The notes beneath the pieces are model-generated. The model searched no databases. It was not told the origin of the DNA and was given only the letters and a program-made list of their open reading frames with translations. DNA of 64,000 nt from Apilactobacillus waqarii (GTDB taxonomy: Bacteria; Bacillota; Bacilli; Lactobacillales; Lactobacillaceae): positions 1 to 64,000 of the forward strand of contig NZ_JAHQYH010000007.1 in assembly GCF_019061205.1 (NCBI RefSeq), written 5' to 3'. Below are positions 1 through 64,000 of the stretch, in pieces. Position 1 is the first letter of the stretch, and each line of letters begins with the position of its first letter. The position numbers and the translations under genes were made by a program.

Positions 1-531
1 GTCTAGGTCTGGGTTAAAGTGCTTCTTAACTAATTGAACAGTGTTTAATAGTTGGCTTAGACCTTCTAGTGCGTAGTATTCGGTTTGCACTGGAATTAAG
101 ATTGAATCACTGGCAGTAAATGCGTTCACAGTGATTAATCCTAATGAAGGTGGACAGTCAACTAGCACGTAATCGTATTGATCTGAGACTGATTTTAGGG
201 CATTTAATAAACGTGTTTCTCTCGCCATTTGAGGAGTTAATTCAATGTCTGCCCCTGATAGTTGAATTGTTGCTGGTACAATGTCTAAACCTTCATGTTT
301 TGAAGGAATAATGGCTTCTGAGATTGGTTCTTCATTAACCAAGATATCGTAAATATCTTTTTGGATGTCGGATTTTTGAATACCTACTCCTGAAGTTGCA
401 TTTCCTTGGGCATCAGCATCAATTAGTAATACCTTTTTACCCATTGTTGCAAGGTCTGCACCTAGGTTAACGGAAGTGGTAGTCTTACCAACTCCACCCT
501 TTTGATTAGCTAATGATATAACGTGTCCCAT
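1..531 (-). CDS. parA: Chromosome-partitioning ATPase ParA/Soj, 3' end cut by the window edge
   Basis: ParA/Soj is a cytoplasmic ATPase that works with ParB bound at parS to segregate origins and tune initiation. The 177 visible codons read to base 1 without a stop, so the C-terminus is missing. The N-terminus shows the deviant Walker A motif KGGVGKTTT at residues 11-19, the strand VLLIDADAQGN at about 34-44 and the Walker B strand VLVDCPPSLG. The ATG at 531 follows an AGGAGG-type site at about 538-545. The gene starts 18 bp after the rsmG stop and on the same strand, so the two are probably cotranscribed. In Bacillus-type gene order a noc gene sits between rsmG and soj; none is present here. 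A plasmid-type ParA is possible in principle but the rsmG neighbour argues for the chromosomal protein. Confidence 0.93.
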   Translation of the reverse strand, partial: MGHVISLANQKGGVGKTTTSVNLGADLATMGKKVLLIDADAQGNATSGVGIQKSDIQKDIYDILVNEEPISEAIIPSKHEGLDIVPATIQLSGADIELTPQMARETRLLNALKSVSDQYDYVLVDCPPSLGLITVNAFTASDSILIPVQTEYYALEGLSQLLNTVQLVKKHFNPDLD

Positions 532-549
532 TAAAACCCCTCCTCTAGT

Positions 550-1287
550 CTACTTATTACTTGAACCAATTGGTTTCTTGTTCGGTGTACCCGCTTTTCT
601 TGGGTATTGTTTTGGTGTGTTCTTCACTTTTTCTAACACTACCATGTTACGTGGATCATTTGAGACCGGAAGATTGAACTCATCATCGGAAATCATCTTA
701 CCACCTAGAGTAGTAATCGCGCTTTTTCCATCTGATAGTTCATCCTTTGCCTTAGATGCCTTTAGTGCAATCATTCGTCCGCCAACCTTAACTAGTGGCA
801 AACAAAATTCTGCAAGCACACTCATCCGAGCAACTGCACGTGCGGTTGCAATATCAAATGATTCACGATATTGAGATTTTTTACCACCAAATTCTTCTGC
901 TCGGGCATGGTGTAATTCAACGTTAGTTAGTCCTAATTTAGTAATTAATTCATCCAAGAAGTTGATCCGTTTGTTCAATGAATCAATGATGGTGACCTTT
1001 AAGTTAGGAAAAACAATTTTTAACGGAATGGATGGGAAACCGGCACCGGCTCCAACATCACATAGGGTTAATTCTTCGGTTCTCAAGTCTTCTGCAAAGA
1101 ATGCAGGAGTAATTGAATCAAAGAAATGCTTTAAATATACTTCATCCCTATCAACAATGGTTGTCAGGTTAACGTGTTCGTTAGTGGAAACTAACAACTT
1201 GTAGTAATCGGCAAATTGTTGCATTTGGTGGTCAGTCAATTTGATATTGTGTTTTGCTAATTGACTCTTGAATTCTTCTGGATTCAT
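550..1287 (-). CDS. rsmG: 16S rRNA (guanine-N7) methyltransferase RsmG (GidB)
   Basis: RsmG uses S-adenosylmethionine to methylate N7 of G527 in the 530 loop of 16S rRNA; loss of the homologue gives low-level streptomycin resistance in other bacteria. The 245-residue product has the family's usual length. It shows the SAM-binding motif VGAGAGFPSIPLK at about residues 74-86, followed by the acidic strand VTIIDSLNKR. The start is set at the ATG at 1287, six bases after a perfect AGGAGG at 1294-1299. The frame stays open for eight more codons upstream, but these run into the inverted repeat at 1302-1323 and have no ribosome binding site. It lies directly upstream of parA, the usual arrangement close to oriC. 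Confidence 0.95.
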   Translation of the reverse strand: MNPEEFKSQLAKHNIKLTDHQMQQFADYYKLLVSTNEHVNLTTIVDRDEVYLKHFFDSITPAFFAEDLRTEELTLCDVGAGAGFPSIPLKIVFPNLKVTIIDSLNKRINFLDELITKLGLTNVELHHARAEEFGGKKSQYRESFDIATARAVARMSVLAEFCLPLVKVGGRMIALKASKAKDELSDGKSAITTLGGKMISDDEFNLPVSNDPRNMVVLEKVKNTPKQYPRKAGTPNKKPIGSSNK

Positions 1288-1301
1288 GCAAATCCTCCTA
1301 T

Positions 1302-1323
1302 TGTGAAACATGATTGTTTCACA
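1302..1323. promoter_or_regulatory. Inverted repeat in the rsmG leader, parS-like half sites in reversed order
   Basis: Nine-base arms TGTGAAACA and TGTTTCACA flank a 4-base TGAT centre, just upstream of the rsmG ribosome binding site. The arms are the two halves of the consensus parS site (TGTTTCAC/GTGAAACA) in the opposite order. A related sequence, ACAATCATGAAACAT, lies at about 1358-1372. It could be a regulatory hairpin or a protein operator; an exact parS was not seen here. Confidence 0.45.
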
Positions 1324-1382
1324 TCTATCTATACTTTAACTGATATTAATCTTTTTTACAATCATGAAACATATACTTCTCC

Positions 1383-1412
1383 ATTATAACCAAAATTAGG
1401 CTAATTCGTCAC
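1383..1412 (-). promoter_or_regulatory. Candidate sigma-A promoter for rsmG-parA
   Basis: On the minus strand a GTGACG box (1407-1412; four of six matches to TTGACA) is followed after 18 bases by a perfect TATAAT (1383-1388). It points at rsmG and leaves a leader of about 90 bases that contains the inverted repeat. Confidence 0.5.
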
Positions 1413-1435
1413 TAGATTATCAAAAAAATACATAT

Positions 1436-1463
1436 AAAAAGACGATCATTCGATCGTCTTTTT
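1436..1463 (-). terminator. Rho-independent terminator after the purine permease gene
   Basis: A 12-bp perfect stem (AAAAAGACGATC/GATCGTCTTTTT) with a 4-base loop ends in T runs on both strands. It overlaps the stop codon of the purine permease gene and could also insulate rsmG. Confidence 0.85.
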
Positions 1464-2781
1464 ATAGCATTGCTGTCATTATCAAATTGATTAAAAACAA
1501 CCCACTTAAAATATAGTTAATTGTACTAATTGATTTAATTTGGCCATTGAAGATTTTCACGATTGGATAAGCAACGAATCCGAATGCTAATCCAATTGAG
1601 ATGCTCCCGGTCAACGGAATCAATACAACGATTAGGAAAGCTGGGAACCATTCGGCAAAATCATCCATATTAATCGTCTTTAAGTTTGATAACATCAAAG
1701 CTCCCGTAATGATGATTACCGGAGCAATCGCAGCTTGTGGTACTAAGTCCAAAAAGCTGATGAAAAATGTTGAAAGTAAAAACATGATTCCAGCAGTAAT
1801 CGACATGATTCCGGTTCTTGCCCCTAGTTGAAAACCAGCCACACTTTCGGCAGCCGATACGGTTGGACTAGTTCCTAAGATGCTGGAAATGATTCCGGTA
1901 ATTGAAACACTTCTAAATGTTTTTTTAAACTTCTTCATGTCCGGTAATATTCCGGCATTTAATCCCATCGATTCAAACACCAAGATCATTGTCATTGAAA
2001 ATGATGCCATGATAAATGGTGTCGTCCAGACGTTTTTAAACCTAAAGTCAAACAATGATTTGTGGTATTGCAAGATATCAATCAAGTGGGTGGTTTTAAC
2101 CCCACTGTCATGAATGTGGAAGATAATTCCAACAATTGTAGTAATCACAATTCCGATGAAGAAGTTTCCCTTCACATTCTTAATGTATAGAACAATTGTT
2201 AAAATCAAACCAAAAATGGCTAGTAACAACGATGGATTCTTAAATGATCCAATCGTTAATAATGAATTCTTCCCTTGTTGAATCAAATCGGCCTTTTGAA
2301 GGCCAATCTCAACTAAAAATAAACCAATTCCGGCGGTGATTGCTGACTTCAATGAATCAGGAATACCACCCTGTAATATGTCCGTGAAGCGGCTAAATGC
2401 GATTAATGCAAACGCAATCGTCGATACCAATGAAACGGTCAACGCTTCTTGATATGACAATCCCATGTTCAACACCATCGTGTAGGTGAAGAACGCATTG
2501 ACACCCATCCCCGGAGTAATCACTACTGGTGAATTCGCATAGAATCCCATGATAAAACAACCGATGACGGAACTAATAATTGTCGCAAAGACGGTCTGGT
2601 GAACATCCATCCCCGCATCCGCTAGTATCATTGGGTTAACCACCAAGATATACGAAATCGCGAAGAATCCGGTAATTCCACCTAAGACCTCTGTCTTAAA
2701 AATTTCTTTGTCCCTTAAAACGTCTAAAAGAGACAGCGCGGCTGTCTCTTTTTTTGACGTTTTGTTCAAATTATTACTCAT
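1462..2781 (-). CDS. NCS2/AzgA-family purine permease (PbuG-like)
   Basis: A proton-coupled nucleobase transporter, probably for guanine, hypoxanthine or adenine. The 439 residues and hydrophobic pattern (about 12-14 membrane segments) are typical of the AzgA branch of NCS2. Recognisable family segments are GGITGFFAISYILVVNP near residues 34-50, GMGVNAFFTYT near 94-104, and SPTVSAAESVAGFQLGARTG in the last third, which carries the acidic substrate-site residue. The ATG at 2781 follows an AAGGAT site. It sits 39 bp after the nucleoside transporter gene on the same strand, so the pair likely forms one purine-salvage transcript ended by the terminator at 1436. The exact base transported cannot be read from the sequence. 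Confidence 0.88.
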   Translation of the reverse strand: MSNNLNKTSKKETAALSLLDVLRDKEIFKTEVLGGITGFFAISYILVVNPMILADAGMDVHQTVFATIISSVIGCFIMGFYANSPVVITPGMGVNAFFTYTMVLNMGLSYQEALTVSLVSTIAFALIAFSRFTDILQGGIPDSLKSAITAGIGLFLVEIGLQKADLIQQGKNSLLTIGSFKNPSLLLAIFGLILTIVLYIKNVKGNFFIGIVITTIVGIIFHIHDSGVKTTHLIDILQYHKSLFDFRFKNVWTTPFIMASFSMTMILVFESMGLNAGILPDMKKFKKTFRSVSITGIISSILGTSPTVSAAESVAGFQLGARTGIMSITAGIMFLLSTFFISFLDLVPQAAIAPVIIITGALMLSNLKTINMDDFAEWFPAFLIVVLIPLTGSISIGLAFGFVAYPIVKIFNGQIKSISTINYILSGLFLINLIMTAML

Positions 2782-2820
2782 TAAACAAAATCCTTAATCT
2801 ATATATATTATGTTTCTATT

Positions 2821-4068
2821 TTACCATACAAATAGACCAACGATTCCTGCAGATAGTAGTGAAACTAAAATTCCTGATAGAATCATGTAACCTACACTCT
2901 TTGAAATAGCGTTGTTTACTTCACGGTTAACGATACCCTTGAATGCACCGATAATCATTCCTACTGTAGAAAGGTTAGCAAATGAAGTTAGGAAGACAGT
3001 TAATTGTGCACGGTAGTGAGGAGCGTATGAACCGATGTGTGATGATACTCTACCCATAACAACGAATTCGTTAGTTACCAGCTTAGTACCCATGTTTTGT
3101 GCAAAGTCAAAAGCAGTATGCACGTCAGAACCCATTAACCAAGCGAATGGGAACATGATGATTCCTAAGATGTGTTCTAGGGATAAACTAGGATTGATTG
3201 CACCTAAAATCTTATCGATTAATGCGGCTAAAGCAACGAATGCGATAACGTTTGCAGTAATGATTAAGATTAATTTACCAGCACCTAGGATTGAGTCACC
3301 CAAGAATGAGAAGAATGGTTCTTTCTTAGCTTCTTCTGCGTTTTCAGGATGTTCACCAACGGCAACTTCAGCAGTTTCTGAAGAACTACCTAACTTAGCG
3401 ATAGTGTCTTCTTCTGGGCTAACTGAAGTTGGCATTAAAATACTAGTTACAATAACAGCATTTAAGATGTTCAATGGAACGGCAGTCAATACGTATTGAC
3501 CTGGAACCATTTGAGTGTATGCGCCAAGAATTGAGGCAGTCACACATGACATTGACATCATGGCAATGACAACATTTCTTACTGCTGAGATTTGTTTTAA
3601 TTGTAGAGTTGAAACCGCAAGTGCTTCAGTGTTACCTAAAAACATCATTTCAACAGCGAAGAATGATTCAAACTTAGGTTGGCCAGTTATGTATGCCAAA
3701 CCTTTACCTACCCATTTGATGATCCAAGGTAGGATTCCAATGTAAGTTAAGATATCAAACACTGGAACGATTAATAAAATTGGTAGAAGTGCTGAAGTTA
3801 CAAAGTCCATTGACTTAACGTGAACCCAATTAGGTAGAGCAAAAGCAATACCTTGGTAGGCTACTTCAACTAATGCTGAGAAACCATTGGCAGCGGCTTC
3901 AACAGCAGCACGACCCCATGCAAATTGTGTTAAACAGTAAGCGATTACTAGGTTTAACACTAAAACAGTAATTACTGAACGCCATTTAATTTCTTTCTTG
4001 TTCTTTGAAAAAATAAATGCAATCCCTAGGAAAACAATAATTCCTAAAATATTAACTAACAAATACAT
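2821..4068 (-). CDS. nupC: Concentrative nucleoside transporter, CNT/NupC family
   Basis: An ion-coupled importer of nucleosides in the cytoplasmic membrane. The 415-residue protein has the CNT layout: three N-terminal helices, then the core repeats. Diagnostic segments are GQPKFESFFAVEMMFLGN with LAVSTLQLKQI near residues 127-160, and GRVSSHIGSYAPHYRAQLT followed by FANLSTVGMIIGAFKG near 340-385, which in CNT structures line the nucleoside site. A 40-residue acidic cytoplasmic loop sits mid-protein (near residues 220-260). The ATG at 4068 has an AAAGGAT-type site. It lies between the DeoB-like gene (87 bp upstream) and the purine permease, all on one strand, which points to nucleoside uptake and salvage. 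Confidence 0.9.
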   Translation of the reverse strand: MYLLVNILGIIVFLGIAFIFSKNKKEIKWRSVITVLVLNLVIAYCLTQFAWGRAAVEAAANGFSALVEVAYQGIAFALPNWVHVKSMDFVTSALLPILLIVPVFDILTYIGILPWIIKWVGKGLAYITGQPKFESFFAVEMMFLGNTEALAVSTLQLKQISAVRNVVIAMMSMSCVTASILGAYTQMVPGQYVLTAVPLNILNAVIVTSILMPTSVSPEEDTIAKLGSSSETAEVAVGEHPENAEEAKKEPFFSFLGDSILGAGKLILIITANVIAFVALAALIDKILGAINPSLSLEHILGIIMFPFAWLMGSDVHTAFDFAQNMGTKLVTNEFVVMGRVSSHIGSYAPHYRAQLTVFLTSFANLSTVGMIIGAFKGIVNREVNNAISKSVGYMILSGILVSLLSAGIVGLFVW

Positions 4069-4155
4069 AAAATTTCTAATCCTTTCTCTGCGACAAAAAA
4101 TATAGTGACAAATAGCTTATTTTAGTTGCGCAACACCCCTTTCAATTTTGATTAA

Positions 4156-4971
4156 TTACATAACTTCATTGATAAAGTTTGGTTTAGTAATTTCCCCATC
4201 ATCTAAATCGAAGAACGCGACGATTGCGTTAGCAACCGCCCCTAATGAACGCTTAATTCCTAATGACTTACCTTCATCCTTATTTGGATTAAAGACGATT
4301 AGTGGTAAGTATTCACGCGTAATTCGATTATCTCTGGTTGGATCAATGGCATATGAGGATGTGATTAGTAGTAAATCATTATCCCTTAGTCGTTCTAAGA
4401 CCTTACCGATTGTTTCATCTAACACATTTAGTTGCTTAGCATACCCGACACTGTCATCCATTCTGGCGAAGTGTCTTAACTCTGGTAACTGACAGTAAAT
4501 TAACCCGCTCTTTTGAATCCTCATTTTAGATGACAATTCAATAAAAGCTTTGCCATCATCAGGGACTTGGACCATTGAAATATCGTCCTGTTTTTCCCAA
4601 TAATAAGCAAAGCTTGAAATAATTGAAACACTATGTTGTTTTTCTGCTAACAAGTCCATTACAGAAGCTGTACGGACACCAGCAGTGTAGTCAAACATCT
4701 CACGAAATGAGGCACTACCCCTGTTGCTGTCAACAGTGGTAACCATTTTCCCAAAGAAGCCACGAGGAGCGTCAACTTGTGGAATTGATTTAATCTCGTT
4801 GTCCCAGCGAACATTGCCAAGACCTAGGTTAATTAAATTAGAAACATTTAGCCCCTTATCAGCGATATGGCCTAATGTGTCGGCACCAATAGAATCAAAG
4901 CGATTGGCATCGGGAGCTTCGCCTAAACCAAGTGAAGCAATATCCAAAACAATCATTCTTTTGTGTGTCAT
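4156..4971 (-). CDS. DeoB-like protein: degenerate, cap-less phosphopentomutase homologue
   Basis: The 271-residue protein is clearly related to phosphopentomutase (DeoB), which interconverts ribose 1- and 5-phosphate, but is about 120 residues shorter than the usual ~390. The N-terminus keeps GLGEAPDANRFDSIGADTLG (residues 15-34) and NLGLGNVR; the C-terminus keeps LLLITSSYAIDP (200-211) and TREYLPLIVF (218-227). The cap domain between them is missing. The segment matching the catalytic TGHWE reads SASFR (86-90), and the ADHG metal site reads SSYA (205-208), so the threonine nucleophile and most Mn ligands known from Bacillus cereus DeoB are replaced. The frame is intact, with a TTAGGAGGG site and a clear promoter, so this is not simple decay. 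It heads the nucleoside transporter operon. It may be a regulatory or binding pseudoenzyme, or have another activity. Confidence 0.75.
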   Translation of the reverse strand: MTHKRMIVLDIASLGLGEAPDANRFDSIGADTLGHIADKGLNVSNLINLGLGNVRWDNEIKSIPQVDAPRGFFGKMVTTVDSNRGSASFREMFDYTAGVRTASVMDLLAEKQHSVSIISSFAYYWEKQDDISMVQVPDDGKAFIELSSKMRIQKSGLIYCQLPELRHFARMDDSVGYAKQLNVLDETIGKVLERLRDNDLLLITSSYAIDPTRDNRITREYLPLIVFNPNKDEGKSLGIKRSLGAVANAIVAFFDLDDGEITKPNFINEVM

Positions 4972-5005
4972 TGTGTGCCCTCCTAATTTTATTTATTAAC
5001 AAATG

Positions 5006-5033
5006 AGTATATCATAAATGGCAATTGTGTCAA
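5006..5033 (-). promoter_or_regulatory. Promoter of the DeoB-like/nucleoside-transport operon
   Basis: On the minus strand a perfect TTGACA (5028-5033) is followed after 16 bases by TATACT (5006-5011). It lies 35 bp upstream of the DeoB-like start codon and downstream of the 5036-5064 terminator, so the operon begins here. Confidence 0.75.
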
Positions 5034-5035
5034 TA

Positions 5036-5064
5036 AAAAAAGACGCGGATATCCGCGTCTTTTT
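5036..5064. terminator. Strong bidirectional hairpin between divergent genes
   Basis: A 12-bp perfect palindromic arm pair around GGATATCC with A and T runs on both sides. It sits in the gap between two divergently transcribed genes, where no annotated gene ends, so it must terminate something else. A short minus-strand RNA starting near 5088 is the best candidate. Confidence 0.75.
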
Positions 5065-5088
5065 CGGCTTATGTGCCCCTGCCAAGGA
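5036..5088 (-). ncRNA. Possible small RNA of about 50 nt with its own promoter and terminator
   Basis: On the minus strand an extended -10 box, TGGTATAAT (5094-5102), would start a transcript near 5087-5088. About 20 GC-rich bases (GGTCCTTGGCAGGGGCAC) follow, then the perfect terminator hairpin. There is no obvious open reading frame. A convincing -35 box was not found; extended -10 promoters often do without one. The RNA is inferred from signals only, and no known family was recognised. Confidence 0.3.
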
Positions 5089-5192
5089 CCTTCATTATAC
5101 CAAAAAAATTTATGAGTATATAAAATTAAATTTTTACTAAGTTTTTGATATCATAATAGGTAATATATACATATTAATCGGAGTTGATTAAA

Positions 5193-5792
5193 TTGGATCT
5201 TACAAACAAAACAGTCGTGGCCTTAGGTGACTCTGTTACCCGCGGATTCGACGGAACCGTCAACCTACGCTACAACTATCCACAATACTTAGCCAAATAC
5301 TACAATTGCCGTGTCTGCAACAACGGAATCAACGGTGCTACTATTTATGAAACATTGGAAAAAGAAATTGAAAAAATCAAAGATAAGCAATACGACATTA
5401 TCGTTTTAATGATTGGAACCAACGACTATGGTCATCTAGATGTTCCTTTGGTGCGTGTTATTTCCAAACTAACTAGATTGGTTCGCAAACTTATTAGTGA
5501 ACATCATGAAGCAAAGATTTATGCCGTGCTGCCATTAACTCGTTTTGACGAGGACAAGAACGCTGATGACGTCATTAGATATTCTAACTACACCTTCAAT
5601 CAATTACTTGATGGTTTGACCGAAGTATATTCAGCATTCCAAATTCCATTCATTGATTGGCGTGAATATCACTCAGAGTTCATCACCGACTTTAATTACA
5701 AGGACATGTACCAAGATCAACACGTCCACCCTAACGCCTATACTTATCGTAAACTGGCCTTTTACATAGGTGACTTCATCAAAAATAGTTAA
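5193..5792 (+). CDS. SGNH/GDSL-type hydrolase
   Basis: A 199-residue esterase or lipase-like hydrolase of the SGNH superfamily. All catalytic blocks are visible: block I ALGDSVTRG with the nucleophilic Ser near residue 15, block II around NNGINGAT, block III GTNDYG, and block V DQHVHPNAYTYRKLA with the Asp/His pair near the C-terminus. There is no signal peptide, so it is probably cytoplasmic. The start is taken as TTG at 5193, nine bases after the GGAG at 5180-5183; the earlier TTG at 5184 abuts that site and cannot be used. The substrate is unknown; relatives deacylate small esters or cell-wall sugars. Confidence 0.82.
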   Translation: MDLTNKTVVALGDSVTRGFDGTVNLRYNYPQYLAKYYNCRVCNNGINGATIYETLEKEIEKIKDKQYDIIVLMIGTNDYGHLDVPLVRVISKLTRLVRKLISEHHEAKIYAVLPLTRFDEDKNADDVIRYSNYTFNQLLDGLTEVYSAFQIPFIDWREYHSEFITDFNYKDMYQDQHVHPNAYTYRKLAFYIGDFIKNS

Positions 5793-5824
5793 GATTTCCT
5801 TAAATTGGCCGAAATAATTCGCCT

Positions 5825-5879
5825 AAAAAATCTTCTCGTGCTAGCTTGTTAAACGCAAACCACACGAGAGGATTTTTTT
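5825..5879 (+). terminator. Terminator/attenuator hairpin carrying the ComK-like gene's ribosome binding site
   Basis: A 16-bp stem with one G-U pair (5825-5840 with 5863-5878) and a 22-base loop ends in seven T residues directly before the ATG at 5880. It terminates the SGNH hydrolase transcript. The Shine-Dalgarno AGAGGA (5867-5872) of the next gene lies in the 3' arm, and the T run is its spacer. Read-through mRNA would therefore have a sequestered ribosome binding site. Confidence 0.8.
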
Positions 5880-6602
5880 ATGAATGAAACAAATTTAAAA
5901 AACGAAGCGATTGAAAGTAAAGACGGCACCACCTTCATCGATGTCAACAAGCTGCCGATTAGTCTGGTCAACCACCGTTTTAATTTCAAACAAATCAACT
6001 GGCATGACCTGTTGATGCTAGTGGATGTATATGATCGCAGTAAACGCTATGCAACCATGGTGATTGAAAATGATTTTAACTTCTACTTACTGAAATCGTC
6101 GACGACCGCCTTAATTAATAAAAAGCTACAGATGGAATGCATGCTGCACAAACACTTCAATCGAAGTATCTGTGAGGAACTGCATATCAAAAACAAATTT
6201 CCAATTCTAACCACCGAGGCATCCCTGATTCCACTGCCCTCCAGTCATAAGACTCGGTCCTACTCTTGGTTTAACGCCAACCTATTGAGCTATTGTATCC
6301 CTTACTCCACTGATAAGTTCTCCTACCTATACATGCACGGCAAAGAAACCCATCTTAAGGTCAATGCTAGTGGATACTATCTGCAAAACAAGTTCAAGGA
6401 TCTCATGATGATTCATAACTTCATCATTTACTACACCCAAAAGAGCATTAACTGTATTAATTTCGTCAAACAGAGTCGCTTTAATAACCCAAATTTGTCC
6501 TGTGCCAACTCGATTCTCTTCGACGACCAAATATACCACGACATCTATTTGAAAACAGCTAAGTACATGTACGAGGACTATTTAGCAAATAAAAAAGAGT
6601 AA
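5880..6602 (+). CDS. ComK-like transcriptional regulator
   Basis: A 240-residue cytoplasmic protein resembling ComK, the Bacillus master activator of DNA-uptake genes that binds AT-rich boxes in the minor groove. The best-matching segment is FPILTTEASLIPLP followed by RSYSWFNANLL (residues 107-135), which parallels the ComK core PIM...FLFPT...CGWI. A further ComK-like stretch is LKVNASGYYLQNKFKDLMM (159-177). N- and C-terminal extensions make it about 50 residues longer than Bacillus ComK (about 190). The ATG at 5880 is fixed by AGAGGA at 5867-5872. It is convergent with the membrane-protein gene at 6606 and shares its terminator. Lactobacillales usually rely on a ComX/SigH sigma factor for competence, and one is encoded at 15053, so the target genes here are unknown. 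Confidence 0.6.
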   Translation: MNETNLKNEAIESKDGTTFIDVNKLPISLVNHRFNFKQINWHDLLMLVDVYDRSKRYATMVIENDFNFYLLKSSTTALINKKLQMECMLHKHFNRSICEELHIKNKFPILTTEASLIPLPSSHKTRSYSWFNANLLSYCIPYSTDKFSYLYMHGKETHLKVNASGYYLQNKFKDLMMIHNFIIYYTQKSINCINFVKQSRFNNPNLSCANSILFDDQIYHDIYLKTAKYMYEDYLANKKE

Positions 6603-6623
6603 CCTTTATTGGTTACTCTTTTT
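6591..6623. terminator. Bidirectional terminator shared by convergent genes
   Basis: A 13-bp perfect stem (6592-6604 with 6611-6623) and 6-base loop with A/T runs on both sides. The stop codon of the ComK-like gene is in one arm and the stop of the opposing membrane-protein gene is in the loop, so only three bases separate the two coding regions. Confidence 0.88.
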
Positions 6624-8408
6624 GTTTTTGAATCTTCTAACGATAACATAGCCGAAGACGCCGACCCAACTAAGTGTGGTAACTAGGAAGATGACATCCA
6701 TTCCTAATCCAGTACGATAAGATACTGTTAACACATTCTTACCTGGCTTAGCCTTAACGGTAACAGCACCAACTTGACTAAGGCGAGCTGGCTTAATTTT
6801 CTTACCGTTTAGAACTAACTTAGTGGCTGAATACTTAACGACAGTTACTCTGAAACGTCTAGTCTTTGAGTGATGGTTATACCATGTGACGGTCAATGAT
6901 CCATCCTTGTTCACCTTCTTGGTGTAACCACCCTTAATCTTGAAGTTGTGCTTAATCAACTGACGGTGGTTGTTCAAGTATGGATGCACACTAGCATAAT
7001 TATCCTCATTAACCGCTTGAGTGGTTGGTAAGTAATCAGGTGTTGTCTTTAAGATATCGTTAACTAGATACGACTTGTTTGGACTTTCCAAGTCCTGTAA
7101 GTAGGTTCGATTATATTTTTTGTTGTAGCTAAACGCATGGTTAACCGGGATTACCGAATCATTGTTTTGTTTCATTGCAATGGTTTGAGATACCCCCAGG
7201 TTAATCGCTTGAAAGTTGGCTTCCATGTTTAACGCAAAAACGAAGAATAGCATTGCATAAGTGAATGCTCGACTTGGGTAATGCAATGGTTTTAACGTCA
7301 AGGCGTGCTTGTCGTTGGTCAAAATCATCCCTAGTAATAAGAAGAATAGGATGAATGGAACCACCGCAAAACGTTTAGGGAATTGAACCAACGTGGTTAG
7401 CTTTGGAAATTCAACCTGTAAACGAGTCCATGGCACGATGTTAGTAGATAGTACCAAGAAACCAAACGCAACAGAACCTAGTGTTTTCACCACGTAGTTT
7501 AGCTTCTTCCATCTAGTAATCACGTAGTAAATCACATACAAGAAGATCAAGAGTTCCATTGGCTTCACAACGCTTTGAATTGATTCGCCGTGAAGTGAAA
7601 CCGTGAATAGTTGCATGCTGGTTTCTGGGAACGTTGGAATCAAGAAGTTATGTCTAAAGATTGAAATCATGACTCCCCAAACGTTAAAGGTCAACGCCAG
7701 TGTCAATACAATTGCGATTAACCCATCCTTAATCATCTTCCACTTTTCCTTGGTTAGTATCAAAGAAACGATGATGATAGGAAGTGATGCTCCAAAGGCA
7801 ATTAAACTGGAAACCACGTGGGTTTGAATTAAGACTGCCATTCCAATGGATACCCCTAGCACCGGAATTCTTAGCTTTTGTAGCATCAAAGTAATTCCAA
7901 TGAAGAACACTGGCATGACTGCCGCACCGACTCCAGTGAACTGTTGATTGATCACCCATACAAATACGGATGATCCAATCATGTAAAGTGAACCCATTAA
8001 GATGGAGTAATCACGGCTAACGCCGTTAACCTTACATAACCAATACATTGAAAATGCAGCAACTAGCATTACTAGCAATGAGATCACAATTTCAAAGACA
8101 ATCCAGTTGTAACTTAGTAATAGGATAAATCCAGCAATGTAAGCAACTACCGGTCCATACAAAGCATTAACAATTCTTCCCGTTTGTAAGAAACCGTAGT
8201 TCATTTGGAAGTAATTATAACTTCCATTTCTGATTTGCTCAGCAGTGTCATAAAAGCGATTAAAGTGAAAAATCGTATCGTAGCTCAAAATCAATGTGTT
8301 ATTTAAAATCAAGCTGCTAAGCGCAATCAGCCCCAATAATCCAAATACGAGCAGCGGGAAAAAGCGGCTTTCATGTACTTTTTTAGCCGCATTTCTCAGT
8401 TGTTCCAA
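6606..8408 (-). CDS. YfhO-like multi-spanning membrane protein (putative GT-C glycosyltransferase), copy 2
   Basis: A 600-residue membrane protein with about 11-13 hydrophobic segments, an extracellular domain of roughly 150 residues near the C-terminus, a last membrane helix, and the basic tail RRFKNKK. The first loop after helix 1 carries SYDTIFHFNRFYD (residues 42-54); an acidic residue at this place is the catalytic signature of GT-C lipid-linked sugar transferases, and the beta-rich C-terminal part resembles YfhO. YfhO of Bacillus is reported to glycosylate lipoteichoic acid. The start is TTG at 8408, six bases after GGAGGG. It is a paralog of the gene at 8474 (shared FHFNRFYDxA, NYGFLxTGR, QQFTGVGA, VQTHxxS) and follows it by 65 bp. 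The sugar and acceptor are unknown. Confidence 0.65.
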   Translation of the reverse strand: MEQLRNAAKKVHESRFFPLLVFGLLGLIALSSLILNNTLILSYDTIFHFNRFYDTAEQIRNGSYNYFQMNYGFLQTGRIVNALYGPVVAYIAGFILLLSYNWIVFEIVISLLVMLVAAFSMYWLCKVNGVSRDYSILMGSLYMIGSSVFVWVINQQFTGVGAAVMPVFFIGITLMLQKLRIPVLGVSIGMAVLIQTHVVSSLIAFGASLPIIIVSLILTKEKWKMIKDGLIAIVLTLALTFNVWGVMISIFRHNFLIPTFPETSMQLFTVSLHGESIQSVVKPMELLIFLYVIYYVITRWKKLNYVVKTLGSVAFGFLVLSTNIVPWTRLQVEFPKLTTLVQFPKRFAVVPFILFFLLLGMILTNDKHALTLKPLHYPSRAFTYAMLFFVFALNMEANFQAINLGVSQTIAMKQNNDSVIPVNHAFSYNKKYNRTYLQDLESPNKSYLVNDILKTTPDYLPTTQAVNEDNYASVHPYLNNHRQLIKHNFKIKGGYTKKVNKDGSLTVTWYNHHSKTRRFRVTVVKYSATKLVLNGKKIKPARLSQVGAVTVKAKPGKNVLTVSYRTGLGMDVIFLVTTLSWVGVFGYVIVRRFKNKKSNQ

Positions 8409-8473
8409 AACTATCCCTCCAGTAATCGGAAATGATTCATTTCCATATAAAACACCAAAAGGCCGCATTCGGC

Positions 8474-10243
8474 CTACTTGTTGCGTCTAATTTTTGTTAT
8501 TGCAAAAATACCAAACAAAATCCAACTAATCCATGTTAGTACCATCATCAAACGAGTAGTGAATGATGTTACGTATTTAATGTTTACTCTGTTGTTACCC
8601 TTCTTAGCAGAAACGATAACAGCACCTAGTTTAGTTGTCTTCACATTCTTAACGGTTCCATTAACCGTTACTTCTGTTTGAGCATACTTAACCAATGGAA
8701 CTTGAATTTCTTGTGCCTTCTTTAGCTTGAACTTGATACTCAATGATCCATCTTTTCTTACAACGTGTTTGAAATGAATCTTCTTATCGTGATTCTTTTC
8801 GATGTATTCCTTGTAATACAATTCGTATGGATTCAATTTTTCGTATTCATCGTGTCCCTTGATTTGTTTGTAAGCAGGAACATAGTCAGGAGTCGCCTTG
8901 ATAATATCTTCTAGCAAGTTAGATAGTTTGTGGCTTTGGGTGTCCTTTTGAATTGTTCTATGGTGTTTTCTCATGTAGTAGTAAATTGAGTTATCGTTCT
9001 TGTTGTTCTTATGACGCTTAGTGTTTAAGGCCACATAGTTTACACTACGTTGGTGAATGGCATAAAAGTCCAATCCGGCACTACCAACGATTAATAATAA
9101 GATAGTTACTACCACGGCATAGTTACTCTTATGAGTATTGTTTCTAATTTCATAAGTTAAAATTCGACCGAAAGTTACCAATAAACATACAAACGAAATT
9201 ACCAAGAAACGTTTTGGAAATTGGAGTGTGTATGATAACTGAGGAATAAGATATTGAAGAACTCCCCATGGGAAGTGGCTCCATGAAATAACTAAGAAGA
9301 AAAATCCAGTAAATGCTGTTGTCTTAGTTAAGATATCAACTTGTTTGAATCTTCTAATAACAAAGTATAATACAAAAATAAATAAAATAAACTCAGTCGG
9401 CTTCATAATGTTGACTAATGATTGAACATTAAAGTTGTATCCGTAGGTACGAACATGTGGAACCGGGTATACCGGAAGCAAGTGGTTGGTAGCAGAAATG
9501 TAGATTAGGTTGTACCAAACGTTAATGGTTAATAACATTGTAAGCAAAGCAGCGTAAACAGTATGTAATAGCATGCGAACGCGTTGTTTCTTATCAAGTG
9601 CTTTAATCATTCCAACTACGAAGAATGGAATAATCCCGATGGCTGTAATCATAGCACTCATCAAGTGAGTTTGTACCAATAGACTCATTACGAAGGCAAA
9701 TCCTACAAATGAAACGTCATTTTTTCTGACCATTTGAGTTGCGTAAATCATAACGAATGGTACAATCATTGCCCCTACCCCAGTAAATTGTTGGGCAGTC
9801 ACCCATTGCATTACCAATGATGAGTACATGTAAATGAATCCCATGAAGATTGCTGGGTATTTGTCGACGTTGTTAACTCGGCATAGCTTGTACATTCCAA
9901 GCGCTGAAACAATTAGCACGATTAAATCGGTTAAGATTTCGAACTTAAACCAGGTTCCAGCTAATAGTAGTAGAAAACCTCCCACATATGCTGCCACTGG
10001 TCCATACAATGTACTTAGCATTCTACCAGTACCTAAGAAACCGTAATTAGTTTGGAAGTAACTAATCTTGTGGGTCTTTAGTTGCATCGCAGCATCGTAG
10101 AAACGGTTAAAGTGAAATAGTGAATCTGATCCCAAAAATGTTTGTTTCTTAATTAGTGGAATCGCAACGACTAATAAGGCTAAAACTAAAAAGATAATAA
10201 ATGGTGTCAACCATTTTAAAAACTGCTTTAATTTTTCCATCAT
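8474..10243 (-). CDS. YfhO-like multi-spanning membrane protein (putative GT-C glycosyltransferase), copy 1
   Basis: A 589-residue paralog of the product encoded at 6606, with the same helix pattern and first-loop motif GSDSLFHFNRFYD (residues 38-50). It shares NYGFLGTGRMLSTLYGPVAA, QQFTGVGAMIVP and a C-terminal beta domain ending in one membrane helix and a basic tail. As in the other copy, the acidic first-loop residue is what a lipid-phosphate-sugar dependent transferase would need. ATG codons at 10243 and 10240 follow a GAGGAG site overlapping the nuclease stop region; either could be used. It lies 12 bp downstream of the secreted endonuclease gene, so all three are probably one operon. 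A role in teichoic-acid or surface-glycan decoration is inference. Confidence 0.65.
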   Translation of the reverse strand: MMEKLKQFLKWLTPFIIFLVLALLVVAIPLIKKQTFLGSDSLFHFNRFYDAAMQLKTHKISYFQTNYGFLGTGRMLSTLYGPVAAYVGGFLLLLAGTWFKFEILTDLIVLIVSALGMYKLCRVNNVDKYPAIFMGFIYMYSSLVMQWVTAQQFTGVGAMIVPFVMIYATQMVRKNDVSFVGFAFVMSLLVQTHLMSAMITAIGIIPFFVVGMIKALDKKQRVRMLLHTVYAALLTMLLTINVWYNLIYISATNHLLPVYPVPHVRTYGYNFNVQSLVNIMKPTEFILFIFVLYFVIRRFKQVDILTKTTAFTGFFFLVISWSHFPWGVLQYLIPQLSYTLQFPKRFLVISFVCLLVTFGRILTYEIRNNTHKSNYAVVVTILLLIVGSAGLDFYAIHQRSVNYVALNTKRHKNNKNDNSIYYYMRKHHRTIQKDTQSHKLSNLLEDIIKATPDYVPAYKQIKGHDEYEKLNPYELYYKEYIEKNHDKKIHFKHVVRKDGSLSIKFKLKKAQEIQVPLVKYAQTEVTVNGTVKNVKTTKLGAVIVSAKKGNNRVNIKYVTSFTTRLMMVLTWISWILFGIFAITKIRRNK

Positions 10244-10255
10244 TAATTCTCCTCA

Positions 10256-11125
10256 TTATTCAGCTACGCTAGTTCCATTGGCGTAGTTAAGTTTGAATCC
10301 TTCTTGAATATTTTTAATGTAAATATTAAACGAAATTGCGTTACTACCAACTGATTTGGCACGCATAATCACACCAGACGCTAAAAGATTGTTCTTCTTA
10401 AAAACCGGTTTGATTTGATATCTAACGTAGTGGTGGTGATTACTACGTAAGTAGTATGCAACCTTGTTTTCAAACGTACTCATTGCAGGATCATTTAATG
10501 AACGCGTTCCTGTCATCAGATTACGCAAGTTATTGTTTTGACCCGTAAACTGATAGCCGATTAGATGACTCCGGTTGTATAACCATGTACCGCCATCCTT
10601 CTTGTTATGCCAACCCGTTGGATCAACATATAAAGGTTCTCTTTTAACCTTTGGCATCAATGAATAGTTTAACATTGCATTCGCAGTGGTTGAACGATTG
10701 AGCTTATCCAAGCTACCGTATCTTGCCCATGCCCCATGTTTTAGTGACATTTCGGACTTGGTAAATGCTGGATTATTACCATTAATAATCACAATTTGAT
10801 TCTTGGCAATCCTAGTCTTACCACTGTGACTAACTGCTTGTTTATGTATCTTTCTGGCCTTCTTGGCAGTTACTTTGGTAACGACGGTGCGGTGAGTACC
10901 ACTTTCGTCTTTTGCCAAAGTTAGGCCACGTGATTGAGCCTGACTTAAGGTGACACGATAAACTTGGCGTGCCCTTTTTAGTCCCCAATCATTTCGATTG
11001 TAGTAGTATCTTTTACCAGTTCTTGTAACATATACGTAGGTTTGTGCATTGACCGTCTGTCCAGAAACTGAAAAACACATTAAAAGTACCGTTATCAATG
11101 ACAAGAAAACTAAGAACTTTTTCAA
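10256..11125 (-). CDS. Secreted DNA/RNA non-specific endonuclease, EndA/NucA family
   Basis: A 289-residue nuclease with a signal peptide (residues 1 to about 28, ending VNAQT). The beta-beta-alpha-Me catalytic motif, usually DRGH, reads NRSHLIGYQ at 184-192, giving His187 as general base; QNNNLRNLMTGTRSLN (196-211) supplies the metal-binding Asn. These match the streptococcal EndA branch, which degrades DNA at the cell surface during uptake or to cut extracellular DNA. A YYYNRNDWGLKRARQVYRVT region (40-59) resembles a small N-terminal module usually rich in Cys, but here no Cys is present. The start is TTG at 11125 behind GGAGTGA. It is first in an operon with two membrane glycosyltransferase-like genes. 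Surface-exposed or released action is expected. Confidence 0.82.
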   Translation of the reverse strand: MKKFLVFLSLITVLLMCFSVSGQTVNAQTYVYVTRTGKRYYYNRNDWGLKRARQVYRVTLSQAQSRGLTLAKDESGTHRTVVTKVTAKKARKIHKQAVSHSGKTRIAKNQIVIINGNNPAFTKSEMSLKHGAWARYGSLDKLNRSTTANAMLNYSLMPKVKREPLYVDPTGWHNKKDGGTWLYNRSHLIGYQFTGQNNNLRNLMTGTRSLNDPAMSTFENKVAYYLRSNHHHYVRYQIKPVFKKNNLLASGVIMRAKSVGSNAISFNIYIKNIQEGFKLNYANGTSVAE

Positions 11126-11204
11126 CTTTTATCACTCCGTTTTAATCTTATACATTAATAATAATACATATTAGTATAATATTCACTGAAAATTAAAGAA
11201 AAGT

Positions 11205-11236
11205 AAAAAAGCCTCCCCTTTTGGGAAGCTTTTTTA
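11205..11236 (-). terminator. Terminator after the GW-like secreted protein gene
   Basis: The arms AAAAAAGCCTCCC and GGGAAGCTTTTTT pair with one mismatch and end in a T run on the minus strand, five bases past the stop codon of the gene at 11241. Confidence 0.75.
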
Positions 11237-11240
11237 TTTA

Positions 11241-12605
11241 TTATTTGTAGTAAAGAGTAACTGTTGGGTTGCTTGCATCAATTGCAGTTGTGTCCACACC
11301 TACGAATTGAAGTGAACCGGCACCACTAGTTGATAGTTTTGATTGATCAATACTTAATAAGTTGCGGTTAGTCAAGATTGACTTAACGGCGTCGGCATTG
11401 ATGCTTTGTCCATTTAGTACTAGTTTTTGGTTTAATAAGTCTTGACCAGCTTCGTTTAGCGTAGTTACTAAATCAGATGACGGAGTCAAAAGTGCACCAG
11501 TGTCTTTTTGTTTGATAGCAATTGTTAAACGAGTTGCTGGAACAGCGTTTAAGTTGATAATGGCAGTTCCACCGTTAACGATTGGACCGTCAGTATTGAT
11601 TGCATTAGCATCAGTAGTGATTTGGTAGTTACTTGGGATAAACTTAGCGATTGAATCAGGAGTTACAACAGAAGTTCCGTTTACTGATAAATCTGATAAG
11701 TTCACAATCTTAGTACTTACGAAGTTACCATTGTATTTGAATACTAGGTTGTAGGTACTTGGAGTTGGTGTGGTTGTAGTTGGGTTAGATTGAGTTTGTT
11801 TGTTGTCAGTTGGTGTCTTAGCAGGAGTCTTCTTAGTAGAATTCTTCTTGGTATCCTTCTTAGCATTACGAGCAGTAGTGCTACCGCTGTAGATCCAACC
11901 GTTAACACTCTTCTTCTTGGCATCTTGAACGTAGTAGTATAACCAACCACGAGTGTTGTAGACAGCTGATTCAACAACGAAATCATCGTTGATGTATGAA
12001 GCCTTCTTGTGGCTAACAACACGAGCGTTGTAACGACTGAACTTAGGATAAGTCCATAGCTTATCTAGGATTTTAACGTTGACGTTGCTTGGATTAGCAC
12101 CATATCTTAATGTTCTAGTAGCGGAAATTCCAGTGTTTTTAGTGATGTTATCTAGGTTGTATTGGAAATCATTCTTACCAACGTAGATCCAGCCACGGTA
12201 CTTGCCACCTAAAGTGACAACGTGAGCGTAGTATAAACCGGTGTTAGTCTTAGCCATTCCATATACATGAAAGACGTTTTCAGGTAGTTTTGATTTAGCT
12301 AAACGACGCATTGTTGTCTTGTTGGCAACAACCTTAGCATTACCCAGCTTACCTGGCTTATTCATGATGCTAACTACCCCATTTGATTTAGCATATGCAG
12401 CGTTTTCTGCGAAGTGAACTTTATAGTATGTGACAGTAACTTTAGTTTGTTTTTTAGTGTGCTTCCCTGTTTTTACCTTTTTCGCAACACGCTTAGTAGT
12501 GACGTGTTTCTTGGCATTAGCGGTAGTTGTGTTAACTGCGGCTAATGAACCTAATGCAAAAAGAGTTAGTCCAGCATAGACTGTCTTCTTTAAAAATGAT
12601 TGCAT
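11241..12605 (-). CDS. Secreted GW-like cell-wall-binding protein
   Basis: A 454-residue exported protein of no defined enzymatic function. It has a signal peptide (1-31, ending TANA), a Lys/Thr-rich stretch (32-58), then two GW/SH3-like modules. These carry GKYRGWIYVGKNDF (134-147) and, in the second, TRGWLYYY (218-225) and NGWIYSG (235-241). Such modules bind teichoic acids non-covalently. A Lys/Thr/Pro linker (244-285) leads to a C-terminal domain (286-454) with paired segments starting with YNLVFKYNG and TRLTIAIKQKDTG, reminiscent of MucBP-type folds. The start is ATG at 12605 with GGAGGA at 12612-12617; the frame's 14 upstream codons have no ribosome binding site. It is likely a cell-surface adhesin or wall-associated protein. 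Confidence 0.75.
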   Translation of the reverse strand: MQSFLKKTVYAGLTLFALGSLAAVNTTTANAKKHVTTKRVAKKVKTGKHTKKQTKVTVTYYKVHFAENAAYAKSNGVVSIMNKPGKLGNAKVVANKTTMRRLAKSKLPENVFHVYGMAKTNTGLYYAHVVTLGGKYRGWIYVGKNDFQYNLDNITKNTGISATRTLRYGANPSNVNVKILDKLWTYPKFSRYNARVVSHKKASYINDDFVVESAVYNTRGWLYYYVQDAKKKSVNGWIYSGSTTARNAKKDTKKNSTKKTPAKTPTDNKQTQSNPTTTTPTPSTYNLVFKYNGNFVSTKIVNLSDLSVNGTSVVTPDSIAKFIPSNYQITTDANAINTDGPIVNGGTAIINLNAVPATRLTIAIKQKDTGALLTPSSDLVTTLNEAGQDLLNQKLVLNGQSINADAVKSILTNRNLLSIDQSKLSTSGAGSLQFVGVDTTAIDASNPTVTLYYK

Positions 12606-12779
12606 TTTGATTCCTCCAATAATTTTATAATCTAGATTATAACACATTTTAACTTTTTAACTATTTCATTAACAAATTGTCGCGTTTTATTAAATAACTT
12701 TAAAATTAACATTATATTTTAGACATTTTATTCAAAAAATATTAAAGTAAAGTAAAAGGATTTATAGGGGGAATCGCCA

Positions 12780-13037
12780 ATGAAAGAAACGTTTAGTTCG
12801 AATAATCCGAGTACGCACCTTTTGGCTCAACTTAGATTAAGAAACTATTTTGCTAGTTATTTAAAGCAAATTATTGCTAAAAGATTTGGCGACAACGAAA
12901 AATACCCACAGTTTGAACAACTTTTAAACGAACAAAATAACTTTGAGGTTGTTAACTATCTATTGATCTTAACAGACAAGTATCGCAATAACGCTGATTT
13001 ATTGAACATACTAATTGATATCATGCAAAGAGACTGA
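12780..13037 (+). CDS. Small helical protein, first of two divergent tandem paralogs
   Basis: An 85-residue soluble protein, probably all-alpha, not assigned to a family. The ATG at 12780 has a GGGGGA site seven bases upstream. The core aligns with the following gene product: LRLRNYFASYLKQIIAKRFG here against LHLRRKLRQKIQNKLIKYVG there, followed in both by a GD-x3-YP motif and a YLLILT/YMLAIIT helix. The size, helical pattern and pairing recall enterocin-A-type bacteriocin immunity proteins, but no bacteriocin gene is visible nearby and the resemblance is weak. Confidence 0.55.
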   Translation: MKETFSSNNPSTHLLAQLRLRNYFASYLKQIIAKRFGDNEKYPQFEQLLNEQNNFEVVNYLLILTDKYRNNADLLNILIDIMQRD

Positions 13038-13109
13038 TATCGTCTCCTTCGTACTTATGTTACGAACTCTTCTACTATCTTATATAGATATTTGAAGGGA
13101 GGGATTTAT

Positions 13110-13415
13110 TTGCGTCAGTTATATAGAGGACTTAAATTAGATGCCAAGTTTGAGCAAGCCAATCTACATCTCCGTCGCAAGCTACGTCAAAAAATCCAGA
13201 ATAAGCTTATCAAATATGTCGGAGATAAACATTATTACCCCTGCAACAAGGCACTGGATAAAATATACTGTGCCAATGATATGCACTACATGCTAGCAAT
13301 CATTACTAGTTCCCGGCCGAAGCCGCTGGAATATATTATCAAATGTGTAAATAACATGGATGCTCGCAGATATCATCGTTGGTCGCAAGAAGCGTTTGGT
13401 TTTTGGTATCCATAA
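13110..13415 (+). CDS. Small basic helical protein, second of two divergent tandem paralogs
   Basis: A 101-residue basic protein of unknown function. TTG at 13110 is chosen because the strong AGGGAGGG (13096-13103) lies six bases before it; the TTG at 13092 would lie upstream of that site. It shares the LxLR...GDKHYYP...YMLAIIT core with the preceding gene product but has a C-terminal extension rich in aromatics (RYHRWSQEAFGFWYP). The two genes are 72 bp apart, share orientation and end at the terminator at 13414. A bacteriocin-immunity-like role is only a guess. Confidence 0.5.
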   Translation: MRQLYRGLKLDAKFEQANLHLRRKLRQKIQNKLIKYVGDKHYYPCNKALDKIYCANDMHYMLAIITSSRPKPLEYIIKCVNNMDARRYHRWSQEAFGFWYP

Positions 13416-13447
13416 AAAAAGACGCTATCGTTTGGATAGCGTCTTTT
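13414..13447 (+). terminator. Terminator after the small paralog pair
   Basis: A nine-base perfect stem (GACGCTATC/GATAGCGTC) with a GTTTG loop, A run before and T run after, overlapping the stop codon of the upstream gene. Confidence 0.87.
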
Positions 13448-13572
13448 ATTCTATTCGAATTTATTTCGATAGTTCATATAATTTTTTTCAAATGGTTGTT
13501 ACATATTTTTACAAAAACATATATAATCTAAAACAATAAGTTTTTTAATTGTAGACGAGAGGATTGATGTAC

Positions 13573-14466
13573 ATGATTTCTTTTTCATACCAAGCTTTTG
13601 TAACCGTAGTTAGTGAAGAGAGCTTCCACCACGCTGCTCAAAAGCTAGAAGTAACACCTTCTGCAATTTCTCATTCAATCGATAAACTAGAAAAACAACT
13701 TGGTTTCTCACTACTTATCCGTGATAGATCAGGAGTTAAGTTAACCGAAGATGGAAAAGATGTTCTTCCAATCATTCAAGATATCTTAAATAATGAAGAA
13801 CGTCTTCAACAAGAAGCCAATAAAATCAAAGGACTAACCTCTGGTACAGTTAGATTAGGTGCTTTTAGTAGTGTCTGCATCAACTGGTTGCCAACCATTA
13901 TACATAATTTTCATAGTCAATTTCCAAACGTCAAAGTAGAACTGATTCAAAGTGATTTCAACGACATCACCTTACAAGCGCGCCAAGGTAAAATCGATCT
14001 TGGTTTCACCTGTCAACCAATCAATGAAAGATTAGTAAAGGCCTTATTAGTAAAGGACAAGATTTACTGCATCACGCCTAAGGACTTCGTCCCAGCCAAT
14101 GGTAAATCAATTACAAAGAAGGACGTTGAAAACCAACACTTCATCCTACAAAAATCAGATTACGATGGCGATACCAAGGCGGTGTTAGATCAATACAACG
14201 TTGCCCCTAACTCAATTCAATTCAGTATCGATGACCAATCAATCATTGCGATGGTTGAATCAGGTCTTGGTATGGGAATCCTACCTAAGCTAGCATTCCA
14301 AAGAATTAACGGTGACGTTTCACTATATCCATTTGACGATGATTTCTACCGTTCAATCTTTATGGTAATGAACTCAGTTCAAATGAAGACCCCTGCCGCT
14401 CAAAAGATGGTGTCATGCATTCGTGAATTTATCGAATCAAACTATCCAGATGGATACCTAAAATAA
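13573..14466 (+). CDS. LysR-family transcriptional regulator
   Basis: A 297-residue LTTR: an N-terminal winged helix-turn-helix (residues about 3-62, with FHHAAQKLEVTPSAISHSI and IDKLEKQLGFSLLIRD) and a periplasmic-binding-like effector domain (about 88-290, starting TSGTVRLGAFSSVC). The ATG at 13573 is preferred because GAGAGGA ends nine bases before it; ATG 13567 and TTG 13564 are too close to that site. A TATAAT at 13522-13527 may be its -10 box. No divergent target gene adjoins it, so its regulon is not evident; the neighbours on both sides are separated by terminators. It most resembles LTTRs of the CysL/CbbR-type general fold, but the effector cannot be inferred. Confidence 0.9.
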   Translation: MISFSYQAFVTVVSEESFHHAAQKLEVTPSAISHSIDKLEKQLGFSLLIRDRSGVKLTEDGKDVLPIIQDILNNEERLQQEANKIKGLTSGTVRLGAFSSVCINWLPTIIHNFHSQFPNVKVELIQSDFNDITLQARQGKIDLGFTCQPINERLVKALLVKDKIYCITPKDFVPANGKSITKKDVENQHFILQKSDYDGDTKAVLDQYNVAPNSIQFSIDDQSIIAMVESGLGMGILPKLAFQRINGDVSLYPFDDDFYRSIFMVMNSVQMKTPAAQKMVSCIREFIESNYPDGYLK

Positions 14467-14500
14467 AAAGTCGTGTTGCATAATGCAACACGACTTTTTT
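14465..14500. terminator. Bidirectional terminator between lysR-type gene and DUF2922 gene
   Basis: An 11-bp perfect GC-containing stem (14470-14480 with 14484-14494), loop TAA, with A and T runs on both sides, serving two convergent genes. Confidence 0.88.
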
Positions 14501-14501
14501 A

Positions 14502-14747
14502 TTACTTAGCGGGAGTGTTAGTCTTAATTCTCTTATCGAATAAAACTTGGTTAGTGGTATCAACAATCTTGGCTGCCACTGGTTCTTGGTATAAGCTACC
14601 ATCTTTATCACGGAAAAGGTTCAATTCTGCTAGACGTTGCATAGCAGGCATTACCTTATCAGCACTTAGGTCACCTTCTACATAGTTAAAGCCTAGATTT
14701 TTGTTCTTACCGTTTTCGCTCTTAAATGTTAATTCTAGTTTTTTCAT
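14502..14747 (-). CDS. DUF2922 family protein
   Basis: An 81-residue protein matching the DUF2922 pattern: it starts KKLELTFKSENGKNKNLGF and continues with DLSADKVMPAMQRLAELNLF. The function is unknown. The ATG at 14747 lies seven bases after GGAGGA; a five-codon upstream extension has no site. It follows a DUF1659-like gene by 21 bp on the same strand, the usual pairing for this family in Firmicutes, and ends at the convergent terminator. Confidence 0.75.
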   Translation of the reverse strand: MKKLELTFKSENGKNKNLGFNYVEGDLSADKVMPAMQRLAELNLFRDKDGSLYQEPVAAKIVDTTNQVLFDKRIKTNTPAK

Positions 14748-14768
14748 TAATTTGTCCTCCAATTAAAA

Positions 14769-14969
14769 TTAGCCAACGTACTTGTTTTCTTGTACTACTC
14801 TTGCTTCATCAACTTTACCACCGGTTAATTCGGCAACGATTGCGATTAGTTGAGCCATTTGTTCAGGTGATACTTCTTGAATTGCATTGGCAATGTTGCG
14901 TTTTCTCAAAACATTGTCGCTTCCTAAAGTATTAACTGTAATCTTTGACTTGTCCCATTGCTTTTCCAT
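14769..14969 (-). CDS. DUF1659-like small protein
   Basis: A 66-residue protein, KSKITVNTLGSDNVLRKRNI near the start and SPEQMAQLIAIVAELTGG later, consistent with DUF1659. The function is unknown. The ATG at 14969 follows an AGAGGT site. It sits between a ComX-like sigma-factor gene (83 bp upstream, same strand) and the DUF2922 gene. The shared orientation suggests that sigma factor, DUF1659 and DUF2922 genes may be cotranscribed or that the pair is a target of the sigma factor. Confidence 0.65.
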   Translation of the reverse strand: MEKQWDKSKITVNTLGSDNVLRKRNIANAIQEVSPEQMAQLIAIVAELTGGKVDEARVVQENKYVG

Positions 14970-15052
14970 TATTATTTACCTCTTTTTCCAATTTTCATAA
15001 GTGATTAGCGCCAACCCTTACACTATTAATAACGTGTTGAAACGTAAAAGTG

Positions 15053-15556
15053 TTACCCCAGTTTGTAAAATTCTTCTTGGACGCCTTTCTTCCATTGATA
15101 GACCGTCTTGCGACTTACATGATACTTTCTTGCAATATCTGTTACGGTCATCGACTCGTTGTAAGCACAGCATAAAAACTTCCTTTGGTTGTTGGTGCAG
15201 TGCAACCATAGTTGGTTCAACAAATCGATGCCATCAATCTCATCGTGTGGCGAAAAACCTTCACCATCAACTTCTGTTTCCACGCTAATAACGTGGTTGT
15301 TGGTGCGTTGTTGCTTTCTTAAAATGTCTAGCAGGTGCCAATAGACCGCCTGAAATAAATATCCACAGACCCTATCGTCATCTAATTCATCATTGTATTG
15401 ACTGTACTTGGTGGCTAGGTGGATAAATCCCTCCTGCTTTAGGTCATCAAATTGTGGGTTATCAACTCTAATGTTTAATCGTTTCAATACTCCATAAACA
15501 ATGCCTACGTGGTTTTGTTTCATTAGAAATTCAAAACCGGCATCTAAATTATTCAT
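15053..15556 (-). CDS. Sigma-70-family factor, ComX/SigH-like
   Basis: A 167-residue alternative sigma factor with only regions 2 and 4. Region 2 shows DLKQEGFIHLATKYSQYND and the -10 recognition stretch VYWHLLDILRKQQR. Region 4 is NQRKFLCCAYNESMTVTDIA followed by HVSRKTVYQWKKG near the C-terminus. This architecture and size match the ComX/SigH group that switches on late competence genes in streptococci and lactobacilli. ATG 15556 is chosen for the AAAGGA nine bases upstream; 35 further in-frame codons upstream lack such a site and are poorly conserved in character. Its targets here are unknown; the adjacent DUF1659/DUF2922 pair and the ComK-like and nuclease genes within 10 kb are candidates. 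Confidence 0.75.
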   Translation of the reverse strand: MNNLDAGFEFLMKQNHVGIVYGVLKRLNIRVDNPQFDDLKQEGFIHLATKYSQYNDELDDDRVCGYLFQAVYWHLLDILRKQQRTNNHVISVETEVDGEGFSPHDEIDGIDLLNQLWLHCTNNQRKFLCCAYNESMTVTDIARKYHVSRKTVYQWKKGVQEEFYKLG

Positions 15557-15723
15557 CTTAATCAATCCTTTTGCGTATTGATCAAGGGCCCTTGAACGAT
15601 TAAAAAGATAACAACAATTGATAAAAAAGGCACCGCGTCTTTTTTTGGTTGAATACTGCAAAATTTTACACTTTCAATATAAAAAATAGTAGAATGAAAA
15701 TAATCAATCTAGGAGGTTGTGTC

Positions 15724-16158
15724 ATGGAATGGAAAGTAAAAACATTTGATGAAATCACACGTGATGAACTATGGGCCATCTACTACGCTCGTGTTCAAAC
15801 CTTTGTGGTGGAACAAAAACGTCCTTACCAAGAAGTCGACGATGTCGACAAAAAAGCACTACATATCTGGGCTGAGGAAGATGGACAACTACTAGCCTAT
15901 GCCAGGGTCTTTCATGGAGAAGACCACACTTCATTTGGCAGAGTTCTTACCACCCCTGCCGCACGTGGCAAAGGATTGGGAAAGCAATTAATTGAACGCG
16001 TATTAAAGGAAATCGACGAACACTTCGATCATCCAAGAGTTGAAATCGATTCACAAGATGACAAAGAAGGCTTTTACGCCAAGTTCGGTTTCAAATCAGT
16101 TGGTGATGTCTACGAGTTCCACCAAACTCCACACATTAAAATGATTTTGAACAAATAA
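15724..16158 (+). CDS. GNAT-family N-acetyltransferase, ElaA type
   Basis: A 144-residue acetyl-CoA-dependent acetyltransferase. The N-terminal segment ARVQTFVVEQKRPYQEVDDV (residues 19-38) is the ElaA signature (R-x-x-VF-x-VEQ-x-x-PY-x-E-x-D), and RVLTTPAARGKGLGKQLIE (77-95) is the acetyl-CoA pyrophosphate-binding loop. The ATG at 15724 has AGGAGG 8 bases upstream. The gene is monocistronic with its own terminator. The substrate is unknown. Confidence 0.88.
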   Translation: MEWKVKTFDEITRDELWAIYYARVQTFVVEQKRPYQEVDDVDKKALHIWAEEDGQLLAYARVFHGEDHTSFGRVLTTPAARGKGLGKQLIERVLKEIDEHFDHPRVEIDSQDDKEGFYAKFGFKSVGDVYEFHQTPHIKMILNK

Positions 16159-16198
16159 AAAAATGCATGCAGATAATTTTTATCTACATGCATTTTTT
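16157..16198. terminator. Bidirectional terminator between ElaA-type gene and 16197 gene
   Basis: A long stem (AAAAAATGCATG and AGATAA against TATCT and CATGCATTTTTT) with one bulge and a T-rich loop, between two convergent genes. It overlaps the stop of the minus-strand gene. Confidence 0.83.
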
Positions 16199-16760
16199 AG
16201 TGCATAAATTCCTTAATTTTATTCATATCAATTACGCTGGATTCTTCTAGATTCTTCAAATTAAACTCAACTGGATTCAAATGAACCCTTGGGTCGTTAA
16301 CCATAAACTCGAATCCTAACTGGAAATCTTTTTTAGAAATATCGTTATGGGAAATATCATCGTGTTCATGCTTTGCAATCGAGAACGCCTCGGCAATGAT
16401 GCGGTTCAATTGTTCATCATCACTACTGCGTTTGATGGAAATCGTTACGATATAGTCGTTCGAAATCGGACGCCATCTCGTCAATCCTTCCCTAAACAAA
16501 TCTAGGTTCACACTGTGTGTTAACTCCTCACCGTGTAGCGTCATATAGATGCGGTTTAACTTAATGAACCCACTGGTGTTTAGCTTTTCATCTAAGAAGT
16601 AGATAAAGACTCCCTGACCGTTAACCGATGAACGATCAACTCTGATTCTCATTGGGGGCTGGCGGCGATTCAAATACAACGCAATGTACGCGGTGATAAA
16701 TGTTCCAATCGCACTTGCTAGCTCGAAGATGTCGTTCCAACTTAGTGGTTCTAAATGCAT
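16197..16760 (-). CDS. Hypothetical protein with one N-terminal membrane segment
   Basis: A 187-residue protein of unknown function. An N-terminal segment (FELASAIGTFITAYIALYL, residues 12-30) looks like a single membrane anchor, followed by the basic RRQPPMRIRV and a soluble domain rich in Asp, His and Glu. The arrangement predicts a short outside end and a cytoplasmic domain. The ATG at 16760 has an AAAGGGG site. It stands alone between two terminators. I do not recognise a family. Confidence 0.7.
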   Translation of the reverse strand: MHLEPLSWNDIFELASAIGTFITAYIALYLNRRQPPMRIRVDRSSVNGQGVFIYFLDEKLNTSGFIKLNRIYMTLHGEELTHSVNLDLFREGLTRWRPISNDYIVTISIKRSSDDEQLNRIIAEAFSIAKHEHDDISHNDISKKDFQLGFEFMVNDPRVHLNPVEFNLKNLEESSVIDMNKIKEFMH

Positions 16761-16848
16761 TCAAGCATCCCCTTTCCTTCAAAAATTTAGTGTCTAAACT
16801 CATTTGGTTTGATTAATCAAATCATAACATTTTTTATTTATGATTGTG

Positions 16849-16876
16849 TTGATTAAGAAATCCTTTGTATTATAAT
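16849..16876 (+). promoter_or_regulatory. Promoter of the 16910 membrane-protein gene
   Basis: TTGATT (16849-16854), 16-base spacer, perfect TATAAT (16871-16876), 33 bp upstream of the start codon. Confidence 0.7.
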
Positions 16877-16909
16877 TATCAAAAAATAAATCAACGAGGA
16901 GCACTTTTA

Positions 16910-17416
16910 ATGAATAACGCAGAATTCAAAAAAGGCATTCTAATTTACGGTGGTGTCATGTTGGTTTTATTCACATTATTTAACACCTTCGTATTCCCAA
17001 TCCTATTGGATGAGAGAATATCATTTAGTCTAGCCTCCTTATACCACGGCTTATTACCAGTCGTCATGTTTTGGCTTTACTATACAATCGCTTCGCTTTT
17101 TAAAAATAAAATCGTGAACATCATCGTTTTCACTTTTTATGTTGTATCTGCAACTAATCATTTATCTTCAACCATTTTAGGACTATTATCTGGACTATAC
17201 TTGTCTGCTTTTCTTAACTTCTTAGCATTCTTGTTATACATCTGGTTAGCATTCCAATTCACAATGTCGGTCAACGACATTATTAATCACATTGATCATG
17301 AGCACTACTTTCAATCATGGCTACAAAGTATCTCAAATTTCTTTTTTGAAAACAAAATCCTCATTATAAGTATCATTATTTTCTACGTCTTTAATATTTT
17401 TACTAATAATCCATAA
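16910..17416 (+). CDS. Hypothetical membrane protein, about five hydrophobic segments
   Basis: A 168-residue integral membrane protein of unknown function with hydrophobic helices at about residues 11-32, 42-62, 67-90, 95-120 and 145-165, separated by very short loops; the C-terminal half contains a His/Asp-rich loop (INHIDHEHYF). Its size and pattern resemble Yip1-like or DUF-type small membrane proteins. ATG 16910 follows GAGGA by nine bases; the in-frame extension upstream of it covers the promoter's downstream region and has no ribosome binding site. It is monocistronic, with a promoter at 16849 and a terminator at 17418. Confidence 0.72.
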   Translation: MNNAEFKKGILIYGGVMLVLFTLFNTFVFPILLDERISFSLASLYHGLLPVVMFWLYYTIASLFKNKIVNIIVFTFYVVSATNHLSSTILGLLSGLYLSAFLNFLAFLLYIWLAFQFTMSVNDIINHIDHEHYFQSWLQSISNFFFENKILIISIIIFYVFNIFTNNP

Positions 17417-17417
17417 T

Positions 17418-17450
17418 AAAAAAGCAGCCACATTTTGTGGTTGCTTTTTT
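17418..17450. terminator. Bidirectional terminator between convergent genes
   Basis: A 15-bp stem with one G-U pair and a TTT loop (17418-17432 with 17436-17450), A/T runs on both sides, between the membrane-protein gene and the secreted-protein gene at 17453. Confidence 0.87.
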
Positions 17451-17452
17451 GA

Positions 17453-19222
17453 TTAATCGATTGGTGTGGTTGACTTCAATACTTCGGATCTCCAAAGTAC
17501 GACTAGATAACCATAACCACTGCTATCGAATGATAGACTTTCAAATTCACGGTTAGTACCAAAGGTAGTGTAGTGCACGTCTTGTGGTTGAATGTTGTCG
17601 TTTTTGACCTCATCCACCGGAATGGAAATAATCATATCGTTTGATAGTAAGTACAAACGGTTGTTATTGCGGTTGTAAGTAACACCTTGGTTAAAACTTC
17701 CTGGCCACTTAACTAGTCCCTTCACTGGAGTGAATTGGATTCCGCTTTCGTTCATTGTTCCGTGGAATAGTGTGTAGGTACCTTTCATCTTCTTAGGACC
17801 ACCACGAACACCAAAGTATGCATTTCCGTCATTATCGAATGTCAAAGTATGGATAGCGTAGTAATGACCATTGTTGTTTAGTTTGAAACGGTATACGTGA
17901 ACTGGATTCATGTTTTCTGCATCCATTTCAGTTACTTGGTTGTAAAAGTCATCTCCAACGACCCCTAGCTTATCGTCTTGGGCTAAGTAGACGTGGTTGT
18001 TGCTTGGATTGTATGACAATGTTTGACCGTGACCAATGTTGGTAACTGGACTGATTGTTAGTAGTTTTGATAAGTCAAAGTACTTGCTAAACAAGTCATT
18101 ACGTTGACCAATACGGTCGATTTCATGGTTATTGTGATCAATCTTGGCATTCCATGCATTAATCTGTTTGTTGTCCTTAGTAATCAACTTAGCTTGTGCC
18201 TTCTTGACGCGGTTGTAAGTCTTGAATGACTTCGGAGCTAGCTTACTTAAGTTCTTCTTTTTAGCATTCAACTTCTTGTAAGCCTTGTTAAGCTTTACGA
18301 TTTGCTTCTTAATCGCTCTAGTCTTTACGTGTTTCTTCTTTAGTTTCTTAAAAGCCTTACGGTTAGTCTTGATGGTCTTAGCTAACTTCTTCTTAGCTTG
18401 CTTAGTGGCATTGTTAAAGGTCTTTTGATTGGTCTTAACCTTTAGGTTAGCAGCAGTAATCGCCTTTTTCATGTTGGCAATCTTAGTTTGAATATTGCTA
18501 TTATCTTTTCTGTAGACATCAGTATTAATGATGAAGTCAGACAAGCTCTTGCTGTGGTCACTACCGTAAGCAGAGTTTCTATTAAAGAAGTTAAAGACCT
18601 TTGCCAAGATGTTTTGTTGAGTACTGTCATCAATGCCCAACTTATCTAATGCGTCTAGGCCAATCTTTACAATTGCACCCTTATTGGTGTTGGTTCCAGC
18701 AGATTCTACAAAGTAGATGCTATTGTTAGCGATGATTCCACCTTGGTAGTTTCCGTGTTCTTCTGGGCTAACGTGGAATCCTTCTGGTAAGAACCACTTA
18801 GTCTTAAAGGTGGTAGAACCGGTATTAATTGAATCAATTGATGTGTAGTTGCTTGGCACATCCATGTTACGAACATGAGTGTAGTTTCCCCATGTTGGTG
18901 TCATCTTTGGTAGCTTAGTGTCGATAATATGGTACTTAGTGTTGTTATCAACGTAAGCATTATCGCTGGTGGTAGTTGCAATCCCATCAGTGTTGATAGA
19001 ATCACTGATGGTCTTATTATCGTTGAACTTATCACCAGTCTTTTGTGTCCCCTCGTTTGGCTTTGATGCATCCCCATCGATAGCTTCTGGATCCTTGTCA
19101 TCGATGATGTTGGAACTACTGTTGGCATCTGCGGATACCTTAATCCCAAAGTCAATTGAAGGTAACGAAATTAACATTGCAACAATTGTCAAAAGTAAGA
19201 ATAGATTTCTTATCTTTTTCAT
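17453..19222 (-). CDS. Secreted protein: propeller-like fold interrupted by a Lys-rich coil
   Basis: A 589-residue exported protein of unknown function. The signal peptide is residues 1 to about 31 (RNLFLLLTIVAMLISL core). An Asp/Ser/Thr-rich low-complexity region (32-95) follows. Two parts, about 96-230 and 380-589, contain short repeated beta motifs (GGIIANNSIYFVESAG, GQTLSYNPSNNHVYLAQDD, HTLTFDNDGNAYFGVRGG, QGVTYNRNNNRLYLLSND, ESLSFDSSGYGYLVVLW) typical of a beta-propeller. Between them, at 245-360, lies a strongly basic helical coil (KKKLAKTIKTNRKAFKKLKK and similar; nt about 18143-18490). The coil interrupts the predicted propeller. The ATG at 19222 has AGAGGGG 11 bases upstream. It could be a surface lectin or wall-binding protein. 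Confidence 0.7.
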   Translation of the reverse strand: MKKIRNLFLLLTIVAMLISLPSIDFGIKVSADANSSSNIIDDKDPEAIDGDASKPNEGTQKTGDKFNDNKTISDSINTDGIATTTSDNAYVDNNTKYHIIDTKLPKMTPTWGNYTHVRNMDVPSNYTSIDSINTGSTTFKTKWFLPEGFHVSPEEHGNYQGGIIANNSIYFVESAGTNTNKGAIVKIGLDALDKLGIDDSTQQNILAKVFNFFNRNSAYGSDHSKSLSDFIINTDVYRKDNSNIQTKIANMKKAITAANLKVKTNQKTFNNATKQAKKKLAKTIKTNRKAFKKLKKKHVKTRAIKKQIVKLNKAYKKLNAKKKNLSKLAPKSFKTYNRVKKAQAKLITKDNKQINAWNAKIDHNNHEIDRIGQRNDLFSKYFDLSKLLTISPVTNIGHGQTLSYNPSNNHVYLAQDDKLGVVGDDFYNQVTEMDAENMNPVHVYRFKLNNNGHYYAIHTLTFDNDGNAYFGVRGGPKKMKGTYTLFHGTMNESGIQFTPVKGLVKWPGSFNQGVTYNRNNNRLYLLSNDMIISIPVDEVKNDNIQPQDVHYTTFGTNREFESLSFDSSGYGYLVVLWRSEVLKSTTPID

Positions 19223-19338
19223 GTCAAAAATCGCCCCTCTCAAATTTAATCACTGCTTCTATTTAAACCCTTTACAATCTGTTTTGCAATAAAATAATCG
19301 CTAAATAATATACTGATAATTTAAAAACATTTTTAACA

Positions 19339-19347
19339 TGATATAAT
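19339..19347 (+). promoter_or_regulatory. Extended -10 promoter upstream of rlmD
   Basis: TGATATAAT matches the extended -10 consensus (TGnTATAAT) and lies 37 bp upstream of the start codon; no clear -35 box is seen. Confidence 0.55.
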
Positions 19348-19384
19348 GTAAATTAATATTGTATAAATGAAAAGGACGTTTTTA

Positions 19385-20788
19385 ATGGCATACCAAAATC
19401 GCAATAATCGTTCCAACTATAACGACGTCGAAGTCGAAGTTGGTCAACAATTTAAAATGACCATCAAAAGAATGGGCATTAATGGTGAAGGAATTGGTTT
19501 TTACGAACACAAATTAGTGTTTGTTACCGGTGCTTTTACCGATGAAAAAGTCGTCGCTGAAGTAACTAAGGTCTACCCTAATTACATCAAGGCAAAGGCC
19601 GTCAAGATTAACCGTGTATCTAAAGACCGCGTTGAACCTCGTGATAGTTATGCCGGAAGTGTTGGTGGATTCGAACTTGAAGCACTATCATATCCTGCAC
19701 AACTTCGTTTCAAACGTGATTTAATCAAGCAAGCACTAGAAAAGTTCCAACCACAAGGTTACAAGAACTTCAAGATTCGTTCTACTATGGGAATGGAAGA
19801 TCCATACGAATACCGTAACAAAGCTCAATTCCCAGTTCGTATGAAGGATGGCAAGGTGATTGCCGGACTATTCAAGGAAGGAACTCACGACCTAGTCGAC
19901 CTTCCAGAATGTTCTGTGCAATACCCTGCTACCATGAAGGTAATGAGAAAGATTGTTGAATTCATCCAAGAACTAGAAATTCCCGTTTTTGACGAATCAA
20001 ACAATTCTGGAATCATAAAGACTGTAATCGTTCGTGCGGCATTAAACACCGATGATGTTCAAGTCGTCTTTGTTACCAACACTCCTAAGTTCGTTAAAAA
20101 GGGATTCATGCTAAAGAAGATCATGATGGAATTACCAGAAGTAACTTCCGTTATGCAAAACATCAATCCTGGTGACTCCCCTCTTATCTGGGGTGACAAG
20201 ACAGTGCACTTAGCTGGTAAGGATACCATCGTTGAAAAGATTAAAGGACTAAGCTTCGAACTATCAGCTCGTGCTTTCCTACAATTGAATTCAATCATGC
20301 TTCCTCGTCTATACGAAGTAGCCATCTCAGCTCTTGAACTTACTGGAAACGAAAAAATCGTTGATGCTTACTCTGGTGTTGGTACCATCGGATTACCTTT
20401 AGCAAAACACGCTGAAGAAATTCGTGGAATGGATATCATTCCAGAAGCCGTTGAAGATGCTAACCACAACGCCATCATCAACAAGATTAGAAATGCATAC
20501 TACGAAGTTGGTAAGGCCGAAGACCTTCTACCAGAATGGTTAGAAGAAGGTTTCAAACCGGATGCCATCATCGTCGATCCACCACGTACTGGTCTAGACG
20601 ATAAATTAATTGACGCTATTTTAAAGAGTGCGCCAGAAAAATTCGTATATGTATCATGTAACCCTTCAACAATGGCTGCTGATTTAGTCCAACTAACTCG
20701 TAAGTACAAGGTGGACTTCATTCAACCAATCGACATGATGCCACAAACACCACGTTGTGAAGCGGTCGTTAAATTTACTAGAAAATAA
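19385..20788 (+). CDS. rlmD: RlmD/RumA-type 23S rRNA (uracil-C5) methyltransferase
   Basis: A 467-residue SAM-dependent enzyme that makes 5-methyluridine in 23S rRNA (U1939 and/or U747 in the family). It has an N-terminal TRAM RNA-binding domain (about 20-75), a central domain starting LSYPAQLRFKRDLI, and a C-terminal methyltransferase domain with DAYSGVGTIGLPLAKH (SAM site), IIVDPPRTGLD, and the catalytic Cys in VSCNPSTMAADL. The CGGC cysteine motif that holds a 4Fe-4S cluster in RumA reads VGGF here, so no cluster is expected; other lactobacilli also appear to lack it. The start is ATG 19385, chosen by AAAGGA upstream; the in-frame ATG at 19367 lies before that site. It is followed by a small membrane-protein gene after 22 bp. 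Confidence 0.9.
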   Translation: MAYQNRNNRSNYNDVEVEVGQQFKMTIKRMGINGEGIGFYEHKLVFVTGAFTDEKVVAEVTKVYPNYIKAKAVKINRVSKDRVEPRDSYAGSVGGFELEALSYPAQLRFKRDLIKQALEKFQPQGYKNFKIRSTMGMEDPYEYRNKAQFPVRMKDGKVIAGLFKEGTHDLVDLPECSVQYPATMKVMRKIVEFIQELEIPVFDESNNSGIIKTVIVRAALNTDDVQVVFVTNTPKFVKKGFMLKKIMMELPEVTSVMQNINPGDSPLIWGDKTVHLAGKDTIVEKIKGLSFELSARAFLQLNSIMLPRLYEVAISALELTGNEKIVDAYSGVGTIGLPLAKHAEEIRGMDIIPEAVEDANHNAIINKIRNAYYEVGKAEDLLPEWLEEGFKPDAIIVDPPRTGLDDKLIDAILKSAPEKFVYVSCNPSTMAADLVQLTRKYKVDFIQPIDMMPQTPRCEAVVKFTRK

Positions 20789-20810
20789 TCGATAGAAAGT
20801 AGGTATTCAA

Positions 20811-21248
20811 ATGAATAACTTCCCTAAACCACCAGATTTCAAGCAAAACTTCGTCTTCATGATTAAGCGCGATGATCGCATCAAGTTTGGTCGTTTTGGA
20901 TTTTCAATTCTATCATTCTTGTTGCATTGGATTCCTTCCATCTTGCGTTCTGATTACTACAACACGGCTTGTATCGTTGGTGTTGATACTTGTATCTACA
21001 TGGCTACTCACATGTTCTTACAACTAGTTCTAAACGTTGACCCAAGCAATGCCGCTAACATTACCTACTTTGTAGGTGCTGTTATTTGGGGATTGGGTTA
21101 CAACACTATGTACATCAAACGCTTGGTGAATAAAGGATTCAAGCCAATTGATGTTGATTCTCAAAACGTTTTAAAGCAACATCGCATTGACTGTGAACTA
21201 ACTGACATGACTCCTGATGAAATAAATCATCAAGGACCAACACTTTAA
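20811..21248 (+). CDS. Hypothetical small membrane protein, DUF2628-like
   Basis: A 145-residue protein with three hydrophobic segments (about 27-45, 55-75, 83-105) and a soluble, acidic C-terminal tail. Size and layout recall DUF2628-type proteins, but no diagnostic motif is visible. It follows rlmD by 22 bp with a weak AGGT site and ends at the terminator at 21252, so it is probably cotranscribed with rlmD. Function unknown. Confidence 0.7.
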   Translation: MNNFPKPPDFKQNFVFMIKRDDRIKFGRFGFSILSFLLHWIPSILRSDYYNTACIVGVDTCIYMATHMFLQLVLNVDPSNAANITYFVGAVIWGLGYNTMYIKRLVNKGFKPIDVDSQNVLKQHRIDCELTDMTPDEINHQGPTL

Positions 21249-21251
21249 AAG

Positions 21252-21284
21252 AAAAGACTCAAGAATTATTCTTGAGTCTTTTTT
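21252..21284. terminator. Terminator after the rlmD operon
   Basis: A 14-bp perfect stem (21252-21265 with 21269-21282) and a TTA loop, with T run. It lies between convergent genes and could serve the gene at 21306 as well. Confidence 0.88.
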
Positions 21285-21305
21285 ATTTTAGATTTTTTAT
21301 TAGTA

Positions 21306-21536
21306 TTATTTGCTAATCTTTAAGTCTAAATCGTCACCAATGTGTTCGGTGTAATTAAAGCCAGCTTCTTTGAAGTATTTCTTTAATTCATCATTCACAT
21401 TCTTTAGTGGACGGCGATCTTCTTTTTGTTGAAACGCCTTGATTTCGTATGCGGAATTATCTGAGTCAACGTTTTCGAAATTGTATTCCACATCCACTGT
21501 GTTTAGAATTTGTTGAATTAATTGTCTTTCTGTCAT
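21306..21536 (-). CDS. Hypothetical small acidic protein
   Basis: A 76-residue soluble protein, acidic, with a helix-rich start (TERQLIQQILNTVDVEYNF) and an alternating charged C-terminus. ATG at 21536 with GGGAGG seven bases upstream is convincing. No family was recognised. It is monocistronic and convergent with the rlmD operon. Confidence 0.65.
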   Translation of the reverse strand: MTERQLIQQILNTVDVEYNFENVDSDNSAYEIKAFQQKEDRRPLKNVNDELKKYFKEAGFNYTEHIGDDLDLKISK

Positions 21537-21616
21537 AATTATCCTCCCAATAATACTTCACTATTTATTGTAAAACTAATTTAGACTTTTGTTAAAAAAT
21601 CATGGAAGAATTTTTC

Positions 21617-21660
21617 TTAAGATTTTCTTTACTCAAATTTAACTCTCACTGCGTTATAAT
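21617..21660 (+). promoter_or_regulatory. Candidate control region of the glycosyltransferase pair
   Basis: A TATAAT (21655-21660) lies 32 bp before the first glycosyltransferase start, but without a good -35 box. Upstream is TTAAGATTTTCTT (21617-21629), a 13-base sequence also found exactly on the minus strand at 51485-51497 upstream of the 5648-residue surface protein gene. Confidence 0.35.
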
Positions 21661-21691
21661 AATTATAACTACATAAAAAGGAGTATCCGAT

Positions 21692-23326
21692 ATGAATTTT
21701 TTCTTAAATTCTAGCTTTAATGCAAAAAACTCCGGGATTGAACACGCCCAGTTAAAACGCGCAAAACTATTCGAAAAATTCGGCGAAGACTACCGCCTAG
21801 TCTTTCGTGAATGGAACCCACTACTACACTTCCATTTAAACAATAACGGAATTGCGGATAAATATATCTTAAGCATTTTCGATTATTTCCAAAAAGCTAC
21901 CGATGTACAAAAAAAGACAATCCGTCCAAAAGACATCAACTTTGGTGTCTCTAATCTAAGATACGAAAAAGAAAGAGATCACAACCGTGTGATTGTCTAC
22001 AGCAAAAACCAAATTGTTGCTCGTATCAACCTATTCGATAAAGAAGTTACCAACGATCAAATCGTTAAGTCTGTCGAACTATTCGATGGATTTGCCAACC
22101 TTTACCGTGTTGATTTCTACGACTACCGCGGTTTTCTATCAATGGCTCAATGGTATACTCCTGACAACAAGATTGCGACTGAAACTTGGTACACCCCTGA
22201 AGGTCGTCCTGCCATCGAAGACTACTTCAGATTAAATGCCCAAGGTGAAATGGAAAAATCTGGTTTTAAGACCATCGATGAAAACGGCACTGTTCGTACT
22301 CACAACAACATTGTGGGATTACTTCAAGAATTCTTAGAAGACGTCAACGTTGAATTCATGGACCAAGACCATCCAAACATCTACGTGATGGATCGTTCTG
22401 ATTACTTTGAAGAAATCCTGGAAAACTTGAGTTCTCCTACCTACACCGTCTTGCATCTACATAACTCACATGCCGGTGACGCTCAAGAACCTGATACTTC
22501 AATCATGAACAACAACTACGAATACTCACTAACAGACGCCAACAGATACGACGCCATTGTTTCTGCTACTGAGAAACAAACTAAGGATGTTAAACGTCGT
22601 TTCGCCCCAGCAGTCGATATGTTTACCATCCCCGTTGGTGTGATTAAAAACGAAGACCTACAAGGTCAACGCATCCCTATGAAGGATCGTAAGAAACACA
22701 GTATCGTAGTAACTGCCAGAGTCGCTCCTGAAAAACAAATCAACAAGATTATTGACGCAATGGGAATGGCCAAAAAGAACGTTCCTGACATCAACATGGA
22801 TGTCTACGGATATGTTGACCACTCCAACGACGATATCGCAATGAAGCGCATTAACGCATCATTAGACGAATATGATTTAAAGGATGCCGTGCACCTACAC
22901 AGCTACACCAATGACGTTACTGGTGTGCAAAGAAACGCTCAACTATACGCCCTAGCCTCTGTCATGGAAGGTTTTAACCTTGCTTTAATGGAAGCTCAAG
23001 CACAAGGTGACGTTGGTGTTACCTTTGATACCAACTACGGTCCAAACGAACTAATCGTCGATAACGAAAATGGTTATGTTGTTGATTACGACGACACCAA
23101 GGCCCTATCAGATAGAATGGTCAAACTATTTACCGATGATGAATTACTACAAAAAATGTCAGATCAAGCTTACGAATTATCGAATCGTTTCTCAGAAGAC
23201 AGTGTTTGGGAAGATTGGAAACAACTAATCGATTCTGCTAAGAAGACTTGGCAAGACAAACTAAAGACATACCACTTCGACATCAAAAAGGGTCTAAGTG
23301 ATATGGAACACACTGAGGAGGCCTAA
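21692..23326 (+). CDS. GT4 glycosyltransferase, GtfA/TagE-like, first of a coupled pair
   Basis: A 544-residue retaining GT-B glycosyltransferase. The C-terminal donor domain shows VTARVAPEKQINKIIDAM (the Arg/Lys pair that binds the sugar-nucleotide phosphates) and EGFNLALME, an EX7E motif at residues 426-434. The N-terminal half carries the extra beta-meander insert of GtfA, TarM and TagE enzymes (LYRVDFYDYRGFLSMAQWY). Relatives add GlcNAc or glucose to serine-rich adhesins or to wall teichoic acid; L. plantarum TagE5/TagE6 glycosylate secreted proteins. ATG 21692 follows AAGGAG. It is coupled to the next glycosyltransferase gene and stands directly before a convergent Ser-rich giant protein gene, which makes that protein a likely acceptor (inference). 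Confidence 0.85.
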   Translation: MNFFLNSSFNAKNSGIEHAQLKRAKLFEKFGEDYRLVFREWNPLLHFHLNNNGIADKYILSIFDYFQKATDVQKKTIRPKDINFGVSNLRYEKERDHNRVIVYSKNQIVARINLFDKEVTNDQIVKSVELFDGFANLYRVDFYDYRGFLSMAQWYTPDNKIATETWYTPEGRPAIEDYFRLNAQGEMEKSGFKTIDENGTVRTHNNIVGLLQEFLEDVNVEFMDQDHPNIYVMDRSDYFEEILENLSSPTYTVLHLHNSHAGDAQEPDTSIMNNNYEYSLTDANRYDAIVSATEKQTKDVKRRFAPAVDMFTIPVGVIKNEDLQGQRIPMKDRKKHSIVVTARVAPEKQINKIIDAMGMAKKNVPDINMDVYGYVDHSNDDIAMKRINASLDEYDLKDAVHLHSYTNDVTGVQRNAQLYALASVMEGFNLALMEAQAQGDVGVTFDTNYGPNELIVDNENGYVVDYDDTKALSDRMVKLFTDDELLQKMSDQAYELSNRFSEDSVWEDWKQLIDSAKKTWQDKLKTYHFDIKKGLSDMEHTEEA

Positions 23327-23328
23327 TC

Positions 23329-24843
23329 ATGAGCAAGAAATTTTTATTCGTGAATGAAAACATTTTTACATTCAATTCGGGAACTGAATTTTCAGCCATG
23401 AACCGAATCAAACTGTTTAAACAAAATAACGTTGATGCCAAGATTGTGACCAGAAATTACAACCCTTCGTTGCATCAAGAAATTCAAAAGTACGGTATCG
23501 CAGATGACGATATCATTAACATGTACGATTACTTCCAAGGTGAAATGGGTCCTAAGAAACACCATGAATACCTAAGATACTCCAACCTAGTCGACAAGCA
23601 TGAATACAAGATTAACGGTATCGATAACAACAAGTCATACATCGAAAAATTAGGTCAACGCGTGGCAAAGGTTTCCATCTTCCCGCTTACTGTTGGTGAA
23701 ATTGGCAATGTCGATTACTATGACAACTTCGGTAATGTCTCCAGTCGAGATGTCTTTGACTACCGTGGTTTCAAATCCAAAACCATCTACATGCATCCGG
23801 ATGGCAACATCGGACACGAACTAGTCTTAAACAACTCTGGTGATCCGGTCATGGAAATTACCCACATGAACATTGGCGAACAACTAATGCCTACCATGTA
23901 CAAGCTATTGAACTACAAGGGTAAAACATTACGTTTCAACACCGAAGATGAACTATACACATTCTTCCTAAACGAAATCTCAGATAAGGATACCGTCATT
24001 ATCAATGACCGTCCTTCATTAACAGTTGCCGTAGGAGAAGTTAAGGCTACCAAGCATAAGTATCAAATCATGCACAATGAACATACCGAAGACGCAGCAC
24101 AGGCTGGTAATCCTAAGGCGAAGTTATTCGACAACTTAACCCCACTATTTGATAATTATCAAAACAGTTATGAAGGTGTTATCACCCCTACTGAAGCGCA
24201 AAGAAATGACTTAGCAAAACGCTATCCAAAGATGAACTTCTACAGCGTCTTTGATGCCGCCATCTTTGAAATGCACAAGCCTGCTTCAGACGTAACCAAC
24301 CATGAAATCACTTATATGGGACGTGTCTTTAGAGACAAGAACGTTGCCGAATTAATCTCAATCATCCCTGCCGTTAAGCAAACCATTCCAGATGTCCACT
24401 TAACCATGATGGGATACTTTGAATCCGCTCAATTCAAGAATGAATTAGACGAAATCATCAAACAACTAGATATTGTTGACAACGTTTCAATGATTGATTA
24501 CAAGACCGGTCAAGATAAGCAAAACGTCTTAGAAAAGACCCGTGTCCTAGTCCAATCATCCAAAGGTGAAGGATTAAGTATGGCACTTATCGAAGGTCTA
24601 GCTTACGGAATTCCTGAAGTTGCCTACGATGTTAACTACGGTCCAAACGAAATTATCGACAACGATAAGAATGGATCACTAATTGAATCAGGTGACCTAG
24701 GTAAGTTTGCTAGCCAAGTCATCGATATCCTAGCTAACGATGAAAAACACAAGCAACAAAGTGAACACGCCATTGAAAAAGCTGATAAGTTCAGTGCTGA
24801 CAATGTCATGAAACAATGGAATCAATTCTTTGAAACCATCTAA
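23329..24843 (+). CDS. GT4 glycosyltransferase, GtfB/TagE-like, second of a coupled pair
   Basis: A 504-residue paralog of the preceding enzyme. It has the same layout: an N-terminal acceptor half with a beta-rich insert (VDYYDNFGNVSSRDVFDYRG), then TYMGRVFRDKNVAELISI (Arg/Lys pair) and EGLSMALIE, an EX7E motif at 414-422. In streptococcal GtfA/GtfB pairs, GtfB lacks a working active site; here both partners keep the motif, as in the L. plantarum-type pair. The start ATG is two bases after the upstream stop, with GAGGAGG inside the upstream gene's end, so translation is coupled and a 1:1 complex is plausible. It ends at the terminator at 24851. Confidence 0.85.
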   Translation: MSKKFLFVNENIFTFNSGTEFSAMNRIKLFKQNNVDAKIVTRNYNPSLHQEIQKYGIADDDIINMYDYFQGEMGPKKHHEYLRYSNLVDKHEYKINGIDNNKSYIEKLGQRVAKVSIFPLTVGEIGNVDYYDNFGNVSSRDVFDYRGFKSKTIYMHPDGNIGHELVLNNSGDPVMEITHMNIGEQLMPTMYKLLNYKGKTLRFNTEDELYTFFLNEISDKDTVIINDRPSLTVAVGEVKATKHKYQIMHNEHTEDAAQAGNPKAKLFDNLTPLFDNYQNSYEGVITPTEAQRNDLAKRYPKMNFYSVFDAAIFEMHKPASDVTNHEITYMGRVFRDKNVAELISIIPAVKQTIPDVHLTMMGYFESAQFKNELDEIIKQLDIVDNVSMIDYKTGQDKQNVLEKTRVLVQSSKGEGLSMALIEGLAYGIPEVAYDVNYGPNEIIDNDKNGSLIESGDLGKFASQVIDILANDEKHKQQSEHAIEKADKFSADNVMKQWNQFFETI

Positions 24844-24850
24844 ACCAAAT

Positions 24851-24886
24851 AAAAAAGCCCCTATCTATTCGATAGGAGCTTTTTTA
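24851..24886. terminator. Bidirectional terminator between gtf pair and first giant gene
   Basis: Arms AAAAAAGC/GCTTTTTT and CTATC/GATAG with a small internal loop and a TATTC loop; serves both convergent transcription units. Confidence 0.85.
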
Positions 24887-27800
24887 TTATTCTTTGTTAA
24901 CCCAGGTCTTGTTAGCGGTAATGTATCTACCGTGACCAATGTATAGTCTGGTGATTCCCTTGTAATGAACAACTCTTTCGACCTTTATTCTGCTGTTAGA
25001 ACTAATTTTTCCAACCGCGTGTTTCTTGTCAAAAATTGGGCTATTGTAAATTACTATTCCTCTGTGTCTTATTACACGGTAGTATTTGTCATCGTTTTGT
25101 TTATCAACGGCATAATAACCATCGGTGTAATCAGAACTATCCACGAAGTGTCCATGGATTTTCAATTGTAAACGACCGTCTACATATCTGTATCCAGAAA
25201 CCTTGTGAACTGAAGAATGTTTTCTATCTTCATTTAGATTGTAAACATACTTAGGAACATTATCGAAATCATTTCTTAGCGCAACGTACTTCTTATTTGA
25301 AGTGACGTATTCACCATTACCTAGATATAGTCTAGTGATTCCATTGTATTCAACTACCTTTTCAACCTTGAATTCAGAACCATAACGCATGAAACGCTTG
25401 CGTTCGTGTTTGCTAAATTCTGTACTACCGTAAACCCAAACACCTTTGTGGTCGGAAACGATGTAGTCATTTGAAGGTTCGTTAGTTGAGTAGTACTTAC
25501 TGTTGTTGGCCTTGATATCGTTCAATTGAGCATTTAGTTGATCAATTTGTTCTTTGTATTGATTAATCAACACTTCGTTACCTGCATTCTTATCGTTTAA
25601 TGACTTGGTTACTTCTGCCAATTGAGCCTGATATTGGGCATTCAATGAAGCAGCTTGGCTACTTAGTTTTGATTCTTCATTATTCATGGCAGCAATGGAC
25701 ATTGCTTCTTGTTGTGCCTTAATAATGTTAATTGCATTTTCATACTTGTTTGCAAGTGAATCTCTAATTACTTGAGCTTGTGAGTCAGCTTGACTGGCTG
25801 CTACACTTTGCGCACTGCTCATTGCTTCCTCGTTAGCTTTAGCTTGAGAGCTTAATTCTGCGTCTCTTTGTGCATTCAATGAAGCAACTGCACTCGAGTA
25901 TTCAGTACTCTTTTCTGCCATCATACTGTCCGCTTGTGAGTTAGCTTTCGCAATTGCTGATTGCTTGTCATTTTCCACTTGTGAACTAAATGATGCCATT
26001 TGACTAGCAAATGTTGAGTTAGCAGCATTTGATGAAGCATAGTATTGACTTTCTAATGAAGCCTTTTGGGCGTTCATGTCATTGTCAGCAATGCTCTTAG
26101 CAACACTAGCAGCACTTGATGCAGCACTGTCGATTGCTGATTGAGCCTTACTACGTTCATTTTCAACTAAGCTATCGTAGTTGCTCTTGATAGCTTGTTG
26201 AGCTGAAACATTTGATTGAGACAAACTATTTAGTTGAGCTTGTGCTGAACTGTTCATCGAATTTCTCACATCTTCAATTGCTTGGCTAGCAGCTGATGAT
26301 TGTGAAGAAGTTTGATCATTCAATGATTGAACTTGTTTTGCATATGAGTCAGCGTATGAGTCTGCGATTGACTTAGCAACGCTTGCAGCATGACTTGAAG
26401 CTGAGTTAATTGTTGAATCCATTACGGATTGAGCAACTGATGAAGCGGCTTCACTATCAGCCTTAGCCTTTGAGTTAGCACTTGATAGCGCTAGTGAGTT
26501 CGCAATTGAGGTTGCAGTTGATTGTGAACTAGCTAGGCTTTCGGCAGATGATTTAGCTGCTGAAACTGCTGAGCTACGGATTGAATCAGCATTGTTTGAA
26601 GCGTAAACGCTGTCGTTGTATGCCTTTTGTTGGGCATTAATCAATGCTTGTGAGTTAGCAGCATTCAATGAAGCAATGTTTGAGTTAGCAATGCTTTCAG
26701 CCAATGATCTAGCAGCTGAAATCGCATCTTGGGCACTGTTAGATGCTGCAACACTGTCAGCAATTGACTTAGCTTTAGCTTCACTTTCGGCTTGTGAGTT
26801 GGCAGCATTGATTGAATCAATGGTTGCTTGGGCTTGTGATGAAGTTAAACTCTTTGCAGCTGAAATTGCGTCAGCAATATCACTTTCCGCCTTCTTTTGA
26901 GCTGCAATACTATCAGCAGTTGATTGTTGTCTTGCTGAACTCAATTCATTTTCATATTTGTCTTGTAATGAAGCAATTTGTGATGCAGCGATACTTCTTT
27001 GAGCTTCTTGAGCAGAAGCAATTGCACTTTGTGCACTTTGTAGAGCTGCTAAACTATCTTGTTGTGCCTTCTGTTGAGCGTCTGAAATAGCGGCTTGGTT
27101 GGCACTGTTTAGTGAAGAAATTAACGAGTTAGCTGAATCTTGCGCAGATTGTTTTGCAGAATCAAGTGCTGAATTCTTAACTGAATCGGCACGGCTTGAT
27201 GCAGCTAAGCTATCATCAATTGCCTTTTGTTGAGCAGAACTCAATGCTAATGAGTTAGAAGCTGATTGGCTATTTAATGCTGCTTCAATTGATTGTTGAG
27301 CAGCAACACTAGCGGCACTAAGCTTAATGTTGTATAGATTATCGGCCATCAAACTATCTTGTTGTGCCTTTCTTTGAGCAGCATCTAACGCTTGTGAGTT
27401 TTCAGCAGAAATAGCAAGTGATTGTTGATTAGCGATACTTCTAGCAACTGATTGGGCTGATGATACTGCACTATTTTTTTCTACATCAGCAGCTTCACTA
27501 AAAGCAGATAAACTTGATTTATATTTATCAGCTTGTTCATTTAGCATCTTAGCATAAGAATCTTCAATTTCCTTAATTTGTGCGTCAGTTACTAATTTCG
27601 CAGCTGATTGAGCTGAAGCAATTGCCTGACTCATTAGTGAATCAGCGTAGTTAGATGCAGCAATACTATCAGATTTAGCCTTTGATTCAGCATCCGATAA
27701 TGATTGAGCATTTGCCGATGATTGATTAGCAAAAACCGAGTTAGCAGAATCTTGAACAGATTTTTGAGCAGATGCAATTGCTGAATCTAAGATGGATTTA

Positions 27801-30800
27801 GCAAGTGATGAAGCTTGTAAACTATCTGTGTTTGCTTTCGAAATTGCTGCAGACAATGCCTGTGAATTAGCAGTTGATGTTGCTAATGATTGATCTGAAG
27901 CAATAGATTGGGCTTTAGCAGTTGCTTCCTCGACTGCTCTTTGAATAGCAGATTGTGCTGATGATGCAGCATTTTCACTATCAGCCTTTGCCTTACTGCG
28001 TGCAGCATCTAGTGCTTGTGAATTAGCAATTGATGCAGCTTGAGATTGTTGAGCTGAAATACTATTAGCAGCGTCAACAGCTTTTTGAACAGCATCCGCT
28101 TGAGCAGCTTCGTACGATTGAGCTAGTTGATTTTGTCTATCAGCATATGATGAATTTAGCGAGGAAATTGAATTAGCGTTAGCAGATGATAAGCTATTAG
28201 CATAACTTTCAAGCGAACTAATGCTATTAGCTGCGTTCACTGATCCTTTTTGGTATTTACTATTTAAGTCATTTAATTCTTGTGCATAAGAACTAGCAAT
28301 ACTATTTGCCTTATTGTTAGCGTCATTTATTGCTAAACTGTTCTTAAGTGCTGCAGCGGAACTATCAGCCATTAGGCTACTAATCTTATTTGAATAACTA
28401 TTCATTTTAGAAGTAGCACTATCAATCTTTGCTTGCGCTTCTGTTGATCTAGCTTGTGATTCTTTTTGTAAGTTATTAATGTAATCACTATATGAAGAAG
28501 CCAATGATTGTTTTTCCGTTGCGACCGAACTTCTTGCTGATTCAGCAGCATTACTTTGTTCTTGTGAATTCTTTGATTGTTCTGCGGCAATCGATGCAGC
28601 TTTCGAAGCAGCATCAGATATAGCTGCAGAGGACTCTAATGCAGATTGATTTGCTGCGCTTTGTGCAGATGAAATAGCGTCATTAAAGCTATTCTGCAAG
28701 CTACTTAGTTGATTTTGAAAATTGATAACTTGACTGGATGCTTGATTTTTCTCAGCTTGTAAACTATCAATAATTGCTTCATATGAAGCAACAACAGAAC
28801 CGTATGAACTTGCTGCTACAGAACTATCGTAAGTAGCTTGACTAGATGCTGCAGAACTAGCAGATGATAAGCTAGTGATTGCTGATGAGTTCAAACTATT
28901 TTGAGCACTTGCACTTGATTGTAAATCTGCCAATGATTGGTTAGCTTTACTAATTTCATTGCGGAGCTCATTGATAATCTTATCGTAGTCAGTATTCAAA
29001 CTAGTAATTTGCGCTTGATATGAATCATTTAATGCTTGCTGTGCCGACGATACAGCACTGTTTTTATTGTTTTCGGCATTAACTGAAGCAGCAGAAGAAT
29101 CTGCTTTAGACTTAGCAATCAAATCATCAATTGCCTTAGAATTAGCAATTGAAGTAGCAATAGACTGAGCATCTGCTGCAGATTGTGCCTGACTTTTTGC
29201 CTTAGCAACCGCATCATCAACAGTTGAGTTCATTAAATCAATTGATGCTTTTGAATCATCAATTGATTTTTGATTCAATGAATTAATTATTCTAGTGTTT
29301 TCATCTGCAATTGACTTAATTTGTTGGGCAGCCTGTTGTGATGCAACATCTTGAGCTGACTTAACAGCATCTGCAATTGCTGATTGGGCGCTGTTAGCAG
29401 CACTTGATAGATCTTGTTCCTTCTTCTTGTTTAAGTCATCAATAGCAACAGAATTAGCGCTACTTTGTGCGGAAAATTCTACAGAAGCTTGACTAGATGC
29501 TTCACTAGATGCCTTCGAAGCAGCATCACTTATAGCTGTATTAGCACTGCTTTGTGCTTGATTCAATTCATTGTTCTTTTGAGAGTTGATTGCATCAATT
29601 GCCTTGCTATTTTCTGCTGATAACGAAGCCATTTGGGAGTTAGCTTCGTTTTGGGCAGACGAGATAGCCGATGCAACGGCTGAGTTTAATTCGTCTTGTG
29701 CTTTTTGAGCAGCAGCTTTTGAATCTGCAATTGACTTGTTAGTTAAATCTTTAATTGCTTGTGAATTTGCAAGTGATAGTTGTGTGGCCTCACTACTTGC
29801 AGAATCTTGTGCTGACTTAATTGCACTATTCATCGCACTGTTAGCTTGTTGAGAAGCATTATTTAAATCGTTTTGAGCTTTGCTTTGTAAGTCTGAAATA
29901 GCTTGCGAGTTAGCTAAAGACACAGCTTTTGAATCATCATTAGCCTTTGCCTGAGCATCGCTTTGGGCTTGTTGAACAGCTTGAGCAATTGCTGATTGAG
30001 CACTATTAGATGCATTGATTGAATCTTGTGTAGCCTTATCTTGAAGCGCATTAATTGCACTTTGGTTTTGTTGAGCAATTGACTGAGCAACAGAACTAGC
30101 TGAGTTCTGTACTGAATTAACAGCACTATTCATCGCGTCATTAGCGGCTTTTTGTGCTGCTTGCATGCTGTTATTATATTGTTCTTGAAGATCATTAATC
30201 TTTTGTGCATTGGCTAAAGAAACTGATTTTGAATCTTCGGCAGCCTTACTCTCAGCCAATGATTTAGCGTTGTCAGCAGCTTGTGAAATTGCAATATCTG
30301 CACTGTTAGATGCATTAATTGAATCTTGTCTTGTCTTGGCTTGTAAACTATCAATCGCACTTTGGTTTTGTTGAGCAACTGACTGAGCAACAGAACTAGC
30401 TGAGTCTTGAGCAGACTTAACCGCACTATTCATTGCTGATTGGGCATTATTAGATGCTTGTAGTGAATCTGATTGGTATTTATCTTTTAATTGTTCAACA
30501 GCGGCTGAATTGGCAACTGATGTTGCTATTGATTGAGCATTGGCTGAATCAATAGCTGATTGGACTGCACTATTTATCGCAGCAGTTGCACTGTTAGATG
30601 CAGCCTTTGAATCTGATTCACTCTTTTGTTGAAGTGAACTAATTGCTGAATTGTTGGCATCTGTAATTGATTTAACCAAACTATCAGCATTTTGTTTAGC
30701 AGTAACACTAGCCGCAGATAATGCGTCTGCTAAATTCTGAGCAGCTTGTTGCGAAGCTACCTTTGAATCAGCTGTACTCTTGTTTAGTAAACTTTGCACT

Positions 30801-33800
30801 GCTGAAGAGTTATCTGCACTTTGTTTAGCAAAAGTATCATTTGCTGAGCTAGTAATACTTGTAATCACATTATTTATTGCAGTTTGTGCTGCTTGTGAAG
30901 CAGCAATTGAATCTGCTTGGTATTGTGATTGTTGTAATGAACTGCTTTGAGCATATTGCGTTTGTAGTGATGAAATCGTACTAGTCAATACTCCCTGAGC
31001 AGATGCACTCATTGAGTTTGCAGCAGATGTCGCTGCACTATTAATAGCAGTATTTGCAGAATCACTTAACGTTTGAAGTGCTGTTTGATAGCTTGAATTC
31101 AAGCTGTTAGTCAAGCTTTGGTTTTGACTAGTTAGTTGTGTCATTACTCCAGCAGCAGATTGTTGTACACTGGCAACCGCGCTTGATCTTAATGAATCCG
31201 CAAGTGTTTGTGCTGCTTGTGAGTCTGATATCGACTTTTGTACTAGCTCGTTAATTTTTTGTTGAATTTGCGCATTAATTTCTTCTGTCTTTTGATGATT
31301 AACAGCATTCATCGAGTCAGTTGCTGATTGAACAGCACTACTTTTATCAATTTCAGCCTGACTAGATGCAGCTGCTAAACTGTTATTATATTGAGTTTGC
31401 AACTGTGCTAATTGTTTTTCATTTTGAGTGTTCAATGAATCTTGAACTGATTGAGCTGATGATTGCAATGAACTCAATGTTTGACTAATTGCATTTGCTT
31501 TATCATTAACAGCCGAACTACTCAAGCTTTGCAATGCACTATTAGCAGAAGCAATCAATGATTGAGCATAGCTTGAAGCTTGTTGAGAAGCTTGCGCAGC
31601 CTGTTGTGCAGCCTGTAATGATTGATTTTGAATTGTAGTTAGTGATCTTTGGTAGTTGGCACTAGCGATTGCAGAATTGAATGATGCAATACTGTTTGCG
31701 ATTGAATTTGCTTGACTGGATGCCGAACTAATTGCATCAGCGATTGATTGGTTAACCGCTGCTTTAGAGCTTTGAATGTATGATGCAGCTGATGAACTGT
31801 TTGCGGATGCTAATGAATCAGCAAATTCTGGTTTTGGAAGAACGTAAACATAAGCAGTTCCATTCCATAGTTGTGGCAAAACATGGCCAGTACTATTTTG
31901 GTTGTTTAGATAATAATTATTATCCAAAGATGTAATCGAAGTAATAGCTGGATTATTAGTATCACCGTTGAATACAGCTACTTGGCCTTGTCCACTTACA
32001 TGACTACCATTTGAAGTAATAAATTGGATTGGGTAATTGACAACATTTACGGTTGGAGCAACACTGATTTGATATTGACCATTATTATTGATAATTTGAC
32101 CTGTTGTCATGTAATAGTTATTACTATCAAAAGTTCCATTATCTACTAATCTTGGTGTGTTATTAGAATTTAAAACAATTGATCCTTTACCATGACTGCT
32201 GCCATTACTATCGATAAAATATACCGGTAAAGTTTTAGTAATTGAGTATGGGTTAACAACTACTTGGTATTGACCATTTACAGTCACTACGGAACCATTA
32301 ACAACATAGTAGTTATTAATATCTAAGTTACCATTATCAACTAACTTAGGATTATTATTACTATCGAACACAATTGTTCCAGTTCCGTGAGAGATGCCAT
32401 TTTTATCAACAAAGGTCGCATTAGCAGTCTTGACAAGATTATTGGGCAATACTTCCATGGTAAAGTTATCATCATTCGTGTCCTTAACTAATTGAGCATT
32501 TGGGCTGATGTGGTAATTACTGCTACCCAAATTACCATAGTCAACCAACTGAGCAATATTATTACCGTTGACATTTACTTGTCCAGTATATGGTTTACCA
32601 TTGCTATCTAGAAGTACGGAACCTCTATTAGTAAATGTTACAGTCGATGTTCTAGCGTTTTTCAAAACATTAATAGTGTAGACACCTGTCGCGCTAGACT
32701 GAGCTGATGAATTATATGAAAGATGATATCCTGTTGAATTTAAGTTAGTTGTATCACCCAACGTGGTCGTCCCATCAGCATTTAAATATACAGTACCAGT
32801 AATAGGATTATTATTGCTATCAGATAAAACTTGATTATTAGGAGTAACAAAGTTAAGTGTTGCAGTTTGCTTATTTACGATAACTGCATACTGACCACTT
32901 TTTTTGGCATCACTAGTAATACTTGGATTAGATGCATTAGGAACGTAATAGTATTTGGTAGGTAGGTTACCTGTGCTATAAGTGTTAGTTATACTTCCGT
33001 CATTATTAACGTTAACAGTTCCTGTTCCAACTACATTACCGCTGGCATCATAAAAGTTTAGTGGTTTGGGCTTTGCAGCGGGTACTAATGTCACAACATA
33101 ATTATAATTAGAATTCATTTTCAATTGTGATCCGACATTTGCAATATAGTTAGTACCATTCATGTTGTAAAAACTAGTTACCTTTTGTAAGGCATTATTA
33201 GAACTATTTAAAACTGCCATCCCAATTGCTGGGTTACCATCTGTTCCTGTAATCGGACTTCCATTCCCATCAACAAATGAAACTGGAGTAAGAAAAGTAG
33301 GATTAGTACCCTTTATTTCAACGGTAAGTTGAGGAGTTCCTAAATAGTTTAAAACCGGTGTTTGGTTGGCAGTTAGAACATAAGTGGTGCCGGGAGTAGT
33401 TATACTATTAGGATTATTTAATTGATTAACACCATTAGCACTTGGCGTTGCTGAATTTAGAATTTGGAAATTATTTTGATTAGTAGAATTACCAGCATAT
33501 CCATATGCCGCACCACCACCAAGTTGTTGCGTTCCGTTAGAGTCATTAAAATAAACAACTTGAGAATTCGAGTAGCTATCACGATAACTGAGGCCTTGAG
33601 CTATTGCAGCTCGATAATTGGCTGTATTACTATCAATATTACTTTGAGCAGACGAGGCCATTTGATCAATAATATTTTGAGCTTCAGATAGACTGGCTCC
33701 GCTTAATGAATTATTAAAGTTATTACTGCTGGTAACATCTGAACTTGATTGAATATTTACATTACTATTTTGTACAGACGCAGATGATGAAGTTGAAGAA

Positions 33801-34075
33801 TTAACATTTGATGAATAAGCATCAGAAGTGTTAGTATCTACCGGACTCTGAGATTCATCACTTGAAGTAGTACTTGTACTTTGATCAACAGACGACGCTG
33901 CTTGACCTGTACTTGTTTCATCAGCACTTGCACTGACTTGATTAGTCATCAATGTTAAACTAGCAGCTCCAAAAAGAGCAAAGGAAGAAATGGAAACTAC
34001 AACCCAGTTTTTCTTTACTTTTTTTAAGATTTTCTTATCGTTAAGTTTTCTTATTTTTCTTTTATTATATTTCAT
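24887..34075 (-). CDS. Giant surface protein 1: Ser/Ala-rich coiled-coil fibre, 3062 residues
   Basis: A secreted protein with no enzymatic domain seen. The ATG at 34075 follows AGGAGGTGCC; 25 extra in-frame codons upstream are ignored. Layout: a long basic signal peptide (1 to about 53, with KKILKKVKKNWVVVSISSFA, a KxYKxGKxW-type variant); a Ser/Thr/Asn-rich region (to about 190); about six beta repeats of about 60 residues (to about 748; e.g. FVDKNGISHGTGTI, FIDSNGSSHGKGSI); then about 2100 residues of Ser/Ala/Gln/Asn/Asp-rich helical repeats (nt about 25496-31830), long enough for a fibre if helical. The C-terminal 200 residues hold two DUF5776-like basic modules (VVEYNGITRLYLGNGEYVTS, VVHYKGITRLYIGHGRYITA) and no LPXTG. 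The Ser content makes it a candidate O-glycosylated substrate of the neighbouring glycosyltransferases (inference). Confidence 0.88.
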   Translation of the reverse strand: MKYNKRKIRKLNDKKILKKVKKNWVVVSISSFALFGAASLTLMTNQVSASADETSTGQAASSVDQSTSTTSSDESQSPVDTNTSDAYSSNVNSSTSSSASVQNSNVNIQSSSDVTSSNNFNNSLSGASLSEAQNIIDQMASSAQSNIDSNTANYRAAIAQGLSYRDSYSNSQVVYFNDSNGTQQLGGGAAYGYAGNSTNQNNFQILNSATPSANGVNQLNNPNSITTPGTTYVLTANQTPVLNYLGTPQLTVEIKGTNPTFLTPVSFVDGNGSPITGTDGNPAIGMAVLNSSNNALQKVTSFYNMNGTNYIANVGSQLKMNSNYNYVVTLVPAAKPKPLNFYDASGNVVGTGTVNVNNDGSITNTYSTGNLPTKYYYVPNASNPSITSDAKKSGQYAVIVNKQTATLNFVTPNNQVLSDSNNNPITGTVYLNADGTTTLGDTTNLNSTGYHLSYNSSAQSSATGVYTINVLKNARTSTVTFTNRGSVLLDSNGKPYTGQVNVNGNNIAQLVDYGNLGSSNYHISPNAQLVKDTNDDNFTMEVLPNNLVKTANATFVDKNGISHGTGTIVFDSNNNPKLVDNGNLDINNYYVVNGSVVTVNGQYQVVVNPYSITKTLPVYFIDSNGSSHGKGSIVLNSNNTPRLVDNGTFDSNNYYMTTGQIINNNGQYQISVAPTVNVVNYPIQFITSNGSHVSGQGQVAVFNGDTNNPAITSITSLDNNYYLNNQNSTGHVLPQLWNGTAYVYVLPKPEFADSLASANSSSAASYIQSSKAAVNQSIADAISSASSQANSIANSIASFNSAIASANYQRSLTTIQNQSLQAAQQAAQASQQASSYAQSLIASANSALQSLSSSAVNDKANAISQTLSSLQSSAQSVQDSLNTQNEKQLAQLQTQYNNSLAAASSQAEIDKSSAVQSATDSMNAVNHQKTEEINAQIQQKINELVQKSISDSQAAQTLADSLRSSAVASVQQSAAGVMTQLTSQNQSLTNSLNSSYQTALQTLSDSANTAINSAATSAANSMSASAQGVLTSTISSLQTQYAQSSSLQQSQYQADSIAASQAAQTAINNVITSITSSANDTFAKQSADNSSAVQSLLNKSTADSKVASQQAAQNLADALSAASVTAKQNADSLVKSITDANNSAISSLQQKSESDSKAASNSATAAINSAVQSAIDSANAQSIATSVANSAAVEQLKDKYQSDSLQASNNAQSAMNSAVKSAQDSASSVAQSVAQQNQSAIDSLQAKTRQDSINASNSADIAISQAADNAKSLAESKAAEDSKSVSLANAQKINDLQEQYNNSMQAAQKAANDAMNSAVNSVQNSASSVAQSIAQQNQSAINALQDKATQDSINASNSAQSAIAQAVQQAQSDAQAKANDDSKAVSLANSQAISDLQSKAQNDLNNASQQANSAMNSAIKSAQDSASSEATQLSLANSQAIKDLTNKSIADSKAAAQKAQDELNSAVASAISSAQNEANSQMASLSAENSKAIDAINSQKNNELNQAQSSANTAISDAASKASSEASSQASVEFSAQSSANSVAIDDLNKKKEQDLSSAANSAQSAIADAVKSAQDVASQQAAQQIKSIADENTRIINSLNQKSIDDSKASIDLMNSTVDDAVAKAKSQAQSAADAQSIATSIANSKAIDDLIAKSKADSSAASVNAENNKNSAVSSAQQALNDSYQAQITSLNTDYDKIINELRNEISKANQSLADLQSSASAQNSLNSSAITSLSSASSAASSQATYDSSVAASSYGSVVASYEAIIDSLQAEKNQASSQVINFQNQLSSLQNSFNDAISSAQSAANQSALESSAAISDAASKAASIAAEQSKNSQEQSNAAESARSSVATEKQSLASSYSDYINNLQKESQARSTEAQAKIDSATSKMNSYSNKISSLMADSSAAALKNSLAINDANNKANSIASSYAQELNDLNSKYQKGSVNAANSISSLESYANSLSSANANSISSLNSSYADRQNQLAQSYEAAQADAVQKAVDAANSISAQQSQAASIANSQALDAARSKAKADSENAASSAQSAIQRAVEEATAKAQSIASDQSLATSTANSQALSAAISKANTDSLQASSLAKSILDSAIASAQKSVQDSANSVFANQSSANAQSLSDAESKAKSDSIAASNYADSLMSQAIASAQSAAKLVTDAQIKEIEDSYAKMLNEQADKYKSSLSAFSEAADVEKNSAVSSAQSVARSIANQQSLAISAENSQALDAAQRKAQQDSLMADNLYNIKLSAASVAAQQSIEAALNSQSASNSLALSSAQQKAIDDSLAASSRADSVKNSALDSAKQSAQDSANSLISSLNSANQAAISDAQQKAQQDSLAALQSAQSAIASAQEAQRSIAASQIASLQDKYENELSSARQQSTADSIAAQKKAESDIADAISAAKSLTSSQAQATIDSINAANSQAESEAKAKSIADSVAASNSAQDAISAARSLAESIANSNIASLNAANSQALINAQQKAYNDSVYASNNADSIRSSAVSAAKSSAESLASSQSTATSIANSLALSSANSKAKADSEAASSVAQSVMDSTINSASSHAASVAKSIADSYADSYAKQVQSLNDQTSSQSSAASQAIEDVRNSMNSSAQAQLNSLSQSNVSAQQAIKSNYDSLVENERSKAQSAIDSAASSAASVAKSIADNDMNAQKASLESQYYASSNAANSTFASQMASFSSQVENDKQSAIAKANSQADSMMAEKSTEYSSAVASLNAQRDAELSSQAKANEEAMSSAQSVAASQADSQAQVIRDSLANKYENAINIIKAQQEAMSIAAMNNEESKLSSQAASLNAQYQAQLAEVTKSLNDKNAGNEVLINQYKEQIDQLNAQLNDIKANNSKYYSTNEPSNDYIVSDHKGVWVYGSTEFSKHERKRFMRYGSEFKVEKVVEYNGITRLYLGNGEYVTSNKKYVALRNDFDNVPKYVYNLNEDRKHSSVHKVSGYRYVDGRLQLKIHGHFVDSSDYTDGYYAVDKQNDDKYYRVIRHRGIVIYNSPIFDKKHAVGKISSNSRIKVERVVHYKGITRLYIGHGRYITANKTWVNKE
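25496..31830 (-). repeat. Ser/Ala-rich helical repeat region of giant protein 1
   Basis: About 2100 residues of imperfect repeats anchored by motifs such as IxxLxxK followed by DSxxAS and SAxxSAxxSA. In the central part the spacing between anchors alternates: VEQLK-IDSLQ 48, IDSLQ-INDLQ 52, INDLQ-INALQ 48, INALQ-ISDLQ 52, ISDLQ-IKDL 48 residues, then mostly 52. The alternation suggests a duplicated 100-residue (300-bp) two-unit block. Repeats have diverged at DNA level. Confidence 0.8.
31831..33060 (-). repeat. N-terminal beta-repeat array of giant protein 1
   Basis: About six units of about 60-70 residues, each with a strand like [YF][IV]xxNGxxHGxGxI, a NN/DN segment, then D-x-NNYY and a closing QYQ[VI]xVxP. 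They resemble short MucBP/MBG-like beta domains but were not assigned to a named family. Boundaries are approximate. Confidence 0.65.
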
Positions 34076-34270
34076 GAAAAGGCACCTCCTCGTTAATCTA
34101 ACAAGTAATAGTAAAAATCGTTTTTTTATACAATGAATATAATATATCAATAATTATATTAAATCGTGTATTAACGATTAGTTTTATAAAATCTTAAACA
34201 AATAAATGATTCCTTAATATTTTTGCCAGAAATGTGCTCTGCAAAAAGCAATTTTTAAACAAATGTATAA
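34076..34270 (-). promoter_or_regulatory. Leader region of giant gene 1
   Basis: A 195-bp very AT-rich gap before the giant gene 1 start. A TTATTG box and TATAAA with 17-base spacing near 34130-34160 is a possible weak promoter. The sequence TTGTATAAAA occurs both here and in the leader of giant gene 2 (near 51308-51317). No hairpin or riboswitch was recognised. Confidence 0.35.
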
Positions 34271-34310
34271 AAAATAAACCCGTTAGGTTTTTCCTAACGG
34301 GTTTATTTTA
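34271..34310 (-). terminator. Terminator of giant gene 2
   Basis: A 16-bp perfect stem (AAATAAACCCGTTAGG against CCTAACGGGTTTATTT, TTTTT loop), overlapping the stop codon of giant gene 2 and placed upstream of giant gene 1. The genes therefore probably form separate transcripts. Confidence 0.88.
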
Positions 34311-37300
34311 CTTATTTGTCTTTACCCAAGTTTTATTGGATGTGATATATTCACCGTGTCCAATATAGAATCTGGTAATTCCATAGAATCTCGCTACGCT
34401 TTGTACTCGGATCAATGCGTTCTTTCTGAAATGCTTAACCGTATTTCGCTTAGTGAACTTCTTAGCGTTGTGAACTAAGATGCCCCTATTTCTGATGACA
34501 CGAATTAGCTTAGTACGACGAACGTAATATGCTGGAATTGTGCCCTTAGCATTGATGTAGCCGTGCTTGATGCGGTACTTAGTACCGTTCTTAGTCTTGA
34601 CTATTCTCAATACCTTGTATGCGTTAGCTTTATTTCTTGGTCTCTTGGTGAAGTACTTAACGGCATTCTTGCGAGTGAAGTGAGTATTTACGTAAACTCC
34701 ACGTTTGTTTGTCCAGTAAACGTAAAGTGGTGCTCTCTTCTTCTTAGCAAGCGCAACATAGGTCTTGTTAGAAGTTACATATTGGCCATTACCAATGTAT
34801 AGACGAGTAATGCTGTAATACTTAACAACCTTCTTAACGTGGATTAATGCACCATGACGAAGTCTAATTACACGTCTCTTGCCGTAATGGAACTTCTTGT
34901 CTGTGTGTACCAATACTCCAGTCTTTCTAATGACACGGAATAATGGATGGTTAGTACGGTAGTATGCATCCCTAATATTCTTGTTGAAGTAGATGTAACC
35001 ACCATTAACCTTTAGGCGTGGGTACTTGTTATGATCTAGAACAACGCCTCTAACCTTGAAGACATGTGCTAATCTTCTTGGTTTCTTAGCGTAACCCTTC
35101 ACACGATTCTTGATTGTGAAGTGAGTTGAACTGTGTAGGTATAGTCCCTTCACACTGTATACATATGAAGGAGCCTTTCTCTTCAATTCGGCCTTGTATG
35201 CTTTCATGTATCTAGATACATAGTCAGCATCCTTGTGCTTCAAGTTTTCAACAGGTAATAACTTAGCAGCACGGCTTCTACCTGCAGATTCAGGTGATTC
35301 ACCTGCACGAGTCTTAACTGCAACTACATGCATGGCTGTTGTACCATCACCATTAACAACTACCTTAATGATTGTATTTTCATTAGCAGTGTAATTATAA
35401 CCATCGCCATTATTAACAACTGACTTGTGTTGAACAATCAAGTTACCGTTGCCATCAAGCTTGGCGACCACTTTTCCAATTACATAGGTGTTATCACTGG
35501 CATCGAGGTGCGCATTGTCAATTGTAATTGTGCCGTCAGCGTTGATTGGGAATGACTCAACATGGTAGCTTCCATCTTGATTCTTGTTAACTGTTGCCCC
35601 AGCAGGTACCAAGTACTTATTATCACTTGAACGAGTTGGCTTAGTTACGATAATTGATCCATTACCGTCACCCTTAACTGGGATGTTACCAATTGATTGA
35701 GTATCTTGACCACCGTGGTTGAAATGAACATGGTTAATTTCATCATTAACAGGTGACAACACTGGATTGCTTGGTACTGTTTGACCTTCTGGAATAGTTG
35801 TTCCGGAATAACCTGGGATATTGGATTCAATTGTTTCGCTACCATCTCTATTGATATGAATAGTTGCGGCATCATCAATTGATTTAGCTTTTTCACCAGG
35901 TTGAGCAGGTTCTTGTTCATCTTGTTGAATTAAGGTTGCAGCAACATGGTATGAAACGTTGTTATTCTTATCAACTTCAATTGTAATTGGTTCACCAGCA
36001 TCAGCTTGGTAAGCATGGTGCGGAATAGTTGGATCAGTTACAACGGATGTCTTAGCAACTGTTAGGTCACCGGTATTTGGATCAACCTTAGCTGTTACAG
36101 GTCCAATTACTGACTTTGTCTTATCATTCTTGTCATCGAAGAATGCATTATCAATGTTTAGAGTCCCGTCGGCGTTGGCTGGAATCTTATTACCATTTAC
36201 TTGGTAAGCACCGGTATCCTTGTTCTTAGTTACTGTTGAACCAGCTGGAACCATGTAGTAGTTACCATCGTTACCCTTAATCAACTTGGTCTTGGTTGTG
36301 GCGATGTTCCCATCGTCATCAATCTTAGCAGACAAGTCAGTTTGAGCTTGTAGTTGACCATTTGCATCGACAACATTAGCGTTTTTAATATTAACATTAC
36401 CGTTCTCATCGATTGATAGTGAATCACCGTGGTAAGTACCATCATCATTCTTGGTTATGACGGTTCCGGCAGGAATTACATGCTTACCATCAGTTGACTT
36501 AGTAGTCTTGGTTACAACGACGTTACCATCATCATCACCCTTAACTGGTAAGTCGGCCTTAGCACCGGTATCCTTTCCATCACTATCAAAATGAACATCA
36601 GAAGCTGTTCCTTGAGTTGGTGTTAATACTGGCTTAGTGGTATCTTGACTAGCTGGTACGTTAGTTTGACCAGTAAAACCGGGAACGTTTGAGATAACAT
36701 CCTTAGTACCATCGCTATTGTAGTGAATAGTTGCGGCACCAGGTTGAACCTTACCGTTCTTACCTGGTTGTGCTGGAACCTTTTCGTCTTGGATGATTGG
36801 AGTTGCATCAATGTGGTATTCAACTCCACCCTTACCATCGGACTTAATAATAATTGGGTCACCGGCAGTGGCCTTGTAAACACGACCTGGGTCACTTGGA
36901 TCAGGTACTACAGTGTCTTTGCTTACGGTTAGCTTACCAGTGTTGTCATCGATGTTTGCCACAATACTGTTAATGACACCCTTACCTGGTTCTAGTTTGT
37001 CATCATAGTGAGCATTATCAATTGTTACTTGACCATCCTTGATTGGAAGTGGACTTCCGTTTACTTGGTATTGGCCTGTTGTTTCGTTCTTAGTTACAGG
37101 CGAACATGCTGGAATGATGTAGTCATAACCATCATCACCCTTAGCAACTTCATCCTTGGCAGTTGTGATGTTACCTTGATCATCAACTTTGGCAACTAAG
37201 TCCTTATGAGCCTTAGTATCACCCTTACTATCGTTAACGTTAGCGTTATTGATAGTTACGGTACCGTCTTCGTTGACTGGTAATGAATCACCGTGGTACT

Positions 37301-40300
37301 TGCCATCGTCACCCTTGGTAATGTTGCTTCCCTTAGGAATCATGTACTTACCATCGGTTGACTTGGTGTTTTGAGTCACAATGATATTACCTTTATCATC
37401 ACCCTTGACTTGAACGTCACCAGTGGAACCAGTGGCCTTCTTGTCAGTATCAAATGATACGTCGTGAGCAACATCGTTAACTGGAGTCAACTTAGCATGA
37501 CTAGTATCAGCATCGTTTGGAAGTCCAGTTTGACCAGTGTATCCAGGGACGTTTGAAACGATATCCTTAGTACCATCACTGTTGTAATGAACCTTGGCAC
37601 CATTTGGTTGAGTCTTACCATTGTCACCTAATTGAGCATCGATTGTTTTATCTTGAGCAATTGGAGTGGCATCCACATGGTATTCAACTCCACCTTTTCC
37701 GTCTGGCTTGATGGTAATTGAATCACCGGCGTTCACTTGGTAAGCCTTAGTTGGGTCGTTTGGATCAGTGACAACGGCGGTCTTATCAACTGTCATTGTA
37801 CCCTTATCTGGATCGACCTTAGCGGTTACAGGGCCAATTACTGAATTAGTCTTATCGTCTTTGTCATCGTAGTGAGCATTGGCGATATTGACGATACCAT
37901 CACTTGGTGAAGGCAACTTATTACCAACAGCTTCATATGAATTGTCACCTGGGTTCATGTTAACGTTTGAACCGCTTGGAATAATGTAGTAGTTGCCATC
38001 TTTACCCTTAACAATGACGTTATCACTTGTGGTGATATTACCGTTATCGTCGGTGGTTACTGGTAGTTTTTGACCGTGGTCTACTTGAACTCTACCAGCT
38101 TGGTCGTATACTGAGGCGTTATCAATTTCACCCTTGGATGGGTAAATTGGTACTTGATACAAACTCTTAGCTGGGTTTGTTGGATCAGCAACGACTTGAA
38201 TTTGTCTACCAGTCGCATACTTGTAGCCATCAGGAATTGCCGAAACAGCCTTGTAAGCGTCAGCACTACCTGCATAGATAGGAGTATTATCCTTATCGTT
38301 TGCGTAGATAAAGTACTTAGTGGTATCGGCAGAAACTGGTTTATTGGTATAAATATCAATAAATTGAACGTTTTGTCTTGCTGAATATGGAGAGTTATCA
38401 GCAATTACAACTTTAGCATTTGGATCAACATTACCGTTGTTATCCATCCAATCAACAACTTGTGTTGATGGTTGATATACGTGGTAACCGTTATTTTCAT
38501 ATCCACCACTAGGCAAGTTAGCATCTAAGACATGACCAGTAGTCTTATCGATAACAACCTTACCGTTACCATTAGGAACACCATTGTTGTTATCAATCAA
38601 TGTTGCATTATTGATTACTGCGGTATCATCCTTGGCATTCAATGAGTATGAACCATTGTCATTATTAATTTCTGTACCAGCATTAGCTTGATATGCTTGC
38701 TTGCCCTTAACAATGTGAACTCCTTGGTCATCGGCTAAAGTCATCGTTCCCTTGTTCAAGTCGATGTTGGCATGAACATCACGAACTCCGATAACGTTGC
38801 CTTTTTCGTCCTTAACGGCAACGTTTGGCAATGTTACCTGACGAGTACCTGCATCATATGGATATGATGGAACTGTCCAGTTACCATTGCTATCCTTGAT
38901 GACTTCACTACCAGGTAAAATGATTCTACCGTTTGGAGTAGTTACAGGTTGAGTTACCTTAATTGTGCCATCGCTTTGACCTTGAATTGGAAGTTTATCA
39001 ATGGCTGAACCAGTATCCTTACCATCGTTGTCTAGGATATGAACATTATCGATGGTACCAGTAGTTGGTTTCAATACTGGGTTAGTTGGTAGTGGTTCAC
39101 CATTTGGAATGGTGTCACCGGTAAATCCAGGAACGTTGGAAATGACTGTCTTGCTACCGTCTTTATTGACATGAATAGTAGCAGCGCCATCTTGAACCGA
39201 ACCGTTTTGACCAACTTGAGCGTTAACCTTCTTATCTTGTTCAATAATCGTAGCTGGAATATGGTATTCAGGTTCACCGTTAGCATCCTTAGTAATGGTA
39301 ATTGGATCACCTGGATTTACTTGGTATGCCTTTGTTGAATCGGTTGGATCAGTGACAACGGTGGTCTTATTAACGGTCATAGTGCCATTTGATGGATCAA
39401 CGTTGGCTGAAACATCACTGATAACGGACTTGGAAGGATCAGCCTTGTCATCTAAGTGAGCGTTATCGATGTTAACAGTTCCATCTGTGTTGGTGGTCAA
39501 CTTGCTACCTTGAGCAGTGTAACTACCATCACCAGAACTGTTTGGAACAACCGATGTGTTCTTCGTAATGACGTAGTAGTTGCCATCCTTTCCCTTGGCG
39601 ATAACATCCTTAGTGGTGTTAATTGAACCATCATCGTTAGTTACAACAGGTAATGATTGACTGTGGTCGACCTTAATGTCACCTTTTTGATCCAAGACAC
39701 TAGCATTGGTGATTTCCCCTTGTGCTGGAACAACTGGAACAATGTAGGTACGCTTGTCTTTATCACTGTCATCATCATTATTAGTTTGTTGAACGATAAT
39801 TTGCTTACCCTTGGCGTAGCTGTATCCACTTGGAATGCCAGTTACAGCTTGAGCAGCATTTGAACCACCAGCAAAAATTGGTAGTAAATCATCATCGTTA
39901 ACCTTAACTGATGGGTTGTTAGTGTTATCTGTAAAGACTTGGTTGTTGTAAATGTTTATGAACTTAACGTGGTTGTTTGCGTGGTATGGTGCGTTGTCGG
40001 TAACACGGACAATTGCATTGTCGTTAACGTTGCCAGTTTCGTCACTCCATTGAACAGTTTGACCAGTTGGATCATAAACGTGGAATCCTGCATTTTGGTT
40101 ACCACCAGTTGATGGTAAGTCGGCAATCAAGACGTTACCGGTAGTCTTATCGACTCTAACCATGCCGCTACCGACGTTGGCATTGTTGTTAACGTCAATC
40201 AATGTGGCGTTATGAATCACGGCAGTATCGTTGTAGGTATTTACATACAAATGATTGTTGTCTGAAACGATTGGGTTTCCAGCATCAGCTTGATATGCAT

Positions 40301-43300
40301 CGGTGCTTGTAGTTGCGTGAACACCTTGTGGGTTGGCAACGGAAAGTGTTCCGTTTGCTAAATCCACATTGGCAACAACATCTTGATGGTCGATTACGTT
40401 CCCTTTATCATCCTTGATTGGAAGTTGTGATAAGGTTACTTGTCTGTTACCTGCATCGTATGGGTATGATTGAGCGTGCCAGTTGCCATCCTTGTCCTTG
40501 GTTACCTTGGTATTAGCAAGGATAATCTTACCGTCTGGAGTGGTGATTGACTTGGTGGTCTTAATTGAACCATCATCTTGGCCAATAACTGGTAGGTTGT
40601 CAGCAGTTTCACCGGTGTCATTTCCGTTGATGTCATCCATGTGAACACCATTAATGTTTTGGGCACTTGGTGTTAAGACAACTGGGTTTGGCACTGGTTG
40701 TCCTTCAGGAATATCGTATCCTTTAAAACCAGGAACGTTTGAAACAACGGTCTTGCTACCGTCATCGTTAACATGAATCTTGGCTGCACCATCAGTTATA
40801 GTACCGTTTTGACCAGTCTTTGCTGAAATAGATTGATTTTGAGCAACCTTTTCAGCGTTGACATGGTAAGTAACGTTACCATCTTGATCGACTGACTTAG
40901 TAATTGGTGTATTACTGTAGGCAATATATACATTCCCCTTGTCATCCTTGGTAACACTGCCTTTAGCAACGGTCATGTTCCCATTATCGTCAACCTTAGC
41001 AATTAACTTGCCGGTTTCTGATGTCTTGTCTGAAGCGTCATAACTACCATTTGGAATGTTGATAGTTCCATCTGGGTTAACTGGGAATGAATCGCCGTGG
41101 TAGTTATCATCGGATCCCTTGGTTACGGTTGAACCAGCAGGAATCATGTACTTGCCATCAGTTGACTTAGTGTTCTTAGTAACCACAATGTCACCATTTT
41201 GGTTACCCTTAACAGGCACGTCACCAGTTGAACCGGTGTCCTTGCCGTCATCGTTAAAGTGAACACCCTTAATGACATCGTTAGTTGGTGTTAAGACGAC
41301 GTTTCCAGTATCTTGATCAACTGGGACATTGCTTTGTCCAGCAAATCCTGGGATGTTAGAAGCAATTGTCTTAGTACCATTATCTGGGTTGATTGTGACT
41401 GTGGCAGCATTATCGATGCGTTGACTGTTAGCACCGGCCTTGGCAGGGATATTTTGAGTTGCTGGTACAGCATGAGCGGCAACGTGATATTGAACATCAC
41501 CATTTTCATACTTAGGATTTACTGCTTCACCTTCATCTACTTGGTAGATTGTGCCATCTGGAGCCTTAGTTACTGAAGCCTTAGCAATGGTAATCTTGCC
41601 TGTATCGGGATCAATATTGGCAGTAATCTTACCTGGGTATGAAGTGTTTTCATCCTTGTCGTATTGTCCATTGGTAATGTCGAAGGTCCCATCTGGATTT
41701 GCGGGGATGGTGTATCCATCAGCATGGTATGTGCCATCGGCTTCTTGACGAACGTTTGAACCCTTTGGAACAAAGTAGTAGTTAGGGTCATCATTCATCC
41801 CTTTAGCCACGTGATCCTTAGATGTTGTGATTGTACCATCTTCGTTGGTATTAACAGGCAACTTGGTGATGGCCTTTTCTTGATTATCCTTACCATCAAT
41901 AATGGCTGTTGGTAGTTCAGCCTTGGTAGGAACAACCGGAATTACATATTCAAAACTGCCGTCATTATTCTTGTTAACAATGATGTTCTTGCCAGCATCG
42001 TATACATAGTTATCAGGTAATTCATTAATTGCCTTAGCAGCATCCTTTGTACCATAGTTAATTGGCATTCCATCTGAATGAGTAACCTTTAATTGGTATG
42101 TCTTGGAACCATCGGTAAAGACTTCACCAGTGTATGAATTCTTGAACTTCACATCAGAAATGAAATCATATGGATAGTTTTCAACAACCTTAACGGAGGC
42201 ATTGGTGTTGACGTTACCATTACCATCGCCCCAATCAACAGTTTGAGTATCAGGATTGCTGATGTGGTATCCTTCGTGGTTACCACCTAGTGTGGCAACG
42301 TTTGATAAGTCTGAACTTGGTAGAATCTTACCAGTTGATTTATCAACATTGATTAATGCAGTACCATCAACCTTATTACCCTTTTCGTCGATCAATGTAG
42401 CGTTGGTAATTCTGGCGGTATCGTCTTCACTCTTAGCTTGGTAACCATTACCAGTCTTAATGACTGGAATACCATTGTTAGCTTGATATGCATAACCATC
42501 TTGAGTAATGGTGTGAACTCCACCATCAGATGGTTGGTTCAATGTTAGTGAACCATCGTCGTTTAACTTAGCGTAGATTGGTTGACTGTTTAGTTTCTTA
42601 CCATTTTCATCGGTAATTGTTGCTTCGTTAATCATAACGTTACCATTCTTATCGATTGGAAGAGTTTGAACGTGGTAACTTCCATCAGTGTTGATTGTGA
42701 CTGGTGAGTTTGCCATTGCAACGTTTGAGCCATCGTCAGTCTTGGTGTTCTTAACAACAGTAACTGAACCATCATCGTGTCCTTGAACACTCATGTTGGT
42801 AATTATCTTACCAGTATCCTTACTATTAACGTCATCAGCGTGAGTAGTTGGTAATGTGGTAATACCAGGAGTTAATACTGGAAGACTTGTGTCTGTATCG
42901 GATGAAACATTGTCGTTACCAGTGAATCCAGGAACGTTAGACTTGATTGTCTTAGTGCCGTCTGGATTGGTGTGGATGATTGCTCCACCTTGAATTGTTC
43001 CACCGTTCTTACCAGCCTTAGCAGGAACGACTTGATTTTGTTGTTGAACTTGACTAGTAATGTGATAAGTAGTTGATCCATCTGGGTTAACTACCGGAGT
43101 AATCTTGCTACCCTTCTTGGCAACATAGACATTACCCTTACCGTCTTCAACGGCAGTATCACTATTAACAGTTAGTGAACCGTCATCATTTAGATGAGCC
43201 ACAACTGGTTTAACAACACTGGTACCGTTAGTACCATCATAAGAAGCATTGTGGATTGTGACAGTACCGTCTGGGTTTCTTGATAACGAGTCGGCATGGT

Positions 43301-46300
43301 AAGTACCATCGGCATTCTTGGTGACCTTAGCACCTGCTGGAACGACGTACTTGCCGTTTTTTGAAGAAGTATTTGAAATGACAGTCACACTACCATCATC
43401 ATGACCTTGAACTTGTAGTTGATCAGTAGTTGATCCAGTGTCTTGTCCATTTTGGTCATTGTGAACGCCGTCAATTGTTTCCTTAATTGGAGTTAGTTTG
43501 AATTGACTGGTGCTGGTGTTAGCAGGAATTTCTTCACTCTTTTGACCGTTATCCAAACCAAATCCAGCAACGTTAGATGTAACTGTCTTTACACCTGTCT
43601 TAGGGTCATAAGTAACGGTTGCACCATTGTTAACTAATGGACCGTTAGCTCCGGCGATTGCTGGAACATCTTTTCTAATCTTGTGTCCAACAGTTTGAAC
43701 GTGGTATTCGGTAACACCATTATTAACTGTATTTTCAACGATTGTGTTGGCCTTAGCAGTGTAGGCATCGTTATTGTTACCAATTAATGTGGTATCGTTA
43801 ACAACCTTAATCTTACCGTCGGGACCGACAATTCCTTTAATGGTACCGGTCAATCCGGTGTCTTTATCCTTATGCATAAAGTGAACATTGTTGATTGTGA
43901 CGGTTTGATCAGTTGGATTGTATTGTAGACCATCAACGCTTGGTTGATTTTGACCGTTGGTAGAAACGACTGAACCTGCGGGGATGATGTATGAGCCATC
44001 GGCACTAGTTGTGTTATTAGCAACAACTTGGCTACCATCAGCATCGGTATTTACAGGAAGATTACTGATAGTTGAGTTAGTCTTTTGACCGTCAGATGTA
44101 ACGGCAACGTTACCCATTCCAATCAATTGACCAGTGGTGTTGTAACCACCACCAATAGTGTTTGGTGTATTTGGTTGAATGGTTTGACCTGAGTTGATTT
44201 GGTAGGTATTACCATCACTTCCGGTAACAACACCGTTGTTTGGTACCTTAGTGATTGTGGTATTACCGTTAGCATCACCACTAACAGTTACACTGACAGA
44301 CTTGTTAATGACATTACCATTACCGTCAGTTACTGAAATGTTAGTTTGAGAAGTAGTTGGTGTAACAATGTATTTGTCTTGGCCGCTGTACTTCTTAGCT
44401 GTTGATGATGTGAAGCCAGGATTATCAGGGGTTACGAATGGTTTACCGTTACCGGTATTGGCGTTGTAAGTACCCTTACCAACACTTGAACCATTGGCGG
44501 TTACTAGGTCAACTGTTTGTTGGTCAACTGGAGTACCGTCTGGAAGCAATGATAGGTAGTAGTAATCTGAATCGTTACTATTTGAAGCAACGTGAACCAA
44601 TACATCCTTATTTGCTGTTAGAACGTTATTGATTGTGTACTTGTTACCATCGCTATCGGTAATCTTGGCAATTGGTTTAGTAGTATCTGTATTATCAGCC
44701 ACAACGCCATCTGATTGTTGATCAGATAATGCTGTAATGTCGATGTATACAGGTTTCTTATCTTGTTTTCTTGGGTCATTGTGACCAGTGATTAGAACAT
44801 TTACAACCTTGTTTGTATCTTGACCGGTCAAAGCATTGTAAATGTGAACATTGACTGCTTGAGGAGTGTTATTGGTTGTAACATTAAATGTTGTATCCTT
44901 GTCGTTTTGTTGTGAATTGTATCCTGGCAAATCAGGTGTTACCACCATATGACCATCTTTGTCATAGCTAATGGTTCCTGAGAATGGAAGGATTGTACCA
45001 TCTTCACGTTGGATTGGTACCTTATCACCGGTATTGTAGTTAAATTCTTTCTTAGCAACGTTAATGATTGGGGTGTAATTACCTTGACTATCCTTATTCA
45101 AGTCAATTGCACTACCAGCAGTAACAGTGTAGCTAATGTGCTTGCCGCTTGCGTCTTGCATGCCGACAAATCCGCCGTTAACAACACTGGTAATGCGAGA
45201 AGTACCATCTTCGTTACCTTGAACCATGACGGTTGCAGATCCGACTTTTTGACCAGAGTCTTGATCGATAATGTCCACGTTGGTTTGAACCGGTGCGGTC
45301 GCAGGTTCTAAGATAGCATCACCATTGCCATCGAATTGTGCGTTAGGAGATGGTGCGAAACCAGGCATGTTAGCAGTTGCTTGTTTGCCACCTGAAGCAT
45401 TTGCTGAGATGGTAGCACCACCCTTGATTGAGTTGCCTGAATCAGTTACGGCATTAACTTGTTCAGTACCCACATAACTTGGGGTAACGTAAACATTGAA
45501 TTCACCTTGCTTGCTCATATCAGGAGCAATTGCAGTTCCAGTTGTAACAGTGTATCCATTGTGACCATTTGTCAATGTTGCGTTACTTGGTGAATCAATA
45601 GATGTAATGTATGAATTACCATCTGAATTACCTTGAACGTGAACAGCCATAGTACCAATGTTGTCACCGGTATTAGCATCTAAAACATTAATAGTGGTTT
45701 GAACCGGACTCTTTGAAGGAGTCAAGATAGCACTACCGGTGGCATCCATATTGGCTGGTGTACTACCATCAAAACCTGGCATGTTAGATATTGATGTCTT
45801 AACCCCATCTTTGGTCTTAATCGTAGCTCCTGCAATAACATCGTTACCCTTATCAGTAACACCCTCTACAGAGTAATCTGCAACAGGTTCTGGTTTAGCA
45901 ACAATTGATGCAGTGACTTTTCCGGCATTGTATTGAGGGGTTAGAACATCACCCTTCTTGACCGTGTATTTATTACCGTTACTGTCTCTGAAGTCAGATG
46001 GATTGTCCACTGAAACAACATATGAATGACCATCGTTATTACCTTGAACATCCACTTGAATGACACCCACGTGACTACCATCAACACTACTAATTACAGG
46101 AACGGTAATACGAACTGGAGAAGCTGATGGTGTAACAACGGCACTGTTTCCTTTCATTTGACCAGGGTTACTACCATCAAAACCTGGCATACCAGGTTTA
46201 ATCGTCAATGTACCATCACTATTAATAACGGTTGCCCCACCATCAACAGCGACGCCATCTGGAGTAATGGCTGGAGTCTTAGTAACAACATCGTTATCAA

Positions 46301-49300
46301 CTTGACCTTCAGCATAAACGATGACATTACCGGAATTATCAGTGTAGGCCTTAACGTTGTCACCAACGCTTACCTTATACTTATTACCATCGTCCGTCTT
46401 ATAGATACCCCTACCTTTAATATCGGTAATCTTTGAAGTACCATCATTTTGGCCTTGAGCAGATGCTTCAATATAGACTGGTTTATTATTAACCATTAAT
46501 TGAGTAGTGGTACCTGGTTGATATACTGGAATCTTGATACTAACCGGGTTAGCAGATGGCTTAACGACATCTTTTTGATTAGCACCTGTCCCTGTTGTTT
46601 GGGTATTGGCAGATGAATCGAAGCCTGGTAGGTAGGTAACTGTGTGAAGACTACCATCTGCATCTTGGCGTCTGTATCCACCTTGATCAACTGTGCTACC
46701 TGAAGGAGTAACAACATTTACGAACTTCTTATCACTATTACCAGTTAGTTGAACGTGATAAGTTGGATTACCCTTTGCATCAGTGACAATTCCAATCTTA
46801 GTCTTGTTATCGATGGTGTATTGCAAACCATCATTCTTACCGGATGAAACATTTACTGGTTGAACAGCATTAACTGTGCCATCACTGTTACCCTTAACTT
46901 GAACAGATGCGGTCAATCCGGTTGGGTTACCGTTAGCATCATCGATGTAAACTGTGGCGGTACCGACAGCTGGTTGAACGGTATACATTCCATAACTGTC
47001 TGTGTTTAGACCACTATTATTAGCTGAAACAGCAAAACCAGGGAGTTGTGGAGTAATTGCAATTACGTTTCCATTGGACTTATCAATCTTAGCAATTCCC
47101 TTAAACGGAATCTTAGTTCCTGAAGGAGTATCGATTGGTAATAAAGATCCATCTTGAATAAATTGAACGTCAGGAACATAAATATCATAAGTAGATTTAT
47201 CGTATTGCTTCATTGGAGTTTGTGATAAATCAAGAGTGTAACCCTTGTTATTGTTGGATACATCACTAGCTAACTTGGTAAATGCGGTCTTCGCTTGGTA
47301 GTTAGAAGTATCGTATGAACCGTTATTTAAAATGGCATCGACTGGCATCTTAGTGATTCCAACTAATCTAGTCTTGTCACCGTTAGAAGCGATAACTCTG
47401 ATTGTTGCAAAACTTGTTTCCTTATTGTTTGCATCTGCACCACTGTATGATGAATCGTCAAATGGTGTGATGTTTTGATTATTAATTAGGTATTCACGAT
47501 ATTCTGGACTTGGTAACGGATCACTTGAAGTCTTATTAGTGTAGTATTGAGCTTCGTTGGTATCACGATCGCTTAAGTGATTCAAAATCCCACTAATGTT
47601 CTTCAAGAATCCTTGTGCAGTAGGCATTGCGGCAATTGAGTGCATATCGTTATCAGAACCGTAGTTACTCTTTAGCTTAAGTTCTTGTCCATTGTCTAGA
47701 CGAGTCCAAACACTGTTGAATCCTTCAACGTTAGTTTGGTAACTATTGTTACCAGGACGAAGTGAACTTGAAACACTGGCAATTGGTTGATATGCAGGTC
47801 CTTGCCAGTCTGCCAAACCAGTTTGCATGAATGTATTCAAACGAATTCCAACAGTATCGATTGGCTTAGTACCTAAATCGATATCACCGTTGAATCGAAT
47901 GCTGCCATCACTTAGTGTGGTTGAATTGCTTGAATCCAATGTGATGGTTTGGGCTAATGTTTCATTATTGTTATTAGCCTTGTACATATTACGGTAAACA
48001 TCACCATTATTTGACTTGGCATCAAATGAACCGGTAACGTAGTGAACTTCTACTTGATGTTCTTTAGCATCGTCACCAGGATTGTTTAATGTTGCTTCAA
48101 ATTTAGCATGATAGTGACCGTTAGCATCTTGATATGTTTGAATGTTGTGGTTAAATTCAATTGATGGAGAACCAGAAAAGTCGATAGATGTATCATTTCT
48201 GGCGTTTTGTCCTGAAATAACCTTTGGTGTATTACCATTAAACGCTTCGTTAATTCTCTTAACAACGTTTTGGTTATCAGACATTCCCGCAACCGTTTGT
48301 CCTAACGCCTTAGCGATATTAATGATAATGTTTGGTAAATCGGAATCATTAATATTTTTAAGTTTATTAGCAAGTTCTCTCTTACTCATCCCTGCTAAAT
48401 CAGCGAATGTACTTCCACTTAAGTAAGATTTTTGTGTATTTAATGCATTTTTATTATTAGTATCATTCAAGTAGTAAGTTGAATTGATTGCTCTGTTAAC
48501 ATCATTCTTCCAGACATTGGCAATCGCGGTATTAATTTCAGCTTGAGTTGGATTATCACCGTTTTTAGCCTTTTCTGGGTTATAAGCACCGCTACGGTTA
48601 GGATCTGGGTTAACAATGTTTCCATTTAAGACTTGATCACTGTAGTCTTGCTTACTTGCAATAATGTCTTCATACAATTGAACAAAGTATTGTAAGTAGT
48701 TGAATGCTTGATCGAAGCTGACACCGTTAACAGTTACACCTGTATCTGGCACTTCACCCCAGGTGTATGGATAACTGAAACTAAAACGTTTCTTACTACT
48801 ATCAGAACCGGATGGCTTGTATCCGTTAGTGGTTCCGTTAATATCTTGGAAAATTTCACTACTGTTGAAACTGTCATCGTTTTCACCCAGTGCAGTACCA
48901 TTACGACGGTAGTGATAGATGTATGGGTTCAATAAGTAACCACTATTAGTCTTAATACTTGCGATGTTTTCTTGATCCAAAATAGCACCGAAAACATCAA
49001 TTGAAGAAAGACTTAACTTTGGACCGGCAGCTCCCATTGAAGAACCTGGAGTAACGTTTAGTGTTAAATTAAATTTCTTTGGGTTAAACGCAACGATTGG
49101 TAGGAAAGCAACACGAATTGGGTGATCCTTTGAACCAGTATTCATGTTGACATTTAGTGTCCCGTTTTGAAGAACCAAAATCTTACTGCTTGATTGATTT
49201 CTACGACCACCAGTAGTCATGGTTGAATATGGACCATAAATAAAGGCGTTGTACAAACCGGCATTGGCAGTGGTTGGAATCTTAGCATCAACGTTGAATG

Positions 49301-51254
49301 CACCACCACTTAGGATTTGCATTCCATGACCTAGCCAAACAACAGCATCTGCTCGCTTGTTGTTCCATCCACTAGCAACAGAAGATGTGTTATTAGGACC
49401 ATTAACCAAGTTAGAGTTCAAAGCAGTTGGTGTAACACCATCTGGAACAACTAAGTTAACGGTACCTTTGATAACGATATTTCCGCTATCACCTGATCCG
49501 GTATCAGCTGGATTATTAATATTTCCAACACGAATACCATTGGTATTATTACTCAAAGTAATGTTTACCTTGGCACCCTTGTGGACGTTAATGTTGTTGT
49601 TAGCAACAATTCCATAACTAGGCATCATAGTAGAATCAATGTAGTTAGTCTTTACAGTCTTTCCCCAACTCTTTTGGTAAACGTAGTTATCAATTTCAAC
49701 CGGGCTTAAGTTAACGTTGGCGTTTTCTTGGAACACGATGTAGTTAGCCATCAATGAGTTAAATGCATATTGGCCGTTTTCACCGACAACAAACTTACCA
49801 CCGGATGGGTTCAAGTTCTTGTATGTTTCTGCATATGTAATCACACCATTGTTTGTGGTTGCGTCAGAGGCATAGACATTAGCACCTAATACATAGTTAC
49901 CATTACCATTATTTGGATTGAATAGATTGTCAAAGGTATCGTTATATCTGACGTTATCGTATTCAACAAATCCATTTCCGTTTACAACGTATGGATTAGC
50001 TAAACTAGTAACATTTTGAATCTTAACAACAGATCCACTATCTGATTTGTTAAATGTGTATGTTCCACTTAGTGAGAATTTATTTTGACCATCAATTACT
50101 AGGTTACCTAGGTTAGTAACAGTTCCACTTGAGTTAATGTTGTTAGTTAAAACAATCTTTTGGATACTGTTGGTTCCTGAAGCGACCATGGCACTATTGA
50201 ATTGATTGTTGTTATTAGCGTAAACAATTCCGTTATTGAAGTCGTTTACCATCTTGTTAAATGCTGTCTTGTATTGAGCAGCACTTGTATCAGTATTGTT
50301 TTCAGGTACATTTTTATCGTCTGGTTTGGCGTCGTATCCAGATACGTTAAACTTATCCTTTGAATCAAATTGTTGATTTAATGCGTTTCTAACACCCATG
50401 TAGGAATTATCGTACATTGATTGTAAACCGGAATCAGCACTAGGACGATTGCTTCCTTGGGTGTAATTATCTGATCCTGAAGTTGTCGCATCATTAAATG
50501 CGGCATCGGCAGTCTTTCTAAAATCAACACCATACTTGTAAGCAATATATAGCATTGATGAAGTATTGGCAGCTGCCTTCTTGATATCGTCGATTGATGA
50601 ACTAGCCATGTTGTCTGAGACGCTCTTGGATTGATCAGCATTGACCCCTTCGTAAGCCGCACTGTAAAGTTCCTTGCTGTTGTTGTCTGTTATATCATCA
50701 TTATCGGCTTTGCGATTACTGTAAGCATCGTTAACACCTTGATTAATTGATTGGGTGTATTGCTTGTTAGCATCATTTGAATCTTTGGCATTACCTTGTA
50801 AATGCTTTTGGTAGTTATCGGCATCATTAGCGGATTGGTTGTTAACAATGTCAGTAGTTTGATTTTGATTATTTGATTGATCGGTTGCACCTAAACGATT
50901 TGATAACTTGTTGTCGCTGTTATCATTTTGTTTTTGATTATCGTTATTATTGGTTGATTGACCATTATCCTTGTTAGCATCATTTTGATTTTGTTGATCA
51001 TTATTTGATGCAGTTTGCTTATTATCATCAGATTGTTGGTTTGATGATTGCTGATTATTATTAGGTTGAACAACTTCAGTGTTGTTCTTGGTAGTATCAT
51101 CAGCGTGGGCAGAAACTCCGTGTGACATTAATGCCAGTGAAGTTCCACCTAGAAAAGCAAATGAAGCTAATGAGACGACAACCCATTGTTTCTTTACTTT
51201 TCGTAGAATCTTTTTATCATTGGTTTTTTGAAATTCATTCTTATTGTATTGCAA
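34308..51254 (-). CDS. Giant surface protein 2: beta-helix-like head and long beta-module stalk, 5648 residues
   Basis: The start is TTG at 51254, six bases after GGAGGG. The signal peptide contains NDKKILRKVKKQWVVVSLA, nearly the same as in giant 1. Next is an Asn/Gln/Asp-rich low-complexity region (to about residue 130), then a head of about 500 residues resembling pectate-lyase-like adhesive domains (IVLTNNINSSGTVTNLGNLV; nt about 48600-50230). From about residue 1430 the stalk consists of hundred-residue-scale Gly/Asp/Asn-rich beta modules containing 14-15 copies of a [LMIVN]PGF/PGY motif. Four or five modules of about 140 residues come first, then eight larger units starting H-x-D-x-x-G-x-DTG. 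The C-terminal 327 residues hold several DUF5776-like basic modules (VVKYYSITRLYIGNGQYVTS, VARFYGITRFYIGHGEYITS). No LPXTG. It is expected to be surface-exposed and wall-bound through the basic modules. Confidence 0.88.
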   Translation of the reverse strand: MQYNKNEFQKTNDKKILRKVKKQWVVVSLASFAFLGGTSLALMSHGVSAHADDTTKNNTEVVQPNNNQQSSNQQSDDNKQTASNNDQQNQNDANKDNGQSTNNNDNQKQNDNSDNKLSNRLGATDQSNNQNQTTDIVNNQSANDADNYQKHLQGNAKDSNDANKQYTQSINQGVNDAYSNRKADNDDITDNNSKELYSAAYEGVNADQSKSVSDNMASSSIDDIKKAAANTSSMLYIAYKYGVDFRKTADAAFNDATTSGSDNYTQGSNRPSADSGLQSMYDNSYMGVRNALNQQFDSKDKFNVSGYDAKPDDKNVPENNTDTSAAQYKTAFNKMVNDFNNGIVYANNNNQFNSAMVASGTNSIQKIVLTNNINSSGTVTNLGNLVIDGQNKFSLSGTYTFNKSDSGSVVKIQNVTSLANPYVVNGNGFVEYDNVRYNDTFDNLFNPNNGNGNYVLGANVYASDATTNNGVITYAETYKNLNPSGGKFVVGENGQYAFNSLMANYIVFQENANVNLSPVEIDNYVYQKSWGKTVKTNYIDSTMMPSYGIVANNNINVHKGAKVNITLSNNTNGIRVGNINNPADTGSGDSGNIVIKGTVNLVVPDGVTPTALNSNLVNGPNNTSSVASGWNNKRADAVVWLGHGMQILSGGAFNVDAKIPTTANAGLYNAFIYGPYSTMTTGGRRNQSSSKILVLQNGTLNVNMNTGSKDHPIRVAFLPIVAFNPKKFNLTLNVTPGSSMGAAGPKLSLSSIDVFGAILDQENIASIKTNSGYLLNPYIYHYRRNGTALGENDDSFNSSEIFQDINGTTNGYKPSGSDSSKKRFSFSYPYTWGEVPDTGVTVNGVSFDQAFNYLQYFVQLYEDIIASKQDYSDQVLNGNIVNPDPNRSGAYNPEKAKNGDNPTQAEINTAIANVWKNDVNRAINSTYYLNDTNNKNALNTQKSYLSGSTFADLAGMSKRELANKLKNINDSDLPNIIINIAKALGQTVAGMSDNQNVVKRINEAFNGNTPKVISGQNARNDTSIDFSGSPSIEFNHNIQTYQDANGHYHAKFEATLNNPGDDAKEHQVEVHYVTGSFDAKSNNGDVYRNMYKANNNNETLAQTITLDSSNSTTLSDGSIRFNGDIDLGTKPIDTVGIRLNTFMQTGLADWQGPAYQPIASVSSSLRPGNNSYQTNVEGFNSVWTRLDNGQELKLKSNYGSDNDMHSIAAMPTAQGFLKNISGILNHLSDRDTNEAQYYTNKTSSDPLPSPEYREYLINNQNITPFDDSSYSGADANNKETSFATIRVIASNGDKTRLVGITKMPVDAILNNGSYDTSNYQAKTAFTKLASDVSNNNKGYTLDLSQTPMKQYDKSTYDIYVPDVQFIQDGSLLPIDTPSGTKIPFKGIAKIDKSNGNVIAITPQLPGFAVSANNSGLNTDSYGMYTVQPAVGTATVYIDDANGNPTGLTASVQVKGNSDGTVNAVQPVNVSSGKNDGLQYTIDNKTKIGIVTDAKGNPTYHVQLTGNSDKKFVNVVTPSGSTVDQGGYRRQDADGSLHTVTYLPGFDSSANTQTTGTGANQKDVVKPSANPVSIKIPVYQPGTTTQLMVNNKPVYIEASAQGQNDGTSKITDIKGRGIYKTDDGNKYKVSVGDNVKAYTDNSGNVIVYAEGQVDNDVVTKTPAITPDGVAVDGGATVINSDGTLTIKPGMPGFDGSNPGQMKGNSAVVTPSASPVRITVPVISSVDGSHVGVIQVDVQGNNDGHSYVVSVDNPSDFRDSNGNKYTVKKGDVLTPQYNAGKVTASIVAKPEPVADYSVEGVTDKGNDVIAGATIKTKDGVKTSISNMPGFDGSTPANMDATGSAILTPSKSPVQTTINVLDANTGDNIGTMAVHVQGNSDGNSYITSIDSPSNATLTNGHNGYTVTTGTAIAPDMSKQGEFNVYVTPSYVGTEQVNAVTDSGNSIKGGATISANASGGKQATANMPGFAPSPNAQFDGNGDAILEPATAPVQTNVDIIDQDSGQKVGSATVMVQGNEDGTSRITSVVNGGFVGMQDASGKHISYTVTAGSAIDLNKDSQGNYTPIINVAKKEFNYNTGDKVPIQREDGTILPFSGTISYDKDGHMVVTPDLPGYNSQQNDKDTTFNVTTNNTPQAVNVHIYNALTGQDTNKVVNVLITGHNDPRKQDKKPVYIDITALSDQQSDGVVADNTDTTKPIAKITDSDGNKYTINNVLTANKDVLVHVASNSNDSDYYYLSLLPDGTPVDQQTVDLVTANGSSVGKGTYNANTGNGKPFVTPDNPGFTSSTAKKYSGQDKYIVTPTTSQTNISVTDGNGNVINKSVSVTVSGDANGNTTITKVPNNGVVTGSDGNTYQINSGQTIQPNTPNTIGGGYNTTGQLIGMGNVAVTSDGQKTNSTISNLPVNTDADGSQVVANNTTSADGSYIIPAGSVVSTNGQNQPSVDGLQYNPTDQTVTINNVHFMHKDKDTGLTGTIKGIVGPDGKIKVVNDTTLIGNNNDAYTAKANTIVENTVNNGVTEYHVQTVGHKIRKDVPAIAGANGPLVNNGATVTYDPKTGVKTVTSNVAGFGLDNGQKSEEIPANTSTSQFKLTPIKETIDGVHNDQNGQDTGSTTDQLQVQGHDDGSVTVISNTSSKNGKYVVPAGAKVTKNADGTYHADSLSRNPDGTVTIHNASYDGTNGTSVVKPVVAHLNDDGSLTVNSDTAVEDGKGNVYVAKKGSKITPVVNPDGSTTYHITSQVQQQNQVVPAKAGKNGGTIQGGAIIHTNPDGTKTIKSNVPGFTGNDNVSSDTDTSLPVLTPGITTLPTTHADDVNSKDTGKIITNMSVQGHDDGSVTVVKNTKTDDGSNVAMANSPVTINTDGSYHVQTLPIDKNGNVMINEATITDENGKKLNSQPIYAKLNDDGSLTLNQPSDGGVHTITQDGYAYQANNGIPVIKTGNGYQAKSEDDTARITNATLIDEKGNKVDGTALINVDKSTGKILPSSDLSNVATLGGNHEGYHISNPDTQTVDWGDGNGNVNTNASVKVVENYPYDFISDVKFKNSYTGEVFTDGSKTYQLKVTHSDGMPINYGTKDAAKAINELPDNYVYDAGKNIIVNKNNDGSFEYVIPVVPTKAELPTAIIDGKDNQEKAITKLPVNTNEDGTITTSKDHVAKGMNDDPNYYFVPKGSNVRQEADGTYHADGYTIPANPDGTFDITNGQYDKDENTSYPGKITANIDPDTGKITIAKASVTKAPDGTIYQVDEGEAVNPKYENGDVQYHVAAHAVPATQNIPAKAGANSQRIDNAATVTINPDNGTKTIASNIPGFAGQSNVPVDQDTGNVVLTPTNDVIKGVHFNDDGKDTGSTGDVPVKGNQNGDIVVTKNTKSTDGKYMIPAGSTVTKGSDDNYHGDSFPVNPDGTINIPNGSYDASDKTSETGKLIAKVDDNGNMTVAKGSVTKDDKGNVYIAYSNTPITKSVDQDGNVTYHVNAEKVAQNQSISAKTGQNGTITDGAAKIHVNDDGSKTVVSNVPGFKGYDIPEGQPVPNPVVLTPSAQNINGVHMDDINGNDTGETADNLPVIGQDDGSIKTTKSITTPDGKIILANTKVTKDKDGNWHAQSYPYDAGNRQVTLSQLPIKDDKGNVIDHQDVVANVDLANGTLSVANPQGVHATTSTDAYQADAGNPIVSDNNHLYVNTYNDTAVIHNATLIDVNNNANVGSGMVRVDKTTGNVLIADLPSTGGNQNAGFHVYDPTGQTVQWSDETGNVNDNAIVRVTDNAPYHANNHVKFINIYNNQVFTDNTNNPSVKVNDDDLLPIFAGGSNAAQAVTGIPSGYSYAKGKQIIVQQTNNDDDSDKDKRTYIVPVVPAQGEITNASVLDQKGDIKVDHSQSLPVVTNDDGSINTTKDVIAKGKDGNYYVITKNTSVVPNSSGDGSYTAQGSKLTTNTDGTVNIDNAHLDDKADPSKSVISDVSANVDPSNGTMTVNKTTVVTDPTDSTKAYQVNPGDPITITKDANGEPEYHIPATIIEQDKKVNAQVGQNGSVQDGAATIHVNKDGSKTVISNVPGFTGDTIPNGEPLPTNPVLKPTTGTIDNVHILDNDGKDTGSAIDKLPIQGQSDGTIKVTQPVTTPNGRIILPGSEVIKDSNGNWTVPSYPYDAGTRQVTLPNVAVKDEKGNVIGVRDVHANIDLNKGTMTLADDQGVHIVKGKQAYQANAGTEINNDNGSYSLNAKDDTAVINNATLIDNNNGVPNGNGKVVIDKTTGHVLDANLPSGGYENNGYHVYQPSTQVVDWMDNNGNVDPNAKVVIADNSPYSARQNVQFIDIYTNKPVSADTTKYFIYANDKDNTPIYAGSADAYKAVSAIPDGYKYATGRQIQVVADPTNPAKSLYQVPIYPSKGEIDNASVYDQAGRVQVDHGQKLPVTTDDNGNITTSDNVIVKGKDGNYYIIPSGSNVNMNPGDNSYEAVGNKLPSPSDGIVNIANAHYDDKDDKTNSVIGPVTAKVDPDKGTMTVDKTAVVTDPNDPTKAYQVNAGDSITIKPDGKGGVEYHVDATPIAQDKTIDAQLGDNGKTQPNGAKVHYNSDGTKDIVSNVPGYTGQTGLPNDADTSHAKLTPVNDVAHDVSFDTDKKATGSTGDVQVKGDDKGNIIVTQNTKSTDGKYMIPKGSNITKGDDGKYHGDSLPVNEDGTVTINNANVNDSKGDTKAHKDLVAKVDDQGNITTAKDEVAKGDDGYDYIIPACSPVTKNETTGQYQVNGSPLPIKDGQVTIDNAHYDDKLEPGKGVINSIVANIDDNTGKLTVSKDTVVPDPSDPGRVYKATAGDPIIIKSDGKGGVEYHIDATPIIQDEKVPAQPGKNGKVQPGAATIHYNSDGTKDVISNVPGFTGQTNVPASQDTTKPVLTPTQGTASDVHFDSDGKDTGAKADLPVKGDDDGNVVVTKTTKSTDGKHVIPAGTVITKNDDGTYHGDSLSIDENGNVNIKNANVVDANGQLQAQTDLSAKIDDDGNIATTKTKLIKGNDGNYYMVPAGSTVTKNKDTGAYQVNGNKIPANADGTLNIDNAFFDDKNDKTKSVIGPVTAKVDPNTGDLTVAKTSVVTDPTIPHHAYQADAGEPITIEVDKNNNVSYHVAATLIQQDEQEPAQPGEKAKSIDDAATIHINRDGSETIESNIPGYSGTTIPEGQTVPSNPVLSPVNDEINHVHFNHGGQDTQSIGNIPVKGDGNGSIIVTKPTRSSDNKYLVPAGATVNKNQDGSYHVESFPINADGTITIDNAHLDASDNTYVIGKVVAKLDGNGNLIVQHKSVVNNGDGYNYTANENTIIKVVVNGDGTTAMHVVAVKTRAGESPESAGRSRAAKLLPVENLKHKDADYVSRYMKAYKAELKRKAPSYVYSVKGLYLHSSTHFTIKNRVKGYAKKPRRLAHVFKVRGVVLDHNKYPRLKVNGGYIYFNKNIRDAYYRTNHPLFRVIRKTGVLVHTDKKFHYGKRRVIRLRHGALIHVKKVVKYYSITRLYIGNGQYVTSNKTYVALAKKKRAPLYVYWTNKRGVYVNTHFTRKNAVKYFTKRPRNKANAYKVLRIVKTKNGTKYRIKHGYINAKGTIPAYYVRRTKLIRVIRNRGILVHNAKKFTKRNTVKHFRKNALIRVQSVARFYGITRFYIGHGEYITSNKTWVKTNK
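35290..43465 (-). repeat. Eight large stalk units of giant protein 2
   Basis: Eight units begin with a variant of HFNDDGKDTGS (at about 43463, 42845, 41265, 40640, 39042, 37460, 36595, 35727). Spacings are about 206, 527, 208, 533, 527, 288 and 289 residues: a 206-residue core, a mid size and a long form. The three long units carry an extra module with FKNSYTGEVF, FINIYNNQVF or FIDIYTNKPV. Confidence 0.75.
45300..46700 (-). repeat. First stalk modules of giant protein 2, about 140 residues each
   Basis: Repeats with LPGFDSS, MPGFDGS, MPGFDGS and MPGFAPS spaced about 148, 135 and 137 residues apart, each with VQGN-x-DG and a Y-x-V-x-x-G segment. Boundaries approximate. Confidence 0.7.
48600..50230 (-). 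other. Beta-helix-like adhesive head of giant protein 2
   Basis: About 540 residues with regular strand-turn patterns and many N/G turns (NLVIDGQNKFSLSGTYTFN, NIVIKGTVNLVVPDG, GTLNVNMNTGS), typical of right-handed beta-helices used as adhesive heads in lactobacilli. No catalytic pectate-lyase residues can be claimed from sight. Confidence 0.5.
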
Positions 51255-51515
51255 AGAAAGCCCTCCCCTGTTATTTATTGACTCTCTAAATCCTTAATTT
51301 AGTGTTTTATACAAACAGAACATCTAAATTAACCAATTTTAAAAAATGAAGTTAGTTGTTATATAGAAGCAAAAATAATTAAACTATTTTTAGCGTCTTA
51401 TCTCTATTAAATCAACATTTTAAAACCTCACAATTCAATTCTACTACTACTATAAGTTTTCGTTAATTTATAGGAACTATCCTTAAGAAAATCTTAATTT
51501 TTATGAACAATATGT
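51255..51515 (-). promoter_or_regulatory. Leader region of giant gene 2
   Basis: A 260-bp AT-rich gap before giant gene 2. TTGTATAAAA near 51308-51317 recalls the leader of giant gene 1, and AAGAAAATCTTAA at 51485-51497 is the reverse complement of the TTAAGATTTTCTT upstream of the glycosyltransferase pair. No clear -35/-10 pair, riboswitch or small gene seen. Confidence 0.35.
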
Positions 51516-51549
51516 ACAAAAAAGACCTAGCTTTTAGCTAGGTCTTTTT
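51516..51549 (-). terminator. Terminator of giant gene 3
   Basis: A 12-14-bp stem (AAAAAGACCTAGC/GCTAGGTCTTTTT) with T-rich loop and T run, five bases past the stop codon of giant gene 3. Confidence 0.87.
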
Positions 51550-51554
51550 CTCGA

Positions 51555-54500
51555 CTATCTTACCTTCTTAACAAAGGTCTTGTTTGAAGTAAAGTATCTG
51601 TTGTGTCCTAGGTATAATCTTGTTAATCCATAGTACTTAACAACCTTAACAACGTGAATCAATTGTCCTTGATGAACTCTTCTGATTACATTGTGCTTGC
51701 TGTACTTCTTGCTTGTATGGATCAATGCACCGGTAGGTTTAATTACACGGAATACCATTGGCTTGTTCTTAGTCTTCTTGCTACCACTGTTCTTAGTAGT
51801 CTTAGCAGTATCACCACGGTAATATGCATCTTGGACCATTTGACCAGCAGTTACTAGACGACCACCGGATACAACGTATCTTGGTACACGGTTCTTATAG
51901 TACTTGATGCCGATAACCTTGAATACATGTGCATTGTATCTTCTTGAGTACTTGTACTTGATGATTCTTGAACCCTTGGAGAACTTAGTTCTTCTGTGGC
52001 TAAAGATAGTCTTAACGTTGTAAATATATCTTGGCATATGAGCCTTGAATTGACGTTTGTATTCTGCAATATATGCCTTAGCATATGCTGCTGAGTGGTT
52101 CTTGGTAATACTCATTGGAATTGGACTACGCTTAATTGCGCGGGCACTTCCGTACTTCTTACCAATCTTAATTTGATGAGCTGTTTCAATCTTGAATCCT
52201 TGGTTGTAAGTGTATGCGAACACTTCACCCTTAGCAGCTAATTGCTTAGCAGTTAACTTCTTGTGGGTACGAGCACTGGCTTGAGCTGCCTTAACACCTT
52301 GACGGTATCCGTTAAAGGCGTTGACGTAAGTTTGTCCACCTAAAGCTTTTAGTTCTTGGTTAGTCAACTTAGCGTTAGTCTTAGCCTTCTTCATTGCAGC
52401 GCGTGCAACTTCGGCAGCCTTGTAACCATTTACGTAGTAACCAGAATCAGGATTTTGCATTGCGATATTCTTAATTCCATCAGCGAAACCATCACCAGTT
52501 TGCTTGTATGCTTGTTCATACGAGTTCTTGTCGGTTCTGCTGTTGAAGTCTTTCTTCTTACCATTATATAGGTAATCTTCTTGAGCTGGAATATCGTTGG
52601 CAGCCTTGTTGTACCCGTTGTTATAAGCATTGACGAATGCTGGGTTATTTTGACTTGGATTCTTAGGTTGTAGTCCTGCACCAGTCTTGTAACCTTCATA
52701 AGCACCGGCAAAGACTTGACGGTATGCATCAGGATCTAGTCCATCAGGAACTGGAATATCATTTACGTTACCAAGCTTACCGTTTGCTTGAGCAAATGCT
52801 TGACCATCACGCAATGCAGCTTGAGCAGAATTGTAACCCAATACATAGTTTGGATCATCTGATTGTTGCTTATTACCACTTGTTGCGTCGATAATTCCGG
52901 CAACGACTGACTTAGCCTTTTGGTAACCAATCTTTTGTGCAGGGTTTGCATTATCAGGAAGGTTATCATCGCCGTTTACCAAGACATTTTCGTATTGTGC
53001 CTTAGCATCTTGGTAACCCTTGTTGTGGTCTAGACTGTTTGCGTCAACACCACTTGCCGAGTTTGGCTTGTTGTCATTAAATTCGTTAGCACCATCAGTG
53101 AATGAATTCATGGCTTCAGTTAATGCCTTGTCGTATGCCTTTTGATAAATTGGATTATCTTCGCTCTTAGCGTGTTGTCCAGCAGTGCCATTCTTAACAT
53201 CGTTAAATGCGGAAGCCGCTCCACGGTAAGTGTCATCTAAATCATTTTGATCGATATGACTTTGAAGCATTGGATTTTGTTGTGCCAATTCGTAACCCTT
53301 CTTAGCATCGTTAAATCCAGTTGCAAATGAACTCTTTTCAGCTTGAGTGGCAAATGAATCCATCTTGTGGTCGTAGTCTTGACTATCAGTCAAGTATGTC
53401 AAAGCACCATCTTGGGTGTTTGATTGACCAGAAGTTAATGCCTTGTCGTATGCGGCAACATATGCAGGATTATTTGAGTTATTTCTGTGTTGACCAACTG
53501 TATGGTCGGAAACGTCGTTAAAGGCGTTAGCAGCACCGGAGTAGACTTCATCGTAATCACTGCCACTTCTGTGTTGGTCGACTTGACTAGCATCGCTTTG
53601 GGCTGCGGCAAATGCAGCTTGGGCATCATTGTAACCCTTGGTGTAGTCCTTAACCTTAGCGACAGAACTTGCAAATTGCTTAGTGTCATCACTTAGTGTG
53701 TGACCTAGACCAAATGCTGTAGCACCAGCATTTGCGTTAGCCTTACCTTCAGCCAATGCCTTGTTGTAAGCATTTTGGTAAACAAGATCTGCAATTGTTT
53801 GACCATGTTCACCTTGTTTGCCATCTGCGACATCATTAAATGCGGCAGCGGCACCAGCATAAGCTAGACCAGTATTGGTTGCTTGATCAGCTTTGGCCTT
53901 ATCATCAGGATTACTTTGAGCTTCGCTGTATCCGTTTAAAGCATCGTTTAAACCAACTTGGTAAGCTTGCTTGTCAGCATTGATATTCAATTGACGAACT
54001 TGCTTTGGACCGTTGGCATCGATAGCACCATCATGAGCTTGAGCAAATGCTTGTTGTGATGCCCTGTTGTAGGCATCAACGAATGCCTTATTAGAATCAG
54101 CCTTAGCATTTTGACCAGGTTGATGATTAATAATATCACCAAATCCAAGTGCGGCACCACGGTAGACACGATCATAATTACTATCGCTAGTATGGTCGTT
54201 TGCCTTGCTGTGGTCGCTTTCAGCATCCGCATATGCCTTTGTTGCATCAACGTATCCAGCATTGTAAGCATCGGCTAATGCCTTCTTGCCAGTGTATTGA
54301 GCAACGTTAGTAGATTGTGATACGCCCTTAACTGAATCATCAGCACCATTGTTTGCAATGTTGAATGCTTCATTGAAAGCCTTGTTATAAGCAGAGCCAG
54401 CAACGTCATTTGCGACATTGTCCTTAGCTTGACCAGTTCTGTCGGAAACATCCTTAAATGCCTTAGCAGCATTGGTGTAGACTTGATCAGCGTAAGAATT

Positions 54501-57500
54501 AGTGTCGTGATGAGCTGCATCCAAGTAATTAATTTCGGCAGCAGTGAAGCCACTTTGTGCTTGGTTGTAACCAACATTGAATGCATCCCTATCACTTGTC
54601 TTAGCTTCCTTAGCCAATTCAGCATCATGATCATCGTTGTTGAATGCCAATACACCGTTTAGAGCAGATTGCTTAGCTTCTGCCAACGCCTTATTGTAAG
54701 TCAAGGTTGCTAAATCATTTCCACTCTTAGCAGGTGCTAATGGGTTGTTGATAGCATCATTGAAACCAGCAACCGCGTTGGTGTAGACAACATCAAAGTT
54801 ACTATCTGTTGAATGAGCTGAGCTTTGAGTTCTATCGTTTTGAGCTAATTCGTAGGCAGATTGTGCATCGTTTACACCCTTATCGTATGCCTTCAACTTA
54901 CCAGCAGCAGTTGGTGCATTACCAGATGCATTTGGTGATACAAAATCATTTGCACCATTCAAAGCGTCTTGAGTGGCTTCGACTTGTGCCTTAGCGTAAG
55001 CACTAGTGTAAACATCACTTGTGTTTTGCTTTTCAGAAACAGCCACACTATCTGTTGAAGCGTTAGCTCCAGGAGTGCCATTGATGACATCTGTAAATGC
55101 GTTCATTGCACCACGGTATTGTTCATCGTTAACACTATCTGATGTGTGCTTACCATCGTTTTCTCCTGAGTCTTGGACGCTCTTGTAAACGTCACTAGCA
55201 TTGTTGTAACCAGTTACGTATGCATCCTTGTCAGACCCAAAACTGATTTGTTGAGCTTGAGTATCTCTATTCAAACCATTGTTGAAATCAAGTGTTGCTT
55301 GATGGATTTGTGCTTTGGCTTCCTTAACGGCACGAGTGTAAGCATTTTGATAAGTTGGTGTTTGATTATCGTTTTGATGCTTACCAACTTCACCATTGAT
55401 GGTATCGGTAAATCCAGCAGCAGCTCCGTTGTATGATACATCAGAGTTACTGTCTGAAGTGTGGTTAGCTTGATCATTTCTGTTTTGTTGAGCAAGCTTG
55501 TAACCATCGCCTGAATCTTTGTAACCACGGTCGTATACGTCAATCAAACCTTGGTAGCCACTCAATGAGTTGATACCAGTTTGTTCATCAATGTTGTTGA
55601 CAGCATCAGCAGCACCCTTGTTTTGGTATTGCAAGCCAAGAGCATATGCCTTGTCGTATGCAGTTGTGTATACAGAATCTGCACTAATTGAACGACTGGC
55701 CTTACCGTTATTTCCAGCAATATCGTTAAATGCTGCGGCAGCACCGTTGTATGATTTATCGATATTACTGTTTGAAGTATGGTTGAAGTTCTTACTTGGA
55801 TCTTGGATGGCTGCAACATATCCGGTGTAAGCATCGTTGTATCCAGAAGTTACAGCGTTGATTACAGCTTGATCAGTTGAACCATTCAAACCGTCAGTGA
55901 TTTGCTTACCAGTATTACCTAGAATTGCACCTTGAGTTGCATAAGCAGTTGCTTCATTTGCAGCCTTAGTGTAAGCGTTTTGGTATACAGGGTTTGTATC
56001 GTTAGCAAATTGACTATTGAATTGGTCACTTGCGACATCATTGAATCCAGCTGCAGCACCCTTGTATGCTTCATCGTAATCACTTGTAGTGTTGTGATCG
56101 ATAGTGTTGTTAGGGTTAGTTCTTGCAGCAGCGTAAGCAGCGTTAGCGTTTGTTACACCAGTGTTGAACATCTTTTGAGCCGCTTGGTTATTCTTGTAGA
56201 CTGCAAGTGCTTGGTTGACTGCGTCATTACCAAGTGGTGCAGTTTGAGCACCCTTACTTGCGATTGCCTTACCTTCGTTTAATGCACGAGCATAAGTTGA
56301 TGCGTAAACTGGGTTGCCATTTGTAGCATTCTTACCAGCTTGGTTGTTAGCAACATCGTTAAATGCTGCGGCAGCACCATTATATGCTTCATCGGCGTTG
56401 CTTTGACTTGTGTAATTACCTTGATCACTAGGGTTATTTTGTGCCTTAGCATAACTTACCTTAGCGTCATTGTATCCTGTGGTGTAAACAGTCTTTGCAG
56501 CTTGATTGTTACCAAATTGGGTACGACCAAGGGTTGCATCGACGCTCTTACCGAAGTCAATTGCACCGGTTTGAGCAAAGTTAGTAGCTTCTTCAAATGC
56601 CTTGTTGTATGCAGCGGTGTAAGCCTTGTTAGTATCTGAAGCCTTACCAGCATCGAATGTCTTATGACTTGCTACAGCTTTGTATGCGTCTGCAGTACCA
56701 CGGAATGTTTCATCAAAGTTGCTTTGACTATTATGAGTGGTATCTGCTGGGTTAGCAGTTGCAGCTGCATAAGCATTCTTAGCATCATTAAATCCAGTTG
56801 TGAATGCACTTTTGGCTGAATTGTTTGGTAGGTTCTTCAAGCTATCAGCTAATGATTGACCATTAGAGAATGTTTGAGCACCATCATTAGCATGAGCAAC
56901 AGCTTCAGCTAACGCTAAGTTATATGAATTTTGATATACAGAGCTACTGTCGGCATTCTTACCGGCATTGATGGTGTTGTTTACAACATCATTGAATGCG
57001 GCTGCGGCACCACGGTATGTGCTATCAAGGTTGCTGGTTGTACCATGCGCACTTGATTGAGTCTTATCGTTTTGAGCAGCTTTATAACCATTATCAGCAT
57101 CGTTGAATCCAGTTGTAAATGCATTCTTAGCTGCGGTGTTGGCCATGTTCTTAACACCGTCGCTTAGCGATACGTTAGTTAATCTAGCGTTTGCACCAGC
57201 AGTGGCGTTTTGTTGAGCTTCGGCCAATGCCTTGTCGTAGACAGCCTTGTAAACAGCACTATCGTTATCACGGTGAGCACCTGGAGTATCGTTTGTCACA
57301 TCGTTAAATGCGGCTGCGGCACCCTTATACGCATTGTCACTGTTGGTATCGTTAGTGTGTTGGTTAACTTGGCTTGGGTCATTTTGAGCAACTGTGTAAG
57401 CAGCTTGAGCATCACTATAACCCTTGTTGTACATCTTTGCATTAGTATCCTTAGCATTTGATTGGTTCTTGTTATTGGCAAATGCAACTGCACCCTTCTT

Positions 57501-60500
57501 AGATTGAGCAATTCCATGACTTAAAGCTCTATCATATAGTGCCTTGAATACGTCAGACTTATTGTTCTTAACACTGGAGTCAGATTCTTGACCGTTAATA
57601 ACATTGTTAAATGCGGCGACTGCCCCATTATAAGATTGATCATATGCATCAGAAGATGAAGCCTGTTCAGTAACACTATTTTGTGCTTCCTGGTATGCAT
57701 TTTGTGCGGATACATAGCCAGTAATAATTGCATTAATGTAAGCACCACTATTATTACCCTTATTAATTGCATCATTCATGCTTTCATATTTACCAAAAGA
57801 TACTGCACCAATATTAGCGTAATTATTAGCATCTTGAAGTGCCTTGTTATAAGCGGCAACAAAGATTGGATCATTATTGCCATTGGTTCCAGCCACAACA
57901 TTTCCAACGATAACTTCGTTAAATGCAAGTGAAGCACCATTGTATGCTAAATCAGCATTGCTTCCCGCAGCATAAGAATCAGGTTCTGTATTTGGATCTG
58001 AAACTGCGGCATTATATGCATTAGTTGCATCACTAACACCCTTGCTGTAAACATCATTATCAGTACTGGTATGTTGTTGAACTTCACTATTGTTCAAGTA
58101 AGCCAATGCACCATTCTTCGCAACATTTATAGCATATGCATAATAGTTTGAATATGCGGCATCATATACGCTTGAACTGTCATTAACTTTTTGAGGTTGA
58201 TTATTCAAAACATCGTTAAGTGCATCGGTAATACCATTATAGGTTTGGGTGTAGTTGTCAGTACCTGTACCGTGAGTTTGCTTATAGTTGTTGAAGGCAT
58301 TTTCTTTGGCTTTTGCAGCATCTACATATCCTTGGTGGAATGCAAGTGATTGAATATCTTTATTATTGGTATCTTTCTTACCCTTTAAGAATGCAATCGC
58401 ACCGAGTTGTGAAGCAGCTGTTCCTAGTTGTTGATCTAGGTCATAAACCGCATTATATACCAATGCTTGGGCCGCATTTGTTGGATTACTATTAGTTGTA
58501 ACATTCTTACTACCATCAGAGTAACCATTTACTGCAGCATCATAAGCAGCATCATAGGTATCTTTACTGTACTTAGCTTGGCTATTATCTTTAGCTTTAT
58601 TACTTTCAGCATCATTTTTACCATTGTTTTGATCTTCTGATATATGGTATCCAGCCATGTATGAAACGTTATTACTATTAGCTTCTGAACCATTTTGCTC
58701 ATCTGAATATCCAGATTGAGCTTGGTTGAATCCATAGTTTTCAGCGTTAGATACTTGGTCTGTATTGTTTAAACTAGCAGGCTGAGTTGCACCGGCAGCA
58801 AATTCAGAAACACCCTTAACCGCAGCGTTAACAGCAGCTTGTTGAGCCTTCTTGTATGCGGCCCAGTATACTGGTTTAGCTGAAGTGTCACTTGGGTAAT
58901 TGTTGTTACCTAAAGTACCATCAGCAAATCCAGCATTGGAACCGTTGTATGCATCGGTTGCATCATTAATAGCGGTGTATAAACTTGCGTTTTGATTATT
59001 GTTAGCATCGTTGTATGCCTTAGCTGCAATTTGTTGACCATATGCATATGCATTTTGGTCAGCTTGAGTCCAACTAGCTTGTGAGTTATTTTGACCATCT
59101 AGACTATCAATTGCTCCAGCTTGGGCTTTTGATCTTGCAGAATCATAAGCAGCATTGTAAGCGTCTTGATAAGCGCGAGATTGACTAGAACTTGTGTCAA
59201 ATACTTGCTTAGTTTGACGAGCAATTCCAGCGAAGTATCCGTCGCGAGTACCATTGAAACCATCTTGATCATTAGCACTTGGGTTAGTGTTTGGATCAGT
59301 AGTTGTTGCAGTTGAATTTGTTAATCCATTAAATGTAGCTATACCATTTCTGGATTCCTTAGCTGCAGCATAACCTAGTTGATATGCCTTAGTTTGACTA
59401 GTATCAGCACTTCCACTTGGATTGCCTAGGTATGCTTGGTATCCAGCTTGAGCGTCATTGTAACCCTTTTGTTGAGCAATGCCATCAGCACTAACTGCTG
59501 GAACTTGAGCATTAGCTTGAATGTAAACATTGGCACCACTGATTGCTGAGTTCAAGCCACTAGCCTTAGCCAAAGCGTAAGCGTAATCATATGCGTACTT
59601 TTGTGGATCTAATGATGAATCCATTGTGGTACTGCTGTTGTAACTACCGTCATGGTATCCATCACGGGTTGCTGCGTAGGCAGCCTTTTGAGCATCGGTA
59701 CCAACGTAATCTGTACGACTTGGGTTGTTAGAAGCATCGGAGATCCCTAGTTGAACATCCTTGGCCATACGAGTACCGGCCTTGTATGATGAATCCTTAC
59801 CAGTAGTGTCAACTAAAGCAGTTTCACCAATTTGAGCCTTAAAACCAGCCTTGATTTGATCATATGCATTAGTGTAGGCAACTGATTCTGCATCGTTTTT
59901 ACCTTGATCTGCATTGTAAGTTGTATCATTAACTGCTTGGAAGTCCTTAATTGCTTTAACTGTTTGAGCTCCAGCTTGACTTCTAGCGTTATTGTATGCA
60001 GCTTGATATGCAGCGGTTTGTGAAGTAACGTTAGCAACATTTCCTAGTTTTCCATCACTGAATCCGGCTTGAGCACCTTTAAAGATGTCTGAAGCATCAG
60101 ATTTATCGATGAATTTGTCCTTGTTGTTAACATCATCGTGTGCCCATGCATAAGCACTTTGAGCATTAGTTTGACCAGCACTGTATGCAGTTTGTTGTAG
60201 AGTGTTGTAACCACTTGAATTGCTCTTTCCAGCAAGTTGATCCAATGCACCTTGGTTGGCGATTGACTTAGCATCGTTGTATGCGTTGTTGTAAGCATCC
60301 TTGTAGGATTGACTTTGTTGACTCAAGTCAGCTGGTTGCTTGTCGTCTTGACCGTCAGTGTATCCAGAACGAGTTCCTTCGAATCCGGCAATATATGCAT
60401 CAATGTAATTCTTACTCTTACCAGACAAATCACTATCGCTCTTCTTGGAATTACCATTACGAGCATCTTCAGCACCGTCAGTGGCACCTGAGAGTGAATT

Positions 60501-63500
60501 GAAACCAATTAGATAAGCTGTATCAGTTGACGCATTGGTTGATTTGTTTTCTTGAGCTGCAGCAATACCACTCTTAGCTGCATCAGCACCATTTTGTTGT
60601 GCGTCAGTTTCAAGAGTTGAACCACTTGGCTTGTAATCATTGTTTGAAACGTAACTTTGAGCACCAGCGTTTCTTGCATCGTTAGCTTTCTTCAAAGCAT
60701 AGTTGTATGCAGTGACATAGTCTAATGACGCATTGCTCAAATCACGCTTAGTGTTTGCATTAGCATCACTGTATGCATCCTTAACAGCCTGGTAAGCATC
60801 ACTTGAATCATTAGTTGCATTCAAATCATGTTTATTAAATGCATCATTGTATCCATTAACAACCTTTTGACCGGCATCGTATGCTTGTCGACTCTTATCG
60901 TCTTGGTAAGTCAAACCATTAAATGGTTGGCTCTTTAATGCTTGAGTATATGCAGTCTTAGCATTGTTGTATCCATCAATGTCCGCTTGCGTATCACCAG
61001 TAGGTGCTGTCTTTCCGGTCATGAAGTCACTAAAGCCTTGAGCATAGTGATTCTTCATTAGAGTAATTGCAGAACTATATGCATCCTTATAAACTTGGTT
61101 GTTACTATTTGGATTATTTGAAGGAATAGTGTTATCAGCATCCGGATTATTGTGCAATGCTTGCTTAGCAGCAATTGCTGCTTCAAATGCAGTATTGTAC
61201 ATTGGGCCGGTTTGAGATTGTTGAATTTCACCATTAGCAACATTTTGAGCTGCTGTTAAAGCAGTCAATGCTTGGTTGAATCCAGTCTTCTTAGCACTAC
61301 TATCATCAGTACTTGGTTGAACATTTAGATTCAAAGTGCCATCTGAATTGGTAGCCGCTTTAATTGCTTCATTGTATCCAGCTTGTGCTTCATTAAATCC
61401 TTGTTGCAACAAGTTCTTAGCTTGAGTTGAGTTAATAGAAGTCTCATCGGCTGAAGTCTTACCATTTGAGTATTGAGATGCAAATTGGGTTGCACCGTTT
61501 TGATATTGATCTTGTAATGATTTAATAGCACTTCCATAGACATCTTGATAAGAAATACTCTTTCCAGAAGGTAAACCTGATGGACTATCTGGATTAGCAG
61601 AAACTGCACTGGCAGCATCGTTGTAAGCATTTTGTGCAGCCTTATATGCACTTGGATACTTAGAAGATGTTGAGTTGTTTGCTCCGTTAATTGCATCATT
61701 TAAGCCATCTTGTGCAGCCTTAGCCATGTCACGACCTAAAGTATAAGCAGCAGTTACATTGCCAGTAGATTGCTTGTTATGAGTAAAGTCATCGTGTCCG
61801 CGTTGCGCATCATCATAACCAATATTTTGAGCTAATGACTGAATGCCCTTATCAGTTGATCTAGCACTACCGCTTTCATAGTTAGTAGCTCCATGTTTTG
61901 CTTGCTCTCCACCGTTAGCCCATGCTAATTGATATACATAATTATAAGCGGCAGCTTGTAGTGGGTTAATTGGATTACTGTGTTGCTTATCTCCATTAGC
62001 ACCATCTTTGTATCCGTTCACAGAAGCATAGTACCCATTAACTGCAGCATTATATGCAGCAACTTCTGCTGGTGTCTTAGATCCATCCTTACCGTAGTCT
62101 TTGATAGATCCGTTATTATTAGCATCTGCCACACCTTGTTTTACATGGTCTGACATTTCCTTACCAGCTATATATGAAGCATCGTGGTTATTAGGATCAA
62201 TCTTTTGTGGATTTGCATTAGCATCATTGAAACCTTTTTGCATTTGATTGTAACCATTTGACTTAGCGACACTTAATGCATCTTTACCTGAGCTTGCTGA
62301 ATTAATGTTTCCGGATTCGAAATCTGATTGACCTTGTTTTGCAGCGGCGATTGCTTCTGCTTTAGCTTTATTGAAAGCATCCTTAAATACTTCTGACTTA
62401 CCATTCAAAATGCTGTCGTCATTGGAACCAATAGTTCCAGCACTAAATCCGGCCTTAGCACCATCAAATGCTTCAGCAGAATCTGAACCACTTGGATACT
62501 TATTAGTAGCATTGATATTAGACTTAATTGCATTGTATGCAGTTGTGGCGTTTTGTTGACCTGCAGCATAAGCAGCTCTTTGTGGAGCACTCCAGTTGCT
62601 TTGACTATTATCTTTACCAGTCATTGCATCGTCAGCACCTTGGTTAGCAATTTCCTTGGCCTTTTCGTAAGCCTTCTTGAATGCATCAATGTAAGCTGGT
62701 GACTTACCAGTCATATCTGGCATTGCTGCTCCAGTTGGCCCAGCTAAGTATCCTGCTTGGGCACCGTCAAACGCATCCCTTTGACCTTGGCTAGCGTTTG
62801 AATCTAATTGACCACCGTTTTCATATGCGTCATATCCATTCATACTGTTTGAGTATGAATTGTAACCATCCATGAATTCCTTATTAGCTTTTTGAGCATC
62901 TGTAAGGGGTGTTCCGCTAGCAGCGGCATCGTGTCCAGACTTGGCATCGTCGTAACCTTGGGCCTTTGAGTTTTCAATTTGGGTTGTCCCTGTTGGTCTG
63001 CTTTGACCTGATAGGTATTGTTGTGCCCCGATTGATCTTGAGTTTTGGGCTTCGTTGACTGCCTTGTCGTATGCTTGGATGTAGTCGAATGACTTACCGT
63101 TAGCCTTTAGTTGTGCATCACTTAGCACTGTGCCTCCTGCATTCATCACTGCACTAACACCGTCAGTAGCACCATTGTAACCATCAACTTGATGTGCATT
63201 TTGACTTCCCGCACTAGTTTGGTTATTCATGGCATTAGTGTATCCAGCGTATACAAGTTGTCCTTGGTTGAAACCAGCTTGGACACCACTTGTAGAGTTG
63301 GATGCCATTGTTGAACCTTGCATTGCTGTAGCGTATCCAGTCTTAGCATCGTTGTAACCTTGTGTTGCTTCACTAGATACATTAGATGAAGTAGCCTGAC
63401 CGCTTAGGTATTGTGAAATACCTGATTGGTAGTTAGCCTTCATTTGATCCACAGTTGCCTTATAGGCGTTAGTGTATGGAGCGGTTGAAGAGTTGCTATC

Positions 63501-64000
63501 ACTTGTAGCTACCATATCTGAAATATCTGGGTTAGCATCAAATGCTGTCTTAGCAGCATTTGCAGCAGTTAAAGCCTTTTGGTAAATTGCGTCAGTGTTT
63601 CCTGTATCACCGGTAGTGTTTCCGTTAGCTACTTGGTTAGCAGCCTTCAATACAAGTTGACCTTTGTTGAAACCAGATTGTTGAACTGGGTTATCTGATG
63701 AACTTGCACTACCGTTTAAGTTATTACCATTAATGGATTCGTTATAACCACTTAGCATGTCATTGAATCCTTGGTTAACCAATGTTTGTGCTTGAGTTGA
63801 TGTGATACCACTTAGGTTAGCTGAGTTATTTCCGTTTGCATATTGGCTGACAAATTGGTTTTGACCAGCAACATATTGACTTTGTAGGTAAGTCTTAGCT
63901 GCATTGTATGAATCATTATATGCAGTTGACTTGTTAGCAAATGTTTGTGCTGCAGTATCTTGTGGGTGAACGGTCACATAATTAAATGCATCAGTGTAAG
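51555..64000 (-). CDS. Giant surface protein 3: Ala/Tyr/Asn-rich tandem-repeat protein, N-terminus outside window
   Basis: At least 4147 codons; the frame stays open to base 64000 (reading YTDAFNYVTVHPQ at the edge), so the start, signal peptide and promoter lie beyond the window. A GTG at 63975-63977 opens a shorter frame but sits mid-repeat and is unlikely to be the start. Composition is Ala, Asn, Tyr, Gln, Asp and Ser rich, probably helical. The proximal part (nt about 58000-64000) has a super-repeat of about 795 residues; the distal part has sixteen units of about 105 residues. The last 195 residues are basic and related to the ends of giants 1 and 2 (VVKYYGLTRLYLGHNRYFTS). No LPXTG. A wall-associated fibre or coat protein is likely; enzymatic domains were not seen. 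Confidence 0.87.
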   Translation of the reverse strand, partial: YTDAFNYVTVHPQDTAAQTFANKSTAYNDSYNAAKTYLQSQYVAGQNQFVSQYANGNNSANLSGITSTQAQTLVNQGFNDMLSGYNESINGNNLNGSASSSDNPVQQSGFNKGQLVLKAANQVANGNTTGDTGNTDAIYQKALTAANAAKTAFDANPDISDMVATSDSNSSTAPYTNAYKATVDQMKANYQSGISQYLSGQATSSNVSSEATQGYNDAKTGYATAMQGSTMASNSTSGVQAGFNQGQLVYAGYTNAMNNQTSAGSQNAHQVDGYNGATDGVSAVMNAGGTVLSDAQLKANGKSFDYIQAYDKAVNEAQNSRSIGAQQYLSGQSRPTGTTQIENSKAQGYDDAKSGHDAAASGTPLTDAQKANKEFMDGYNSYSNSMNGYDAYENGGQLDSNASQGQRDAFDGAQAGYLAGPTGAAMPDMTGKSPAYIDAFKKAYEKAKEIANQGADDAMTGKDNSQSNWSAPQRAAYAAGQQNATTAYNAIKSNINATNKYPSGSDSAEAFDGAKAGFSAGTIGSNDDSILNGKSEVFKDAFNKAKAEAIAAAKQGQSDFESGNINSASSGKDALSVAKSNGYNQMQKGFNDANANPQKIDPNNHDASYIAGKEMSDHVKQGVADANNNGSIKDYGKDGSKTPAEVAAYNAAVNGYYASVNGYKDGANGDKQHSNPINPLQAAAYNYVYQLAWANGGEQAKHGATNYESGSARSTDKGIQSLAQNIGYDDAQRGHDDFTHNKQSTGNVTAAYTLGRDMAKAAQDGLNDAINGANNSTSSKYPSAYKAAQNAYNDAASAVSANPDSPSGLPSGKSISYQDVYGSAIKSLQDQYQNGATQFASQYSNGKTSADETSINSTQAKNLLQQGFNEAQAGYNEAIKAATNSDGTLNLNVQPSTDDSSAKKTGFNQALTALTAAQNVANGEIQQSQTGPMYNTAFEAAIAAKQALHNNPDADNTIPSNNPNSNNQVYKDAYSSAITLMKNHYAQGFSDFMTGKTAPTGDTQADIDGYNNAKTAYTQALKSQPFNGLTYQDDKSRQAYDAGQKVVNGYNDAFNKHDLNATNDSSDAYQAVKDAYSDANANTKRDLSNASLDYVTAYNYALKKANDARNAGAQSYVSNNDYKPSGSTLETDAQQNGADAAKSGIAAAQENKSTNASTDTAYLIGFNSLSGATDGAEDARNGNSKKSDSDLSGKSKNYIDAYIAGFEGTRSGYTDGQDDKQPADLSQQSQSYKDAYNNAYNDAKSIANQGALDQLAGKSNSSGYNTLQQTAYSAGQTNAQSAYAWAHDDVNNKDKFIDKSDASDIFKGAQAGFSDGKLGNVANVTSQTAAYQAAYNNARSQAGAQTVKAIKDFQAVNDTTYNADQGKNDAESVAYTNAYDQIKAGFKAQIGETALVDTTGKDSSYKAGTRMAKDVQLGISDASNNPSRTDYVGTDAQKAAYAATRDGYHDGSYNSSTTMDSSLDPQKYAYDYAYALAKASGLNSAISGANVYIQANAQVPAVSADGIAQQKGYNDAQAGYQAYLGNPSGSADTSQTKAYQLGYAAAKESRNGIATFNGLTNSTATTTDPNTNPSANDQDGFNGTRDGYFAGIARQTKQVFDTSSSQSRAYQDAYNAAYDSARSKAQAGAIDSLDGQNNSQASWTQADQNAYAYGQQIAAKAYNDANNNQNASLYTAINDATDAYNGSNAGFADGTLGNNNYPSDTSAKPVYWAAYKKAQQAAVNAAVKGVSEFAAGATQPASLNNTDQVSNAENYGFNQAQSGYSDEQNGSEANSNNVSYMAGYHISEDQNNGKNDAESNKAKDNSQAKYSKDTYDAAYDAAVNGYSDGSKNVTTNSNPTNAAQALVYNAVYDLDQQLGTAASQLGAIAFLKGKKDTNNKDIQSLAFHQGYVDAAKAKENAFNNYKQTHGTGTDNYTQTYNGITDALNDVLNNQPQKVNDSSSVYDAAYSNYYAYAINVAKNGALAYLNNSEVQQHTSTDNDVYSKGVSDATNAYNAAVSDPNTEPDSYAAGSNADLAYNGASLAFNEVIVGNVVAGTNGNNDPIFVAAYNKALQDANNYANIGAVSFGKYESMNDAINKGNNSGAYINAIITGYVSAQNAYQEAQNSVTEQASSSDAYDQSYNGAVAAFNNVINGQESDSSVKNNKSDVFKALYDRALSHGIAQSKKGAVAFANNKNQSNAKDTNAKMYNKGYSDAQAAYTVAQNDPSQVNQHTNDTNSDNAYKGAAAAFNDVTNDTPGAHRDNDSAVYKAVYDKALAEAQQNATAGANARLTNVSLSDGVKNMANTAAKNAFTTGFNDADNGYKAAQNDKTQSSAHGTTSNLDSTYRGAAAAFNDVVNNTINAGKNADSSSVYQNSYNLALAEAVAHANDGAQTFSNGQSLADSLKNLPNNSAKSAFTTGFNDAKNAYAAATANPADTTHNSQSNFDETFRGTADAYKAVASHKTFDAGKASDTNKAYTAAYNKAFEEATNFAQTGAIDFGKSVDATLGRTQFGNNQAAKTVYTTGYNDAKVSYAKAQNNPSDQGNYTSQSNADEAYNGAAAAFNDVANNQAGKNATNGNPVYASTYARALNEGKAIASKGAQTAPLGNDAVNQALAVYKNNQAAQKMFNTGVTNANAAYAAARTNPNNTIDHNTTSDYDEAYKGAAAGFNDVASDQFNSQFANDTNPVYQNAYTKAANEATAYATQGAILGNTGKQITDGLNGSTDQAVINAVTSGYNDAYTGYVAAIQDPSKNFNHTSNSNIDKSYNGAAAAFNDIAGNNGKASRSISADSVYTTAYDKAYALGLQYQNKGAADAVNNIDEQTGINSLSGYQGLIDVYDRGYKDSGDGYKLAQQNRNDQANHTSDSNSDVSYNGAAAGFTDTINGEVGKHQNDNQTPTYQNAYTRAVKEAKAQIHQATLDFNNGLNRDTQAQQISFGSDKDAYVTGYNNASDVYKSVQDSGENDGKHTSDSVNDEQYRGAMNAFTDVINGTPGANASTDSVAVSEKQNTSDVYTSAYAKAQVEATQDALNGANDFVSPNASGNAPTAAGKLKAYDKGVNDAQSAYELAQNDRTQSSAHSTDSNFDVVYTNAVAGFNDAINNPLAPAKSGNDLATLTYNKALAEAKQSALNGVLAFNNDDHDAELAKEAKTSDRDAFNVGYNQAQSGFTAAEINYLDAAHHDTNSYADQVYTNAAKAFKDVSDRTGQAKDNVANDVAGSAYNKAFNEAFNIANNGADDSVKGVSQSTNVAQYTGKKALADAYNAGYVDATKAYADAESDHSKANDHTSDSNYDRVYRGAALGFGDIINHQPGQNAKADSNKAFVDAYNRASQQAFAQAHDGAIDANGPKQVRQLNINADKQAYQVGLNDALNGYSEAQSNPDDKAKADQATNTGLAYAGAAAAFNDVADGKQGEHGQTIADLVYQNAYNKALAEGKANANAGATAFGLGHTLSDDTKQFASSVAKVKDYTKGYNDAQAAFAAAQSDASQVDQHRSGSDYDEVYSGAANAFNDVSDHTVGQHRNNSNNPAYVAAYDKALTSGQSNTQDGALTYLTDSQDYDHKMDSFATQAEKSSFATGFNDAKKGYELAQQNPMLQSHIDQNDLDDTYRGAASAFNDVKNGTAGQHAKSEDNPIYQKAYDKALTEAMNSFTDGANEFNDNKPNSASGVDANSLDHNKGYQDAKAQYENVLVNGDDNLPDNANPAQKIGYQKAKSVVAGIIDATSGNKQQSDDPNYVLGYNSAQAALRDGQAFAQANGKLGNVNDIPVPDGLDPDAYRQVFAGAYEGYKTGAGLQPKNPSQNNPAFVNAYNNGYNKAANDIPAQEDYLYNGKKKDFNSRTDKNSYEQAYKQTGDGFADGIKNIAMQNPDSGYYVNGYKAAEVARAAMKKAKTNAKLTNQELKALGGQTYVNAFNGYRQGVKAAQASARTHKKLTAKQLAAKGEVFAYTYNQGFKIETAHQIKIGKKYGSARAIKRSPIPMSITKNHSAAYAKAYIAEYKRQFKAHMPRYIYNVKTIFSHRRTKFSKGSRIIKYKYSRRYNAHVFKVIGIKYYKNRVPRYVVSGGRLVTAGQMVQDAYYRGDTAKTTKNSGSKKTKNKPMVFRVIKPTGALIHTSKKYSKHNVIRRVHQGQLIHVVKVVKYYGLTRLYLGHNRYFTSNKTFVKKVR
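53100..57950 (-). repeat. Sixteen tandem units of about 105 residues in giant protein 3
   Basis: Each unit has the motif Y-x-GAAAAFNDV followed by VY-x-x-AY-x-x-AL-x-EA, GA-x-x-F, GFNDA and HTSDSN-type spacer. Sixteen anchors run from about nt 57945 to 53225; the average spacing is about 315 bp. Two adjacent units counted by hand are each 104 residues. The DNA copies are diverged. Confidence 0.8.
58900..64000 (-). repeat. Super-repeat of about 795 residues in the proximal part of giant protein 3
   Basis: The block beginning YLQSQYVAGQNQF (about nt 63888) recurs as SLQDQYQNGATQF (about 61508), some 793 residues later. The block with ANQGADDAMTGKDNSQSNW (about 62690) recurs at about 60300 (ANQGALDQLAGKSNSSGYN) and, after a shorter gap of about 377 residues, at about 59170 (AQAGAIDSLDGQNNSQASW). 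Confidence 0.65.

Follow-up and report, generated by a model that had tools for sequence, protein, structure and literature searches.

Introduction

The closest described counterpart of the locus analyzed here is the giant-gene cluster of the Apilactobacillus kunkeei group, which was found in 2015 and in published genomes lies some 250 kb from the origin (Tamarit 2015; PMC4494060). Secretion and cell association of the giants have been demonstrated by others, and the cell-free supernatant of strain A0901 contains all five of them (Seeger 2023, PMC10496945). The names Giant1-5 and structural models followed in January 2026 (Pedersen 2026; PMC12863079). According to these models Giant1-4 have beta-solenoid N-termini, Giant1-3 contain alpha-helical rods, Giant4 consists of beta domains, Giant5 contains a 2,000-residue helix, and the C-termini are SH3b-like; the same paper puts forward the hypothesis that the giants are adhesins. 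It also reports that all published A. kunkeei genomes keep the giant genes, that recombination occurs within and across these genes, and that no transport genes lie near the cluster, and it mentions the flanking gene pair solely as 'glycosyl hydrolases' (PMC12863079).

Several other systems share features with the giants. The Ebh/EbhA-type matrix-binding proteins are likewise giant wall proteins made of helical repeats, and similarity to them has been reported (PMC4494060). Serine-rich repeat proteins, which leave the cell through an accessory Sec system, resemble the giants in having a long glycosylation-prone stalk, a related signal motif and a beta-solenoid tip (reported for Giant1-4). The staphylococcal Sdr proteins are encoded beside SdgA and SdgB, a tandem pair of GT-B O-GlcNAc-transferase-like enzymes next to a serine-rich surface protein (PMC3794999, PMC8561734), an arrangement like the one described below. 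Within the Lactobacillaceae, the DUF1975-type glycosyltransferase pair Gtf1/Gtf2 of Lactiplantibacillus plantarum is also comparable, and O-glycosylates proteins according to a review's account of Lee 2014 (PMC5796085).

We analyzed a 64-kb stretch of DNA (hereafter the window) from a lactic acid bacterium associated with honeybees, positions 1-64000 of a contig of 85,297 bases that is part of a 1.49-Mb draft genome in 38 contigs. Our additions to the published work are the periodicity of the Giant5 stalk, the structure of the Giant4 unit, a test for a single Sec route and a survey of the neighbouring glycosyltransferase pair.

Results

The window contains Giant5, Giant4 and half of Giant3

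Of the published A. kunkeei-group cluster, the three large genes of the window represent Giant5 and Giant4 in full and Giant3 in its second half (Table 1), so the locus itself is already known. The initial annotation described three consecutive giant genes of 3062, 5648 and more than 4147 codons filling about 60% of the window, and the list of open reading frames confirms this: the frames are intact, lie on one strand, span 24887-64000 and occupy 39.1 of the 64 kb. The giant5 frame is open from a TTG at 34150 (3087 codons); the in-frame ATG at 34075, codon 26 of this frame, is the likely start, 25 codons inside the upstream TTG. Beyond the window giant3 extends to position 76613 of the parent contig and has 8352 codons in all. 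It is preceded by giant1 (7537 codons) and by giant2, which is broken across two contigs with an exact 127-bp overlap and has 4808 codons when joined.

The genome therefore has the five consecutive same-strand genes that define the Giant1-5 cluster (7537, 4808, 8352, 5648 and 3062 codons), each with a signal peptide, a repeated middle and C-terminal DUF5776. Together they take up about 6% of a genome of roughly 1.5 Mb. Only short leaders and terminators separate the genes, as had been noticed from the sequence: the gaps, measured to the likely starts, are 209-300 bp, and a terminator-like hairpin with a T-run can be read 3' of each giant gene. Upstream of the cluster lie purB/pyrB, and downstream of it follow a pair of glycosyltransferase genes and rlmD-rsmG, as in the published genomes; the glycosyltransferases and the RNA methyltransferase were identified by Pfam, and purB, pyrB and rsmG from their translations alone. 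The secA gene is 98% identical to those of A. kunkeei DSM 12361 and LMbo, which places the window in the A. kunkeei group, the source from which the initial annotation gave such giant extracellular-protein genes as known; their placement near the origin agrees with the published distance of about 250 kb (PMC4494060). In gene order, sizes, signal peptides, repeats, DUF5776 ends and flanks the cluster matches the published Giant1-5 with no difference in kind, and the window represents a further genome of that group.

Table 1. Coordinates of the giant genes, their parts and their neighbours in the window
Feature	Position	Strand	Details
GT1, GT4 glycosyltransferase, SdgA/SdgB/GtfA-like	21692..23326	+	Pfam, NCBIfam; Glu-x7-Glu present
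GT2, GT4 glycosyltransferase	23329..24843	+	Convergent with giant5; Glu-x7-Glu present
Terminator-like hairpin between convergent giant5 and GT2	24844..24886	.	A and T runs on two sides; sequence reading
giant5	24887..34075	-	3062 codons; signal peptide, 7 beta modules, predicted Ser/Ala coiled-coil stalk, two DUF5776
Giant5 C-terminal DUF5776 x2 (SH3b-like)	24899..25495	-	DUF5776 match; AlphaFold2 pLDDT 87.6
Giant5 stalk, ~2000 residues	25811..31828	-	Within 2117 residues lacking proline; hydrophobic period 3.705
Giant5 beads, seven homologous ~70-residue modules	31835..33289	-	Residues 288-772 of the 3087-codon frame; module HMM
Terminator-like hairpin after giant4	34270..34307	-	Sequence reading
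giant4	34308..51254	-	5648 codons; signal peptide, beta modules, C-terminal DUF5776 domains
Giant4 C-terminal DUF5776	34323..35174	-	Two above cut-off, one slightly below
Giant4 288-residue beta unit	35742..36605	-	Three related ~72-residue sub-modules and a fourth
Terminator-like hairpin after giant3	51515..51554	-	Sequence reading
giant3	51555..64000 (window frame 51555-63998)	-	Last 4147 of 8352 codons; open at window edge
Giant3 C-terminal DUF5776	51570..52034	-	One above cut-off, one below

The giants share a signal-peptide type and SH3b-like C-termini

The five giants have KxxKKxW-type signal peptides that are 49-82% identical over 39 residues, so the initial description of the two visible ones as nearly matching holds for the most similar pairs. 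In Giant4 and Giant5 the signal peptide scores slightly below the cut-off of the KxYKxGKxW model. The C-terminal modules of the three window proteins had been called homologous, and indeed all three carry DUF5776, with 15 invariant positions in the alignment of the five giants. An AlphaFold2 model of the Giant5 C-terminus, built from 24 sequences (pLDDT 87.6), matched SH3b domains with Foldseek E-values from about 2e-3 and VIA Z-scores mostly of about 7-9, the matches mostly covering one domain of roughly 60-70 residues. Among the matched structures were phage endolysin wall-binding domains, the SH3b domain of lysostaphin, the domain of Lactobacillus SlpA that binds teichoic acid, and InlB; the highest VIA score (Z 12) went to the C-terminal domain of a capsule-synthesis enzyme. 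The DUF5776 ends are thus predicted to fold like SH3b cell-wall binders, which supports the proposed attachment of the giants to the wall.

The middles of the giants differ in kind

The middles of the window proteins differ in kind, as was first noted from the sequence: Giant5 has a Ser/Ala stalk, Giant4 has modules of Gly/Asp/Thr/Val type, and the repeats of Giant3 are of Ala/Asn/Tyr type. The beta unit of Giant4 listed in Table 1 is repeated upstream at 36615-37469 and partly further on. By HH-align its three related sub-modules match between neighbours with probabilities of 98% and 93%, and the fourth is unrelated. Modelled from 35 aligned repeats and orthologues, the unit is all-beta (pLDDT 94.3, pTM 0.82). 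Queried as a whole, the unit gave no Foldseek match at E <1e-3 and a best VIA Z of 3.4. It is predicted confidently while lacking a solved match at the level of the whole unit, which does not amount to proof of a new fold. The beta modules of Giant4 and Giant5 look alike by eye, and we considered whether they are homologous, but BLAST and HMM comparison were unconvincing (HH-align probability 8%) and the idea was dropped. DUF1542 repeats were not detected in Giant3-5, unlike in the Ebh/EbhA-type proteins, and are present in a separate sixth giant of the same genome.

The Giant5 stalk has the periodicity of a right-handed coiled coil

The seven beads of Giant5 match their module HMM with E-values of 1e-21 to 1e-27, the HMM having been built from the same seven copies. 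The stalk that follows consists of 22% Ser and 22% Ala. A windowed periodogram of its hydrophobic residues, counting Ile, Leu, Val, Met, Phe and Ala, peaked at 3.705 residues with a power of 11.05, whereas 500 shuffles averaged 1.0 and never exceeded 1.93. The hydrophobic autocorrelation has peaks at lags of 4, 11, 15, 22, 26, 33, 44, 48 and 52, that is, in steps of 11 and 15 residues. There was no power at the heptad period of 3.5 in the stalk periodogram, and a heptad coiled coil was rejected on this ground. Hydrophobic periods above 3.63, that of a straight helix, go with right-handed supercoils (PMC4786415), and the stalk has both such a period and the 11/15 spacing; a right-handed oligomeric coiled coil is therefore expected. 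The phase of Ser and Asp differs by about 170 degrees from that of the Ile/Leu/Val/Met stripe, so that these residues point away from the core. In the middle of the stalk, around residues 1530-2100, the period is nearer 3.60.

The same peak (3.705-3.710) was found in eight related genes, the orthologues at loci L017-L021, L041 and L055 and the related gene of locus L048, and the cores of Giant1-3 have no comparable peak. Two other Ser/Ala-rich frames peak elsewhere (L053 at 3.415, L047 at 3.625), so the 3.705 pattern belongs to the Giant5 lineage and does not follow from composition alone. Together these observations predict that the Giant5 stalk is a right-handed coiled coil with its serines outward; the pattern is observed, and the oligomer is what it suggests. 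In the 2026 study neither coiled-coil predictors nor multimer modelling consistently favoured a Giant5 oligomer (PMC12863079); in the case of the predictors, the non-heptad pattern may be the reason.

A glycosyltransferase pair adjoins giant5

The best named relatives of GT1 and GT2 are SdgA, SdgB and GtfA, with best scores of 246 bits (cut-off 800) and 174 bits (cut-off 574.6), and the closest solved structure to both is SdgB. By these scores the two enzymes are relatives, not members, of the named subfamilies. Both window proteins, and all five aligned GT1 sequences, are of GT-B/GT4 type with Glu-x7-Glu; the first Glu is lost in one GT2 of another species. A GT1 match is present in 15 of 16 Apilactobacillus genomes and a tandem pair in 14, and in 13 of these 14 the pair adjoins a giant gene. 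Across the family, 121 of 251 Lactobacillaceae genomes match GT1 at E <1e-60, and a large surface-type gene was close by in about 3 of 20 pair neighbourhoods from other genera.

We had considered the pair to be dedicated to the giants. Because it is widespread in Lactobacillaceae, in many of them with no giant gene beside it, such dedication is unproven, and the pair was downgraded to a candidate. The description that fits it best is a family-wide pair for general protein O-glycosylation that in Apilactobacillus adjoins giants, and it is a plausible candidate for modifying Giant5. In contrast to the Sdr system with its Ser-Asp repeats, the candidate acceptor is a predicted Ala/Ser coiled coil, and there is no sortase motif. 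The adjoining giant gene sets the Apilactobacillus pair apart from Gtf1/Gtf2 of L. plantarum, and protein modification is putative here.

Two observations from other genomes concern the surroundings of the pair. In a closed Apilactobacillus genome (G003) two pairs lie far apart on the chromosome, each beside a Ser/Ala-rich giant (L048:2297-11957; L047:4250-11561), and the one closest to that of the window lies outside the giant cluster of that genome. In a distant Apilactobacillus a frame of more than 4005 codons with 19% Ser and 19% Ala (L053:7984-19998, + strand) stands beside a glycosyltransferase pair.

Discussion

The initial observation was correct, and its interpretation is partly supported. 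The presence of all five proteins in the supernatant of strain A0901 (PMC10496945) bears on the absence from the cell surface that the initial annotation had named as a counter-finding. One concern with frames of this size is that they arise from errors of assembly or frame, and the draft is in 38 contigs with giant2 interrupted at a contig end. We surveyed the genus by a DUF5776 search over 16 Apilactobacillus genomes. In eight species-level genomes, including that of the window, order and lengths of the giants are fixed (Giant3 8265-8366 codons, Giant4 5646-5846 codons). Since frames of the same length occur in seven other, independently assembled genomes, and since the two giant2 contigs are joined by an exact overlap, an artefact has practically no probability and was ruled out; the frames are neither broken nor collapsed, a defect for which the initial annotation had allowed. 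The same constancy bears on whether end cassettes have recently recombined between neighbouring genes, exchanging the cores. This would fit the ends being shared among giants, and recombination, both inside single giant genes and between them, has been published (PMC12863079). However, gene order and lengths are invariant in the eight genomes, and the C-termini group by gene across close species and not by genome: the last 80 residues of Giant1-5 in the window genome are 37-64% identical to each other, whereas in close species each of them is matched best by its own orthologue, with 71-100% identity (this one-to-one orthology fades in more distant Apilactobacillus species). With ends so much closer to orthologues than to neighbours, the exchangeable fibre cores that had been suggested are unsupported; recent shuffling is very unlikely, and exchange of ends from neighbour to neighbour was rejected. 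By these identities the ends are an old shared inheritance that diverged along with the genes, not a swapped part.

More improbable still is that the giants are serine-rich repeat proteins that depend on an accessory Sec system for export, for all that their signal is related to KxYKxGKxW, GtfA-like glycosyltransferases adjoin the cluster and Giant5 is serine-rich. A search of the draft genome found one SecA and one SecY, and no second SecA or SecY (SecA2, SecY2). The SecA passes the canonical SecA equivalog models; its score on the secA2 model is 917 against a cut-off of 930, and it scores higher on the canonical ones. LPxTG is absent from the C-termini of all three window proteins, the AST motif was not found in giants (PMC12863079), and the GtfA model was matched far under its cut-off. 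We conclude from the single SecA and single SecY that the giants leave by the general Sec translocase, which, barring a set missed by the draft, rules out membership in the accessory-Sec family; the giants would use SH3b-like wall binding in place of SecA2/SecY2 export and an LPxTG end. The shared export and anchoring system of the initial annotation thus stands as regards a common signal-peptide type and C-termini with a wall-binder fold, and falls as regards a dedicated export system.

The best explanation overall, to which we give a probability of about 0.7, is that the giants are Sec-exported, SH3b-anchored fibres for adhesion and aggregation. Guided by their KxxKKxW-type signal peptides, they would exit through the sole Sec translocase found in the genome and be held non-covalently on the wall by their basic SH3b-like DUF5776 C-termini, with the N-terminal end presumably pointing outward from the cell. 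The middles are then three different solutions for a long spacer: Giant1-3 have an alpha-helical rod (PMC12863079), Giant4 has beta units in series, and Giant5 has beta beads on a predicted coiled-coil stalk. This stalk is probably oligomeric and right-handed, reaching up to about 300 nm with serines outside, for whose O-glycosylation the neighbouring pair is a candidate. The outer tips, beta-solenoids in Giant1-4 (PMC12863079), probably bind sugars or surfaces, and the coat would for this reason most likely serve adhesion and aggregation, in the bee crop and in food stores. The chief competitor is a structural coat, a protective or water-holding S-layer-like fringe for concentrated sugar in which binding to host or surface is secondary. 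Five rods differing in kind on one anchor type would suit such a coat, as would the retention of the giant genes in all published A. kunkeei genomes (PMC12863079) and the teichoic-acid-binding domains of Lactobacillus S-layer proteins among the anchor's structural relatives. Yet the N-terminal beta-solenoids of Giant1-4 resemble ligand-binding adhesins (PMC12863079) and would be needless in a pure coat, and we consider a mainly structural role unlikely, though far from negligible.

Adhesive fibres remain our preferred reading, and within it we tentatively raise a bolder possibility for Giant5, one with a real but minority chance of being right: that it represents a bacterial surface fibre of a new kind, in which chains with ~2,000 stalk residues each associate into a right-handed coiled coil, the adjacent enzyme pair O-glycosylates the serines on its outer face, and export runs through ordinary Sec. 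The giants' job had been called undescribed, which holds only in part: models and an adhesin hypothesis are published (PMC12863079). A reduced genome of 1.5 Mb spends about 6% of itself on these five putative adhesins. Although the locus is published, three refinements open parts of it to testing: with a single Sec route the idea of an accessory Sec falls away, the stalk periodicity yields a concrete and cheap prediction for Giant5, and the adjacent glycosyltransferase pair is a testable candidate modification system.

Other genes of the window and genome

At 1-1311 (- strand) the window carries genes for a ParA/Soj-type ATPase and rsmG, recognized from their translations; in Firmicutes these are often found near the replication origin. 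Four successive genes at 6606-12647 (- strand), none with an NCBIfam match, encode two putative multi-span membrane proteins of 620 and 589 aa with similar N-termini and two small, apparently secreted proteins; those at 6606-8468 and 11241-12647 have no Pfam match either. Another apparently secreted protein, of 596 aa, is encoded at 17453-19243 (- strand) and has weak coiled-coil-type similarity and no Pfam match.

The sixth giant (L014:5432-14773, - strand) is located on contig C35 of the same genome, far from the Giant1-5 cluster, between sugar-kinase/phosphoglucose isomerase genes on one side and a transporter on the other. It has 3113 codons, the same signal-peptide type, two DUF5776 and 26 DUF1542 (Ebh-type) repeats, and similar frames of 2352-3375 codons are present in four other genomes of the genus.
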